From the IMG/VR virus record IMGVR_UViG_3300044644_002430, positions 1 through 39,530 of that record: a DNA stretch of 39,530 nt. One strand, given 5' to 3'. Shown one piece after another: positions 1-39,530 of the stretch (positions within the stretch are counted from its first letter, which is position 1; each line of letters begins with the position of its first letter). The position numbers and the translations under genes are program-made. This DNA comes from a virus. Under the pieces are notes generated by a model. It was not told where the DNA came from. It did not search any database and was given only the letters and a program-made list of their open reading frames with translations.

Positions 1-440
1 TGATAAACGATGTTTAAATCTTCGGACAAAGGTACTGCTTTAGTGTGAGAATCCCAATCGTCTGCTAATGCTATTAACGTTTTTTGAGCACTTGTAATTT
101 TGTTGGTGTTGTTTTTAAAAAAATAATCGTACAGCAATTTTGCACAAGAACTTTCGTTTTGTATTTTTGCCTTAGCTTGTTGAAATGAATATAAATTAGT
201 TTTGTGGTGATCAAAAATTATAGTTGTTGGTTTGTCTATTTTTGAACCAATTTTTGTAACGTCTAAATCTACAAATACTGCTGAAGTATCGTTCTTAGAA
301 GCCCAGTTGTCATAATCTTGTTCCAATTTCATTGGAGTAGTTGCTACATAATTTAGTTTTTTATTTACCGCCCAACAAAAAACCAGATAAGACACTATGC
401 CATCTAAATCTTTATGGAAAAAAACTGTAGGATTATTCAT
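1..440 (-). CDS. DHH-family phosphoesterase, partial (3' end outside window)
   Basis: The reading frame starts at ATG 438-440, overlaps the end of the helicase gene by 8 nt, and runs open off the left edge, so about 146 N-terminal residues are visible. Near the N terminus is HKDLDG (D11, D13), then VFVDLD (D58, D60) and FDHH (D77-H79). These are the metal-binding motifs of the DHH superfamily (RecJ, NrnA/pAp phosphatase, some oligoribonucleases). A later ADDWDSH segment may supply another metal ligand. Probable role: phosphodiester hydrolysis of nucleic acid or a nucleotide. The substrate cannot be told because the C-terminal DHHA1-type domain is outside the window. Co-directional with gp41 and UvsX, so probably one replication/recombination operon. 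Confidence 0.8.
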   Translation of the reverse strand, partial: MNNPTVFFHKDLDGIVSYLVFCWAVNKKLNYVATTPMKLEQDYDNWASKNDTSAVFVDLDVTKIGSKIDKPTTIIFDHHKTNLYSFQQAKAKIQNESSCAKLLYDYFFKNNTNKITSAQKTLIALADDWDSHTKAVPLSEDLNIVY

Positions 441-1788
441 CTTTAGCTAGTTTATTTAACGCATTACTAGCGTTTGCTACAACATCGTTTGTTGAGTCGT
501 CTGGCTCAAAATAATCCTTATTTGTCTCCTTTAAAGTAAGAGTATTGTAGTTACACTTAAATGCTCCATTACCAAAATTTGGACCAAAGCGATTTTTCTG
601 CATGCCCATATTAATGATGCCTAGCTCTCTGTCTTCTTCTTCTTGCCACAAAGAACAAATTACATCACAAGTGGCTGCTAGGCCTATTGACTCAGAAATT
701 CCTTCCATGCCAGGGGAAGCTGTATTAAATGCTGATCTGTTTAATTGAGTAGCTGAAACAAAAGGTATTTTGTATTTAAACGCCAAAGCTCTTAATTGTT
801 CTGCTATTTCTTTAACTGATTCATATGAATTTAAATTTTTAGTAACAGGTTGAATAAGATTAATGTAATCTACAACAACAATATCTGGTTTGAAGCCTTT
901 GTGCTGCAATTTTGTTATATAACTATCAATTTGTCTAACAGTAACTGTTTTTGGAGGATATTCTTTTACAACTAAATTGGAATTAATGTTTTTTCGAATG
1001 TGCTTAACTTGCTCTTTAAGCTCTTCAGTAAACGTTTTAAGATCTCCATGAGGAATTTGTGTAAGTTGTGTACTGATACGTTTTGCGTACATAAACTCAG
1101 ACATTTCTAACGTAATCAATAATACGTTTTTATTAGCTAAAAGCATGTTTGTTGCGATGTTTCCTAGCACAATTGATTTTCCTACGTTTACTTGACCAGC
1201 AAAAACAGTAAGAGTTTTTGGAAACAACCCTCCCTCTGTCTTGTCATCAAAAAACTTCCAACCGGTTGGAATAGGGTTGTAAATTGCTACCAATTCTTTA
1301 ACATGCTTATCTATATCCTCAAAATACCAATGTCCCAAATTTTCTTGAAGAGTAATATTGTAAGCTTTTTCAAAGTCTACAAGAGTCTCCTCTATCGAAA
1401 AGGATTGATCGGAAAACTTTTCAGCTACATTTAAAATTGTTTTGTAAACGTAACGCTCTTTAAGAAATCTTTCTGTGTTGGATATTAATTCGTCTTTATT
1501 AAAGTTGTTGTCAATTCCACTTAACTTTGTTTTAATTTCAGTCAAAGCCTTCTTATCCTCTTCTGAAGTAAGACGAGTTTTAATTTCTGCTAACGAAGGA
1601 ACAGAACCTCTTTCATTAAAAAACTGAGTGAGTTTTTGTATTACTCTTCCTATGTTTTTATCATTAAAAAATGACGGATCAATGTAGGAAATAATTGAAC
1701 TCAAATACTCTGGATTAGTAAAAGCATTGTACAAAAGGATCGTCTCAAAATAATCCAAATCTAATTTTATAGGAGCTTGTTTACTCAT
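433..1788 (-). CDS. 41: Replicative DNA helicase, DnaB/T4 gp41 type
   Basis: 451 residues. An N-terminal helical region (about 1-150) precedes a RecA-like ATPase core. Walker A is GQVNVGKS at 198-205, Walker B ends in VVVDYIN with D307, and SATQLNR near 350 is the DnaB-family motif H3/H4 region. The VNVGKS form of the P-loop is that of T4 gp41. By family, it is the hexameric 5'-3' helicase that unwinds the fork and carries the primase (gp61, encoded at 25076-26104). Its ATG overlaps the UvsX stop codon (ATGA at 1785-1788) and its 3' end overlaps the DHH gene, so translation is probably coupled. No Shine-Dalgarno sequence is visible at the start. Confidence 0.93.
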   Translation of the reverse strand: MSKQAPIKLDLDYFETILLYNAFTNPEYLSSIISYIDPSFFNDKNIGRVIQKLTQFFNERGSVPSLAEIKTRLTSEEDKKALTEIKTKLSGIDNNFNKDELISNTERFLKERYVYKTILNVAEKFSDQSFSIEETLVDFEKAYNITLQENLGHWYFEDIDKHVKELVAIYNPIPTGWKFFDDKTEGGLFPKTLTVFAGQVNVGKSIVLGNIATNMLLANKNVLLITLEMSEFMYAKRISTQLTQIPHGDLKTFTEELKEQVKHIRKNINSNLVVKEYPPKTVTVRQIDSYITKLQHKGFKPDIVVVDYINLIQPVTKNLNSYESVKEIAEQLRALAFKYKIPFVSATQLNRSAFNTASPGMEGISESIGLAATCDVICSLWQEEEDRELGIINMGMQKNRFGPNFGNGAFKCNYNTLTLKETNKDYFEPDDSTNDVVANASNALNKLAKDE

Positions 1789-2861
1789 TCTTTATCTTTA
1801 TCTTTAACATCTTCCGCTTCGGATGCTCCATAACGAAGTTCTTCGCTAAGCTTTTTTTCTAGAATTGGACAAACCTTTTCCCAAAAAACAGAATCTTTCT
1901 CGACGTTTTTACGGTAACCAACACTCTCTCCTTCAAATTGATAAGTCTTTCCATTCTGTTGAATTACCCCTAATGCTAAAGCTAGATCAAACAAACCAGT
2001 ATTCGCGTCTAGACCTGTTTTAAAATTCAAATACAACTCTGTTTTCAAAAATGGAGGCACTATGCGGTTTTTAACCGTCATTGCGCTCATTGTCACTCCG
2101 GACACATTATTGGCGATAGCAATAGACTTCTCATCTGGGTTTTCGGAAACCTTTTCATTGCGAGTTGCAAGTTGAACCAACACAGATGCAAGATAAATTG
2201 GTCCCTTGCCTCCAGCTTGATTCTTAATCAAAGATGGAAACATTTCCATTCCTTCATAAATGTGATTTGAAAACAAAATTGGAACTCCTGCTTTTGCTGC
2301 CTTGTAGGTAATTGATCTCATCATGCTTTTTGTGGCCTTTGCTCTCTGACCAACGTCTGCTGCATCTTTACCTTTACGAGCATCTTCAATTTCTTTAGAG
2401 GATGCTAAATTGCCCAACGAATCAATTGAAATAATAAACTTCAAATCAGGATCATTCGCTGCAATAACATTATCCAAAAAAGTAGAGATTTGATTTCTAC
2501 ATTCTTCAATCGTCTCGACAGGGTAGTACTTTGTTTTCTTTAAATCCATTCCTACATTCTTTGCGCTCTGTTTATCAACAGCTACTTCAGAATCCCAAAT
2601 AACAGCTATATATCCTTTCTTTTGGGCATTAGCCAACACCTTATTAATAATAAGGGTTTTGCCTGCTCCAGAAGGGCCTGCAAATCCAGTAATACGTCCA
2701 ACGGGAATCCCCTTGTGTAAGGATCCAGAAATAATAGCATTTAGCGCCTTGGATCCAGTATCTATCCAATCAGAAGGAGTTGATATTGTTGAGTCGTCAA
2801 GCATTCCGCCATCGGGATTTAATTTATCTACATCACCAAAGATTTCTTTTAAGTTACTCAT
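1785..2861 (-). CDS. uvsX: UvsX/RecA-like recombinase
   Basis: 358 residues from ATG 2859-2861. An open frame to 2906 exists but its first codon is TTG and it reaches the upstream terminator, so the ATG is preferred. Walker A is GPSGAGKT at 62-69. WDSE with E92 matches the RecA catalytic glutamate position. ISIDSLGNLAS with D147 is Walker B, and the conserved SNHIY strand follows. The protein forms the presynaptic filament for strand exchange and recombination-dependent replication in T4-like phages, with UvsY as mediator. The C terminus is acidic and lysine-rich (about 20 residues), typical of RecA tails. It is the first gene after an intrinsic terminator and is followed directly by gp41. 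Confidence 0.93.
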   Translation of the reverse strand: MSNLKEIFGDVDKLNPDGGMLDDSTISTPSDWIDTGSKALNAIISGSLHKGIPVGRITGFAGPSGAGKTLIINKVLANAQKKGYIAVIWDSEVAVDKQSAKNVGMDLKKTKYYPVETIEECRNQISTFLDNVIAANDPDLKFIISIDSLGNLASSKEIEDARKGKDAADVGQRAKATKSMMRSITYKAAKAGVPILFSNHIYEGMEMFPSLIKNQAGGKGPIYLASVLVQLATRNEKVSENPDEKSIAIANNVSGVTMSAMTVKNRIVPPFLKTELYLNFKTGLDANTGLFDLALALGVIQQNGKTYQFEGESVGYRKNVEKDSVFWEKVCPILEKKLSEELRYGASEAEDVKDKDKE

Positions 2862-2902
2862 TTCGTCAAGTCTACTTTGCTTTAAAATAATTTCAACAGG
2901 AA

Positions 2903-2929
2903 ACAAAAAAAGGGGGCCGAAGCCCCCTT
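2903..2929 (-). terminator. Rho-independent terminator with UUCG loop
   Basis: On the minus strand GGGGGC-TTCG-GCCCCC (plus 2912-2927) is followed by a run of seven T. The hairpin is perfect and has a stable UUCG tetraloop. It lies just after the stop codon of the 2940-3299 gene and before uvsX, so it should end the gp43-side transcript and separate it from the uvsX-41-DHH unit. Confidence 0.9.
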
Positions 2930-2939
2930 AAAGGTTTGT

Positions 2940-3299
2940 TTATTTGTTCTCTTCCTCTTCATCAAAGAGCTTTACCACCTTTGGTTCTTCTTGAGGAGAA
3001 GAAATTCCAAACAATTGTCTGTATTGAAGAACAAATTGAGGATTAAACTCAAACGGTTCGCAAGTTGTAATCTTGTCTTTATTATAGACCCAAACAGTCG
3101 GAGCTGATTGATTGGCCAAAAATTCTTTAAAAAATAGTGGCAAAATTTGCAACTGCAATTGATTAGTTTGAGGATTAGCTTGAACGGCTACTAAAGCTGG
3201 GTTTTTAACAGAAATTGTAGCATCAGTTTCAGCTACAACATCTCCAACGATTGTTCTGCCAATTGTGTCAAGGAATGTGATTGGTTGTGTATTGTTCAT
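2940..3299 (-). CDS. Small beta-rich protein, possibly Sm-like
   Basis: 119 residues. The N-terminal half (GRTIVGDVVAETDATISVKN, about 14-33) has the strand-turn-strand pattern of an LSm/Sm-like barrel, and LPLFFKEFLANQ (about 53-64) is hydrophobic. The C terminus is acidic (FDEEEENK). Small proteins of this form are common next to polymerase or uvsX in marine T4-like phages, and I place it there by resemblance only. RNA binding would be the default guess for an Sm fold but is not shown. It overlaps the 3296-3571 gene by 4 nt (ATGA) and is followed by the UUCG terminator, so it is the last gene of that unit. Confidence 0.6.
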   Translation of the reverse strand: MNNTQPITFLDTIGRTIVGDVVAETDATISVKNPALVAVQANPQTNQLQLQILPLFFKEFLANQSAPTVWVYNKDKITTCEPFEFNPQFVLQYRQLFGISSPQEEPKVVKLFDEEEENK

Positions 3300-3571
3300 A
3301 TTTTTTTCCTCTTTACCTTAGAAGATTTTTTTGTTAATTCAACAGGAATTATTAAATGTTGTAAAACCTTTTCTCCTTTAGTTGTAAGCAGTATTCTATC
3401 ATCAGATGATAACCATACCAGACCATATACTTCTAACAAATAAATAAAATCTCCAGCAACCTCATCAACAATACAATCAATTAAAGAAGTATCTTCATCA
3501 ATTATGCTTTTCAATGTAAGATATAAATCTTCATAAGAAAGTTGTTGAAACAGCTGCTCTGAGCCATACAT
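3296..3571 (-). CDS. Hypothetical 91-aa protein, possible winged-helix
   Basis: Not recognised. It is mostly helical in appearance with an acidic first half. The segment from about residue 48 (LEVYGLVWLSSDD followed by ILLTTKGEKVLQHL) reads like the recognition helix, wing and last helix of a small winged-helix protein: a hydrophobic helix, two short strands and a TxKGxxxL end. The C terminus is basic (KVKRKK), which suits nucleic-acid contact. AATAAATA lies exactly 5 nt before the ATG, so it may be transcribed from its own late-type promoter inside the 3' end of the polymerase gene. It overlaps the next gene by 4 nt. Confidence 0.6.
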   Translation of the reverse strand: MYGSEQLFQQLSYEDLYLTLKSIIDEDTSLIDCIVDEVAGDFIYLLEVYGLVWLSSDDRILLTTKGEKVLQHLIIPVELTKKSSKVKRKKI

Positions 3572-3576
3572 AAAGT

Positions 3577-3584
3577 TATTTATT
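3577..3584 (-). promoter_or_regulatory. Late-type promoter AATAAATA
   Basis: Minus-strand AATAAATA followed by 5 nt (ACTTT) and the ATG of the 91-aa gene. It has the same geometry as the clear late promoters at 19382, 23467, 26547 and 32048. It overlaps the last codons of the polymerase gene. Confidence 0.5.
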
Positions 3585-6132
3585 CCTCAGAAAACAAATC
3601 AAATAAATCTGTTTGAACTTCTTTACCTATGACTGGAAGTTGCCAACCAATAGCTTCATATAACCTTTCTGTTGGTTGAGAAACTAATTTGCTAAACATG
3701 CGATCAAAGTCAATTTTTAATAAAAACTCGTCAGGAAGAGTGGCTGGATATGATATTGCATCAATCCCGTATTTGTTTTTAGAACAATATAATTTTTTAA
3801 CTTTTTGTCCTGTTTGGATTGCTTCATAACGGTCGTCAAGTTTTAGTTCTTTAATTAGTAAATTGTATGCAATTGCTCCTTTTACGTGAGATGGTGTTCC
3901 TTTTTTATATTTGTATAAGGATGCTCCTTCTGCATATTTTTCCAAATTGTTAATTGATGTTCTTGCTGCAATATCGTTCGGATCCAATAGCTGAAATTTG
4001 TTATAACTGTCTCTGTATATGTTGTTTGATTGTTTTACATCCTCGGTTAGCAGGGAGGTTTTAATAATGTCTTCAATAAAAGTTTTAACTTTTTTAGGAG
4101 TGGTTGACCTTACAAGTTCAATTCCTGTGTATTTAAACTTATTAACAGAAACCCCTTCTTCGTCTAATACATGCAATATATATCTTTTCTTCTGTAAAAA
4201 AATACCGACATCAGAAATAACCTCTCTCTTGAACACATACCTTGGATCAGTTGAAAACAATTCTTTTCTAGCCCAATTCAAAATTTCTTCATTAACATGC
4301 TTGTCTAACTCGTCCACAATTTGATGAACTTTTGGATTAAGTTGGTCTCCTTCTACAAGCGGAATGTCGAGAGCAGCTAGCACAGGAGCTATTGACACAT
4401 ACAAACTATCAGTATCTCCGTATTTTGTAATCGATTTTTCAACTCCGTACTTGTTTTTTACAAAATTATCCAAAATGTAACCCCCAGCTTTTGACACGTT
4501 TTGTCCAGTTATTGTAATAGACATCGCATGATCAATATCCATTAACGAAGAGTGTTTGTTTGCAAAAGTTCCGTAAATTGAATTGAGTAAGATTTTTAAT
4601 GTATATTGAAGTGTGTTATAATAAGTTAGCTTAAGATCGGTTTGTTTGTCTTTTTTGCCTGTTTTTTTAAGTTTTAAAAGTTCGTTTTTTGTATCCACGC
4701 GCTCTTTGTAAATTTCGTCAATCAAATTTGGAATAACTCCTTTGGATTTTTGAGAATACAACACCCCAGCTTTTGATAGGGATACGTTTTCTTTTACTAA
4801 AAACTCTTTCATTGCTTGAGTATTCAGCGTATGTAATTTGCCGTTAATCAACCTAACAGTAACTTCTGGTGTGACTCCAAATTCTCCAGTAACAATTTTT
4901 CCTAGCTTTGTTTCAGGGGAAATGTTGAGAGTAATAATCGTGTTTGGGTACAGAGAATTGACGTCAAAACTCACAATTGCTTTTTGTATTCCCTTTTCCG
5001 GATCTCTAACAAATCCTCCTTCGTATGACTCTCTATCCAACTTATCTGGAAAGGTAGGAATAACATAACCTTGTTTATGAGCTTGTATTGCAACAGCACC
5101 TGTAACAATTGCTACTTTACCAAGAGCTGCTTCAAAATTTGTGCAACCTTTGTAGGAAAGCATTCTAGCAATTTCCAAAAATTTTAATTTTTCTTCTAAC
5201 TTAACCAACAAATGAACGTCTTGTATGTTGTAATCCACAAACGTTTTCCAATCAGAGTGAGCAAGCTCCCCAAGACTAACAGCGTTGTATGCAATTTTTC
5301 CCTCTCCCAATTCCAACTCTGATATGTAATTTAAGCTAAATGACTCTTTCTCACCCGGAGAAAATGTTTTATACAAAGCCATATAATCGATAAGAGAAAT
5401 GCCTGATATTGACCATTCTGTCATTTCTCTTCCCATTTCATTAAAAAATTTTCGGCTTCTTATGTTTCCAACTGGAGATAACTGATTAATAAAATCAGCT
5501 CCAAACAACTTAATAAATCTGTTAATAATGTAAGGAAAGTCAAACCCGCTACTGTTCCAACCTGATGCAATATCTGGATAATCCGATTTCCAAAAATCTA
5601 CAAATTGTAAAATAAGATCTTCTTCGGTTTTACAACAATGGTAAATGCATTTGTCTATTGTCGGAGTATATCGCTCTCTCAAACCCCACGTGTGCGTTGC
5701 CATTGTGAGAGTATCGTAAATCGTAATCAAGTTGATTGGAACTGCAGCTTTTTCAGGAGTAGGAAAGGCAGAATCAAAAGTAGTGTCTACCTCAATATCA
5801 AGTAAAAATATTTTTAAAGGAAACTGAGAAAATTTAGGATCACTATTCTGTTCCTTAAACATCTCAATTAAAAATTGCTGCTCCGGCCCTATATTGTGAA
5901 ATATACGTTTATTTGCAGTGCTGTCTACAAATTTGCGTCGTTCGATACTATTCCTGAAAACTTTTTTAGTTAAACTCGTTTTAAAAATAGAAGTAGCATC
6001 AGTGGATCCTTCTTTCTCTAAAAACAAATATGGTCGAAAGGGAATTTCAGTGTCAATTCGGTCTCCGTTTTCTGTCCATGTACGGAGAAATACAGATTCA
6101 TTAAAAGGGCTATAAGTCGCAGAACGATACAT
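3580..6132 (-). CDS. 43: DNA polymerase, family B (T4 gp43 type)
   Basis: 850 residues, slightly shorter than T4 gp43 (898). The 3'-5' exonuclease motifs are Exo I LLDIEV (D112, E114), Exo II GWNSSGFDF (D198) and Exo III YNIQD (D305). Polymerase motif A is SFDVNSLYP (D390), followed by LNISPET as in T4. Motif B is LLNSIYGTFANK (about 515-526) and motif C is YGDTDSLY (D573, D575). All catalytic residues are present, so it should be an active proofreading replicase. The last residues, QTDLFDLFSEE, resemble the LFDMF peptide by which T4 gp43 docks on the gp45 sliding clamp. No inserted intron or intein is seen. No Shine-Dalgarno sequence is visible at the ATG. Confidence 0.97.
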   Translation of the reverse strand: MYRSATYSPFNESVFLRTWTENGDRIDTEIPFRPYLFLEKEGSTDATSIFKTSLTKKVFRNSIERRKFVDSTANKRIFHNIGPEQQFLIEMFKEQNSDPKFSQFPLKIFLLDIEVDTTFDSAFPTPEKAAVPINLITIYDTLTMATHTWGLRERYTPTIDKCIYHCCKTEEDLILQFVDFWKSDYPDIASGWNSSGFDFPYIINRFIKLFGADFINQLSPVGNIRSRKFFNEMGREMTEWSISGISLIDYMALYKTFSPGEKESFSLNYISELELGEGKIAYNAVSLGELAHSDWKTFVDYNIQDVHLLVKLEEKLKFLEIARMLSYKGCTNFEAALGKVAIVTGAVAIQAHKQGYVIPTFPDKLDRESYEGGFVRDPEKGIQKAIVSFDVNSLYPNTIITLNISPETKLGKIVTGEFGVTPEVTVRLINGKLHTLNTQAMKEFLVKENVSLSKAGVLYSQKSKGVIPNLIDEIYKERVDTKNELLKLKKTGKKDKQTDLKLTYYNTLQYTLKILLNSIYGTFANKHSSLMDIDHAMSITITGQNVSKAGGYILDNFVKNKYGVEKSITKYGDTDSLYVSIAPVLAALDIPLVEGDQLNPKVHQIVDELDKHVNEEILNWARKELFSTDPRYVFKREVISDVGIFLQKKRYILHVLDEEGVSVNKFKYTGIELVRSTTPKKVKTFIEDIIKTSLLTEDVKQSNNIYRDSYNKFQLLDPNDIAARTSINNLEKYAEGASLYKYKKGTPSHVKGAIAYNLLIKELKLDDRYEAIQTGQKVKKLYCSKNKYGIDAISYPATLPDEFLLKIDFDRMFSKLVSQPTERLYEAIGWQLPVIGKEVQTDLFDLFSEE

Positions 6133-6163
6133 AATGATATCATCATGTGTTTGATCGTGGACG

Positions 6164-7387
6164 TCAACTGTTTTTTAAGTATTTTCTTTCAGGAGATCCG
6201 TATGGCGTAAAATACACTTCGTGAAATTTCATTAAATTAGGCTCATCATCAAGCCAAAATTTTTCTGAATGTGTTCTTGCTTTTTTACAATGATCTGCAT
6301 ACACGCTTTGGTTCTTTAGTACTGTTTTTAAACAGTCAATAAATTCGTTTCCGTTTTTGTATTTTAAAGAAGCATCTTTGTATGTAACCATGTCCGGACA
6401 TACGCACGGTAAGCCTAGAGCTCCAGCCTCAATAAGTTTTATGTTTGATTTGCATCTGTTGAACGTGTTGTCTTGTAAAGCAGCAAAAGTTACTTGAGCT
6501 CCAGAGTTGGCCATAGCTTGTGGGAAATCAGGAAGAGGTACCCAATGAGTAAATTTCATTTCTCCTCTATCGATATAAGATTTTAATGGCAGAGGAAACG
6601 AACCATAAAAGTGCCATTGAAAATCTTTTCTAGTTTTAATAATGTGAGGCACTACCATTTCAAAATCATCTTGTTGGTTAACTCTATTGGCTACGTCAAC
6701 ATGAGTACCTGAAGCAAAAATAGCAACAATTGGTTTCTTTTTATTCTTATCAAATTTTTTAACAAGGTCTCCCAAATTATAATAGCGATCAAACCACCAC
6801 TTCATCAAGTAATTAGGAACTGTTGTTACATTTTTGAATCCTGTTTTGTTGATCAAATAGTCTCTAAAATAATCGCACGTAACAGTAATTTCATCCATCA
6901 TGTGCATAATATCCATGATGGAGTTGTATATGTCATCTGATACAAAAGCATCTCTATTACGATTATACAAAGGAATATCTTCTCTAAAAACTACGTCATC
7001 TACTTCGTAAATTAACTTGGTCTTAAGTTGAGTAGAAATCTCTTTCAAAAATGTTACAAATTGCTTTTGCTGAGGAGTAGCTTGTCGTTGTACTTTTACT
7101 GCTTGCACGGTTTGATAAAACCGTGGATCTAAAATCATTGCTGTGGATTCAACTATTACAGCCTTTTGATGTAAATTTAAAAGCAAGTTTGGAGCCATGC
7201 ATCTATAATACCCACAACCTCCATAATCAGCTAGATAAGTTAAAGCTCGTTTAAGTCCTTCTCCTGGTATTTCTGGGGGAGGAACATTGCGTTGCGGAGG
7301 AATATATGTTTGAGCAGGCAAACCAACGGGGAGTCCGTGTGGTGCCCCATGAACGTTCTGAATCCCCATGCGAATTGGTGTGTACAT
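6164..7387 (-). CDS. Glycosyltransferase, GT-B fold (GT4-like)
   Basis: 407 residues. The proline-rich N terminus (about 10-45) is followed by YRCMAPNLLL and KLIYEVDDVVF in the first Rossmann-like domain. The second domain holds the family pattern KLIEAGALGLPCVCPD near residue 330, which supplies the sugar-nucleotide-binding acidic residue of retaining GT-B enzymes. Similar proteins with the YRCxxP start occur in T4-like marine phages. Donor and acceptor are unknown. It sits between gp43 and gp46, outside the main glycosyltransferase cassette at 9935-15531. TTTAAATA lies 6 nt before the ATG, so it may be late-expressed. Confidence 0.82.
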   Translation of the reverse strand: MYTPIRMGIQNVHGAPHGLPVGLPAQTYIPPQRNVPPPEIPGEGLKRALTYLADYGGCGYYRCMAPNLLLNLHQKAVIVESTAMILDPRFYQTVQAVKVQRQATPQQKQFVTFLKEISTQLKTKLIYEVDDVVFREDIPLYNRNRDAFVSDDIYNSIMDIMHMMDEITVTCDYFRDYLINKTGFKNVTTVPNYLMKWWFDRYYNLGDLVKKFDKNKKKPIVAIFASGTHVDVANRVNQQDDFEMVVPHIIKTRKDFQWHFYGSFPLPLKSYIDRGEMKFTHWVPLPDFPQAMANSGAQVTFAALQDNTFNRCKSNIKLIEAGALGLPCVCPDMVTYKDASLKYKNGNEFIDCLKTVLKNQSVYADHCKKARTHSEKFWLDDEPNLMKFHEVYFTPYGSPERKYLKNS

Positions 7388-7393
7388 AATTTG

Positions 7394-7401
7394 TATTTAA
7401 A
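7394..7401 (-). promoter_or_regulatory. Weak late-promoter-like TTTAAATA
   Basis: Minus-strand TTTAAATA followed by 6 nt (CAAATT) and the ATG at 7385-7387. It departs from the main set by spacing (6 instead of 5) and by the second base. A TCTAAATA with a 6-nt spacer precedes the ATG at 21074, so the 6-nt form may be a second class or chance. Confidence 0.25.
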
Positions 7402-7419
7402 GTCAAATAAAATAAAATT

Positions 7420-9216
7420 CTAGCTCAAAACTGTTGTTAGTCCGTTTCTTTTTACTACATGAATAACGTGTTCCGCCTTTGAAAGTACTTCCGGCCCTCG
7501 ATGAGTAATAATATAGCAAGCCTCGTTGTTTTCTTGAAACCTTTCTCGTAACAACCTCAAGGTTAGTAGTACTCCTCTGTCATCTAAAGACGAGTCCAAC
7601 AGTTCGTCATAAAACACAGTATTAAAATTTACATCTCCTTGTAGACGTCTAATATCTGCAAATGCGAACAGACAAGCTAAATCAATTCTTTTCCGTTCTC
7701 CTCCTGAAAAGTTAAAATAGGATTTAGCTTGAGTATTTTCATCAATGATTTCTTCATCAAAAAATTCATTAAAACAACAAAGACAATTTGCTTCTAATTT
7801 TTTTAAATAAAATGCTAAGCGAGAATTTAGTACTTTAAGAATTTTTTTGACAATAAACGATTTAATTCCCTCTTCTGATATAACAAATTTGACAGTTTCG
7901 AGTACGTTCAAATTGTTATTCAAACCGTCTACTTTTTGCTGCAACTCAGCAGTTTCAATTTTTAGAGATGCAATTTTTCCTTTAAGATCATTGTTGTGTT
8001 CTTTAGATACAATATGCATTTCTTCTTCCACGTCTTTTAAATTTGAAATCAAATGCTTAATACTGAGTTCAAAAGATTTATTATTTGATATGGTCTGATT
8101 AATGTTTCGAATGTTTTCGTTGCATATTTTTTGAGTGGATAAATGACTTGAAATGTCGTTATCTGTTTCTTGCAAAGAGTTTTTAAGTTTACAATCCAAT
8201 TTGCTTAATTTTTCAATAGCTAAATTGTGTTCAGAAATTAATTTAGAGACATGCTCTATATGCTCCTCGGAATATTGTCTTGAACACGTTGGACAAGTAT
8301 CTTTGTCTGTTTGCAATCTTTTAATTTGCTTGTTTTCAGAACTTATTTCAGCTTGAACCAGACTAATTTTTGATTGAGTATCTAATTTAATTTTATTGAG
8401 TTCTGTTAGCTTGCTATCAATTAATTTAAGTTTGTTATCGTCCTCTTGAGTGTGTAAATTTTTAGATACAATTATTTTAGATTTATTTAATTCTATGTCA
8501 GCAGTGAGAGTTGCTTTTTTTGCGCTAAGTTTGTTTAATCTTTCAGCTTTAGTATTTTCGTAATTTTCGAACTGAGTTTGATTAAAATTTAACTCGGTTT
8601 GATTTTGTTCAAATTTTGCATATGTTAACTCATACTCCTTTTTAATATTGCTGTAATCCTCTCTTGCTTTCAAAACCATTTGAGTGAACACCTCTAGCCC
8701 TAACACGCTTTCAATAAATTTACGTTTGTCTGTTTTAGGCAAAGCCATGAATGGCAGAGCGTTGTTAGCAGACATTATTACGGAATTTTGAAATACTGAC
8801 GCTGGTGTGTGAATTAAATCTTGTATTAATAAGTTGGTTTTAGCAAGTGTTGAACGAGTAATATCTTCTCCGTTTTTAAAAAGAGAACATTTTGTTGGAT
8901 TAAGCTTTCTGACTATTTTGTAAGAGTCAATAGTATTATTTGAAGTTATGTCAAACAACAACGAAACCTCACAGCGTTTTTTAGTTATACTGTTTTGTAC
9001 GTGGTCTTTAGAAATTTCTCTAATTGTTGTGCCATACAACGAATAATACAACAGTTCTGTAACTGTTGATTTGCCTGCTCCGTTTTTTGAGTCTTCCTTA
9101 TCGTGGTTTGTTCCTATAATTGCATTAACCCCTGGTTTTAAATCAATTTTAACCACATTGTCTCCAATTGATAAAAAATTTTTTCCCTCAAGAATCTTAA
9201 AGGTTATAAAACGCAT
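7420..9216 (-). CDS. 46: Recombination endonuclease ATPase subunit, gp46/SbcC/Rad50 type
   Basis: 598 residues. N-terminal Walker A is NGAGKS (45-50). Long coiled-coil arms of about 180-300 and 320-440 flank a zinc hook CPTC (308-311). The C-terminal lobe has the ABC signature SGGERKR (504-510) and Walker B VFYDE with D537 and E538. With gp47 this makes the Mre11-Rad50-like complex that resects DNA ends for recombination-dependent replication and helps degrade host DNA. In T4 genes 46 and 47 are neighbours. Here they lie about 6.3 kb apart with a glycan cassette between. A second, truncated copy of residues 96-120 lies at 9864-9938. Confidence 0.95.
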   Translation of the reverse strand: MRFITFKILEGKNFLSIGDNVVKIDLKPGVNAIIGTNHDKEDSKNGAGKSTVTELLYYSLYGTTIREISKDHVQNSITKKRCEVSLLFDITSNNTIDSYKIVRKLNPTKCSLFKNGEDITRSTLAKTNLLIQDLIHTPASVFQNSVIMSANNALPFMALPKTDKRKFIESVLGLEVFTQMVLKAREDYSNIKKEYELTYAKFEQNQTELNFNQTQFENYENTKAERLNKLSAKKATLTADIELNKSKIIVSKNLHTQEDDNKLKLIDSKLTELNKIKLDTQSKISLVQAEISSENKQIKRLQTDKDTCPTCSRQYSEEHIEHVSKLISEHNLAIEKLSKLDCKLKNSLQETDNDISSHLSTQKICNENIRNINQTISNNKSFELSIKHLISNLKDVEEEMHIVSKEHNNDLKGKIASLKIETAELQQKVDGLNNNLNVLETVKFVISEEGIKSFIVKKILKVLNSRLAFYLKKLEANCLCCFNEFFDEEIIDENTQAKSYFNFSGGERKRIDLACLFAFADIRRLQGDVNFNTVFYDELLDSSLDDRGVLLTLRLLRERFQENNEACYIITHRGPEVLSKAEHVIHVVKRNGLTTVLS

Positions 9217-9250
9217 TAGCCAATGTTACACTAATAACATTTGTGTTCAA

Positions 9251-9859
9251 CTATTTTTTAATAAATCCCCAGCAGTCTTCTTTTCCACTTGCAAACATTT
9301 GGTAATTATGTTGAGTTACAAATTCATTTACGGCATTTATTACGCCTTTCCATCCTGTATTATAATCATGTCCAGCTAAAATTCCTCCTGGTTTTACTTT
9401 TGGATACCAAGCTAAAATGTCTGCTTTTACGTTTTCGTAATCATGAGAAGCATCAATAAACACGAAATCTAAACTGTTGTTTTGATATGTATTAACTGCA
9501 TCTAAAGACGATAAACGTATGGGCTTTATAATATGTTTGACTGAATTTGTATTTGTTAAAAATAAATTATAAAGCCCATCAATTTTTGTTGTAGCGGAAT
9601 GAAAACAATTAGAATTAGCAGAAATGTGTTCTGTTGAACCTAACCAGGTATCTACGCAATCGAATTTAATATTCTTATTGGAATTGGCAATTTCTACAGC
9701 CATAAAAGACGAACTTTTACCTAGCCACGAACCAATTTCTACGAAATGAGAATTGGTTGGAAATTTATTAATAGCTGTTTTGTACATTTCTGGAAAGTTA
9801 AACCAGCCCTCAATATTATTGTAAAAATGTTCCATTAACAAGTGTTCTCGTTTAATCAT
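9251..9859 (-). CDS. Class I SAM-dependent methyltransferase
   Basis: 202 residues. HFVEIGSWLGKSSS (about 38-51) is motif I of the Rossmann-fold SAM site, FDCVDTW is motif II with the acidic ribose ligand, and LDFVFIDASHDYENVKADI is motif IV/V of the Methyltransf_24-like (cephalosporin hydroxylase/macrocin O-methyltransferase) group. PGGILAGHDY follows. Members commonly methylate sugars or small molecules, fitting the neighbouring glycosyltransferases; the substrate is not known. The start chosen is ATG 9857-9859. The ATG lies at the end of the gene 46 relic, so the 5' region of this gene was shaped by that recombination event. Confidence 0.82.
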   Translation of the reverse strand: MIKREHLLMEHFYNNIEGWFNFPEMYKTAINKFPTNSHFVEIGSWLGKSSSFMAVEIANSNKNIKFDCVDTWLGSTEHISANSNCFHSATTKIDGLYNLFLTNTNSVKHIIKPIRLSSLDAVNTYQNNSLDFVFIDASHDYENVKADILAWYPKVKPGGILAGHDYNTGWKGVINAVNEFVTQHNYQMFASGKEDCWGFIKK

Positions 9860-9863
9860 AAAC

Positions 9864-9938
9864 TTTTAATATCTTCATTGTTTTTAAATAGCTGGCACTT
9901 TGTAGGATTGAGCTTTCTGACAATTTTATATGTGTCAA
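9864..9938 (-). pseudogene. Relic of a second gene 46 (25 codons)
   Basis: In the gap between the two methyltransferase genes, the minus strand encodes DTYKIVRKLNPTKC and LFKNNEDIK in one frame. This aligns with residues 96-120 of the intact gp46 in this window (DSYKIVRKLNPTKC, LFKNGEDIT), with 20 of 25 residues identical. At the DNA level roughly three quarters of the bases match and many changes are synonymous, so it is a diverged homologue and not a recent copy. The frame is not attached to a start codon and ends at a stop at 9856-9858. It reads as scar DNA from recombination or deletion at an ancestral or foreign gene 46. Confidence 0.85.
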
Positions 9939-10516
9939 CCATTTAAATCAGAAGCAAATTTTTCTGAGGAAATTATATTCATCAACTCTTGCTTATTTTT
10001 TTCGTAGTAATAATAAGTTTTTGCAAGATCTATAGGAGCAGAGTCATATAATGTTTGAAATGGGGGTTGTTTTTGGATTACTCCACAACCACAGTCAGTA
10101 TCAACAACGCAAACACTTAATTCTGGATTATTGTACCTCAAATCAATAATTGAACGAAACACTGTTCCGTTCCAACACACTTTAATAAATTCTTCACAGT
10201 GGGGAAGACAATCATGAACTACAATTGTTCCGTTTTCATTTAATACTTTCAAAGCATTATGGATGTCCTTCGTGCTCTGTTCTTCAATGTGTAGCCCATC
10301 AACAAAAACAATGTCGAATTTTTTTGTATTTTTTGCAAAGAAATCATCTGATGTCATCTCATGCGTGAGTTGGTCGTAACACTTTTGAGGATCGACACAC
10401 TCTTTGTTATCGATAATAATCTCCTTGAAGCAATCTCCAAACTGTGTACCTATTTCTAGGTAGCTTTTATAGTTGTGTTTTTTGATTAAAGAATTAATGA
10501 TGTCGAAACGTTTCAT
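9935..10516 (-). CDS. Class I SAM-dependent methyltransferase-like protein
   Basis: 193 residues. YLEIGTQFGDCFKEI (about 19-33) is the SAM-binding motif I, KFDIVFVDGLHIEEQSTKDI is the D/H-rich motif IV, and NGTIVVHDCLPH is motif V/VI. The order VFVDGLH-(x)n-HDC is that of phage and capsule-cluster methyltransferases of the Methyltransf_24 type, related to the 9251-9859 product. The central DCGCG is unusual and could hold a metal. It overlaps the next upstream gene by 4 nt (ATGA), so it belongs to the translationally coupled cassette running from 15531 to here. Substrate unknown, probably a sugar. Confidence 0.78.
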   Translation of the reverse strand: MKRFDIINSLIKKHNYKSYLEIGTQFGDCFKEIIIDNKECVDPQKCYDQLTHEMTSDDFFAKNTKKFDIVFVDGLHIEEQSTKDIHNALKVLNENGTIVVHDCLPHCEEFIKVCWNGTVFRSIIDLRYNNPELSVCVVDTDCGCGVIQKQPPFQTLYDSAPIDLAKTYYYYEKNKQELMNIISSEKFASDLNG

Positions 10517-11367
10517 GGTGTTTTAATTTTGTTGATAAAATATTTAGCTAAAGCTTCTGTTGTGTTGTTAGTTAAAAAATGACTTTCAAACTTATCTATA
10601 AACTTATTGTAAAGGTCATCATTTTTCAAGTGCTGCGAATTAGAGTTTATTTCATTGCACAAAGATTTAGGAAAATGTGTCATTGTATTAACAGGACATT
10701 TTTCGACATCTAAAAAATAAGGAATGCATCCATTGGCTAAAATTTCGTAATGTCTCATACAATCCCATCCTGCTTTTTTAAGTGTGACTCCAAAACGCGC
10801 TTGATTGTAATCTGCATAATAATCTTTTTCGTTATTGTAAATATACGTATTTCTGTTTAACGGTGTAATAAATGAAAAAACTTTTGTTTTATTTTTGTTA
10901 AAGTTAACTTTTGGAGTCGGAAAAGCAAACGATATCGGAAACAATCGATTATGCTCAAAAGTAAGTTCTCTTTTAAAATAAAGAATACCTAGATCAAAAT
11001 TTTTATGAATGTTGGTTTCGTCCTCTCCGTCTACAGCAATTACTTGATTTTTAGGATAATATTGTAGTATCTTTTGAAGATAGTCATCACATCTCCAAAT
11101 AGAACCGTAAACAATAAAATCAAAATATCTGTTTTTTATCTTTGATGTTATATCAGTTCTATCTACTTCTAAATCAGGCAAAACTCTTGTAACAGTCATT
11201 CCTTTACCGTATAGCGTTTTTGCTATAGCTTCATCACAAGTGACATAGTTGTGTTCTTGTTTGTTATAGTCCACAACATCAGCCCCAAACATCTCTTTGA
11301 GCCCAATAAGCAAGCAATCGTTTTGGTAGTCTACATGATCTCCTTTTGTGAGGTATAATATTTTCAT
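10513..11367 (-). CDS. Glycosyltransferase-like protein of glycan cassette
   Basis: 284 residues. It starts MKILYLTKGDHVDYQND, a first Rossmann strand. The segment ARFGVTLKKAGWDCMRHYEILANGCIPYF (about 190-218) resembles the C-terminal nucleotide-sugar-binding part of exostosin or CgeB-like GT-B proteins, where RxxEIxAxGCIPxF is conserved. No N-terminal donor motif is certain. Tight 4-nt overlaps with both neighbours place it in one operon with methyltransferases and glycosyltransferases. Probable role: adds a sugar during synthesis of a phage-made glycan. Confidence in the fold is moderate and the donor and acceptor are unknown. Confidence 0.6.
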   Translation of the reverse strand: MKILYLTKGDHVDYQNDCLLIGLKEMFGADVVDYNKQEHNYVTCDEAIAKTLYGKGMTVTRVLPDLEVDRTDITSKIKNRYFDFIVYGSIWRCDDYLQKILQYYPKNQVIAVDGEDETNIHKNFDLGILYFKRELTFEHNRLFPISFAFPTPKVNFNKNKTKVFSFITPLNRNTYIYNNEKDYYADYNQARFGVTLKKAGWDCMRHYEILANGCIPYFLDVEKCPVNTMTHFPKSLCNEINSNSQHLKNDDLYNKFIDKFESHFLTNNTTEALAKYFINKIKTP

Positions 11368-12248
11368 AAAAGTTGTAAAAGTTTATTAATTCTGTTTAAA
11401 GTTGTGTGTTTTGACGAAACCGTATTAAATCCACGTTGTGCTATCTTTAATCTTTCTTGATGATTAGCAGAATAATATTGAACCTTTTCTACACAATCTT
11501 CAAAAGAATCAAAATATACTATATCCTCATTTTCTTTGAATATTAAATCAATTCTTGTGTTTGGATCTGGGCGGTCGGTCACAATCATTCTGTTGGCCAT
11601 CATGCCTTCAAATATTCGTCTCGAAATTTCTCTGTACTTGCTGTTTTGTATAACAACGTTTCCTTTCATTAAATGACGGGAGTGGTCTTCTCCCTGCAAG
11701 AAATCCACTCGAGCTTCAAACTTGTCGCCAAGAGTTTGTTTCAATTGTTTAAAAAATGGCTCTTCGATTGAACGAGTAGTCACGGCATCGAATAGAGGTT
11801 CTTGTGTAATTTTAAATTGATCTGGATCAGCAAAATATGGACACCATACAGCATTAATATTTTCAGCATTGTATCTTTCAACGCAGCGAATATCAGGTGA
11901 CAAAATTACATCAAACTCTCCGTGTTTAATTTTTGAAAAATTTAACGAAAAATTTTGAGGATCGTCTCCAGACTCAACAATCCATTTGGCTGAAGGTATA
12001 AACCTTTTTCTTAGATAAGATGACGTGAACAAACCAAAATCTAAATGGAACACTATATCCGGCACAAACTGACCGCTATTATAATCTGCTATTAGCTTTA
12101 ATAAAGAGGAGTCGTCAAATTTATCATGTACTAAAGTATTGTAAAAAACAACCTCATGTCCTAATTTCTTAAACCAATTAAAAAAACTAATAGGTATGTT
12201 CCAAACATCAGTGCTAGACGTTGGGCCTAAAATTGCTACCTTTTTCAT
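11364..12248 (-). CDS. Glycosyltransferase, CgeB-like GT-B
   Basis: 294 residues. The N terminus KKVAILGPTSSTDVWNIP begins the first Rossmann domain. KWIVESGDDPQNF and FDVILSPDIRCVERY match the mid-region of CgeB/Glyco_trans_1_2 proteins. YREISRRIFEGMMANRMIVTDR (about 205-226) carries the acidic residue and small-residue turn of the sugar-nucleotide site. VEKVQYYSANHQERLKIAQRG near the C terminus is the usual last helix. It overlaps both neighbours by 4 nt. The CgeB group takes part in spore-coat and surface glycan decoration; here it is part of the phage cassette. Donor and acceptor unknown. Confidence 0.78.
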   Translation of the reverse strand: MKKVAILGPTSSTDVWNIPISFFNWFKKLGHEVVFYNTLVHDKFDDSSLLKLIADYNSGQFVPDIVFHLDFGLFTSSYLRKRFIPSAKWIVESGDDPQNFSLNFSKIKHGEFDVILSPDIRCVERYNAENINAVWCPYFADPDQFKITQEPLFDAVTTRSIEEPFFKQLKQTLGDKFEARVDFLQGEDHSRHLMKGNVVIQNSKYREISRRIFEGMMANRMIVTDRPDPNTRIDLIFKENEDIVYFDSFEDCVEKVQYYSANHQERLKIAQRGFNTVSSKHTTLNRINKLLQLL

Positions 12249-13189
12249 TTGAAAAAGATTTGTTCAAATTTTTTCATTACTTGTTTTGGTGAAAATTGAT
12301 CTACGAGTTCTTTGTAGATACCTTTTGGGTGTGTTGGTTTTTTTAGCACCGCCAATATATCATAAAGATCTTGTTGATTTTCATACCAAATTCCTTGTTT
12401 GTTTAATAATGAAATGTGGTGTTTATCAAGTCCGTTTTTCCAGCTTATTACGGGCTTGTCATTGAAAAGAAATTCGCAAATTGCTAGTCCAAAACTTTCT
12501 CCGTGTTGTCTAGCGTGAATCATGTAGTCACACGTATTAATAAAATCTGCTTTGTTTTGTAGGTTATATGTTCCTTCAACATAAACAACATTTTGGTTTG
12601 AAGAAATAAAAGGTCTTGTATTCATGAAAAGAAAAGTAATATCATTTCTTTGTTTTAAAACTTCTTCGATTGCTTTGTAAACAAACGGTAAATCAAAGTC
12701 ATTAAAACCCCCATAACGTCCAATAACAATATTGTTTTCGGGAATATTAAGTTTTTCTTTATAATTCTTTTTTGGTTCCGGCAAACAAACAATGTGTGGA
12801 ACATATTGCTCTTCCATTCCCATCTGTTCTGCTAACCATTTCGAAACATAAGCATAAGAGTCCCCATGGACGTCTTTATTTTGAAAGACTGCGTGGATCG
12901 CATTCTTTGCACCAGAAATTACTTTTCCGTCGTTATCTCCAGCTTTAATGTAGTACACATATTCAATGCCTTTGTCTTTGACAAACTGTTCGCACTCCTC
13001 AAACTTTTCGTATAAAAACACCTCAAACTTGTTTTGAAATTTTTTGAGTGTTGTTAGTTCAGCGTTTGCATTTGATATAATATACGATTTATTACCCAAT
13101 ATTTCTTCGTTATAAAAAGCATAATCATATAAAGCAACTTCTGTGCCTCTAATGCCTAATTGATTAGAATGGAATCCTACAGTTTTCAT
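12245..13189 (-). CDS. Glycosyltransferase, GT4/GT-B family
   Basis: 314 residues. GFHSNQLGIRGTEVALYDYA (about 5-24) is the glycine-rich acceptor-side motif of GT4 enzymes. IVIGRYGGFNDFDLPFVYKA (about 154-173) starts the second Rossmann domain. HARQHGESFGLAICEFLFNDKPVI (about 225-248) contains the EX7E-like pattern: GESFGLAICEF. So it is probably a retaining sugar transferase that uses a nucleotide sugar. Genes on both sides overlap it by 4 nt. No Shine-Dalgarno sequence is seen at the ATG; coupling to the upstream stop probably provides initiation. Confidence 0.83.
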   Translation of the reverse strand: MKTVGFHSNQLGIRGTEVALYDYAFYNEEILGNKSYIISNANAELTTLKKFQNKFEVFLYEKFEECEQFVKDKGIEYVYYIKAGDNDGKVISGAKNAIHAVFQNKDVHGDSYAYVSKWLAEQMGMEEQYVPHIVCLPEPKKNYKEKLNIPENNIVIGRYGGFNDFDLPFVYKAIEEVLKQRNDITFLFMNTRPFISSNQNVVYVEGTYNLQNKADFINTCDYMIHARQHGESFGLAICEFLFNDKPVISWKNGLDKHHISLLNKQGIWYENQQDLYDILAVLKKPTHPKGIYKELVDQFSPKQVMKKFEQIFFK

Positions 13190-13935
13190 TTGTATTGTTT
13201 AAAGTGCTTGTATCCTCCTGATTTATATGGCTCGTTGTTCCACTTTGAGGCAAGTAAGTCGCCTTGCTCATTCATGTTTTTAGGAGTATATTTTAACCGA
13301 TCTTCTGCGTATTTGTTGGAATGACCCGATTGGTGTTTAACTCGAGCTCCTGTATGAACTCCGTGTAAAAGTCCGCAACGTTCTAATGACATTGCGTAGT
13401 CATTATCTTGATAAAAGAAGTAAAATTTTTCGTCTAAATAGCCAATTCTTTCAAATACTGAACGGCGACACGCAAATATGCATCCAAACATATGTAATGA
13501 AACTTCGTAACCGTGATACAATTTACTTTCTGAAGGAAGATACATAGAAGTGTGTCTGTGCCACTCTCTGTCAATTGGTGAAATTGAATGTATTTCTTGA
13601 TTGGTTTGAAATTCTTTTAATAGAGTTTGCAAACAATTTGGCTGAATTAACAAATCGTTATTCGGTCCGATGATATACTGAGCTGTGCACTCAGATAAAG
13701 CTATATTGTAAAACTTATTGTAATTAAATTGTTCGTTAGGCTTAATAAGTTTTACCTTTTCTTGTTTGTAATCCCGATCGAAGTTAGGATTTGTCTCAAC
13801 AATGTAAATTTTATTCACTAAATCATCAGCCGTATCAATATACGAATCTACGCAAGACTTAGTTGTTTGAAACGTTTGTTCGTCCACAGCAAGGGACAAA
13901 ATTATTACATCAAATTTATTATTGACAATTGACAT
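13186..13935 (-). CDS. Glycosyltransferase, GT2-like (GT-A fold)
   Basis: 249 residues. The N-terminal strand FDVIILSLAVDE and the later strand KIYIVETNPN resemble a GT-A Rossmann start. YIIGPNNDLLIQPNCLQTLL (about 86-105) occupies the place of the DxD metal site of GT2 enzymes (here NND). MFGCIFACRRSVFERIGYLDEKFYFFYQDNDYAMSLERCG contains the GYLDExFFxxxxDxD acceptor motif of rhamnosyl- and galactosyltransferase-like GT2 proteins. It overlaps the next upstream gene by 17 nt and the downstream gene by 4 nt. Inverting sugar transfer is inferred from family; donor unknown. Confidence 0.82.
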   Translation of the reverse strand: MSIVNNKFDVIILSLAVDEQTFQTTKSCVDSYIDTADDLVNKIYIVETNPNFDRDYKQEKVKLIKPNEQFNYNKFYNIALSECTAQYIIGPNNDLLIQPNCLQTLLKEFQTNQEIHSISPIDREWHRHTSMYLPSESKLYHGYEVSLHMFGCIFACRRSVFERIGYLDEKFYFFYQDNDYAMSLERCGLLHGVHTGARVKHQSGHSNKYAEDRLKYTPKNMNEQGDLLASKWNNEPYKSGGYKHFKQYK

Positions 13936-14692
13936 ATAGGTAATTTTCTATTTGTTTAATGACATCATACTGATGAAGAACGTAAGGAATATCATCGTTA
14001 ATTGATATTTGTTCTGCTATGTTAACTCTCGAGTTGGCTAAATGAGCTAAATTTGCTACTTCATTATTTTTTAAAATGTTATATCTTGGTGAATCAAAGT
14101 AGACGACTTTGTTGAGGGATGCTTGATCAATGTTTTGGTAGTTCCCGATCCGTGAAATAATTTGAGTCATATCATTGCACATTTCTTTTAATAATTCAAC
14201 GCAACTTTCTCTTCTTCCAAAGATTGTTCCTCCATTTAAAATTTGATAACGCTTGAGTAAATTAAAAATATCTTGGTTGTAGCATAACTTAACCCAAGTT
14301 GTATTTGTTTCACAATTACCAATATATTCATTTTCTGCAGTTACATAAGGCTTAGAATTGACAACCAACTCAAAAGGATTTTTCTGAAAGTACAAATCAG
14401 TAAAGTCGCACAAATACACATTTGATGCTGTACAAAAGTGTTTGGTATACAAATAAAAATAAATCACCTTTAAAGTATAAGGTGAAATAGAATTTTGGAT
14501 CTTGTATTTTTCGCTCAGTTCTTTAGAATCGATTAAATTAACGTGGTTGTCTTTTAAAAATTCAGTCAATTCTTTTGTAAGACCAGAAGCAATTACTGTA
14601 ACCGTTTTAGAAAACTTTTTTGCGCTATTTACAAAAACTTTGATGCCAGGACTTAAGTTATAACCTTGTCCATATGTAACAATCTCGTTCAT
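13919..14692 (-). CDS. Glycosyltransferase-like protein (GT-A, DUF-type)
   Basis: 257 residues. The segment ASNVYLCDFTDLYFQKNPFE (about 92-111) has the D-x-x-D form and hydrophobic flank of GT-A proteins of the nucleotide-diphospho-sugar transferase group (GT8- or GT77-like). GGTIFGRRESCVELLKEMC and NIDQASLNKVVY later in the chain are usual for these, the first being the acceptor loop and the second a conserved DQ motif. It overlaps its upstream and downstream neighbours (4 and 17 nt), so it belongs to the cassette. Precise family and substrate cannot be read from the sequence. Confidence 0.68.
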   Translation of the reverse strand: MNEIVTYGQGYNLSPGIKVFVNSAKKFSKTVTVIASGLTKELTEFLKDNHVNLIDSKELSEKYKIQNSISPYTLKVIYFYLYTKHFCTASNVYLCDFTDLYFQKNPFELVVNSKPYVTAENEYIGNCETNTTWVKLCYNQDIFNLLKRYQILNGGTIFGRRESCVELLKEMCNDMTQIISRIGNYQNIDQASLNKVVYFDSPRYNILKNNEVANLAHLANSRVNIAEQISINDDIPYVLHQYDVIKQIENYLYVNCQ

Positions 14693-15531
14693 TTGGTTTT
14701 TAATTTTTTTAAAATGTTTAATACTTGTTGCTCAGTATGAGTGGGAGGTTGATTTGGATAATGTCCGTGTTTGTTTTTGTATATTTCTCTGCCTTGCATC
14801 ACTCGCTGCATCCACTTTTCTTTGTCTTTAGCTATTGATGAATTTTCAATAGCTCCAGGAGCTTCTTCAATTAATTCATGACTATTTGCTAAATCAGCAA
14901 ACCACCAAAACGGTGGATGAAATCCTGCTTTAATAATTTGATATGTGTGATCTACGTGCTCCCAGCACTTGTCGTATTCTTCCGGAAAGTAACCAACTTG
15001 CTTAATAACTTCGTCAGTAAAAAACGAGAACATTGCAACAGTGTGTTCATACAAAGCTATTTTGCAGACTTTGTAATCTACAATAAGTTTTGGGTTTGGC
15101 TTTGTTTTTTCGTCAAGCAAGTGTCTGTTGTGTAGGTCAGGGTTGGGGATTGTTTGAACTCGATTAAAAGGAGATCCAGGCCCGTAATTAAAATGTTGAA
15201 TGCCGCTTACCTTGCAAGCTTCAACGTATTGAGCAAAAACAGTTTTATCTTTTATTACAATATCATCTTCCAAAACAAAAACATATTTGCATTGTTTATT
15301 TAACAAACGATCTAGTGCTTTGTTTTTTGATTTTGCTACACCTAAATTTGTTTTGTTGTTAATCCATTCACCTTTAGAAAGGCTAACTTCATTAACAGAA
15401 TCTCCATCATTAACTACCACTAATTCGTCGATGTCAAAATGACATTTTACTAAAGAATCTAGTAAACTCCGAAGGTAATCAATCCTATTGCAGGTAATGA
15501 TCCCAACCCCAATTTTTTCTTTATTATTCAT
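14689..15531 (-). CDS. Glycosyltransferase family 2 (GT-A fold)
   Basis: 280 residues. IGVGIITCNRIDYLRSLLDS (about 6-25) and LVVVNDGDS form the UDP-sugar site. NLGVAKSKNKALDRLL is the conserved nucleotide-contact helix, and YVFVLEDDIVI (about 83-93) carries the DxD-type metal motif (EDD). KQVGYFPEEYDKCWEHVDHTYQI has the acceptor-site acidic residues. All hallmarks of an inverting GT2 enzyme are present. Substrate unknown. It is the first gene of the cassette after gp47, overlaps the gp47 3' end by 8 nt, and so is likely co-transcribed with gp47. Confidence 0.87.
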   Translation of the reverse strand: MNNKEKIGVGIITCNRIDYLRSLLDSLVKCHFDIDELVVVNDGDSVNEVSLSKGEWINNKTNLGVAKSKNKALDRLLNKQCKYVFVLEDDIVIKDKTVFAQYVEACKVSGIQHFNYGPGSPFNRVQTIPNPDLHNRHLLDEKTKPNPKLIVDYKVCKIALYEHTVAMFSFFTDEVIKQVGYFPEEYDKCWEHVDHTYQIIKAGFHPPFWWFADLANSHELIEEAPGAIENSSIAKDKEKWMQRVMQGREIYKNKHGHYPNQPPTHTEQQVLNILKKLKTK

Positions 15532-16594
15532 GAACGGTTTGATGAATCTTATACAACTCTAAACATTTATCAAGCACTTCTTTTTTTGTTGCTCTTGTGT
15601 CAACGTGCTCAATAAACTCATGAAATGCTGTCTCAATGTCAATTGATAATTTTTTAACCTCTGCAGTATCCACTTGAGCTGTGTCTAAAATGTCGAACTC
15701 TACTCTAAATTGTAACGGATTGTATTGAGTTAATTTAGAAGTAAGCAGATCTAAAGTTAGTGTGTCTAATTTAGTATCAACATACAAACTAATTATATTG
15801 TTTTTTATGACAGAAGATATGTTTTGGTATTTCTTTTGAAGAATATCTGAGATTTTTAAACGATGGTGTTTTGGAGTAATATTGTTTGCTATAAACTCCA
15901 CATTAAAATTATCAAAGTCTATAATAGAGACACCCTTTTGTTGTTCTCTGTCGCTGAAGTCCATTTCATATGGAGAGCCAAGATACAACACATATTTGTT
16001 TTCATAATCTCTTTTTTCTCTATAATGAAAATGGCCCGATATTACTGCATTAGACAATGCCAATAAATCTGTAGAATTGTCTCCTTTATCACAAATTTTA
16101 GTAGTGTTCATTTTAAAATTCATTAATTCAAAATGTCCTACAATCATATCTACTTTTGTTAGTTCCTTTAAATCAGTTTTCCATGGACAAAAAGCCACAG
16201 TTTTATCTCCAAAAGATACAATTGTAGGTTTAGAATAAACGTGCACATTAGGCCGTTCCAAGATTTCTACTGAGTTCACTTCCACTGTTGATGAAAGAAA
16301 TGCATCATGGTTTCCGGGTATAAGATGAATATTGTATTTTCCCAATATGTCAAAAAACTTTTTAGCTACATGCAAAGTGTTGACTCCTATTTCATGTCTG
16401 TCGTGGAACACGTCTCCAGCAAAAATAATGGTATCTAAACATTGTTCTTCCATTACTTTCTTTACCCAATTCGCTAAATCAAGTGAAATATTATGCCACG
16501 TTTGGGAGTTTTGATGAACTCCTAAATGCAAATCAGAAAAAAATAAAATTTTGTTTTGTTTGGGGTTATTGATCAAAAGATTTATAAGCTCCAT
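15524..16594 (-). CDS. 47: Recombination endonuclease nuclease subunit, gp47/SbcD/Mre11 type
   Basis: 356 residues from ATG 16592-16594; an in-frame GTG two codons upstream is possible. The calcineurin-like phosphoesterase motifs are in order: FSDLHLG (I), FAGDVFHDR (II), IPGNHD (III), VGHFEL and SGHFHYR (IV and V). All metal ligands are present, so it should be an active nuclease. It pairs with gp46 for end resection in recombination-dependent replication. It follows gp55 with a small overlap (T4 also has 55 before 47) but its usual partner 46 is displaced downstream by the glycan cassette. Confidence 0.93.
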   Translation of the reverse strand: MELINLLINNPKQNKILFFSDLHLGVHQNSQTWHNISLDLANWVKKVMEEQCLDTIIFAGDVFHDRHEIGVNTLHVAKKFFDILGKYNIHLIPGNHDAFLSSTVEVNSVEILERPNVHVYSKPTIVSFGDKTVAFCPWKTDLKELTKVDMIVGHFELMNFKMNTTKICDKGDNSTDLLALSNAVISGHFHYREKRDYENKYVLYLGSPYEMDFSDREQQKGVSIIDFDNFNVEFIANNITPKHHRLKISDILQKKYQNISSVIKNNIISLYVDTKLDTLTLDLLTSKLTQYNPLQFRVEFDILDTAQVDTAEVKKLSIDIETAFHEFIEHVDTRATKKEVLDKCLELYKIHQTVHE

Positions 16595-17066
16595 CGTCAC
16601 TCATTGGGTTGTGGGTGTTTTTCCTAGAAGGTATTTGTCCACTACAAATGTGGTTTTCATACACTTCTTCTTGATACCGTTTAAGAGTTTCAAAATCTTT
16701 TTTAGATTTTTTGATACAATTTTGAAAAGCGTGATAAGCAATTTTTGTAAAATACGAAAAGGGATTGTATCCTGAATTACATTTATATCGTTTTCGTCTC
16801 AAAGCTGTCATCATTTTAATAATAGCATCTCCTTGCATTTCGGTTTTAAAACTATAAGAATAGAAATTTCTAGCTAGTCCCAAGCGAACAGCGATCATTT
16901 GGATCATTTCTGCCAACTTATCGCTTATTATTTCATTACCGTAATATTCTCGAATTAGATTTTCCATTTCTTCGGGATTTATATATACATCTTTTAACTC
17001 TTCTTTAGTTCTCCTAACTCGCTTTACGCGTGCTTTGGATATAGGTTCAATGGTTTGGCTTTTCAT
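16566..17066 (-). CDS. 55: Late-transcription sigma factor gp55
   Basis: 166 residues from ATG 17064-17066; the frame extends to 17105 only from a TTG start. An ordered block runs from LAEMIQMIAVRLGLARNFYSYSFKTEMQGDAI (about 50-81) to NPFSYFTKIAYHAFQNCIKKSKKDFE. It matches the sigma region 2-like part of T4 gp55, including the aromatic NPxxYxTxxxxxAFxxxIKK segment. gp55 replaces host sigma for late genes and recognises TATAAATA without a -35 element. Motifs of that kind occur in this window (19382, 23467, 26547, 32048), so the factor and its sites appear together. The C terminus overlaps the start of gp47 by about 29 nt. T4 also uses gp33 and gp45; neither is seen here. Confidence 0.9.
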   Translation of the reverse strand: MKSQTIEPISKARVKRVRRTKEELKDVYINPEEMENLIREYYGNEIISDKLAEMIQMIAVRLGLARNFYSYSFKTEMQGDAIIKMMTALRRKRYKCNSGYNPFSYFTKIAYHAFQNCIKKSKKDFETLKRYQEEVYENHICSGQIPSRKNTHNPMSDDGAYKSFDQ

Positions 17067-17094
17067 GAATAATGAGAAGTATATACAAGCATTT

Positions 17095-18534
17095 TTATTG
17101 TTCAACTAAATCGTTAATAATTAAAGGAATTTTTTCGGAACTATATAAACGCTTTCTTTCATCAAAATGTTTAAAGCCGTAAGTCAAACACGTATCCGCT
17201 AAATCAAATATAGTCGCAATAGTTTTAGTTTTATGTAAACGCAAACTTCTTCCAATTGACTGAATAATTTTAATTCTAGATTTTCCAATAGAAGCAAAAA
17301 TAATATTGTGCAAATTTTTAATTGAAATACCTGTAGAAAAAATTTTAGATATTGCAATGCACACCACTCCGGTCGTTTCTTCCATTAACGCTCGCATTTT
17401 TTCTCGCTCCTCTATATCTACTGAACCTTGAATAAAATAAATTTGTTTGTCGGTTTTGTCTTTTAACCATTCCAATAAATGCTCTCCGTGAACTATTCGA
17501 TCTACTAGAATGAGAGTATTTGTATCAAGTTTGTTAATAAGTTTAGCTACAATTGAGTTTCTGTATTCATTTGTGTGCAACCATGTAATTTCTTCTTCAT
17601 AACCAGCAGTAGGTTCAGACATTGAAGGTTTAGAAAATTCCGGAATCTCTTTATATTGAATTTGAAGACCTATAACACGAACGTTTGATATAAACTTGTC
17701 CTCTCTTAGTTCAATTGATTTTTTGTGATAAATTATTGGTCCAAAAATGCGATTGATAGACCACACATCGAATTTGTTTTCAGGTAAAGAACCGGTTAAA
17801 CCAAACTTGTGTTGACATTTTAAATCTTTTACCAATTTGGATATTTTTTCGGCAGTTGCTAACTTGTGGACTTCATCACAAAAAATAACATTAAAATCTT
17901 CCAACACTTTAGCATCTTGTTTTTTAGATAAGAGAATTTGGCTATTTGCTATTACAATTTTTGTTTTTGTGTATTCGTTATTTCCAGTCCATTTAGAAAT
18001 ATAATTCTCAGAAATTCCGTAATCAATAAAATCTTTGTAGGTTTGTTGAACAAGCTGAACATCAGGAACTAAAATTAGTACTCTGTAGTTTTTTTCCGCT
18101 ACAGCAGTATTAGCAATTAGTGCTATAGTTAAAGTTTTGCCTGCTGATGTGGGAAGTACAATTACTCCGTGTCCTTTACGCAACGCTTCGGTAGCTGACT
18201 CTATTTGATACTCTCGAGGGTTGAGCAACAACTTTAAAGGAGTCTCAGAAATACTATTAACGTGTTTAATTTTTTGAAACTGTTCTGTAAAATGTATTTG
18301 AAGGGAAGGAAATTTAACTTTTAGTTCTGCAATAATTTGTTCACTAAACGGTAGATCGAAATGACCTTTTGCAGAGATTGCGTATTTGCGGACAGGCATG
18401 TTTCTTCCTAAACGTTTGCGCATAAAAACCAACGCTTTATCTTCGACTGAAAAATGTTCTCTAATTAAATCTAAAGCATCGGACTTAATCAAAGGTTTTC
18501 TAGAAACACTATCAAACTCAAAAGTTACTTGCAT
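17095..18534 (-). CDS. uvsW: DNA/RNA helicase UvsW
   Basis: 479 residues (T4 UvsW is 503). An N-terminal small domain (1-100) precedes the SF2 core. Q-like REYQ lies at 107-110, Walker A is LPTSAGKT (127-134), and motif II is CDEVH (D220, E221). Motif III is GLTGSLPE and motif VI QSIGRSLRLHK lies near 420. The protein unwinds branched recombination intermediates and R-loops and shifts replication to the recombination-dependent mode. It starts at the stop of the UvsY-like gene (ATG overlapping), the same neighbourhood as in T4. Confidence 0.93.
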   Translation of the reverse strand: MQVTFEFDSVSRKPLIKSDALDLIREHFSVEDKALVFMRKRLGRNMPVRKYAISAKGHFDLPFSEQIIAELKVKFPSLQIHFTEQFQKIKHVNSISETPLKLLLNPREYQIESATEALRKGHGVIVLPTSAGKTLTIALIANTAVAEKNYRVLILVPDVQLVQQTYKDFIDYGISENYISKWTGNNEYTKTKIVIANSQILLSKKQDAKVLEDFNVIFCDEVHKLATAEKISKLVKDLKCQHKFGLTGSLPENKFDVWSINRIFGPIIYHKKSIELREDKFISNVRVIGLQIQYKEIPEFSKPSMSEPTAGYEEEITWLHTNEYRNSIVAKLINKLDTNTLILVDRIVHGEHLLEWLKDKTDKQIYFIQGSVDIEEREKMRALMEETTGVVCIAISKIFSTGISIKNLHNIIFASIGKSRIKIIQSIGRSLRLHKTKTIATIFDLADTCLTYGFKHFDERKRLYSSEKIPLIINDLVEQ

Positions 18535-18947
18535 TATGTAGTTTCTAGGGTTATAATTTTAGTTAAATTGTTCATGCCGTATTGCGTATCTCGTAGATTA
18601 GATTCTACCTTAGTCAAGTACTCTACTAAAAACTCATGATTAACAATTTCTTCTTCAATTTTTAAAATAATTTCATGCGAAGATACAGATTCGGAAATTG
18701 TTTTAGGAGTGAGTCCAACAGGGGATTCGGACTCAATTTTTTGCTTTAATTTTTTTTGAGCAGCTTCCTTTAGTTTTTTGTATCGATTAACTTCTTGCTT
18801 GTGAAACATTAATCTACCGACCCAGTAGTGGCGTATGGAGGCAAGAGACATCTGGGAGTCTTTTATGTTTAATTCATCAAATTTTAAAAAATCAGCAATT
18901 TTATTATGGTATTCAGCAAACAAATCACTGGTAGTTTTTTCACTCAT
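18534..18947 (-). CDS. uvsY: UvsY-like recombination mediator
   Basis: 137 residues, the same length as T4 UvsY. Sequence similarity is weak but the pattern fits: a short acidic N terminus, then a long basic helix (IRHYWVGRLMFHKQEVNRYKK and KLKEAAQKKLKQK) comparable to the UvsY helix that binds ssDNA, then a loop and two further helices. Position supports the call, as it is immediately upstream of and abutting uvsW on the same strand. UvsY loads UvsX onto gp32-covered ssDNA. It is the first gene of the minus-strand transcript that starts in the non-coding region 18948-19394. Confidence 0.75.
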   Translation of the reverse strand: MSEKTTSDLFAEYHNKIADFLKFDELNIKDSQMSLASIRHYWVGRLMFHKQEVNRYKKLKEAAQKKLKQKIESESPVGLTPKTISESVSSHEIILKIEEEIVNHEFLVEYLTKVESNLRDTQYGMNNLTKIITLETT

Positions 18948-18982
18948 AATAACAGCATAAACGAAATAAAGTATTTTACCAC

Positions 18983-19345
18983 AAAAAAAATTTAACCCAG
19001 AATATTATATAATATTATTAAAGATATATTTAAGCTCCGGCAATTCAGATTGAAGGAGGGAGGTCCCCCCTGTGTAGGGGAAAACCTCCAATCTTTAATA
19101 CTCCGTATAAAACGAGTCTCAGTCGGGTTAACAAGCTTCAAAAAATCAAAAAAATGATTAATATGCCCCCTCGGTTGTCCTATAAGGGCTGGCTTGAGTG
19201 GTCCTGGCAAGTGCCAGACAACGGTCACGCAATTAGCGCACATCGAGAAATGTTTTTAATTTATTAATCGCTGATTCCTGTTTTTTATCTTCCAACGAAG
19301 ACCCACGCATATGCGCTCTGGCTAGTCCTAACAGCGATGGTTTTC
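18983..19345. ncRNA. Candidate structured non-coding RNA region (unknown)
   Basis: The gap between the divergent uvsY and the 19395 gene holds no convincing protein. It is locally richer in G+C than its surroundings and full of hairpins. (a) 19047-19094: AGATT/AATCT enclosing GGAGGT/ACCTCC enclosing CCCC/GGGG. (b) 19204-19217: CTGGCA/TGCCAG, enclosed by GTTGTC (19174-19179) and GACAAC (19217-19222, sharing one base). (c) 19267-19338: ATCGCTG/CAGCGAT closing a multi-branch loop with a CGCAT/ATGCG hairpin and a six-pair GTCTTC/GAAGAT hairpin. On the minus strand the region ends at a weak AATATTATATAATATT palindrome followed by eight T (about 18983-19017), which could act as a terminator. I do not recognise it as tmRNA, RNase P RNA, 6S RNA or a known riboswitch. 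Confidence 0.4.
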
Positions 19346-19381
19346 AACATCATTTAATTAATAGCAAAGTCAACAAAATAT

Positions 19382-19389
19382 TATAAATA
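19382..19389 (+). promoter_or_regulatory. T4-type late promoter TATAAATA
   Basis: A perfect TATAAATA, the T4 late consensus, lies 5 nt (CTTTT) before the ATG at 19395. There is no Shine-Dalgarno sequence between. If transcription starts 6 nt after the last A, as T4 late promoters do, the first base of the mRNA is the A of ATG. Confidence 0.8.
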
Positions 19390-19394
19390 CTTTT

Positions 19395-19616
19395 ATGAAA
19401 TTTCGAGAAATTGTTGAAAAAGTCCTAAGTGAGGAAGTTATGTCTGGAGGAGAAGGTTCAGCTTTTGGTCCAAATGTTGGGAAGACAGCTTCTGAATTTA
19501 GTGGAGACAATTATGCTCCAGGAGATGCACGCACTCCGAAAAGTTTATATGGAGGAGTTCTGACGCGAGCAGGTATGCGTAAAGGGGAATCCAAAAAAAG
19601 AAAAAAGAAAAAGTAA
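19395..19616 (+). CDS. Small late protein with capsid-targeting-like N terminus
   Basis: 73 residues. The first 14 residues (MKFREIVEKVLSEE) form an amphipathic helix ending in LSE, a form like the L/I-x-E site cut by the T4 prohead protease gp21. A glycine/serine-rich middle (SGGEGSAFGPNVGK) and a very basic tail (KKRKKKK) follow. This layout suggests a DNA-contacting internal head protein, but a small tail or neck protein is possible. Transcription is from the TATAAATA promoter at 19382. The next gene starts 3 nt after the stop. Confidence 0.7.
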   Translation: MKFREIVEKVLSEEVMSGGEGSAFGPNVGKTASEFSGDNYAPGDARTPKSLYGGVLTRAGMRKGESKKRKKKK

Positions 19617-19619
19617 TAT

Positions 19620-20033
19620 ATGGATCTTGGTCACTGGACAATTAAAGAAAGCTTATACACAACCGAAAATCCTTTTGGTTTCATTTATCTTATTACAAAC
19701 AACGTTAACCAGCGTCAATACATCGGAAAAAAACAATGTGTTTCTCGCGTCAAACGAAAACCATTGAAAGGAAAGACAAGAAACCGCATAGACCATAAAG
19801 AAAGCGATTGGAAGACCTATACTGGTTCATCAAAAGAGTTGAATGAAGACATATCAAAGTATGGCAAGGAAAATTTTACATTTGAAATTTTAGAATGGTG
19901 TGGATCCAAATGGGAATTGGGGTATAAAGAAATCAAGAAACAATTAGAACACGACGTGCTTTTAAACGAACAATTTTACAACGGTATTTTAAATGTACGT
20001 ATTGGCAAGCCGCCTAAAGATTTTTTAAAATGA
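19620..20033 (+). CDS. GIY-YIG-like endonuclease domain protein
   Basis: 137 residues. GFIYLITNNVNQRQYIGKKQ (about 19-38) is the GIY-YIG core in variant form: FIY for GIY and YIG kept, with K at 37-38. YTGSSKELNEDISKYGKENFTFEIL (about 72-96) is the following helix-strand segment of the family. A catalytic glutamate candidate lies in the LLNEQFYNG part near 120. Relatives of this compact form are common in T4-like phages as single-domain proteins of unknown role, unlike homing endonucleases it has no DNA-binding C-terminal module. It starts 3 nt after the preceding late gene and overlaps the next by 4 nt. Confidence 0.72.
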   Translation: MDLGHWTIKESLYTTENPFGFIYLITNNVNQRQYIGKKQCVSRVKRKPLKGKTRNRIDHKESDWKTYTGSSKELNEDISKYGKENFTFEILEWCGSKWELGYKEIKKQLEHDVLLNEQFYNGILNVRIGKPPKDFLK

Positions 20034-20452
20034 CAAAAACTTTTCCAAAGTCTAGAATTTGCGTAATAGATTGCAAAGATCCATTTCAACAAGGATTGCA
20101 AAAAGCAATAGAGTTTGCTAACAAAAATAACATTACACTTAATAGTGCAGACGGTAAGCGTTTAATTTTAGGGTTCTGTCTCAAGTATGTAGAAGAAGCT
20201 TACAAAACAACTAAGACTCAATATCCTAAAGTTCTTTGTATTTCTAAGAAAAACATTTCAACAAAACTACATTCTTTTGTTGATAGTTATTTTGATAAAA
20301 TGATGTCCTATCTGCCGCTGCCATATTGTGGCAAATATGATTTGAATTCTCCTGATTTAGAAAGCGCTGCTGAAAATAGTTTGAGCAAAAAAAATTCAAA
20401 CAAAAAATTTCAAGACTTTCTTTCTAAAACTAAACTTGGGAAGCGTCAATAA
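20030..20452 (+). CDS. Hypothetical 140-aa protein
   Basis: Not recognised. The segment FQQGLQKAIEFANKNNITLNSADGKRLILGFCLKYVEEAYK (about 19-59) looks like a compact helical domain. The C terminus is charged and low in complexity (NSLSKKNSNKKFQDFLSKTKLGKRQ). It overlaps the GIY-YIG gene by 4 nt (ATGA) and shares the late transcript from 19382. It ends 23 nt inside the convergent kinase-like gene (20430). A small packaging or head protein is conceivable by position; nothing in the sequence proves it. Confidence 0.65.
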   Translation: MTKTFPKSRICVIDCKDPFQQGLQKAIEFANKNNITLNSADGKRLILGFCLKYVEEAYKTTKTQYPKVLCISKKNISTKLHSFVDSYFDKMMSYLPLPYCGKYDLNSPDLESAAENSLSKKNSNKKFQDFLSKTKLGKRQ

Positions 20453-21074
20453 GAGAACCATCCTCTTCTCCAAAGCAATTTCCATTTTCTTTAATGTAAA
20501 GCTTCATTTGAGGAATACGCATATCCGGAGGACCTTCTAAACGAATGACTGCTGGACAATCCTCTGAAGGAAAGAAAGCTTTTGTGTTTTTTTCATATGA
20601 ACTAACCAATGAATCAAAAATGTTATCAATTTCTTCTCTAAACGTTTCGTCTGTTTCTCTTCCTTCTCTTGGAGTAATAGGAATTTCTTTTCGAGCGGGA
20701 ATATAAAAAACGAGATCAATGTGCTTTAAAGAAAGAGCAGCAATATCTTTACAATTCATTATAAATTCTGAAGTAAATCCTTCAGTTCCTTTTGCGTAGT
20801 GCCAAAGTGTATAAGCAATATTATCCACTGGACATCTATCAAAAATAACGTGCTTATCATCTGAAGTGCTTGCAAGCTGAACTTCATCAACCAACGCGTT
20901 AAGAATTGCTCTTTGAGACTCTTTGTCTCCTTGCATATTAAGATTAAGGTTTTTTTCCTTAATGATGTCCCTATAAGTTTTTTCAGGCCTTTTATACATT
21001 GGCCATTCTTTAATGAATTGATTAACTAAAGTAGATTTACCTACACTGTGAGCTCCAATTAAAGCAATTTTCAT
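20430..21074 (-). CDS. P-loop NTPase, nucleotide/nucleoside kinase-like (AAA_28)
   Basis: 214 residues. Walker A is GAHSVGKST (7-15). FDRCPVDNIAYTLW (about 78-91) is the DR-type LID/substrate region seen in NadR- and deoxynucleoside-kinase-like P-loop proteins. VFYIPARKEIPITPREGRETDETFREEID (about 128-156) supplies basic lid residues. The likely activity is phosphorylation of a nucleoside, nucleotide or cofactor with ATP; the acceptor is unknown. It lies upstream of a small gap from QueE/QueD on the same strand, so a role in modified-nucleotide supply is possible. Confidence 0.78.
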   Translation of the reverse strand: MKIALIGAHSVGKSTLVNQFIKEWPMYKRPEKTYRDIIKEKNLNLNMQGDKESQRAILNALVDEVQLASTSDDKHVIFDRCPVDNIAYTLWHYAKGTEGFTSEFIMNCKDIAALSLKHIDLVFYIPARKEIPITPREGRETDETFREEIDNIFDSLVSSYEKNTKAFFPSEDCPAVIRLEGPPDMRIPQMKLYIKENGNCFGEEDGSLIDASQV

Positions 21075-21104
21075 TATGTTTATTTAGAGTCGGTTTGAAT
21101 TAAA

Positions 21105-21863
21105 TCAAACCTTTAAAGCTTTATCCCAGACCAGGAGATGCAAACGAGGACTAAAATTAACATGCATTGCTTTAGCGTATTCGACTACAGCTTGGGCTTT
21201 TTCGATGTGTTCTTGTCTAGATCCACAACAAGGCATGAACCAAACTCGTTGAAGAGGTACGTTAACCCCTTCATAATCATCTACATATTTTCTCCAAATT
21301 TCCTCAATATCTCTGTCAGAATTAATAACAAACTTGAAACCGGAGTTATGATCTACATGCCATCTCAACACATCTGGCTTGTAAGTCTTTTCTTCAGGGT
21401 CTCCGTTAGTCGTTAGTTTAGGAGATGTAGTAAAAGTAGCACAAAAATCTGTTACCCAACGTTCATCAGGAATAAGAGTAGCATTTGTTTCAAAATCAAT
21501 TCTTGGATTAAACTGATAACGCTCATTAAAAGCTTCCATGAATTTGAGAAGCTGTTTCTGTTGAATAAAAGGTTCTCCTCCAGTCAATTTAAATATAGCC
21601 CGATTACGAAGATGTTCAATATAATTCTTTTCTTCCATTAATTCAAAAATTTCCTCGAATGTCATTTTGTTCTTAACGGACCAAGAAATAAACGAATCAC
21701 ATCCATTAGGACTATCAGCAGAAGCGAACCCTTTGCAAGTCAAATTGCACATCGACATACGCATGAATACAGAAGGCTGTCCTACATATTCTCCTTCTCC
21801 TTCTACGGTATAAAAAACTTTATCGTCAGACAAAAACAGAGTTTCAGTATTAATATCAATCAT
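21105..21863 (-). CDS. queE: 7-carboxy-7-deazaguanine synthase QueE (radical SAM)
   Basis: 252 residues. The start YTVEGEGEYVGQPSVFMRMS is the QueE signature (xxQGEGxxxGxPxxFxR). The iron-sulfur cysteines are C39, C43 and C55, a CX3CX11C spacing wider than the usual radical SAM CX3CX2C because of a GFASADSPNG insert. LTGGEP (93-98) is the SAM-binding GGE motif. It converts 6-carboxytetrahydropterin to 7-carboxy-7-deazaguanine. That is the step after QueD, which lies next to it. The pathway leads to preQ0 and then to queuosine in tRNA or to 7-deazaguanine in phage DNA. No QueC, FolE or Dpd gene is in the window. Confidence 0.9.
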   Translation of the reverse strand: MIDINTETLFLSDDKVFYTVEGEGEYVGQPSVFMRMSMCNLTCKGFASADSPNGCDSFISWSVKNKMTFEEIFELMEEKNYIEHLRNRAIFKLTGGEPFIQQKQLLKFMEAFNERYQFNPRIDFETNATLIPDERWVTDFCATFTTSPKLTTNGDPEEKTYKPDVLRWHVDHNSGFKFVINSDRDIEEIWRKYVDDYEGVNVPLQRVWFMPCCGSRQEHIEKAQAVVEYAKAMHVNFSPRLHLLVWDKALKV

Positions 21864-21868
21864 AAATT

Positions 21869-22303
21869 TTATTCAGTATAAATTGCGCTGTTCAGTTCAT
21901 GCTCCCAAACTTCAACTTTAATGACCTTGCATCGGTTATCAGTTTGTTTTTTAATATGTTCATTTGCTTTTCTGAAGCACCATTCTGCAGTCTTTTCAAT
22001 GCCAACATCTCCCATAATTCGCAGATCACAACCTCCAGCTTCATGTAGCTGCCCAAAGAGCTTTAACAAAGGATCATCCACAGCAATGCACAAAGTGTGA
22101 TCGAATTGTTGTTGAAGTTCTTGCTTGAGGTCTTTGAGTCCTCCAAAATTAACAACCCAATTGCGTTCGTCTAATTCTCCTTCAAACCAAAATTTAGCTT
22201 TTAATTGATAACCGTGAACTTTGCAGCAGTGGGTATCTGTTGCTCTCCATTGTCTGAAAGCACAAGATCCTAACTCGATTATCTTTGTGGAAATATAACT
22301 CAT
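21869..22303 (-). CDS. queD: QueD-like 6-carboxytetrahydropterin synthase, divergent
   Basis: 144 residues. The catalytic cysteine region reads CCKVHGY: C26-x3-H30 fits the C-x3-H-G-H of QueD, but the third zinc histidine is Tyr32. The N-terminal AAH motif is CAFRQW, so the first zinc ligand is also not in place. FDH (67-69) and VWE near 134 match the catalytic D-H and E. The FRQW/HGY form recurs in phage PTPS-like proteins by recollection, so it may be a phage subfamily with altered metal binding. It makes the QueE substrate from dihydroneopterin triphosphate if active. It overlaps the upstream 91-aa gene by 4 nt and lies 5 nt from queE. Confidence 0.82.
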   Translation of the reverse strand: MSYISTKIIELGSCAFRQWRATDTHCCKVHGYQLKAKFWFEGELDERNWVVNFGGLKDLKQELQQQFDHTLCIAVDDPLLKLFGQLHEAGGCDLRIMGDVGIEKTAEWCFRKANEHIKKQTDNRCKVIKVEVWEHELNSAIYTE

Positions 22304-22575
22304 ACGTGATCAAATGTTGTAATCTCAATATTACCTGCAAACTCTTCCATAATCAACGGAGATATCTCATCTTCATAATCTTCTTCTTTTACGAATTGAA
22401 TATCTGAGAGTTTAATCTCTGGCTTTAGTTGCTTAAATTTTTTAGCTAATTGCAACAACTCAGTTTGATACTCTAAGTTAGTATTGGATACCACGTTTAC
22501 GGAACACGAAAACAGCAGTCCTGAAATTGCTGTTTGGAGCTCCCTCTCTGTTAAGTCTACTTTAATGTTGGACAT
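22300..22575 (-). CDS. Hypothetical 91-aa protein
   Basis: Not recognised. It has a helical first half with SGLLFSCSVNVVSN (about 18-31), a LAKKFKQLKPEIKLSDIQF middle and a strongly acidic end (VKEEDYEDEIS). The protein is small and soluble in appearance. It overlaps the start of queD by 4 nt (ATGA), so it is probably translationally coupled to queD, and may belong to the 7-deazaguanine unit or simply share the transcript. Confidence 0.6.
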   Translation of the reverse strand: MSNIKVDLTERELQTAISGLLFSCSVNVVSNTNLEYQTELLQLAKKFKQLKPEIKLSDIQFVKEEDYEDEISPLIMEEFAGNIEITTFDHV

Positions 22576-22605
22576 GCAAGAAGATTACAATACTTCTTTA
22601 TTATG

Positions 22606-23226
22606 TCAAGCTTTTAGTATTTTACTAACATCCTCTAATAAAAGTCCATTTGAATATGCTTCATCTAAAGTTTTGTATAGTTCATTGACTAACACTTGGA
22701 CCTTGTCTTGGTATTCAATAACTTTTTTGTAATGCTCCATGTCTTCATTTAAGTTGAGCACTTTGTGTTCAAATTCTCCACAAGCTTCGATTAAATCAAT
22801 TTTAGTACCTAAATAACGTTTTAATTTCAATACCGTTCTAGTCATTGGACTAAAAGACGTTTTTTCTTGTTCGGTAACTGGGGTTTTAATTTTATTTCCT
22901 CGCTCGTCTATTATTCCTAGTTTGAAACATTCAAATTCAGAAAATTCTTTTTTGAGTTCTTTTAACAGCACGTTGTGATCCAAAAAGCTTTGTACGTTTT
23001 CTTTAATCATACTGTTATAATTTATACCATGCACATGCAGATCTGCTGTTGGATTTACTTTGCACCCTCTACCATAACTTACTGAGCCGCAATAAGCACA
23101 CTTAGAAGTGTCGTCGCCGTGGTAATGCACTCCATGTGGAGCATATCTACAACCTTTGCCTCTGTTAACAGACGCACAGTATAAACAACGACTTTGTTTC
23201 AAATTATGCTGGTTGGTTGCCTGCAT
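22606..23226 (-). CDS. Tandem zinc-binding repeat protein with coiled-coil tail
   Basis: 206 residues. Two copies of one module lie in the first 70 residues: CLYCASVNRGKGCRYAPHG then HYHG, and CAYCGSVSYGRGCKVNPTA then HVHG. Each holds C-x2-C, a third Cys and an H-x-H, enough for one zinc ion each. The rest (about 75-206) is helical and charged, with heptad-like spacing from 140 to 190. No catalytic motif is seen, so binding of nucleic acid or protein is likely. The start is ATG 23224-23226, overlapping the 3' end of the 23204 gene. Confidence 0.65.
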   Translation of the reverse strand: MQATNQHNLKQSRCLYCASVNRGKGCRYAPHGVHYHGDDTSKCAYCGSVSYGRGCKVNPTADLHVHGINYNSMIKENVQSFLDHNVLLKELKKEFSEFECFKLGIIDERGNKIKTPVTEQEKTSFSPMTRTVLKLKRYLGTKIDLIEACGEFEHKVLNLNEDMEHYKKVIEYQDKVQVLVNELYKTLDEAYSNGLLLEDVSKILKA

Positions 23227-23461
23227 TCTGTTGAGGATTCAACATTTTCAACAAAGCGTCTTTAAATTTTTGGTCATTCATTTTTTGTTGAAGAGCTTTA
23301 AACAACTCTTCGTCGTTTATTTGATTTTGTTGATTTGGTTGAGCAGGAGGAGTTGTTTGAGGAGTTGTTGTAGTTCCAGTAGTAGAAATTGGTTTAGCTG
23401 GAGTTGGCTGAGTTCCACTCATAATAGTCTCACAAAGACTGTCAAATTTTGTTTTTGTCAT
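23204..23461 (-). CDS. Small late protein, Pro/Thr/Gln-rich
   Basis: 85 residues from ATG 23459-23461; a longer frame to 23494 is ignored because CATAAATA sits 5 nt before this ATG. After a short helix (MTKTKFDSLCETIMSG) comes a Pro/Thr/Gln-rich linker (TPAKPISTTGTTTTPQTTPP, about 20-39), then a helix DEELFKALQQKMNDQKFKDALLKML. The layout suits a virion protein with a flexible linker. The function is unknown. The gene is divergent from the 531-residue late gene at 23513, and both have late promoters in the 51-nt gap. Confidence 0.65.
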   Translation of the reverse strand: MTKTKFDSLCETIMSGTQPTPAKPISTTGTTTTPQTTPPAQPNQQNQINDEELFKALQQKMNDQKFKDALLKMLNPQQNAGNQPA

Positions 23462-23466
23462 GTATA

Positions 23467-23474
23467 TATTTATG
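23467..23474 (-). promoter_or_regulatory. T4-type late promoter CATAAATA
   Basis: Minus-strand CATAAATA, 5 nt (TATAC) before the ATG at 23461. The gp55-type consensus is (C/T)ATAAATA. Confidence 0.7.
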
Positions 23475-23499
23475 CATTTTGCAATTTTTTTCAAAAACG

Positions 23500-23507
23500 A
23501 TTAAATA
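23500..23507 (+). promoter_or_regulatory. Late-type promoter ATTAAATA
   Basis: Plus-strand ATTAAATA, 5 nt (ATCTA) before ATG 23513-23515. It is back to back with the minus-strand late promoter at 23467-23474, leaving 25 nt between the two motifs. Confidence 0.55.
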
Positions 23508-23512
23508 ATCTA

Positions 23513-25108
23513 ATGATGGATTTTGCAAAGGTTGTTAAGAAACTATTAGCAGAAGCTGACCCCACCGGACCAGCATCTGCTTCTCCCGGAGACTTGCCTA
23601 AAGCAAAGGAGTTTTTAAAGAACAAAAAAAGTAATTTACAAGCAGACTATGTGGTGTTTAAAAATTTCTTAGGAGTTGATGTATTTCCTATGGCTGAATT
23701 TGAAACAATTATTGACAAAACATTCAACCTCGCAATTAGAGACACGAAAGACTTTCAACAAATTCCAAAATTTTTGTCAGCATATCCTTTATTGGACTTG
23801 TTTGCTTCCATTCAAAGAATTTTTATTGATAATCAATCTGACTTAAACAAAGCTAATTCTTTAGCCGAGGGAACATACAACGAATGGAAAAAAAGATTAG
23901 CTAACCTTAAAGGAAGTGCTCCTTTAGACTTTATTGCTACCAACACTTGGGCAACATCAATTAAAGATTATTATCTTTCAAAGCAAACTAAATTCAATGT
24001 AGGAGAATTAAAATACGATGCTTACGGAGCAGTTAGTATTGCTGATGGTATTTATAAATTAATGGCTCAACGAGCAAGTTCGGGATTTAAAAAATTACCG
24101 CCAGAACATTTTACTCCATCAGCTCTTGGTGAAAATGTAAATCCGTTTTTACAAAAAATTTTAGAAACCCCAAAAGCTTATACATCTGGAACTATTCCCT
24201 ATCCGGATAAAAAAATGGAAGCTATTTATGGACAAGAAACTCCTTCAATGATATTGGAAGTAGCTACTCATGCATACAATCTATTTGAACAACAATTAAA
24301 CGAAAAGGTATTAAAATACAGACAAAATCAAAATTATGAAATTAATTCCGGTCTATATGATGCTAAGTCAGACAAGGTTAATCAAGTGGCCAAACAAGAA
24401 GCGTATAAATTTTTTCTAAACAATAAAATTGTTTGGAGTACATACATTAAAAATTTAACAAGTTCAAATGCAGAAGTTCCAAAAGAAGAATCTTACTCTT
24501 TTGAAAATATTTTTGTTAATTTGACCTCGCATGTTCTAAAAGAAGCTTTAAAGTCTCCAATATATACAGCAAAAAGTGGAAATTCTTATGTATTTAGTTT
24601 TAATTTTTTGGATGGTAATGTAACAATTATTGACGCCAAAACTAACAAAACTGTTAAAACCCTGTCCCAAGAAACAATCGGAAAGCTTATAAGAAAATAT
24701 AAAGAAGGAAAAAAGGGAGCTGAATCCATTAACGGTACGGAGCTAATACAACACTTAAATCAACTTTCCTTAGGAAAAACAGATAACTTGGCAAAAAGCG
24801 CAGCTGCTACAGCTGAAAATATTTTACAAGGGGTAGGTTTGGAACAACAAACGCCAGGATCTGGTTCATCTGAGGAGGCATCAAACGTTAACACTCCCTC
24901 TACTTTTGATGAAGGCAAATATAGTTTTGCTGATATTAAAAAATACAAAGACGAAAACAAGTATGCTGAGAACCTTTACCAATCATTAGAGGAATTATCT
25001 AATTATACCAGAAAAGCTTTTGATTGGGAAGCGTTTGGACAAGCTGGAGGTAAGTTTTTAAAAGCGCTTGGAAGCTTAGGATCTCCCCAGGTTGGTGGCA
25101 AGAATTAA
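23513..25108 (+). CDS. Large late protein with capsid-targeting-like N terminus
   Basis: 531 residues from ATG 23513 (a second ATG follows directly). The open frame extends 119 codons upstream but that part reads across the divergent 23204 gene and both promoters. The N terminus MMDFAKVVKKLLAEADPTGPA is an amphipathic helix ending LLAE-A, matching the L-x-E/A site of the T4 prohead protease. The bulk is helical, with no recognisable enzyme motif. The C terminus is rich in Gly/Ser (QQTPGSGSSEE and GSLGSPQVGG). Probable internal head or other structural protein. It ends 33 nt inside the convergent primase gene. Confidence 0.65.
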   Translation: MMDFAKVVKKLLAEADPTGPASASPGDLPKAKEFLKNKKSNLQADYVVFKNFLGVDVFPMAEFETIIDKTFNLAIRDTKDFQQIPKFLSAYPLLDLFASIQRIFIDNQSDLNKANSLAEGTYNEWKKRLANLKGSAPLDFIATNTWATSIKDYYLSKQTKFNVGELKYDAYGAVSIADGIYKLMAQRASSGFKKLPPEHFTPSALGENVNPFLQKILETPKAYTSGTIPYPDKKMEAIYGQETPSMILEVATHAYNLFEQQLNEKVLKYRQNQNYEINSGLYDAKSDKVNQVAKQEAYKFFLNNKIVWSTYIKNLTSSNAEVPKEESYSFENIFVNLTSHVLKEALKSPIYTAKSGNSYVFSFNFLDGNVTIIDAKTNKTVKTLSQETIGKLIRKYKEGKKGAESINGTELIQHLNQLSLGKTDNLAKSAAATAENILQGVGLEQQTPGSGSSEEASNVNTPSTFDEGKYSFADIKKYKDENKYAENLYQSLEELSNYTRKAFDWEAFGQAGGKFLKALGSLGSPQVGGKN

Positions 25109-26104
25109 TTTGTGTTTAATGCTGGCTTCTGCTTTGCTTGCCGAATTTTTTACAATAAAATTCCACGGAATTTCGTCTAGCTGTAAACTACAACAAATTT
25201 CATTAAAGTCTTTGAATTTAGAAAACTCTTTTGGCCACATGAATATCCGTTTTCCTTTTTGAATGTAACTTTCAATTTTTTTAGAGGTTTGTTTGTTGTT
25301 TTTGTCATTATCAAAAACCCAAATTTGTTGATAACCAATTAAACTATTCAGTTGTTGTATTTGCTTTTCTGTTGGAGATAGTGAAGCCATTGCTACTCCG
25401 TTTTTAACAAACATTGAATCAATTGGTCCCTCGAAAATAAAAACATACGGTATCTCAGAATTAATATTGTTAATTCCAAACAATTCTTTTTCTCCAAACT
25501 TTGTTAGATATTTAGGAAATTGATTTTGAGTTAAAGATCTGGTTTGATACGAGGCTACTTTTTTAGAATTATTGTAAAAAGGTATTACCAACCTATTTTT
25601 ATGCACTTTGTCTTCCAACGACAAATAAAATCGCTTGCAGCTATTAACTGCAGTAAATAACCGTCTGTTGTGACAATATTCTAAAGCTAATTTTACGTAT
25701 TTGTTCCCTGCATAAAACTGAAGTTGTGTTTGGTCAGCAAGATCAATAGAATTCTCAGGCAAACTTGGAATTTCTAACTGGTCGATTGTTTGATTCGCGG
25801 GCCGAATTACACTCGTGGCTGTTGTAGTTAATCCTTGTTTTTCGTTATTCTTTTTAATTATTTCCGGAAAAGTCCATCCGGTCACTTCTTTAACCCACTC
25901 AAATGGTCTCCATGATTTTACGCAGTTATGACAATATATGTATTGTTTGTGCGGAAAGTAAAACAACCTTCTTGATCTACCAGCTGATTTACCTTCTTTG
26001 CATACAGGACATTCTGCATTAAAAACATTTTGATACTTTTTGTATATAGGTCTTTTACAAAAAGAATAAAGGGTTTCAATTAAAAACTCTTGGTGTAGTT
26101 CCAC
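25076..26104 (-). CDS. 61: DNA primase, DnaG/T4 gp61 type
   Basis: 342 residues from a GTG at 26102-26104; no in-frame ATG fits the domain. The zinc-binding domain is CPVC (32-35) with CHNC (58-61). The TOPRIM domain has IFEGPID (E225) and VFDNDKN (D265, D267), the metal ligands of primase. SLSPTEKQIQQL lies between them. It makes RNA primers on the lagging strand with gp41 helicase, encoded at 433-1788. No C-terminal helicase domain is present, as expected for T4 gp61. The gene stands apart from the other replication genes. Confidence 0.9.
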   Translation of the reverse strand: MELHQEFLIETLYSFCKRPIYKKYQNVFNAECPVCKEGKSAGRSRRLFYFPHKQYIYCHNCVKSWRPFEWVKEVTGWTFPEIIKKNNEKQGLTTTATSVIRPANQTIDQLEIPSLPENSIDLADQTQLQFYAGNKYVKLALEYCHNRRLFTAVNSCKRFYLSLEDKVHKNRLVIPFYNNSKKVASYQTRSLTQNQFPKYLTKFGEKELFGINNINSEIPYVFIFEGPIDSMFVKNGVAMASLSPTEKQIQQLNSLIGYQQIWVFDNDKNNKQTSKKIESYIQKGKRIFMWPKEFSKFKDFNEICCSLQLDEIPWNFIVKNSASKAEASIKHKLILATNLGRS

Positions 26105-26139
26105 TAACTTATACTACTACCCAGAAATCAAATAACAAC

Positions 26140-26541
26140 TTATTTTTTAGCAGCGTTAATAATGAAACTTTTGAGGTTTTCGGAAATAGAACGCAACGTC
26201 TCAGCCACTCTTACAATTTCAGAACGAGTTCTGCCAGAAATTCCATCAAAGGGGGTCCCTGGGCGATCTAAGCGAGAAACTATGCTTTGAAGAGAACTTT
26301 CTTCAGTGCCGTTAAGCTTATTAGCAAATTCCTCTAAGTCAGTAATATAGCTTGATATGTTGTTTGATGGAACTACAGGCTGCTGAAAAGGATCCTGCAT
26401 ATCTCCGTCTTCAACAGGAGGTTGTTCAGGCAAAGGAAGTGGCTCTACGTCATCAAAATCTGTTGGGTCAGCAACCTCTGTATTTTCGATTTTGTCTTGT
26501 TCTGCCACAAAAACCTTGTTATATAAATCATCAAACTTCAT
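26140..26541 (-). CDS. Late protein with capsid-targeting-like N terminus
   Basis: 133 residues. MKFDDLYNKVFVAEQDKIEN gives the same N-terminal helix as the 19395 and 23513 products (xKFxxxxxKVxxxE), with VAE as possible cleavage site. A long acidic and proline-rich stretch (about 20-57, e.g. PLPLPEQPPVEDGD) follows, then a helical C-terminal half. Likely a virion or scaffold-associated protein. Transcription is from the CATAAATA at 26547, 5 nt before the ATG. Divergent to the membrane protein gene at 26552. Confidence 0.68.
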   Translation of the reverse strand: MKFDDLYNKVFVAEQDKIENTEVADPTDFDDVEPLPLPEQPPVEDGDMQDPFQQPVVPSNNISSYITDLEEFANKLNGTEESSLQSIVSRLDRPGTPFDGISGRTRSEIVRVAETLRSISENLKSFIINAAKK

Positions 26542-26546
26542 AATTA

Positions 26547-26554
26547 TATTTATG
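26547..26554 (-). promoter_or_regulatory. T4-type late promoter CATAAATA
   Basis: Minus-strand CATAAATA, 5 nt (TAATT) before ATG 26539-26541. The last bases of this motif, read on the plus strand, are the ATG (26552-26554) of the divergent membrane protein gene, so promoter and start codon overlap. Confidence 0.7.
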
Positions 26555-26914
26555 CTAACCGTAGAGTTTTTTTACTTAATATTTTGGAATGTGTTATTAT
26601 CAATAATTTGGTTCAAATCTGATTGGATTTTATATTATTCTCAATTATTGGGAGTAGCTCCTAATTTTAGATTACAATATTCTAAATTTATTAAAACCAA
26701 TTCTAATTTGTTTTTTCCTGATTTTTTGTATAAATGCTCTCTTGATACAGACAACAAAATTAAAAAATTTATATTAAAGATGATTAGCTGTCCTGTGTGC
26801 TTTTTGTTTTGGTCATCAGTTATCGGGTCATCGATAATGCAAGATGTTAGATTGACTGCTCCAATTTATGTAATATCGTTGTTTATATTTTTGCAAATAA
26901 AAAATTCGATTTAA
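26552..26914 (+). CDS. Integral membrane protein of unknown function
   Basis: 120 residues from ATG 26552. Three hydrophobic segments are visible: 2-22 (LTVEFFYLIFWNVLLSIIWF), about 80-95 around CPVCFLFWSSVIGSS, and 102-116. The CPVC pair at the start of the second segment might bind a metal or form a disulfide; DUF1360-type phage proteins have a similar C-x2-C before a helix. Function unknown, possibly host membrane alteration. It ends 32 nt inside the convergent nuclease gene. Confidence 0.6.
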   Translation: MLTVEFFYLIFWNVLLSIIWFKSDWILYYSQLLGVAPNFRLQYSKFIKTNSNLFFPDFLYKCSLDTDNKIKKFILKMISCPVCFLFWSSVIGSSIMQDVRLTAPIYVISLFIFLQIKNSI

Positions 26915-27677
26915 TACAATCCAACATTAGCTTTATTTGATTGGTAATGTCTTCTAGCTCATACTCTTTGTATGAATCATTTTCCACGTTAAACCAAATT
27001 ATTTTAAGCTTTGATATTTTTAGCTTGGTATATTTTTCAATAAAATATTTGTACGTGTTTAGTTGAATTGTATATTCATTCAACTCCCCTTCAGTCATAA
27101 ACTCAAATGGATAAAACAACTTTCCGTACTTGCTATATTTTTCCATTTTTTTGTTTGTTTTAAAATCTAAAATCTCTAATTCGTTAGTGTGCTCATTATA
27201 ACAAAGCATGTCAGACGTACCACAAATTTTTGTATCTTCTAAATCTCCAACAACAAATTCACTTCGTACGCAATGCAAGTGCTTATTGTTTTCATAAAAA
27301 CTTAAAAAGTGTTTGACTAACTTAGGAAAGTTCTCTTCTATTTTTTTCTTATGATCAAAACCCAACTTCTGTAGATTGCCCTCATACGCTATTTTTTTAT
27401 TAGCATAATAATTTTCAATATATTTGTGAAGCATGCTGCCAATTGTAGTAGAGTACAAGTTGTTTGCTTCCCACTCAGCTTTAATTTGATCAACTGCTAC
27501 CTTTCGTTTATTTGCTACTCTTTTTGCTGCACTCTCAACATCAAAGGGACGCTTAAAATGTTTTAAGGTTTTGGTTACTGATAAGCTATTTGTTTGTTGT
27601 CCGTCTATTAAATACGTGTGAGTATCCTCAACGAATGTGATCCTATTGAAAATGGATAACTCTTTAAATACATCCAT
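26883..27677 (-). CDS. PD-(D/E)XK (RecB/Cas4-like) nuclease
   Basis: 264 residues. GSMLHKYIENYY (about 79-90) is the first conserved helix with H84. CGTSDML (about 152-158) supplies the Asp, ILDFKTNKK (about 169-177) is the D-x-K catalytic strand, and QLNTYKYFIEK (about 204-214) is the QxxxY motif of RecB-family nucleases. The complete set predicts an active exo- or endonuclease, probably in recombination, host-DNA breakdown or packaging. No iron-sulfur cysteines as in Cas4. It starts on a shared TAATG with the upstream 71-aa gene. Confidence 0.83.
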   Translation of the reverse strand: MDVFKELSIFNRITFVEDTHTYLIDGQQTNSLSVTKTLKHFKRPFDVESAAKRVANKRKVAVDQIKAEWEANNLYSTTIGSMLHKYIENYYANKKIAYEGNLQKLGFDHKKKIEENFPKLVKHFLSFYENNKHLHCVRSEFVVGDLEDTKICGTSDMLCYNEHTNELEILDFKTNKKMEKYSKYGKLFYPFEFMTEGELNEYTIQLNTYKYFIEKYTKLKISKLKIIWFNVENDSYKEYELEDITNQIKLMLDCIKSNFLFAKI

Positions 27678-27892
27678 TAGTTAGTAGACACCTTTTCGAT
27701 TAAAAACAGACCAAGATTTTTTCCAACTTCTCTGAGCGTTCCGAGCATTATTTTGCCTTCCCAATCCCATTTTACAAAATCTCCGTCTTCATAATCTACG
27801 GAAAGTTTCGTGTTAATGTTTTCTGAATAGTTTTCGGAGTCGAAGTAAAACGTTTCCCCGTCTTTATATACGAATGCTGATATGTTTGTCAT
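27677..27892 (-). CDS. Hypothetical 71-aa protein
   Basis: Not recognised. It is a small beta-rich, acidic protein with YKDGETFYFDSENYSEN and VKWDWEGKIMLGTLREVGKN, a pattern like a small SH3- or Tudor-like barrel. It shares TAATG junctions with both neighbours, so it belongs to a four-gene minus-strand unit from 28535 to 26883. Confidence 0.55.
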   Translation of the reverse strand: MTNISAFVYKDGETFYFDSENYSENINTKLSVDYEDGDFVKWDWEGKIMLGTLREVGKNLGLFLIEKVSTN

Positions 27893-28326
27893 TATTGTTT
27901 ACTGATAAAATTCTGAATGATATTGCTTTTTTGAGATTTTGGATAAGCATATTTATACTTTCCCCATTGCTTTATGTCAACGTGTTGTATCCATAATTCT
28001 CCTGCAATGTGATCTATGCTGTTTTCGATCATAAAAACATCATCACAAGTCATTTCAGGAATCGTGCAGTAGTGATAATCTTTCCATAAGTCTTTCTTTA
28101 CAGCAAGATGGTGACCAAGTTCGTGAAAAAACGTATGTAACATTTCTTTACGAGTTTGCTTTAAATCTAAAAACAAACTATTAGTAAAAGCGTTATATGT
28201 TCCTCTCACAAATTTGGCTCTATTTGAAAATGTGATTGTTTTAATTCCTTGCTCTTTAGCAAAAGCACAAACAGCTTTTCTAAATTCTTGTTTTTTTAAT
28301 TTGGAATTGTTAAATGTTTTTTTCAT
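27892..28326 (-). CDS. Small zinc metallopeptidase-like protein (HExxH)
   Basis: 144 residues. HTFFHELGHHLAV (about 64-76) holds HELGH, the gluzincin/ImmA-like zinc motif (H68, E69, H72). A third ligand may be E/D near MTCDDVFMIENSID, where E lies in a helix about 35 residues later. NRAKFVRGTYNAFTNSLFLD before it forms the usual edge strands of a SprT/M78-like minimal metallopeptidase. Substrate unknown: host protein cleavage or control of a phage protein is possible. It overlaps the upstream gene by 4 nt. Confidence 0.68.
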   Translation of the reverse strand: MKKTFNNSKLKKQEFRKAVCAFAKEQGIKTITFSNRAKFVRGTYNAFTNSLFLDLKQTRKEMLHTFFHELGHHLAVKKDLWKDYHYCTIPEMTCDDVFMIENSIDHIAGELWIQHVDIKQWGKYKYAYPKSQKSNIIQNFISKQ

Positions 28327-28535
28327 TCAAACACAAATTGTGTTCCATACAGCAACGACTTGTTGTCGTGTCCTTTTAATAACCAATATTCTTTATGCTT
28401 TGTAAACTCCACTATAACATTATCTACAATTCTTTCAACTATCAATGTATTTTGATTAACACTTTTTACAACGCATTCTTCATAAGACATCGTTATGCCT
28501 TTAAAGTAATATTGTATTTTTCCTTTATCCTTCAT
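28323..28535 (-). CDS. Hypothetical 70-aa protein
   Basis: Not recognised. The chain is a run of short strands (KIQYYFKGITMSYEECVV, TLIVERIVDNVIVEF, YWLLKGHDNKSLLYG), as in a small beta-barrel. It is the first gene of the unit that includes the metallopeptidase and the nuclease. The ATG lies just after the 28546-28569 hairpin. Confidence 0.5.
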   Translation of the reverse strand: MKDKGKIQYYFKGITMSYEECVVKSVNQNTLIVERIVDNVIVEFTKHKEYWLLKGHDNKSLLYGTQFVFE

Positions 28536-28545
28536 TTTTAAATTA

Positions 28546-28580
28546 GGGAAGCTCTTTAAAGAGCTTCCCTTTTTTATTTT
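28546..28580. terminator. Intrinsic terminator, strong T-tract on plus strand
   Basis: GGGAAGCTC-TTTAAA-GAGCTTCCC (28546-28569) is a perfect 9-bp stem with a T-rich tract (about 11 T with one A) to the right. The tract favours plus-strand termination, although both flanking genes are on the minus strand, where only TAATTTAAAA follows. It may block antisense transcripts from the 26552 direction, or act weakly as a minus-strand terminator after the DUF932 gene. Confidence 0.65.
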
Positions 28581-29461
28581 TAAGCTGCAATTTTTCCCTT
28601 CTTACCGTCTTTTACGATTAGATCCATTAGAGCTTTATTAAGAGCTTGGGAATCAAACTTCAGAGTAGTTTCAGCTCCCTTCCAAAGGAGTTGGTTGACA
28701 CGAACTGAGTCAGAGTATCCACGGATTGGTCGGGAGAACCCCTCAATACCGCGAACGAGGTTTTCTTGGACGCGATTCAATACTTGCCATGTGTTGTTAC
28801 CGTTATCCACGTCTCGGCGGTGTGTAAGAAGCTTTTCAACAGTCTGTCCCATATCACGAAACCGCTTAGGCATTTCTGGACGATAGTTGTAACGTCCTTT
28901 AATAGCAAACTGAGCATAAGCAACTTGCTCTCCTTCAGTCAATTCTCGAGACTGAAAGTCGTTAATTGTTTGATTAATAACCGGGAAGCGTTCAGAAATT
29001 GCTGAGACTTGATCCATAATTTGTTCAAGTCGATCATCTGAAAAGCGATGTTTTACTCGGATTGTTTCCGCTGGTCCACTAGCTACAATAAGTCCGTTGG
29101 AACACGCAAACTTGAAATAACCAATAGCGAACAACAAGCGCTTAGTCTTGTCGTGAGAGTTGAACATTTCAATGCGAGGAATGCCTTCAATGGGCTGACT
29201 AGCCAGATCTCGTTGGTAGTTACGAGCAACGTCAAGATCCCGCTCTTGAACTAACGTTACTCGGTGCTGAGCATGAGAGTTACGGCTTTGAGCGCTCGCT
29301 CCAGTAATGCGCCATCCGTCTTCATGAACGCGTTCCAGAATTTCACGAGTAGATACAAATTGATAGCGGTCAGAAACGCGCTCCGATGGGCCAGTAGCTC
29401 CAATGGAAGGAACTCGGCTGATTGCTTCATCTATGGTTAGTACTTGCAGTGTGTCGTTCAT
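28580..29461 (-). CDS. DUF932 phage/plasmid-like protein, foreign base composition
   Basis: 293 residues from ATG 29459-29461. The block EMFNSHDKTKRLLFAIGYFKFACSNGL (about 108-134) is the DUF932 signature (NSHDGSxxxxxxxGxxRxVCSNG). A helical domain follows and then a lysine-rich C terminus. Function is unknown; DUF932 proteins occur on phages and plasmids and some are linked to anti-restriction or replication. Two sampled 60-base stretches are about 47% G+C against about one third for most of the window, and codons ending in C or G are frequent (CGC, GTC, ACC), suggesting recent transfer. A terminator lies directly after it. Confidence 0.8.
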   Translation of the reverse strand: MNDTLQVLTIDEAISRVPSIGATGPSERVSDRYQFVSTREILERVHEDGWRITGASAQSRNSHAQHRVTLVQERDLDVARNYQRDLASQPIEGIPRIEMFNSHDKTKRLLFAIGYFKFACSNGLIVASGPAETIRVKHRFSDDRLEQIMDQVSAISERFPVINQTINDFQSRELTEGEQVAYAQFAIKGRYNYRPEMPKRFRDMGQTVEKLLTHRRDVDNGNNTWQVLNRVQENLVRGIEGFSRPIRGYSDSVRVNQLLWKGAETTLKFDSQALNKALMDLIVKDGKKGKIAA

Positions 29462-29528
29462 ATATTTGATTGTTACAAGGACTACCATACATGAGTTAAA
29501 CGGACAAGACAACAAAAAAGTTTAACGT

Positions 29529-29714
29529 TCAAGCTTGTTTTTGTGTAACCAGGTCTTTTAAAGCATCTTCAAACGACACAAATTTTATTTGATCTGAGCT
29601 TGCCGTCAAATTATACGGTTCCACTTCGTCTCGAATTTCAGACAATTGCTCAAACACATTACTCAACAATTGTTGTATTTGAGGATCTTTTTCTATTTGT
29701 ACTCCAAACGGCAT
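29529..29714 (-). CDS. Hypothetical 61-aa protein
   Basis: Not recognised. It is a small helical, acidic protein (QLLSNVFEQLSEIRDEVEPY). It starts directly after the endolysin stop on the same strand, so it is probably the last gene of the lysis transcript, with possible unrelated function. Confidence 0.5.
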   Translation of the reverse strand: MPFGVQIEKDPQIQQLLSNVFEQLSEIRDEVEPYNLTASSDQIKFVSFEDALKDLVTQKQA

Positions 29715-30335
29715 TTAACTTATAGCTGATTCGATTAGTTTGGCTTCTGCTTCCCTGCGTTCCAATAAACCATCTAAATTTTTACCCACCCAGATTCGTT
29801 TCATTTTTCTAAATTCTTTTGCTATTTTATTATAGTCTTTTTTTAGTATTAACTCTTTTAAGCTTAACATTTCTTTCCTAGAATCTCCCTTTAAACTCGT
29901 TCCTCTGTTAAACACCAAAGACACTATGGCTCCATAAGCATCCGGATGTAAATTATTTAAACCAGGAAAAGTTTTTTCAGCTAATTTGGTGAATTTGGGC
30001 CACGTTAATGTTTCAAAAATATCCAAGGCCTTTTCCCAATCTACGGTTATGCCTGCTTGTCTTAGTGTTTTAGTATAGATTTTGCCCCGCTCTCCTGTTT
30101 TTCCAGAGGACTCTGTTATCATCTGCACTTGGTCTTTTGGTAAAAATGAAAATATTTCAGATAGTTCAGATGGAGAATAATAACCACAATCCACTCCAAT
30201 AGCTATCGTAGGACCAGAAGCTCCGCCTGGCCATGTAAATTTAGACAAGTATTTTTTATAATATGACTCTCCTCCACCTACTTCATATTTTAATAACAGC
30301 TCTAAAGAATTAGAAGAAGGTTTATTCGAGTTCAT
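29715..30335 (-). CDS. Endolysin, lysozyme-like muramidase
   Basis: 206 residues from ATG 30333-30335, which has GAGG six bases before it (one of the few Shine-Dalgarno-like sites here); an ATG two codons upstream is possible. LLLKYEVGGGESYY holds the catalytic Glu position of the lysozyme fold. TIAIGVDCGYYSPSEL is the strand-loop part, and AYGAIVSLVFNRGTS (about 137-151) with RKEMLSLKELI matches the VSxVFNRG helix of pesticin/T4-lysozyme-like enzymes. No signal peptide is present, so it needs the holin for release. It overlaps the holin gene by 14 nt. Confidence 0.83.
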   Translation of the reverse strand: MNSNKPSSNSLELLLKYEVGGGESYYKKYLSKFTWPGGASGPTIAIGVDCGYYSPSELSEIFSFLPKDQVQMITESSGKTGERGKIYTKTLRQAGITVDWEKALDIFETLTWPKFTKLAEKTFPGLNNLHPDAYGAIVSLVFNRGTSLKGDSRKEMLSLKELILKKDYNKIAKEFRKMKRIWVGKNLDGLLERREAEAKLIESAIS

Positions 30336-30747
30336 AATCATCCTCTTTAGCGTTGGAGTTTATGTAAGTAACCTCTTCTTTTATAAACGTATTTTGTCCT
30401 TGTAAATTTACGTTGCTTGCAGATTGCATTTTGTAATCTAAAACCGTCTGCACCCCTAAATAGCTCGCAATTATTATAGCTAAAATTTTAACAGTTTCCG
30501 TAAACAAGGATACGAACGGAACAGTTAATGACGGCTGAGCTGCAGTCAAGAACAACACAGCAATGCTAGCGGCATAAAACAAAATGAGAATTACTACAGA
30601 ACAAAAAACAACAAAAAACTTTTTAGAAGCCAAAAAATTTATTTTACTCATGTCTGTTTTATACTCAGGAGGAGTATTAGGAGGTATTTCTCCAGCGTGC
30701 AGCATAGAGCTTGCAGTTTTAGCTATCTGTATAATTCTTTCCCACAT
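30322..30747 (-). CDS. Holin-like membrane protein
   Basis: 141 residues. After a soluble first 45 residues come two hydrophobic helices, about 46-69 (FFVVFCSVVILILFYAASIA) and about 78-98 (VSLFTETVKILAIIIASYLG). A polar tail follows. Size, two segments and position just upstream of the endolysin fit a class II-type holin; it could instead be an unrelated membrane protein. Its role would be to open the inner membrane at the time of lysis. It begins 4 nt after the 38-residue membrane protein gene. Confidence 0.65.
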   Translation of the reverse strand: MWERIIQIAKTASSMLHAGEIPPNTPPEYKTDMSKINFLASKKFFVVFCSVVILILFYAASIAVLFLTAAQPSLTVPFVSLFTETVKILAIIIASYLGVQTVLDYKMQSASNVNLQGQNTFIKEEVTYINSNAKEDDYELE

Positions 30748-30751
30748 ATCT

Positions 30752-30868
30752 CTAAAACAAACTTCTTAAAATAAAACCAACAACAACTCCTAAAATAAAA
30801 ACAGTTTTTGTCGGGTGGTTCCAAATAAATGCATTAATTGATTTTCCTATTTTGTTTATTGTATTCAT
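30752..30868 (-). CDS. 38-aa single-helix membrane protein in lysis module
   Basis: The ATG at 30866-30868 opens a 38-codon frame, too short for most gene callers. It has a basic N terminus (NKIGKSINAF), WNHPTKT, then one hydrophobic helix (VFILGVVVGFILRSLF, about 22-38). It fits exactly between the spanin stop (30870) and the holin ATG (30747). A second holin, antiholin or pinholin-type regulator is likely from context. Not identified by family. Confidence 0.6.
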   Translation of the reverse strand: MNTINKIGKSINAFIWNHPTKTVFILGVVVGFILRSLF

Positions 30869-30869
30869 A

Positions 30870-31484
30870 TTAAAGTATTCCTTTTATTCGTAAATAAGTT
30901 GCTCCTCCTATTGCAGCCAACAAACTAATTATTATAATATTACGTTGAAGTATTGCTAAATCCTTTTCTACTATTTGCTTCTGCATTCTATTAAGATCGA
31001 CAATCATTTGATTAGCATAAGCCTCTTGTTTAGCTAATTCGTTGTCTACTTCTGCTTTAAATTCTAATGTTTGTTTGTAGTCCTTTTTAAGTTGTTCAAA
31101 TGTTTGCTTATCTTTTAATAGCTGTTGATATTCCTCTGTGTTAACGACAACAACAGTATCGTTTTTATACTGTTCTGGAATAACCAGTACTCTTTGTTTG
31201 TTGACTGGTATTGGAGTTTTTGGTTTAGCTTGACTAGCTACAACCGGGATTGTTATATCTTTGAAAACAGAAGATATTTCAATTTTGTTTTTTGGAGGTT
31301 TTACTATACGAGCAGCTTCAGAGGCGTATGAGTTAGCCAAATCTATACGAGCTCGTTCAAAAGAATCTCGAGTAGCATAAACTGCTCTTGACAAAGCTTG
31401 GGATTGCTTCTCGGTATACACTGTGCAAGAAACAAGCAACAGCAAGACTGTTACGCAAATTAATCTAGCAATAGAATGTCTCAT
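30870..31484 (-). CDS. Unimolecular spanin (u-spanin) candidate
   Basis: 204 residues. The N terminus has two basic residues, a hydrophobic core and a lipobox LVSC (C20), so a lipoprotein of the outer membrane is predicted. A proline- and lysine-rich stretch (about 60-100) and a coiled-coil (about 117-165, KDKQTFEQLKKDYKQTLEF) span the periplasm. A C-terminal transmembrane helix (NIIIISLLAAIGGATYL, about 182-198) ends in a short basic tail. Lipid anchor plus C-terminal helix in one chain is the design of T1 gp11-like u-spanins, which fuse inner and outer membranes in the last lysis step. It lies first in the lysis module. Confidence 0.75.
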   Translation of the reverse strand: MRHSIARLICVTVLLLLVSCTVYTEKQSQALSRAVYATRDSFERARIDLANSYASEAARIVKPPKNKIEISSVFKDITIPVVASQAKPKTPIPVNKQRVLVIPEQYKNDTVVVVNTEEYQQLLKDKQTFEQLKKDYKQTLEFKAEVDNELAKQEAYANQMIVDLNRMQKQIVEKDLAILQRNIIIISLLAAIGGATYLRIKGIL

Positions 31485-31516
31485 GCCTATACTTAGGCAA
31501 AAGACAAAAATAAAAA

Positions 31517-31729
31517 TTATACAAACTCTACAAATTCCGACAAAAGTTGTTTTTGGTTTTCGATAAATTTGTCTAAAAATGGACCAAAATTATTAACCAT
31601 TTCCTCAATTGCTTGTTGGGTGGTAATTGTTTTATACTGATGTTTTTCAACAACAGTTAAAATGGTTCCTCCAATTTCGTCAAGAGGACAATCCAAAATA
31701 AACAAAGCAGCTTCTTCTCGTTCTTTCAT
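31517..31729 (-). CDS. Hypothetical 70-aa protein
   Basis: Not recognised. Acidic and helical (EREEAALFILDCPLDEIGG then TVVEKHQYKTITTQQAIEEMV). It starts 1 nt from the stop of the 66-aa gene at 31731 and precedes the u-spanin gene on the same strand by about 32 nt. No link to lysis is visible. Confidence 0.5.
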   Translation of the reverse strand: MKEREEAALFILDCPLDEIGGTILTVVEKHQYKTITTQQAIEEMVNNFGPFLDKFIENQKQLLSEFVEFV

Positions 31730-31730
31730 A

Positions 31731-31931
31731 TTAATAAACGTTAAATTCAGGAACTACAAAATATCCCAGTTGTTCGAGTGCTTTGGAATCTGGGTCTTCA
31801 TTTTCATTCAATGTAAATTGCATGCCAAAATAAGGATCAATTGTACTTTTTATTTGAAATTTAATTGTGTCGTTTTCAGGAGCTGTCAGTTCTGGAAACA
31901 GCATTGTTTGGATGTATGTGTCGTTTGTCAT
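31731..31931 (-). CDS. Hypothetical 66-aa protein
   Basis: Not recognised. Beta-rich pattern (DTIKFQIKSTIDPYFGMQFTL) with an acidic middle (NENEDPDSKALEQLG). It is the first gene of the minus-strand unit leading to the lysis cassette. TATAAT occurs 8 nt before its ATG (AGTATAATACAAATC then ATG) and TTGCTA occurs 15 nt further upstream, so a host-sigma-like promoter is possible at low confidence. Confidence 0.5.
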   Translation of the reverse strand: MTNDTYIQTMLFPELTAPENDTIKFQIKSTIDPYFGMQFTLNENEDPDSKALEQLGYFVVPEFNVY

Positions 31932-32047
31932 GATTTGTATTATACTAAATTTTAAAAATTAGCAACGTTGTTTAGTGTTTGTCTTTATTCTTTATATATT
32001 CTAATATTATCGGTTGGACAGCTCAACTTAAAAAATGGTTTTATTTT

Positions 32048-32055
32048 GATAAATA
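32048..32055 (+). promoter_or_regulatory. Late-type promoter GATAAATA
   Basis: Plus-strand GATAAATA, 5 nt (ATAAC) before ATG 32061-32063. Only the first base departs from the (C/T)ATAAATA set. Confidence 0.65.
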
Positions 32056-32060
32056 ATAAC

Positions 32061-32462
32061 ATGGCTTCTGTTATCATTAATACATTAACTCCAAGTGCAG
32101 GAACAACTCTCACGGACGTTCCTTTCGGACAAGACACAACATTTTCAGTCGTTGCTTCTGCTGATTTTTCAACAGCTACGTATGCTTATCAATGGAAAAA
32201 AGGAGGCACCTCTATTTCTGGAGCAACTGGCTCCTCATATAAATTTGATGCGTTAACAACAACTCTCGGAACATACACGGTTTCGGTTTCAGCATTGTCT
32301 GCAACATCGGAGGGAATATTTTCACAAGCAACGGTTAACTCTGGAAACATTGTGCTCAGCACTGTTGCAGAAGATACGGTTAAGCCGTTTGACACATACG
32401 ACCTTGGCGTAGAATCGGGTCGGGAGCGTCATCGCAGAATGCACTTATTGGGATACATTTAA
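32061..32462 (+). CDS. Ig-like virion protein
   Basis: 133 residues from ATG 32061 (the frame extends upstream across the promoter). A single Ig-like fold is likely: strands TFSVVASADFS, then YAYQWKKGGTSISGATGSSY (about 48-67), where the W is the core tryptophan and GATGSSY is the usual loop, then LGTYTVSVSA. The C-terminal end (ESGRERHRRMHLLGYI) resembles conserved C-terminal tails of T4-like structural proteins. Likely a head decoration (Hoc-like) or tail protein. Late promoter at 32048. It ends 18 nt inside the convergent 59-aa gene. Confidence 0.72.
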   Translation: MASVIINTLTPSAGTTLTDVPFGQDTTFSVVASADFSTATYAYQWKKGGTSISGATGSSYKFDALTTTLGTYTVSVSALSATSEGIFSQATVNSGNIVLSTVAEDTVKPFDTYDLGVESGRERHRRMHLLGYI

Positions 32463-32624
32463 CTCAGTAATTCGATAATTGCGGTCTTCTTTCGGATAAT
32501 AACATTGATACTTTTCAATGTATTGTTGTACTTCTTGTTTGGTATTAAAAGGAGAAAGCATTACTTCGTAATATTTAACGTTGGGACCTGCTGGTTTTCT
32601 CTCTACTTTGTATTTTTTACTCAT
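32445..32624 (-). CDS. Hypothetical 59-aa protein
   Basis: 59 residues from ATG 32622-32624. A basic start (MSKKYKVERKP) precedes a strand-helix pattern (KYYEVMLSPFNTKQEVQQYIEKYQ), which looks like a small SPOR- or RRM-like alpha/beta domain. Not identified. The gene overlaps the ligase 3' end by 8 nt and the convergent Ig-like gene by 18 nt. Confidence 0.5.
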   Translation of the reverse strand: MSKKYKVERKPAGPNVKYYEVMLSPFNTKQEVQQYIEKYQCYYPKEDRNYRITELNVSQ

Positions 32625-33717
32625 AATCTCTGATTGCAATAACATAAGGAAATCTCGGAACTTGATTCTCCGGTGTCAAGTTAAAAAATTTTACTGTAGC
32701 TGACTTTCCAATTATTTCTGACTTGTTGAGCCATATGTCTTTGAGATATTCTCTGGCTCCCTTAATGTTGCTATTAAAATGTATCCCAATTTCGTTTTTA
32801 AACACCATTGCTCCAGCCATTTTAGATTTGTTTCCTTCTCCTTCAATAATATCTAAAATTGTATATTCTTTGTCTTGAAAGTCTTTACGCTTGAGAAGAT
32901 TTTTTGAACGCTTGTTTTCGTATTTTGTATTCAAGCGAATCATTTGTCCTTCGAAACCAGACTCCATATAAGCCCCATACATTACATCTAACTCCTGTTG
33001 GTTTGCTGGATGAACTGTCCGAACGGGTTTAATTGAAGCATATTCTTTTGTAAAAAGCTCAAAATTAATCCATTCATTTCGCTCCTTAAATGTTTTGGTA
33101 GTATCTACAATGTCGTATACCCAATATTGCACAAGCTGAGAAGATTCTTTAATATCGTTAATTGTCGGTTTGGTCTTTTTTACCAAAGACGTAATTTTAT
33201 TAAAATCATGCTTAAGATCGTGATTATAAAGTTCTCCGTCAAACACTAAAGTTGGTTGGTTGGTGAAAAATTTTTGTAGCTCTTTAAAAATGTGAGGGCA
33301 AGATTCTATACATTTTCCGTTTCTTGTGAACATTCCGTCTTTTGTTACAATACACCTAATTCCATCTAGCTTTGGCTGACTAAAAACAGGAAATTTAATT
33401 GAATCTTTATAATCCTCATAATTTTTTGCGAGCATTGGTTCAACAAAAGTTGGCTTGTCTACTTCGTTAATGTTTTCAAAATAACCTGACTCTTTTTTCT
33501 TTTTCCAAAGAGCTTTAGCTTCAAACTCAGCTTGTTGTTCCGGAGTCCTTTGATTGGATCTGCCTGAGTTAGTTTCGTAACACTCTGTCCAATTTGTTGT
33601 TTGAAGTTTACCGTCAACTTGACCAAAAGTTGTTCGATAAGAATTAGTTTGGGTCTCGATATTCCACTGTTGAACAGCTCCTGTATTGGTTCTTGCAAAT
33701 AATGTGGGTAATGTCAT
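32617..33717 (-). CDS. ATP-dependent DNA ligase with WGR-like N-terminal domain
   Basis: 366 residues from ATG 33715-33717; an upstream extension would run into the tRNA-Arg gene. Residues 1-80 (TNTGAVQQWNIETQTNSYRTTFGQVDGK ending with NQRTPEQQAEFEAKALWKKK) resemble the WGR domain. The ligase core has QPKLDGIRC (K116 is the nucleotidyl lysine), VFDGELYNHD (motif III), GQMIRLN (motif IV) and LLKRKDF (motif V), with an OB-fold-like C terminus (GKSATVKFFNLTPE). It seals nicks in phage DNA replication and repair. This is not the T4 gp30 architecture but a known phage form. Confidence 0.85.
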   Translation of the reverse strand: MTLPTLFARTNTGAVQQWNIETQTNSYRTTFGQVDGKLQTTNWTECYETNSGRSNQRTPEQQAEFEAKALWKKKKESGYFENINEVDKPTFVEPMLAKNYEDYKDSIKFPVFSQPKLDGIRCIVTKDGMFTRNGKCIESCPHIFKELQKFFTNQPTLVFDGELYNHDLKHDFNKITSLVKKTKPTINDIKESSQLVQYWVYDIVDTTKTFKERNEWINFELFTKEYASIKPVRTVHPANQQELDVMYGAYMESGFEGQMIRLNTKYENKRSKNLLKRKDFQDKEYTILDIIEGEGNKSKMAGAMVFKNEIGIHFNSNIKGAREYLKDIWLNKSEIIGKSATVKFFNLTPENQVPRFPYVIAIRDYE

Positions 33718-33728
33718 GGGTGTAAAAA

Positions 33729-33805
33729 TGGCGTACCTGGCTGGGCTCGAACCAGCGACCAATAGCTTAGAAGGCTATTGCTCTATCCAACTGAGCTACA
33801 GGTAC
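33729..33805 (-). tRNA. tRNA-Arg (UCU)
   Basis: 77 nt with encoded CCA. Acceptor GTACCTG/CAGGTAC, anticodon loop CTTCTAA (anticodon TCT), T-arm GCTGG/CCAGC. The 3' half nearly matches the Ile tRNA at 35486 and the chimeric Gln tRNA. Confidence 0.95.
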
Positions 33806-33857
33806 GATTTATTGTGAAATAAAGATACCATCAAATAGTGGACAAGTCCACTCAAAA

Positions 33858-33932
33858 TGGCTGGCAAGGTAGGACTCGAACCTACGACCAATCGGTTAAC
33901 AGCCGACCGCTCTACCACTGAGCTACTCGCCA
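33858..33932 (-). tRNA. tRNA-Asn (GUU)
   Basis: 75 nt with encoded CCA. Acceptor TGGCGAG/CTTGCCA (one G-U), anticodon stem GTCGG/CCGAT with loop CTGTTAA (anticodon GTT). Confidence 0.95.
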
Positions 33933-33938
33933 ATAAAA

Positions 33939-34013
33939 TGGAGCCAGCACTCGGATTCGAACCGAGGACCGACGGTTTACAAAACCGTTGCTCTACCACT
34001 GAGCTATGCCGGC
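33939..34013 (-). tRNA. tRNA-Thr (UGU)
   Basis: 75 nt with encoded CCA. Acceptor GCCGGCA/TGCTGGC, anticodon stem ACGGT/ACCGT with loop TTTGTAA (anticodon TGT). Confidence 0.95.
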
Positions 34014-34016
34014 GAT

Positions 34017-34088
34017 TAGCGGGTGAGGGAATCGAACCCTCCTGAAGAGGCTTATGAGACCCCTCAATTCCCAGAATTGTAACCCGCA
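34017..34088 (-). tRNA. tRNA-Met (CAU), CCA not encoded
   Basis: 72 nt. D-stem CAAT/ATTG, anticodon stem GGGGT/GCCTC with loop CTCATAA (anticodon CAT), T-stem GAGGG/CCCTC. Positions 1 and 72 are T and T and do not pair, which recalls the unpaired end of initiator tRNA, but the three G-C pairs of an initiator anticodon stem are not complete. It could be elongator, initiator or Ile2 (CAU read after modification). A 3-nt gap separates it from tRNA-Thr. Confidence 0.85.
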
Positions 34089-34100
34089 TTATGAAATTAA

Positions 34101-34247
34101 TTATGCCCATCCAATAAAATTACTATCCTTTTTCTCTTTGGACTGTTCAACAGGTTTTTTCTTTTCTTGCTTTTCTTTTTTTTGCTGCTCTTTTTTAAAA
34201 TGATCTTTAAATGGCAGGTGTACAGAAGTTGTTTTTTCTACTTTCAT
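34101..34247 (-). CDS. 48-aa lysine/glutamine-rich protein
   Basis: A short frame from ATG 34245-34247: MKVEKTTSVHLPFKDHFKK, then a K/E/Q repeat (KEQQKKEKQEKKKP), then a conserved-looking end DSNFIGWA. The strong charge bias and fixed start suggest a real gene and argue against the longer reading (34211) of the divergent GT90. Function unknown. Confidence 0.5.
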   Translation of the reverse strand: MKVEKTTSVHLPFKDHFKKEQQKKEKQEKKKPVEQSKEKKDSNFIGWA

Positions 34248-34257
34248 GTAGTTTGTG

Positions 34258-34274
34258 TTGTTATATTATAACAA
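34258..34274. promoter_or_regulatory. 17-nt palindrome between divergent genes
   Basis: TTGTTATA-T-TATAACAA is a perfect inverted repeat with one central base. It lies in the 47-nt gap between the 34247 start (minus) and the 34295 start (plus). It contains TATAAT on the minus strand and so could be an operator over a bidirectional promoter. Confidence 0.35.
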
Positions 34275-34294
34275 ACTTAGTAAATAATCAACAC

Positions 34295-35326
34295 ATGGAT
34301 TATGATCAAAAACAATGGGTGGCTCAAATTTTGTTTGAACATAATTATGATCTATCATTTAACGTCAAGTACCCTGCTTCTAGAGTAGATGTTAAATCAA
34401 TTAATGGCCATCTTTGGTCAGTTAGAGGAGCTAGAAATGGAATGAGCTCTACTACAAGACAAAATTCTACACTTGCTTTATTCAAGCAGGCATATGAATT
34501 ATCAACAAAACCTAATTTTGAATGTGTTTTTTCTACGGAAGATGTCCCGAGAACAACATTTTTAAAACCTTACTTTTGCTACTCTACACATTCTAAGACT
34601 CCGGATGACTATTCAAAAGTAATTCCTGACTACACGTTTGATTCAATGAACCTTAATCGACGTTACGAACTCAATGAAATACAATACGATTCAAGTTATG
34701 TTAAATTAATTGATAATATAATTAAAGCGGGCAATGAACCTCCTTTAACAGATAAAGCTGGGTGGTGTGGTAATTTAGGAGTATGGGATAGAGTTCGAAT
34801 GGTAGAGTTACACAAAACTTTTCCTTTATGCAATTTAGCTGAAATTATACAAATGTCTTGGGAAGTTAAAGATCCTAATTTCCCAAGTATGCCTAAAAAT
34901 TTTATGACCATTCCTGATCAAGTTCTCCGTTGGAGATATTTGATCGACATTCGAGGAAATGGATGGTCCGATAGAGTTAAATGTTTTTATTTTTCTAACA
35001 GATTAATGTTTAGAATTATTAGACCGCATAACGAATTTTATGACAAAAATTTAATTCCTTGGGTACATTATGTACCCGTTCAACACGTCGATCGGCTAGC
35101 AGAAACTATTACTCAAGTAAAGGGTGATCTCGTAATGGAGAACGAAATTAAAGCAAATGCTTTAAAATTTGCCAATGAAAATTTATTGCAAAACCATGCA
35201 ATAGAATATTTTCGAAAAATAATTGATGAAACAAATTGGGCTGCAGAAGCAGCTAGCTATAAGCAATTGCACGTGACTGTTCCAGACAATTTAAACTTAC
35301 TCGGATTTGATGTTGAATTTTTATAG
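34295..35326 (+). CDS. Glycosyltransferase family 90 (CAP10-like)
   Basis: 343 residues from ATG 34295; an upstream ATG at 34211 would add a hydrophobic stretch but overlaps the 34101-34247 gene. The region RWRYLIDIRGNGWSDRVKCF then SNRLMFRIIRPHNEFYD and WVHYVPV (about 225-272) is the signature of GT90/CAP10 proteins, which add xylose, glucose or similar sugars to O-linked or LPS acceptors. It stands alone on the plus strand inside the tRNA cluster. The stop at 35324-35326 is 1 nt before the CCA end of the next tRNA. Role in host surface or virion modification is inferred. Confidence 0.78.
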   Translation: MDYDQKQWVAQILFEHNYDLSFNVKYPASRVDVKSINGHLWSVRGARNGMSSTTRQNSTLALFKQAYELSTKPNFECVFSTEDVPRTTFLKPYFCYSTHSKTPDDYSKVIPDYTFDSMNLNRRYELNEIQYDSSYVKLIDNIIKAGNEPPLTDKAGWCGNLGVWDRVRMVELHKTFPLCNLAEIIQMSWEVKDPNFPSMPKNFMTIPDQVLRWRYLIDIRGNGWSDRVKCFYFSNRLMFRIIRPHNEFYDKNLIPWVHYVPVQHVDRLAETITQVKGDLVMENEIKANALKFANENLLQNHAIEYFRKIIDETNWAAEAASYKQLHVTVPDNLNLLGFDVEFL

Positions 35327-35327
35327 A

Positions 35328-35403
35328 TGGTAGACTTGGCTGGGCTCGAACCTATAACCATCAGATCCAAATTCTGATGCACTACCAATTGGGCTACTCC
35401 GTA
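35328..35403 (-). tRNA. tRNA-Gln (UUG)-like, chimeric, probably inactive
   Basis: 76 nt. The 5' part has a D-arm and a good anticodon arm (TCAGA-ATTTGGA-TCTGA, anticodon TTG). The 3' part (T-loop, T-stem 3' strand, acceptor 3' strand, CCA) is 24 of 25 bases identical to that of the Ile tRNA at 35486. So the acceptor strands TACGGAG and CAAGTCT cannot pair and the T-stem ATAGG/CCAGC is broken. The 3' strand CAAGTCT is perfectly complementary to the 5' end of the Ile tRNA instead. Confidence 0.8.
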
Positions 35404-35409
35404 ATAAAC

Positions 35410-35484
35410 TGGCACTCCCAAGGGGACTTGAACCCCTGCTACCTCCGTGAAAGGGAGATGTGCTAACCACTACACTATGGGAGC
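35410..35484 (-). tRNA. tRNA-Glu (UUC)
   Basis: 75 nt with encoded CCA. Acceptor GCTCCCA/TGGGAGT, anticodon stem TCTCC/GGAGG with loop CTTTCAC (anticodon TTC), T-stem AGGGG/CCCCT. Confidence 0.95.
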
Positions 35485-35485
35485 G

Positions 35486-35562
35486 TGGTAGACCTGGCTG
35501 GGCTCGAACCAGCGACCTATTCATTATCAATGAATTGCTCTGACCAACTGAGCTACAAGTCT
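35486..35562 (-). tRNA. tRNA-Ile (GAU)
   Basis: 77 nt with encoded CCA. Acceptor AGACTTG/CAGGTCT (one G-U), anticodon stem ATTCA/TGAAT with loop TTGATAA (anticodon GAT). Its 5' end overlaps the stop codon of the SemiSWEET gene by 2 nt. Confidence 0.95.
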
Positions 35563-35824
35563 ATTTTTTATATTTAAAGCAAATATACACTAAGATCGAT
35601 GACATGACAAGCCCAAAAGTATAATTTAAAAAAATCCATAGAGCAAAAGTTGTTAAAAACATGTAAATCAATCCAAAAGTATATCCGCCCATGCACATAA
35701 AAATTAAAGATAAAGAAACGTCTTTGGCTGATTTGGTTTTTGTGATTTTGATAATCTGAGGAACATAACAAAACATAAAGCACAGCGCCATTATAATTCC
35801 AGATATTTCGCGTATTGTATTCAT
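35561..35824 (-). CDS. SemiSWEET/PQ-loop membrane transporter-like protein
   Basis: 87 residues. The first helix ends YVPQIIKITKTKSAKDVSL: PQ at 22-23 with the KTKSAKDVS follow-on is the PQ-loop repeat signature. Three hydrophobic helices are visible (about 5-24, 38-58, 61-83), the triple-helix bundle of bacterial SemiSWEETs, which dimerise to transport sugars. Length matches the family (about 85-100). Its stop codon overlaps tRNA-Ile and its ATG lies 5 nt from tRNA-Val, so it sits tightly within the tRNA array and is co-transcribed with it. Substrate unknown. Confidence 0.82.
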   Translation of the reverse strand: MNTIREISGIIMALCFMFCYVPQIIKITKTKSAKDVSLSLIFMCMGGYTFGLIYMFLTTFALWIFLNYTFGLVMSSILVYICFKYKK

Positions 35825-35828
35825 AAAA

Positions 35829-35903
35829 TGGTGGACTCGATAGGAGTTGAACCTACGACCAATAGTGTGTAAAACTACCGCTCTACCGCTGAGCTACGAG
35901 TCC
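35829..35903 (-). tRNA. tRNA-Val (UAC)
   Basis: 75 nt with encoded CCA. Acceptor GGACTCG/CGAGTCC, anticodon stem GTAGT/ACTAT with loop TTTACAC (anticodon TAC). Confidence 0.95.
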
Positions 35904-35908
35904 AAAAC

Positions 35909-35991
35909 TGGGCAGAACTGGATTCGAACCAGTGAAGGCGTAAGCCAGCGGATTTACAGTCCGCCCCGTTTGGCCACTTCGGTATCTACCC
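35909..35991 (-). tRNA. tRNA-Tyr (GUA), CCA not encoded
   Basis: 83 nt with a long variable arm. Acceptor GGGTAGA/TCTGCCC, anticodon stem GCGGA/TCCGC with loop CTGTAAA (anticodon GTA). The bases after the discriminator are GTT, not CCA. Confidence 0.94.
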
Positions 35992-35999
35992 ATTTAAAT

Positions 36000-36085
36000 T
36001 GGTACTCGAGGTGGGACTCGAACCCACACGGTATTACTACCAACGGATTTTAAGTCCGTTGCGGCTGCCATTACGCCACTCGAGC
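36000..36085 (-). tRNA. tRNA-Leu (UAA)
   Basis: 86 nt with a long variable arm and encoded CCA. Acceptor GCTCGAG/CTCGAGT, anticodon stem ACGGA/TCCGT with loop CTTAAAA (anticodon TAA). Confidence 0.95.
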
Positions 36086-36088
36086 ATA

Positions 36089-36162
36089 TCGGAGTGAAAG
36101 GATTCGAACCTTCGACCTCCTGGTCCCAAACCAGGCGCTCTACCAAGCTAAGCTACACTCCG
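36089..36162 (-). tRNA. tRNA-Pro (UGG), CCA not encoded
   Basis: 74 nt. Acceptor CGGAGTG/CACTCCG, anticodon stem CCTGG/CCAGG with loop TTTGGGA (anticodon TGG). Its 5' end lies inside the last codons of the 36148-36444 gene. Confidence 0.94.
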
Positions 36163-36444
36163 GTTAATAAGAAAAATTTGTTCTTGATTTAAGTTAGTCA
36201 ATGCTCGTCCTAGTGCAATTGCGTTGCCTACTTTCCTGTCATAATTATCTTCAATTGAACATACAGCAACTCCTTCAACGTCAGTTTGTTTGTCAGGAGT
36301 TGTAATTTGAATAATTGTAGTTCCACCTTTGGCACTATTTTCAAGATAGTCTCCATCAATTTTTTTAACAATCTTTTGGTGTCGCTTGTGAATTACTCGG
36401 ACTTTGAATCCTGACCGGCGAAGTTGTTTAATAGTGAATTGCAT
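36148..36444 (-). CDS. Hypothetical 98-aa basic protein
   Basis: 98 residues from ATG 36442-36444; the longer frame to 36561 reads through tRNA-Ser and is rejected. It begins [24 protein letters not shown], a basic strand-helix that could touch nucleic acid. [43 protein letters not shown] follows; the last part resembles a phage helper motif where a regular D-R-K-x-G-x-x-I-A-L-G-R-A stretch closes the fold. Function unknown. The 3' end overlaps tRNA-Pro by 15 nt. Confidence 0.65.
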
Positions 36445-36487
36445 GTAAGAGATAATACAGTATTTGATATTTTTGACAACAGTAAAA

Positions 36488-36575
36488 TGGCGGACAGAGT
36501 AGGATTCGAACCCACGGAACCTTTCGGTCCTCCGGTTTTCAAGACCGGCGCAATCGACCACTCTGCCATCTGTCC
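36488..36575 (-). tRNA. tRNA-Ser (UGA)
   Basis: 88 nt with long variable arm and encoded CCA. Acceptor GGACAGA/TCTGTCC, anticodon stem CCGGT/ACCGG with loop CTTGAAA (anticodon TGA). Confidence 0.95.
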
Positions 36576-36582
36576 GTAAAAG

Positions 36583-36669
36583 CGGAACGAGAAGGATTTG
36601 AACCTTCGGAGGTTTTTAGGCCTCGGAGCTTTAGCAAAGCTCTGCCTTAAGCCACTCAGCCATCGTTCC
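36583..36669 (-). tRNA. tRNA-Ser (GCU), CCA not encoded
   Basis: 87 nt with long variable arm. Acceptor GGAACGA/TCGTTCC, anticodon stem GAGCT/AGCTC with loop TTGCTAA (anticodon GCT). The discriminator G is followed by CTT. It lies 5 nt from the 3' end of the tmRNA. Confidence 0.94.
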
Positions 36670-36674
36670 AAAAT

Positions 36675-37112
36675 TGGTGGAGGTGAGGGGAGTTGAACCC
36701 CTGTCCAGATAACTTACGTTAAAAGGTCTACATGCTTAAATGGATTCGGCATTTTTTGACTAAAGGCTGCCTTGGCTCATTGGCCATCTTTTAAAGTCTG
36801 CCTACACGAGCGAAAGGTCTCGTATTACCTCTGTGCAAGTTTTTCTATGATCTCTAACAGTTCATCAAAACCTCTGCGTTTTCCAAATACTTTTAGAGGA
36901 TCTAGTATAAGGCTTTTAGGCTGCGAGTTCGTACTCGTCTTCACAACCAACGAGGAACTCGTCAGCGTGATTGATGATGTACTCAGCTTCAGCTAAAAGA
37001 TCAGAAGTATTGTCTTCTGCATTTAGTTTTTTAATCGATTTTTAAAGAGGCCATCGATTAACCTCTGCATGCACTTTTAATTTCAACTATTTGTCGAAAC
37101 CAGTACACCCCC
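36675..37112 (-). ncRNA. ssrA: tmRNA (transfer-messenger RNA) with 34-residue tag
   Basis: 438 nt. The 5' end GGGGGTG and 3' end CACCTCC-A-CCA form a full acceptor stem. The T-arm AGGGG-TTCAACT-CCCCT and the 5' GTTTCGAC are tmRNA hallmarks. Pseudoknot PK1 is clear: AGAGG/CCTCT crossed by TTAATCGAT/ATCGATTAA. Helix H2 closes between TGCATG and CATGTA. After the resume codon GCA (37018-37020) the tag reads AEDNTSDLLAEAEYI then INHADEFLVGCEDEYELAA and a TAA stop at 36916-36918. In bacteria tmRNA frees stalled ribosomes and tags the unfinished protein for proteolysis. The ELAA end is the protease signal. The tag is longer than the 11 residues of E. coli. Confidence 0.95.
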
Positions 37113-37139
37113 AAATGTCAAAGATCAGTGTTGTTAGTT

Positions 37140-37147
37140 TATTTATA
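37140..37147 (-). promoter_or_regulatory. T4-type late promoter TATAAATA before tmRNA
   Basis: Minus-strand perfect TATAAATA ending 27 nt before the tmRNA 5' end. With T4 geometry the transcript would start near 37134, leaving a leader of about 22 nt for RNase P to remove. Confidence 0.55.
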
Positions 37148-37290
37148 GTGCTTTAGTTTTAAAGTCGCTCTCATCAATTAATGATAAACTAAAAATTTTA
37201 ACATTCAACGCTTAGTAAATGAAGTTCTTGTTTCGTCTTAATAATTTATTTCTAATTTTTTTTATTAAAATTTTAATCCATTTCATGAGT

Positions 37291-38724
37291 TTAATTAATA
37301 TTCGTTTTATACATATCCTGCCAACCGACTATGTCGTTCGTGTCATCAAGAAGAGGCTGGTTTTTAATATTCAAACTTGTGTTTAACAATACCGGTACTC
37401 CTGTTCTGTTGTTCCATTCTGAAAGCAAATTATATAAACCTTCATGTTGAGTTTTATTAACGGTCTGTACTCTTGATGTTCCATCGTAGTGAACAACTGA
37501 AGGAATCTTGTCAGGCTTTGTACACTTCACAGCATACTGCATATAAGGAGATGTAAAATTCATATCAAACCATTCATTAGCATACTCTTCTAAAACAACA
37601 GGAGCAAATGGTCTAAATTTTTCTCTTTGCTTTATTTCATTTACTTTATCTTTTATGTTTGGATCTCTGGGGTCCGCTAAAATGCTTCTGTTTCCTAATG
37701 CTCTTGGACCAAATTCTGAACGCCCGCTTGCAACAGCAGCAACTTTATTTTGTTCCAAATTGAACAAGATGTTTTGTATTGGATATTCAACGTTAATGTT
37801 ACTTCCTAGATACGGACTTATCCAATTAACGTGTTTGCCGTAATAAGCAGCAGCTGCTCCAAGACTACTTCCTGCATCTCCTGGATTAGGCATTATCCAA
37901 ACATCATCAAACAAATCCCACAACAAAGTGTTGGCTGAACAATTTAAAGCACATCCTCCCATAAAAACTAACTTTCTCTTATTAGTTCTTTTTTTAGCCA
38001 TTGTCATCAATTCGATTAAACGTCTTTGATAAACTTCCTGGACAGCTGCAGCAATATCAAATTTGTGTTGTTCATCTTTAATTGTTCCCCAATCTGTTAT
38101 ACCTTTGTGAAAATTGTATCGTTGCTCGTCATAATGAGGAAAGTATGAATTGACTTCTGTAAAGTGAATTTTTGGGTTTCCAAATGCAGCCATTCCCATT
38201 AAAATGTATTCTTCTTTGTTCGGCTCGAGTCCAATTAACTGCGTAAACGCACTATAAAATAATCCAAAACTTTTAGGATAATTTTGGGTGTATACTTTTT
38301 TTATTCGATTCCCTTCCCCTGTCCAAATGCTTGTTGTATTAAATTCTCCAATTGAATCAATTACAACAATAACCGCGTCATCAAACTTGCTTGTATAATA
38401 ACCAGCTGCAGCATGCGAATAATGGTGTCCAAAGTTGATAACAGGACAATCTCCTAATACCGCATTGTTTTTGTAAAACGGCTTGATTGGAGGCTTTCCT
38501 CCTTTGATTAAAACTCTAAGATTTTTTAACAAAGGACTTTCGTAATAAGATATAACATCCGGAGTTCCATACTCTAAAGCGTTTTGTATTATTCGCTCGT
38601 TTAAAGACCACTCATTTTTTATCTTACTATACCGCTCAGCATGAGCAGCAAATAATATGTTTCCGTCTTCTATTACAGAAAGTCCGGCATCGTGTGTAGT
38701 CTCATTAATTCCAAAAATTATCAT
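37291..38724 (-). CDS. NodU/CmcH-family O-carbamoyltransferase
   Basis: 477 residues. The N-terminal Kae1-like domain starts MIIFGINETTHDAGLSVIEDG with AAHAERYSKIKNE. NFGHHYSHAAAGYY (about 97-110) holds the catalytic and metal histidines. FMGGCALNCSANT (about 253-265) is the ATP-site glycine motif, and the C-terminal lobe has SEFGPRALGNRSILADPRD. The family forms carbamoyl-adenylate from carbamoyl phosphate and ATP and moves the carbamoyl to a hydroxyl of a sugar or antibiotic. T4-like cyanophages carry similar genes. Its start overlaps the SGNH hydrolase stop by 4 nt, so the two act together, probably on a glycan or nucleoside. Confidence 0.88.
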   Translation of the reverse strand: MIIFGINETTHDAGLSVIEDGNILFAAHAERYSKIKNEWSLNERIIQNALEYGTPDVISYYESPLLKNLRVLIKGGKPPIKPFYKNNAVLGDCPVINFGHHYSHAAAGYYTSKFDDAVIVVIDSIGEFNTTSIWTGEGNRIKKVYTQNYPKSFGLFYSAFTQLIGLEPNKEEYILMGMAAFGNPKIHFTEVNSYFPHYDEQRYNFHKGITDWGTIKDEQHKFDIAAAVQEVYQRRLIELMTMAKKRTNKRKLVFMGGCALNCSANTLLWDLFDDVWIMPNPGDAGSSLGAAAAYYGKHVNWISPYLGSNINVEYPIQNILFNLEQNKVAAVASGRSEFGPRALGNRSILADPRDPNIKDKVNEIKQREKFRPFAPVVLEEYANEWFDMNFTSPYMQYAVKCTKPDKIPSVVHYDGTSRVQTVNKTQHEGLYNLLSEWNNRTGVPVLLNTSLNIKNQPLLDDTNDIVGWQDMYKTNIN

Positions 38725-39509
38725 TTCTGTATTTCAGCTGCAAACGCTTCTGCAAATAATTCATTTGCTTCTATCCCCAAATGAATTCCGTCTCTAGCTT
38801 TTCCTAAATTTTCCCATTCAAGCAACTGTTTGAACTTGTTGTTGGTTAAGTCTACTAAACACGTTCGTTTAAATTGTTTCTCTCTAATCAACTTCAATAC
38901 ATCTTGATCCCATGTGTTGACCCAAAGTTGTACTCCGTGTTGCTTGCACAACAACTCCATTAATAAAATGTTTTTTAAAAGATAGTACAGAGAATTATCT
39001 TCTCCGAACAATCTCATGTACGCTCTCCAGTCCAAAAAATTAAATTTGGCCTTTACGCACTTCACTTGTACGGGAACATTTTCGTCTCCGCTAAGTTCAT
39101 TAAAATTTCTTAAAACAAAATCTTCAGTTGTTGTAAACATTTCTCTTCTAAAAATGTCTGGTAGCAAACAACAAATAATTTTTGGTTTTTCTTTTATCAG
39201 ATAGTTATGCATTTTTCTAACTATTGTATCAGAAGAGGCTCCGCTAATTCCGTAATTTTTTACAGTGTATTTGTTGTGCAACATTTCTTCCAACAAGAAA
39301 GGCCACGTCTCTTCGTATGGCAACCCAACCCCGAAAGTTTGACTACATCCAAAGCAAGCTATGGTTTCTCGTTTGTTAGTAGATAAGTCTTCTTGTTCAG
39401 ACGGAAGTCGAAAACCATATTTGTTCAAAATATATTTTATTGAATCTTCATTATACTTTTTGTTGCCTCTTAAATTAAAATTCTCTTTAGTGTCTGTAGA
39501 ATCCCACAT
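38721..39509 (-). CDS. SGNH/GDSL-type hydrolase
   Basis: 262 residues visible from ATG 39507-39509. The frame is open to the right edge without a stop, so the true start may lie outside. Block I is CFGCSQTFGVG (about 51-61) with S54 as nucleophile candidate. NYGISGASSDT (about 99-109) is block II with the oxyanion glycine and N. IICCLLPDIFRREMF takes the place of block III, although the usual GxND is not seen. DGIH (D240, H243) is block V, the other catalytic residues. The family includes esterases and O-acetyl hydrolases that act on sugars, lipids or peptidoglycan. It is coupled to the carbamoyltransferase gene. Confidence 0.75.
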   Translation of the reverse strand: MWDSTDTKENFNLRGNKKYNEDSIKYILNKYGFRLPSEQEDLSTNKRETIACFGCSQTFGVGLPYEETWPFLLEEMLHNKYTVKNYGISGASSDTIVRKMHNYLIKEKPKIICCLLPDIFRREMFTTTEDFVLRNFNELSGDENVPVQVKCVKAKFNFLDWRAYMRLFGEDNSLYYLLKNILLMELLCKQHGVQLWVNTWDQDVLKLIREKQFKRTCLVDLTNNKFKQLLEWENLGKARDGIHLGIEANELFAEAFAAEIQK

Positions 39510-39530
39510 TGTAGTTTGTTGATATAAACC

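Follow-up and report, generated by a model that had tools for sequence, protein, structure and literature searches.

Six genes in a fragment of an uncultured T4-like virus carry a T4-type late box so close to their start codons that one may ask whether their transcripts have a leader at all. In T4, the textbook case of late transcription, the promoters are followed by ordinary leaders. An earlier note on this DNA had read the arrangement as placing the transcription start (+1) on the A of ATG, which would make the late mRNAs leaderless, and had named a translation-initiation signal as the alternative. The window, that is, the whole stretch of DNA analysed, is IMG/VR record IMGVR_UViG_3300044644_002430, a viral fragment of 39,530 bases and 34% GC. 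Its minus strand carries T4-like replication genes for a DnaB-type helicase, UvsX, a family B DNA polymerase, gp46, gp47, UvsW, primase and DNA ligase, while 12 tRNA genes and a tmRNA (tag peptide EAEYIINHADEFLVGCEDEYELAA) lie at 33729-37112(-). Megablast of the first 25 kb of the window against 50,697 phage records gave no match, and the DNA polymerase of the window reaches ~33% identity in its best tblastn matches there, which together mark the window as an uncultured lineage. Relatives are present in IMG/VR at 72 loci, whose DNA polymerases are 38-100% identical to that of the window.

The window also encodes QueE-/QueD-like, glycosyltransferase-like and GT90-like genes (21105-22303(-), 13919-15531(-) and 34211-35326(+)), with the glycosyltransferase-like genes sitting between gp46 and gp47. 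The QueE-/QueD-like genes possibly belong to a 7-deazaguanine pathway, and the whole group may possibly have roles in DNA modification or surface sugars.

A fixed spacing between box and start codon

All six octamers of the earlier note were recovered with their strands, positions and an exact spacing of 5 nt to ATG. AATAAATA at 3577..3584(-) precedes ATG 3571 of a 91-aa gene with no assigned function (3296-3571); TATAAATA at 19382..19389(+) precedes ATG 19395 (gene 19395-19616, 73 aa); CATAAATA occurs twice, at 23467..23474(-) before ATG 23461 (gene 23204-23461, 85 aa) and at 26547..26554(-) before ATG 26541 (gene 26140-26541, 133 aa); ATTAAATA at 23500..23507(+) precedes ATG 23513 (gene 23513-25108, 531 aa); and GATAAATA at 32048..32055(+) precedes ATG 32061 of a gene for a Hoc-like/tail Ig-type protein (32061-32462). 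The six ATGs open frames of 73-531 codons. The statement that no Shine-Dalgarno (SD) sequence lies between box and ATG holds for all six spacers; the 3571 site has a GAGG upstream of the box. Three further candidates lie before 31484(-), 7387(-) and 21074(-). The first is a TAAGTA at 31490..31495(-), 5 nt before the ATG of a gene with no assigned function (30870-31484), and is included because TAAGTA is itself enriched at this distance among the relatives; the others are TAAATA boxes 6 nt before ATG, at 7394..7399(-) for a glycosyltransferase gene (6164-7387) and at 21081..21086(-) for a thymidylate kinase gene (20430-21074), the former resting on an offset of 6 being the second peak of the clade.

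Short helical-looking peptides, MKFREIVEKVLSEE, MMDFAKVVKKLLAEAD, MKFDDLYNKVFVAEQD and MTKTKFDSLCETIMSG, form the N termini of four of the six late products (genes 19395-19616(+), 23513-25108(+), 26140-26541(-) and 23204-23461(-)). These peptides resemble the T4 capsid-targeting sequences cleaved by gp21, and the four products may be head-internal proteins.

How much of this spacing could chance supply? The window contains exactly six copies of TAAATANNNNNATG and one copy of the backwards pattern; six of its 39 TAAATA have an ATG at offset 5 (the number of nucleotides between box and start codon), and every other offset has four or fewer. Shuffling the window 400 times under a second-order Markov model gave 1.05 cases at offset 5 on average and 4 at most; none of the shuffles reached six. 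The chance expectation had earlier been put at well under one; it is instead about one, which six still far exceeds. Six at any one offset between 0 and 30 arose in five of the 400 shuffles, so the spacing signal from the window by itself is suggestive, and independent sequence becomes the decisive test. Since the window is a 39.5-kb fragment, the genome-wide spacing scan proposed earlier was run on relatives, with offset 5 fixed from the window beforehand. Across 12 related IMG/VR contigs, read whole and holding 1,421 TAAATA, an ATG follows at offset 5 in 150 cases (P=4.8e-62; the background is 26.2 per offset), with 76 at offset 6 and 37 at offset 7. The distribution is thus far from flat. 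It is also one-sided, with an abrupt edge at 5 and no excess at shorter offsets. Restricting the count to frames of at least 40 codons in the relatives plus the window gives 144, 56 and 28 at offsets 5, 6 and 7, with a background of ~6, and offsets 6-9 as a whole are enriched in the clade. Box variants peak at 5 as well (TAAGTA, 22 vs 1.7; TAATTA, 21 vs 5.3; TTAATA, 23 vs 9). A minor peak at offset 19 comprises 17 frames of mixed sequence that show no initiator pattern, some of them from near-duplicate contigs.

These counts bear directly on the possibility that the arrangement is an accident of an AT-rich genome, or a by-product of upstream UAA stops that fall just before the next ATG. The window does hold one such overlap, as the TAA of the box at 3582-3577 (3577..3584(-)) doubles as the stop codon of the DNA polymerase gene, and among the 144 offset-5 sites there are 25 whose TAA ends a frame of 60 codons or more; the other 119 end no such frame. 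Whole-record counts of TAAATANNNNNATG against the backwards pattern stand at 32 vs 1 in G001 (217 kb), 20 vs 4 in G008, 26 vs 4 in G018 and 29 vs 4 in G019, the last apparently a near-duplicate of G018. With these low control counts, shuffles that never give six at offset 5 and orthologs that keep the offset, we attach almost no probability to accident or by-product, and chance is refuted statistically by the relatives.

The ortholog comparison follows individual genes. The 3571 gene has orthologs with offset 5 in G002/L020, G001/L018 (as TAATTA) and L002, the 19395 gene in G001 and G002 (TAAGTA), and the 23461 gene in G002. The 32061 gene has offset 5 in G002 (TAAGTA) and G005 and offset 6 in G001; the 26541 gene has offset 5 in G002, 6 in G008, 9 and 13 in G001 and 13 in G005; and the 23513 ortholog in G002 has offset 8. 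Offset 5 is thus kept while the letters of the spacer vary, with a few shifts to 6, 7, 8, 9 or 13. In the closest alignments the orthologs match from residue 1 onward, in support of the start codons. The TAAATA-N5-ATG spacing is a clade-wide rule.

The predicted position of +1

The T4 late octamer occupies positions -13 to -6 (PMC1524935; PMC2988020 numbers it alike), which leaves the spacer bases at -5 to -1, so that an offset of 5 would put +1 on the A of ATG; this numbering is borrowed from T4 and E. coli, and the host polymerase of the present clade could start 1-2 nt away. The initiator statistics agree with a T4-like +1, six nucleotides beyond the final A of the box. Of the 139 unique sites at offset 5, 88% have T or C just before ATG, compared with 57% of genes that have no box. 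At offset 7, where the T4 +1 base would be the sixth base after the box, that base is a purine in 27 of 28 sites. Start codons conform as well: ATG and GTG (12 sites) are enriched at offset 5 and TTG (3 sites) is not, which is what a start codon whose first base doubles as +1 would give. The picture at offset 6 looks mixed. Its sixth base is a purine in about half of the sites, which look like 1-nt leaders, and many of the remaining sites look able to start on the A of ATG. Offsets 6-7 thus predict very short leaders. At the far end of the box, T is not conserved at -13, nor is it in other T4-like phages (PMC1524935); in the late promoters of cyanophages T at this position is weak (PMC2984593).

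Could the boxes be gp55 late promoters whose main start lies 2-4 nt away from the predicted base, giving very short leaders or a later start codon? The enrichment of offsets 6-9 and the half-purine sixth base at offset 6 would both fit such a shift. It is nonetheless unlikely, because the exact edge at 5, the pyrimidine before ATG and the offset-7 purine rule all match the T4 +1, the closest ortholog alignments run from residue 1, and the annotated starts of Pelagibacter phage HTVC008M coincide with those predicted.

A serious rival dispenses with the promoter altogether and takes the motif as a translation-initiation signal that lies in the leader of a longer mRNA and provides a Kozak-like, A-rich context such as that of Flavobacterium. 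There, adenines at -3, -6, -12 and -13 help initiation, and the mRNAs of F. johnsoniae are mostly leadered (PMC6847099). This reading accounts for the A that offset 5 places at -6, and the clade has A at -13 in 55% and at -12 in 50% of cases. The clade is moreover SD-poor, with an SD-like 4-mer at 0-13% of its genes vs 57% in T4. The likeness to Flavobacterium, A-rich sequence before ATG in place of an SD, has its bounds, in that the Flavobacterium context is general to well-translated, leadered genes (PMC6847099) whereas the box of the clade is a fixed six-letter element confined to late genes. The distances themselves point away from a translation signal, being one-sided with an edge at 5; sites at offset 7 keep a purine at the T4 +1 base and not an A at -6; and TTG is not used at offset 5. 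For these reasons, and for others drawn from gene classes and from the Pelagibacter phages below, we regard a translation signal as improbable, and the alternative offered in the earlier note is disfavoured.

SD scarcity would suit a Bacteroidota host, an attribution that is suggestive at most. Bacteroidota-type promoters (TTTG-N17-20-TANNTTTG) show no consistent excess over shuffles in the clade. A search for the host through DNA polymerase relatives in GTDB genomes gave none in a first scan, and a second scan added no more than an Anaerolineae MAG with 31% identity. One relative encodes a homolog of ribosomal protein bS21 (G001:C1:216525-216686(+)), as do HTVC008M and Mosig; PMC9976891 describes bS21 as governing anti-SD access in Bacteroidota ribosomes.

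Late genes as targets and a gp55-type sigma factor

If the boxes were late promoters, they should be found at virion genes. Ortholog classes were defined from the genes of Pelagibacter phage Mosig, with prohead protease, portal, tube, sheath, terminase, gp13, gp15 and capsid as the virion set and DNA polymerase, gp44, UvsW, gp46, gp47 and gp55 as the replication set, and were scored for a box at offset 5-8. A box precedes 20 of 36 structural orthologs vs none of 53 replication orthologs (Fisher p 1.8e-10, nominal because the contigs are related). This division within the same genomes argues against a general translation signal. So does the enrichment of boxes at divergent junctions: a divergent neighbour lies upstream of 38% of genes with a box vs 14% of those that have none. 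Back-to-back box pairs are common. In the window, the divergent pair 23461(-)/23513(+) has 29 bp between its TAAATA boxes, and in HTVC008M the gp2/gp4 pair has 4 bp. The extreme form is a palindrome, CATATAAATATTTATATG, in G009 (~38169-38182) and G014 (~38035-38048), in which two divergent boxes overlap and 13 bp separate the opposite ATGs; two leaderless mRNAs are predicted from this one palindrome.

In T4, gene 23 is driven by a strong late promoter of its own. For its counterpart in the clade, the major capsid gene gp23, five contigs were compared (G001, G008, G009, G018, G022), and none has a TAAATA box within 18 nt; transcription may reach the gene from upstream, or a different signal may serve it. 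Some other structural genes have boxes at 10-16 nt. Not every late gene, then, would be leaderless.

The window encodes a candidate reader of the boxes. A gp55-type late sigma factor gene lies at 16566..17105(-) (phrog_234, late sigma transcription factor, E=3.1e-17; gp55 profile, E=8e-13), its longest frame opening at TTG with an ATG at codon 14. It sits between gp47 and UvsW, the same order as in Mosig. A gp55 profile search of six clade records found a single gp55 in every one, and other comparison added further records, such that every large clade record tested carries gp55. The partners are less apparent. Three gp33 query sequences gave no significant match in these incomplete contigs, gp33 being small and fast-evolving; a gp45 profile search of clade records gave a single significant match, a weak one in G001 (E=1.6e-4); and the C-terminal clamp-binding tail of T4 gp55, SPSLDFLYEAND, has no clear counterpart in clade gp55. 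The T4-like mechanism is thus matched only in part.

Taken with the T4 numbering and the spacing and purine patterns, the late-gene specificity and the gp55 gene support the earlier placement of +1 on the A of ATG. We consider it very probable that the boxes are gp55-dependent late promoters that make late mRNAs with no leader or with one of 1-2 nt. TAAATA would act as the -10-like element of a T4-type late promoter, and gp55, the sigma factor that the phage itself encodes, would read it. Many boxes of the clade are placed right at the start codon; transcription from them would begin on its first base (A, sometimes G) or 1-2 nt before, the resulting mRNAs would be leaderless or nearly so, and the ribosome would start on a 5′-terminal AUG with neither leader nor SD.

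Relation to T4, cyanophages and Pelagibacter phages

The clade shares with the gp55/gp33/gp45 system of T4 a TATAAATA-type box, its own gp55, virion-gene targets, boxes on both strands and the lack of a visible -35 element. It differs in where the box stands. In T4 the octamer stands about 12-29 nt ahead of ATG and never at 5, so that a leader with an SD fits in between, whereas the excess in the clade falls mostly at 5-7; in a direct count, none of 65 ATAAATA in T4 has an ATG-started frame at offset 5. This supports the earlier suggestion of a design unlike that of T4. Cyanophages S-PM2, Syn9 and P-HM1 (NATAAATA) have the box family in common with the clade, yet P-HM1 boxes stand mostly 19-25 nt before ATG. 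The spacing scan found no offset-5 excess in KVP40, Syn9, S-SKS1 or phiM12, and the RM378 record has no TAAATANNNNNATG.

The two Pelagibacter phages HTVC008M and Mosig, by contrast with these, share with the clade a sharp peak at exactly 5, with 12 and 7 offset-5 frames, respectively, vs roughly 1-2 per other offset. All 12 sites in HTVC008M are deposited CDS starts, among them the ATGs at 18943(+), 18916(-), 19456(+), 31132(+) and 75830(+), and its box genes include those for the DNA end protector, head completion, baseplate, tape-measure and tail-completion proteins and CsgF. Unlike the clade, these phages have only part of their boxes at 5, with a second class at 16-30 nt, and 47% of their genes have an SD-like 4-mer. 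That the same offset recurs in SD-using genomes again speaks against a translation signal. In the DNA polymerase comparison HTVC008M and Mosig group with a cyanophage, apart from the clade of the window, which implies that the start-codon-fused box arose twice or was lost. Late-promoter prediction in pelagimyophages has been reported as unsuccessful (PMC7029224), and fused boxes may help explain why. A published pelagiphage transcriptome covers HTVC022P and HTVC027P, not HTVC008M (PMC12753301).

Leaderless genes as such have a bacterial precedent. In Actinobacteria, Deinococcus-Thermus and other groups, TA-led leaderless genes have a -10 box ~10-12 bp before a start codon that is also the transcript start (PMC3160421). 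Those genes use a housekeeping-type TANNNT box, whereas the phage sigma box of the clade would limit the design to one temporal class of genes. Among open-access papers, a search turned up no account of T4-type late genes that are leaderless. Judged from sequence, the start-codon-fused late box is a novel form of the T4 late system.

Because the box is locked to the start codon, it offers a sequence-only handle on transcription starts and late start codons in many uncultured T4-like contigs, and HTVC008M with its cultured host, HTCC1062, makes the leaderless reading directly testable. On balance, we favour the broader view that leaderless gp55 promoters serve much of the late regulon of the clade and, in Pelagibacter T4-like phages, a portion of it, having arisen at least twice or been lost in cyanophages, and that the early-to-late switch would thereby also switch how ribosomes initiate. 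The question this raises is whether part of virion synthesis has been moved to leaderless translation, in SD-poor genomes and SD-using Pelagibacter phages alike.

Follow-up and report, generated by a model that had tools for sequence, protein, structure and literature searches.

Chlorovirus PBCV-1 encodes soluble glycosyltransferases and a methyltransferase, which assemble a methylated oligosaccharide on its capsid protein within the cytosol. Bacterial capsule and O-antigen loci have conserved ends and a variable middle, and their cassettes are exchanged through recombination in the flanks. Gtr-type serotype conversion uses a membrane flippase and a polyprenyl-phosphate glycosyltransferase encoded beside a specific glycosyltransferase. 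The alpha- and beta-glucosyltransferases of T4 act on hydroxymethylcytosine, and diverse phage glycosyltransferases reportedly modify DNA in T4 and in the clusters that Pyle et al. 2024 described from metaviromes, some of them making di- and trisaccharides. Virion glycosylation has been described for the mycobacteriophages Che8, Corndog, and Myrna, according to the account of Freeman et al. 2023 given in PMC12363180. The glycosyltransferases of pelagimyophages and cyanomyophages are located mostly in the host recognition cluster, from VrlC to gp14, or dispersed in groups of two or three (PMC7029224), and Megavirinae have clade-specific sugar gene sets that were proposed to serve in virion fibril glycosylation (PMC10117803).

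The locus described here is present in a 39.5-kb virus record that was analyzed over its whole length (the window), a fragment of a phage genome with T4-type replication genes. The genes gp46, gp47, gp43, gp55, uvsW, and uvsX were identified, and 12 tRNAs and a tmRNA are also encoded. The DNA polymerase (gp43) has at most ~33% identity to those of isolates, with Pelagibacter and Prochlorococcus phages as the top matches, and gp46 is ~31% identical to that of the freshwater cyanophage S-CRM01. At 20430-22303 on the minus strand lie the genes for QueD and QueE and one for a kinase, which PHROG labels as a thymidylate kinase. Clade 1 of the uncultivated Far-T4 group has queuosine genes (PMC4360716), so the presence of QueD and QueE fits a placement in that group, and the sequence is consistent with an uncultivated, Far-T4-like freshwater phage of the T4 superfamily. 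The phage tmRNA (36675-37112, minus strand; Rfam, 142 bits) lies beside the cluster of 12 tRNAs, and its predicted tag is unusually long and ends in DEYELAA. A GT90-family-like glycosyltransferase ORF is encoded on the other strand within the tRNA cluster (34211-35326, plus strand; Pfam, 6e-16), and at 37291-39509 (minus strand) a NodU/Nol-like carbamoyltransferase adjoins an SGNH/GDSL-like ORF, possibly a further sugar-modifying pair.

The eight genes that a sequence-only reading of this DNA had reported at 9251-15531 are all present as open reading frames on the minus strand. Upstream is gp47, the SbcD-like nuclease subunit (15524..16600, minus; Metallophos Pfam matches; gene order as in T4 and S-CRM01), and downstream is gp46, the SbcC-like subunit (7420..9216, minus; phrog_77, 7e-90). 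The two genes had been called adjacent in T4, which is not strictly so, since the small ORFs 46.1 and 46.2 intervene there. The order of transcription is gp47, GT2a, GTA8, GT2b, GT4, CGEB, EXO, MT2, a relic of gp46, MT1, gp46, GTB_a, and gp43. A tight overlapping order is seen for seven of the eight island genes, which overlap head to tail, but MT1 is separated by a gap of 75 nt that contains the relic. The T4 late-promoter motif TATAAATA occurs four times in the window, which is the level expected by chance, and is not found in the island; matches in a scan for sigma-70-type promoters were likewise not above chance.

Of the six genes considered glycosyltransferase-like (all on the minus strand), GT2a, GT2b, and CGEB are firmly assigned, GT4 and GTA8 moderately, and EXO weakly. 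GT2a, the first gene of the island (14689..15531), and GT2b (13186..13935) are GT2-family enzymes (Glycos_transf_2, 1e-7 each), and GT2a has a conserved EDD at residue 88. CGEB (11364..12248) is a CgeB-like glycosyltransferase (Glyco_trans_1_2, 1e-18). The GT4-like GT-B enzyme (12245..13189) has a weak Pfam match (0.0015) and an E-x7-E motif at residue 231, while the putative GT-A glycosyltransferase GTA8 (13919..14692) has a weak match to Nucleotid_trans (0.013), a PHROG glycosyltransferase match (2e-6), and a conserved DQAxxN motif. EXO (10513..11367) is a putative glycosyltransferase whose earlier description as exostosin-like is weakly supported. Searches of Pfam (including PF03016), NCBIfam, and PDB sequences yielded no match for it, its structure prediction is poor (pLDDT 52.6), and hhalign probabilities are 12-13% against the Exostosin_GT47-matching families of sister islands and 35% against a third family. 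The EXO family extends to bacteria, among them SAR11, Bacteroidetes, and Acidobacteria. Distant T4-like phages often have a methyltransferase gene behind EXO, suggesting that sugar transfer is followed by methylation.

MT2 (9935..10516, minus) and MT1 (9251..9859, minus) are the two class I SAM methyltransferases previously proposed (Methyltransf_24, 4e-9 and 3e-20, respectively), and MT1 has weak similarity to TylF. The PHROG label "DNA methyltransferase" was rejected for both, as they are without the motif [DNS]PP[YFW]. Just beyond gp46, the expected GT-B enzyme is indeed encoded: GTB_a (6164..7387, minus) is identified as a GT4-type glycosyltransferase, near BshA/MshA, by Pfam, PHROG, and a confidently predicted fold (pLDDT 84), and is a core gene that occurs as a single-copy neighbor of gp46 in all nine records searched. 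Sequence searches of EXO, GTA8, and GTB_a against solved structures returned nothing useful. Transmembrane-like hydropathy was found in 18 of 545 island ORFs and in none of the window cassette; the island proteins are almost all soluble, and no genes for a flippase, polymerase, polyprenyl-phosphate transferase, or export were seen in the island.

Relatives of GT2a were identified at 70 viral loci, where GT2a is the first island gene, and the genes downstream of it belong to ~120 different clusters. When 20 cluster representatives were scanned with profiles, most matched glycosyltransferase families (including GT2, GT7C, exostosin, FUT8-like, and GT11-like); one matched a nucleotide-sugar epimerase/dehydratase and one a DegT aminotransferase. 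The lineage of the window shares the order GT2a-GTA8-GT2b-(variable)-EXO-MT2 with contigs L002, L003, L004, and L073, and a second search added L146, L148, and L155. The identical order in many other contigs indicates that this arrangement is not due to chance. A second lineage, with gp46 and gp47 ~39% identical, has GT2a-GTA8-GT2b-CGEB-EXO, again between gp47 and gp46. Surveying the 46-47 interval in relatives, as had been suggested, thus revealed a gene set that related phages keep. This supports the proposed compact glycan-building set, which in the window is an operon-like run of six glycosyltransferase and two methyltransferase genes, and the lack of conservation that had been named as a refutation is not borne out. 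A contig binned as bacterial (L115, from a Winogradskyella MAG) is phage-like and contains GT4-CGEB-GT-EXO-MT2 in the same order, with ~36-49% identity to the island genes.

Soluble viral glycosyltransferases accompanied by a methyltransferase are a feature common to the island and PBCV-1, although PBCV-1 is a eukaryotic algal virus. Megavirinae also resemble the island in having clade-specific glycan gene sets, but they are giant viruses of eukaryotes that encode the synthesis of their own sugar nucleotides. Like the island, the mycobacteriophages Che8, Corndog, and Myrna have phage-encoded glycosyltransferases, but few of them; homologs of GT2a are gp234 of Myrna (69 bits), similar at the level of the family, and gp250 of I3. 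The virion proteins of Myrna are reportedly glycosylated (PMC12363180), and gp234 may be the enzyme responsible. Elimination of the other targets, together with the parallels to PBCV-1 and the mycobacteriophages, makes a virion protein the best, though unproven, acceptor. Compared to S-CRM01 gp23, the gp23 proteins of two relatives (G001, at 106092, and G002, at 27859) have extra S/T/G-rich loops, which are possible acceptors without any tie to the island. However, the location of the island in the replication region would also suit modification of DNA or of the host surface. A modular, exchanged glycan locus that includes a virion-protein acceptor has, in our estimate, slightly less than an even chance of being correct as a whole.

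The virion, a DNA base, and the host had all been named as targets, and all three are retained here, with the DNA base weakened. A modified base might carry an oligosaccharide made by these enzymes, as a defense against restriction or CRISPR nucleases. The gene order is suggestive in this respect: in T4, alpha-gt adjoins 47 and beta-gt is near 43, and here the island lies between 47 and 46 and GTB_a between 46 and 43. In addition, the nearby QueD and QueE, together with QueC in five of the related records searched, keep a 7-deazaguanine base in consideration. However, nine records were searched, including two ~200-kb contigs covered in full (the window itself is a fragment), and none contained the thymidylate synthase/hydroxymethylase family (PF00303), a C5-cytosine methyltransferase (PF00145), or TGT (PF01702), although a divergent DpdA may escape the last model; ThyX is present in two. 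This absence weakens a DNA-base target and sets the island's relatives apart from DNA hypermodification clusters with known base-hydroxylation enzymes. Further, T4 gp42, alpha-gt, and beta-gt had no match in the two ~200-kb contigs, the cassette profiles had no match to alpha- or beta-gt, the best fold matches of GTB_a are generic GT4 enzymes, and neither methyltransferase has the DNA-methyltransferase motif. We consider DNA modification unlikely.

A second alternative is that the phage alters the LPS or O-chain of its host during infection and thereby stops superinfection, as has been proposed for pelagimyophage glycosyltransferases (PMC7029224). The occurrence of the EXO family in bacteria, with the SAR11 relatives adjoining nucleotide-sugar genes, is consistent with this. 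Capsule and O-antigen loci resemble the island in their conserved ends, variable middle, and swapped cassettes, but differ in that no flippase, polymerase, or export genes were seen in the island; the flippase and polyprenyl-phosphate glycosyltransferase of Gtr-type conversion were not seen there either. The island proteins of the window are without transmembrane segments, which argues against this role, although a complete O-antigen pathway in the host could still use soluble glycosyltransferases. It has also been argued that modifying the O-antigen completely in the course of a lytic infection would probably be futile (PMC11990801), and alteration of the host surface seems doubtful.

A key feature absent from the sequence-only reading is modular exchange of the island between phages, with a molecular scar. 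A block of 4.75 kb (about 9935..14690, minus strand) matches L004 at mostly 94-99% identity, falling to 84-89% within the GT4 gene, whereas its flanks have mostly 60-80% identity. The left edge coincides with the start-stop overlap of GT2a and GTA8. At the right edge is the scar, a relic of a foreign gp46 (9863..9938, minus), in which 75 of 76 nt are those of L004 gp46 codons ~96-121, joined to the end of MT2 at a TTGA microhomology common to both sequences. The relic is 98.7% identical to L004 gp46 and 79% identical to the window's own gp46, which points to an L004-like donor. An apparent 2.5-kb gp46 match in contig L072, considered as an intron, was rejected, as it consists of the relic plus gp46.

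Comparison of lineages A and B provides evidence of exchange that is independent of the L004 block. Core genes have 73-81% identity within lineage A and 38-51% between A and B, whereas identity falls only from 73 to 64% for GT2a, 76 to 62% for GT2b, 74 to 64% for EXO, 70 to 53% for GTA8, and 59 to 47% for CGEB. A slower clock of the island genes does not explain this, since both gene sets evolve at similar rates within A. The island has thus been exchanged between phages. An assembly chimera could also produce the L004 identity, and an exact search of other viral contigs found no match to the GT2a/GTA8 junction; however, the MT2/relic junction is present at 100% in L072, the reading frames are intact, and the A/B comparison indicates exchange without the L004 block, making a chimera highly improbable.

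The 46-47 interval had been regarded as a site known to tolerate insertions. It does house the island in the window and its relatives, but it is not special: in a third arrangement (L010, L035, L153, and L209), the island lies behind queE-kinase, and in G002, a ~199-kb relative, gp47 and gp46 are directly adjacent. The interval is therefore one of at least two homes. Pelagimyophages and cyanomyophages are likewise aquatic members of the T4 superfamily with many glycosyltransferases in variable regions, but differ from the window phage, in which a conserved-start island is found between gp47 and gp46 or, in relatives, behind queE. The enzymes might instead glycosylate queuosine or some other modification of tRNA or RNA, in connection with QueD/QueE and the phage tRNA-Asn/Tyr. 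This would fit the position directly behind queE-kinase, but six or more glycosyltransferases far exceed this need, no TGT was found in the nine records, and the Que genes of the window are ~5 kb from the island with replication genes between; this reading is very improbable.

What appears to be new is a combinatorial island headed by GT2a, found at two sites, with the L004 block and its gp46 relic and the contrast in identity between lineages A and B. That it is a modular, exchanged glycan locus is very probable. The sequences themselves show the gene content, synteny, exchange, scar, and both sites, whereas we infer the sugar chemistry, order of action, and acceptor. Soluble glycosyltransferases would add sugars stepwise in the cytosol from host nucleotide-sugars, with GT2a acting first, followed by GTA8, GT2b, GT4, CGEB, and EXO; the core enzyme GTB_a probably joins them. 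MT2 and MT1 would then O-methylate sugar hydroxyls, and the acceptor would most likely be a virion protein, resulting in a particle with a short methylated glycan. GT2a keeps its place at the head of the island while the genes downstream are replaced, reordered, and relocated; these swaps may occur when T4-like phages co-infect a cell and undergo homologous and microhomology recombination.

More tentatively, freshwater phages of the T4 superfamily may have "glycotypes." The virion-glycan locus that specifies them would recombine around a constant first gene, GT2a, and have GTB_a as its core partner, and some reader of the phage surface (host receptors, grazers, or competing phages) would drive its serotype-like variation. 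If true, lytic phages would diversify a glycan coat by locus swapping, as bacteria do their capsules, which would help explain the abundance of unassigned glycosyltransferases in aquatic T4-like phages. The invariant GT2a and the core GTB_a are two concrete enzymes with which the acceptor may be traced.

Follow-up and report, generated by a model that had tools for sequence, protein, structure and literature searches.

A phage-encoded one-piece tmRNA with a conserved 34-residue tag

Introduction

In trans-translation, SmpB and EF-Tu bring alanylated tmRNA to ribosomes that have stalled, whereupon the tag that it encodes is translated, and an ALAA end of such a tag is a signal for ClpX and ClpA (PMC3985003). 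Ten residues is the most frequent tag length (PMC11915505). Mycoplasma tags end in AFA and are read by Lon, in hosts that lack ClpXP and ClpAP (PMC3985003); the extended Mycoplasma tag and its connection to Lon are attributed to Ge and Karzai in PMC11986505. Phages can encode tmRNAs as well: a survey found them in 402 of 18,146 phage genomes, with 53 of 133 distinct ones being two-piece (PMC9004378), and huge phages carry a tmRNA together with SmpB (PMC7162821). Such phage tmRNAs are usually seen as spare copies of a housekeeping RNA of the host. Here, we analysed a tmRNA gene in an IMG/VR virus fragment from a T4-like phage; in the following, 'the window' refers to this entire 39.5 kb stretch of DNA.

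Results

The window carries a T4-like gene set (UvsX, a DnaB-type helicase, PolB, an SbcD-like nuclease, a late sigma factor and helicase genes), and the isolates nearest to its PolB are Pelagibacter and Prochlorococcus myophages with an identity of only about 33%. The tmRNA gene heads a minus-strand cluster of 12 tRNA genes (Table 1). Also located within this cluster are a gene for a SemiSWEET-like PQ-loop protein of 87 residues (PF04193, E 3e-13; window 35561-35824, minus strand) and, on the opposite strand, a glycosyl transferase family 90 gene (window 34211-35326, plus strand). Elsewhere in the window, a 6-pyruvoyl tetrahydropterin synthase family protein (QueD-like) is encoded beside a 4Fe-4S protein of QueE-like appearance (21105-22303, minus strand), a pair that may belong to the 7-deazaguanine pathway, while a run of glycosyltransferase- and methyltransferase-like genes, judged by eye from the translations, is found among the replication genes (9251-15531, minus strand).

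An earlier note on this DNA had described a complete phage-encoded tmRNA, which was borne out. ARAGORN called the gene at exactly the coordinates given in Table 1, the Rfam model RF00023 matched over its full length (1-374) with 142.3 bits against a gathering value of 47 (E 6e-56), and the fold was better than that of 100 out of 100 dinucleotide shuffles (z -4.3). The acceptor stem contains the G3.U70 pair, the identity pair for alanylation, which is present in 27 of the 29 family members having both ends. In the family alignment, 8 of the 11 PK1 pairs show compensatory changes and 97.9% of the cells are paired. These changes, along with the near-universal G3.U70, indicate that the RNA, too, is kept functional as a tmRNA. 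The permuted two-piece order is absent, the window and all relatives checked being one-piece. The RNA is thus confirmed as a real and complete one-piece tmRNA encoded by a phage.

Table 1. Coordinates of the tmRNA gene, its parts and its neighbours in the window.
Feature	Position	Strand	Evidence
Complete one-piece tmRNA gene (ssrA), 438 nt	36675..37112	-	ARAGORN; RF00023 142.3 bits; fold z -4.3
5' acceptor strand GGGGGUG, G3 pairs with U70	37106..37112	-	7-bp acceptor stem
Pseudoknot PK1	37033..37066	-	Alignment with covariation
Resume codon GCA after CUAAAU, with U at -5 and A at -4	37018..37020	-	RF00023 alignment
34-codon tag reading frame AEDNTSDLLAEAEYIINHADEFLVGCEDEYELAA	36919..37020	-	dN/dS 0.09, codons 1-22
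Added tag module predicted as helix, codons 6-23, SDLLAEAEYIINHADEFL	36952..37005	-	dN/dS, predicted helix, entropy
Helix 5 region, GAGUUCCUCG / CGAGUACGAACUC, formed by the last tag codons	36925..36960	-	RF00023 alignment
Tag C-terminus ELAA, resembling a degron	36919..36930	-	LAA in 44/50 distinct tags
Tag stop codon TAA	36916..36918	-	Read from the sequence
T-arm, 3' acceptor strand and encoded CCA	36675..36706	-	ARAGORN, RF00023
tRNA gene cluster, 12 tRNAs	33729..36669	-	ARAGORN; downstream of the tmRNA
Upstream motif GATCTTTGACATTT adjoining the mature 5' end	37113..37126	-	Conserved in relatives

Immediately upstream of the tmRNA 5' end, the window has a conserved motif, GATCTTTGA(A/C)ATTT. 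Of 41 distinct upstream regions of relatives, 37 share it, with the TCTTTGA-like part at a distance of 11-20 nt. It may be a promoter or processing element. As candidates for known promoters, a T4 late promoter TATAAATA at 37140-37147 was rejected as the window has no more such matches than chance would give, and the Bacteroidota promoter TANNTTTG showed no enrichment.

The tag, 34 residues from GCA to TAA, has a net charge of -11, a single Cys and the C-terminus ELAA, in agreement with the earlier note, which had called it acidic. The Cys that was also pointed out there is present in the window, but is not a feature of the family, since only 17 of 50 distinct tags have one. In this family, which we found through several searches, tags of similar length recur: an exact 21-base match to the tag end yielded five further viral contigs, a degenerate resume-site probe about 50 viral contigs with tags of 32-35 residues, and an alignment-based search of IMG/VR 101 viral contigs encoding tag relatives, 80 of which were fetched, most records being fragments. 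All 27 relatives tested encode an RF00023 tmRNA, full length except for one that ends at a contig edge. The distinct tags read are 32-35 residues long and differ in length by whole codons, i.e. by in-frame insertions and deletions. Their consensus is AEDNT-SDLLAEAEYIFNNADEFL-variable linker-Y(A/L)LAA, with LAA at the C-terminus of 44 out of 50 and AFA at that of none. A more distant version, ADEDYGDLLAQAEYIFNNADEFLVDVEEDALLAA, occurs in L261 and L262. The 125 kb contig L090 (PolB 67% identical) encodes a lysine-rich tag of 35 residues, AKTNVKAILAKVKKAVNTITEFCLCDEMAPLAIAA, with the same hydrophobic spacing as in the acidic family (tmRNA at L090 1501-1966). By our judgement of the tag alone it is probably a distant relative, and acidity itself may not matter.

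Some tmRNAs encountered on the way have other tags. A more distant T4-like relative (L089 1501-1867) has a 26-residue tag, GNRIVNAVRGIANRVFAPQGELALAA, that begins with Gly, and the degenerate resume-site probe also retrieved permuted phage tmRNAs of the alphaproteobacterial type (L126, L128, L134, L137, L142, L152 and L161). The 14-residue tags of these tmRNAs, AEDNTAYEDYALAA or AEDNTAYEGYALAA, match both ends of the long tag and are devoid of the module.

We found the long tag to be conserved as a peptide. Among 54 distinct sequences, codons 1-22 gave a pS of 0.58, a pN of 0.10 and a dN/dS of 0.09 (0.19 for codons 1-9, 0.044 for codons 10-22 and 0.036-0.044 for the module core), compared to 1.65 and 2.65 in the other two frames, all dN/dS values being pairwise means without tree correction and with dS near saturation, so that it is the contrast among frames and not the exact figure that counts as evidence. 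Stops interrupt these other frames in most sequences, and the resume codon GCA is nearly invariant in the 54 tags. Little or no variation is seen at tag residues 9-12, 14, 17 and 19, and the mean entropy is 0.50 bits for the first 23 residues vs 0.91 for the last five. In the AlphaFold2 prediction, residues 5-17 form a helix with a pLDDT of about 91, whereas a second helix and the C-terminus are less certain. On the basis of dN/dS and PK1 covariation, we rejected the possibility that the gene is a neutral passenger.

Could the tag be shorter, or its extra stretch be conserved for the sake of the RNA? For the window and several relatives, ARAGORN places the tag start at codon 11, ten codons past GCA, which would leave 24 residues and half supports the short tag that the earlier note had named as contrary to its proposal. 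The same program starts at GCA in the homologue L083 (33 residues), and a start at codon 11 would be separated from the end of PK1 by about 42 nt. We consider the tag to have 34 residues because GCA coincides with the consensus resume codon of RF00023, about 12 nt past PK1 with U and A at -5 and -4, and because protein-level conservation extends over codons 1-9; the 24-residue version, at odds with this conservation and with the near-invariant GCA, is extremely improbable. Only slightly more credible is selection of the extra stretch as RNA, for the folding or spacing of the tmRNA, as opposed to the peptide. It is true that the 3' part of the tag forms helix 5, but the low dN/dS of codons 10-22 lies mostly ahead of this helix, variation falls on third codon positions and leaves the amino acids unchanged, and length changes by codons only.

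Where else does the tag occur? Two scans with one genome per species, covering 84,980 prokaryote species, gave no confirmed relative; both detect close relatives only, so that 'virus-only' is to be taken here as the lack of a close relative in the data searched. An alignment query without any prokaryote match was the one that recovered the 101 viral contigs. The earlier note's view that the phage has a tag of its own held to this extent, i.e. close relatives are absent from the bacterial genomes searched. The tag had no match in 50,697 records of phage isolates either, and a search with the tmRNA in phages and plasmids returned nothing or short matches, nearly all at the tRNA-like end. Related phages have PolB proteins that are 86% down to 44% identical to that of the window. 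One of the phages (G051, L191) instead encodes a Pol III-alpha replicase without similarity to PolB, so that the long tag is found with T4-like PolB and also with Pol III-alpha, replisome types that are unrelated to each other. In G004, the tag is identical to that of the window and the tmRNA is 88% identical, in a phage with a PolB of 44% identity. This pattern and the spread over replisome types fit an exchange of the gene among phages or its capture from a shared host.

With regard to the host, none of the 27 open reading frames of at least 150 aa in the window has a Shine-Dalgarno motif, vs 3% in shuffles and 17 of 33 in T4. The absence weakly hints at a Bacteroidota host; it is no proof, since huge phages that are poor in such motifs and have a phage rpS1 also exist (PMC7162821).

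Discussion

Based on the anatomy of the RNA, we suggest the following sequence of events. The alanyl-tRNA synthetase of the host would charge the phage tmRNA and host SmpB would bring it to ribosomes that have come to a halt on broken mRNA, where translation would resume at GCA and add Ala plus 34 residues to the unfinished protein. The LAA end of the tag would then be read by host proteases of the ClpXP or ClpAP type, while residues 6-23, the selected and predicted helix, would most likely bind a protein partner, such as a protease adaptor, a protease or a phage factor. Binding of the partner could set the speed at which tagged fragments are lost or their destination. Host SmpB would be needed as no SmpB was found in 44 phage records, many of which are fragments. 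Ordinary degradation is the default expectation because most distinct tags end in LAA, a ClpX/ClpA signal, and a binding partner is the simplest explanation for a stretch that is selected as a peptide and predicted to be helical. Our main reading, to which we assign a probability of roughly 0.6, is that of a tmRNA for normal trans-translation, the tag of which combines a C-terminal degron of the ClpXP type with a selected, probably protein-binding helix.

As for the identity of the partner, no convincing relative of the tag module was found in PDB or Pfam, no SspB in the phage records and no other open reading frame resembling the tag in the fetched loci. A phage ClpP as dedicated tag protease was considered and rejected: a ClpP-like gene is present in only 2 of 21 records (G051 and G053; the records are mostly fragments), and the copy in L191 matches head maturation proteases.

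Other roles and origins of the tag have to be weighed against this reading. The earlier note had proposed that a long acidic tag could change the protease, and a redirection of rescued proteins to another protease or another fate, comparable to what the extended tag of Mycoplasma does with Lon, would indeed account for the unusual length and the strong selection on the added module, the more so as extended tags with a change of protease are known (PMC3985003; Ge and Karzai, as cited in PMC11986505). We nevertheless regard it as unlikely, as the tags retain LAA where those of Mycoplasma end in AFA, and no phage protease is tied to the tag, the few ClpP-like genes including one of the head maturation type; the proposal was not upheld. 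Similarly speculative, and in our opinion just as doubtful, is the idea that the helix acts as a phage effector: tagging during the destruction of host mRNA would plant many copies of a protein-binding helix, which might recruit or block a host factor, e.g. a protease adaptor or a defence protein, and rescue would then double as host takeover. A somewhat better, though still low, chance is given to the explanation that the host lineage itself encodes the long tag and that phages captured the host gene, in which case the tag would be an ordinary host tag. The same tag in two unrelated phage types, as observed, is what capture from a shared host should produce; moreover, the genome scans find close relatives only. 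On the other hand, neither search revealed a relative in 84,980 species genomes compared to 101 viral contigs, and tmRNAs with 88% identity in two phages with PolB proteins of 44% fit phage-to-phage exchange.

In our main reading, a tmRNA with degron and helix, presence of the long tag in 101 viral contigs and in no bacterial genome searched suggests that the added stretch performs a task of its own while the phage infects its host. A tag that is nearly unchanged in viruses, lacking in the searched bacteria and common to unrelated phages points towards the tag itself being useful to the phage, beyond a spare copy of a host RNA. Being a small peptide that can be synthesised, it lends itself to direct tests of what becomes of rescued proteins once cells are infected.

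Compared to known systems, marine phage Melnitz is similar in being a T4-like phage that encodes a tmRNA, which is two-piece in Melnitz (PMC9004378). The crAss-like phages and cyanophage S-CAM1 encode tmRNAs as well; ARAGORN marks these as permuted, with tags of 13-21 residues. Huge phages share the carriage of a tmRNA by a large phage, but have SmpB, which was not found in the records of the window's relatives, many of them fragments; a conserved long tag is not described for their tmRNAs in the part of PMC7162821 available to us, our comparison covering the open-access literature. The tmRNA of Mycoplasma likewise has an extended tag, but with an AFA end instead of the ELAA found in the window. 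With the bacterial one-piece tmRNA (ssrA, RF00023), the phage RNA has in common the tRNA-like domain with G3.U70, PK1, GCA, a tag ending in LAA, TAA and CCA, and it differs by its tag of 34 residues, roughly threefold the usual length, and the extra conserved module predicted to be helical. Within the open-access literature compared, the RNA in the window belongs to the tmRNA family and is new by its tag.
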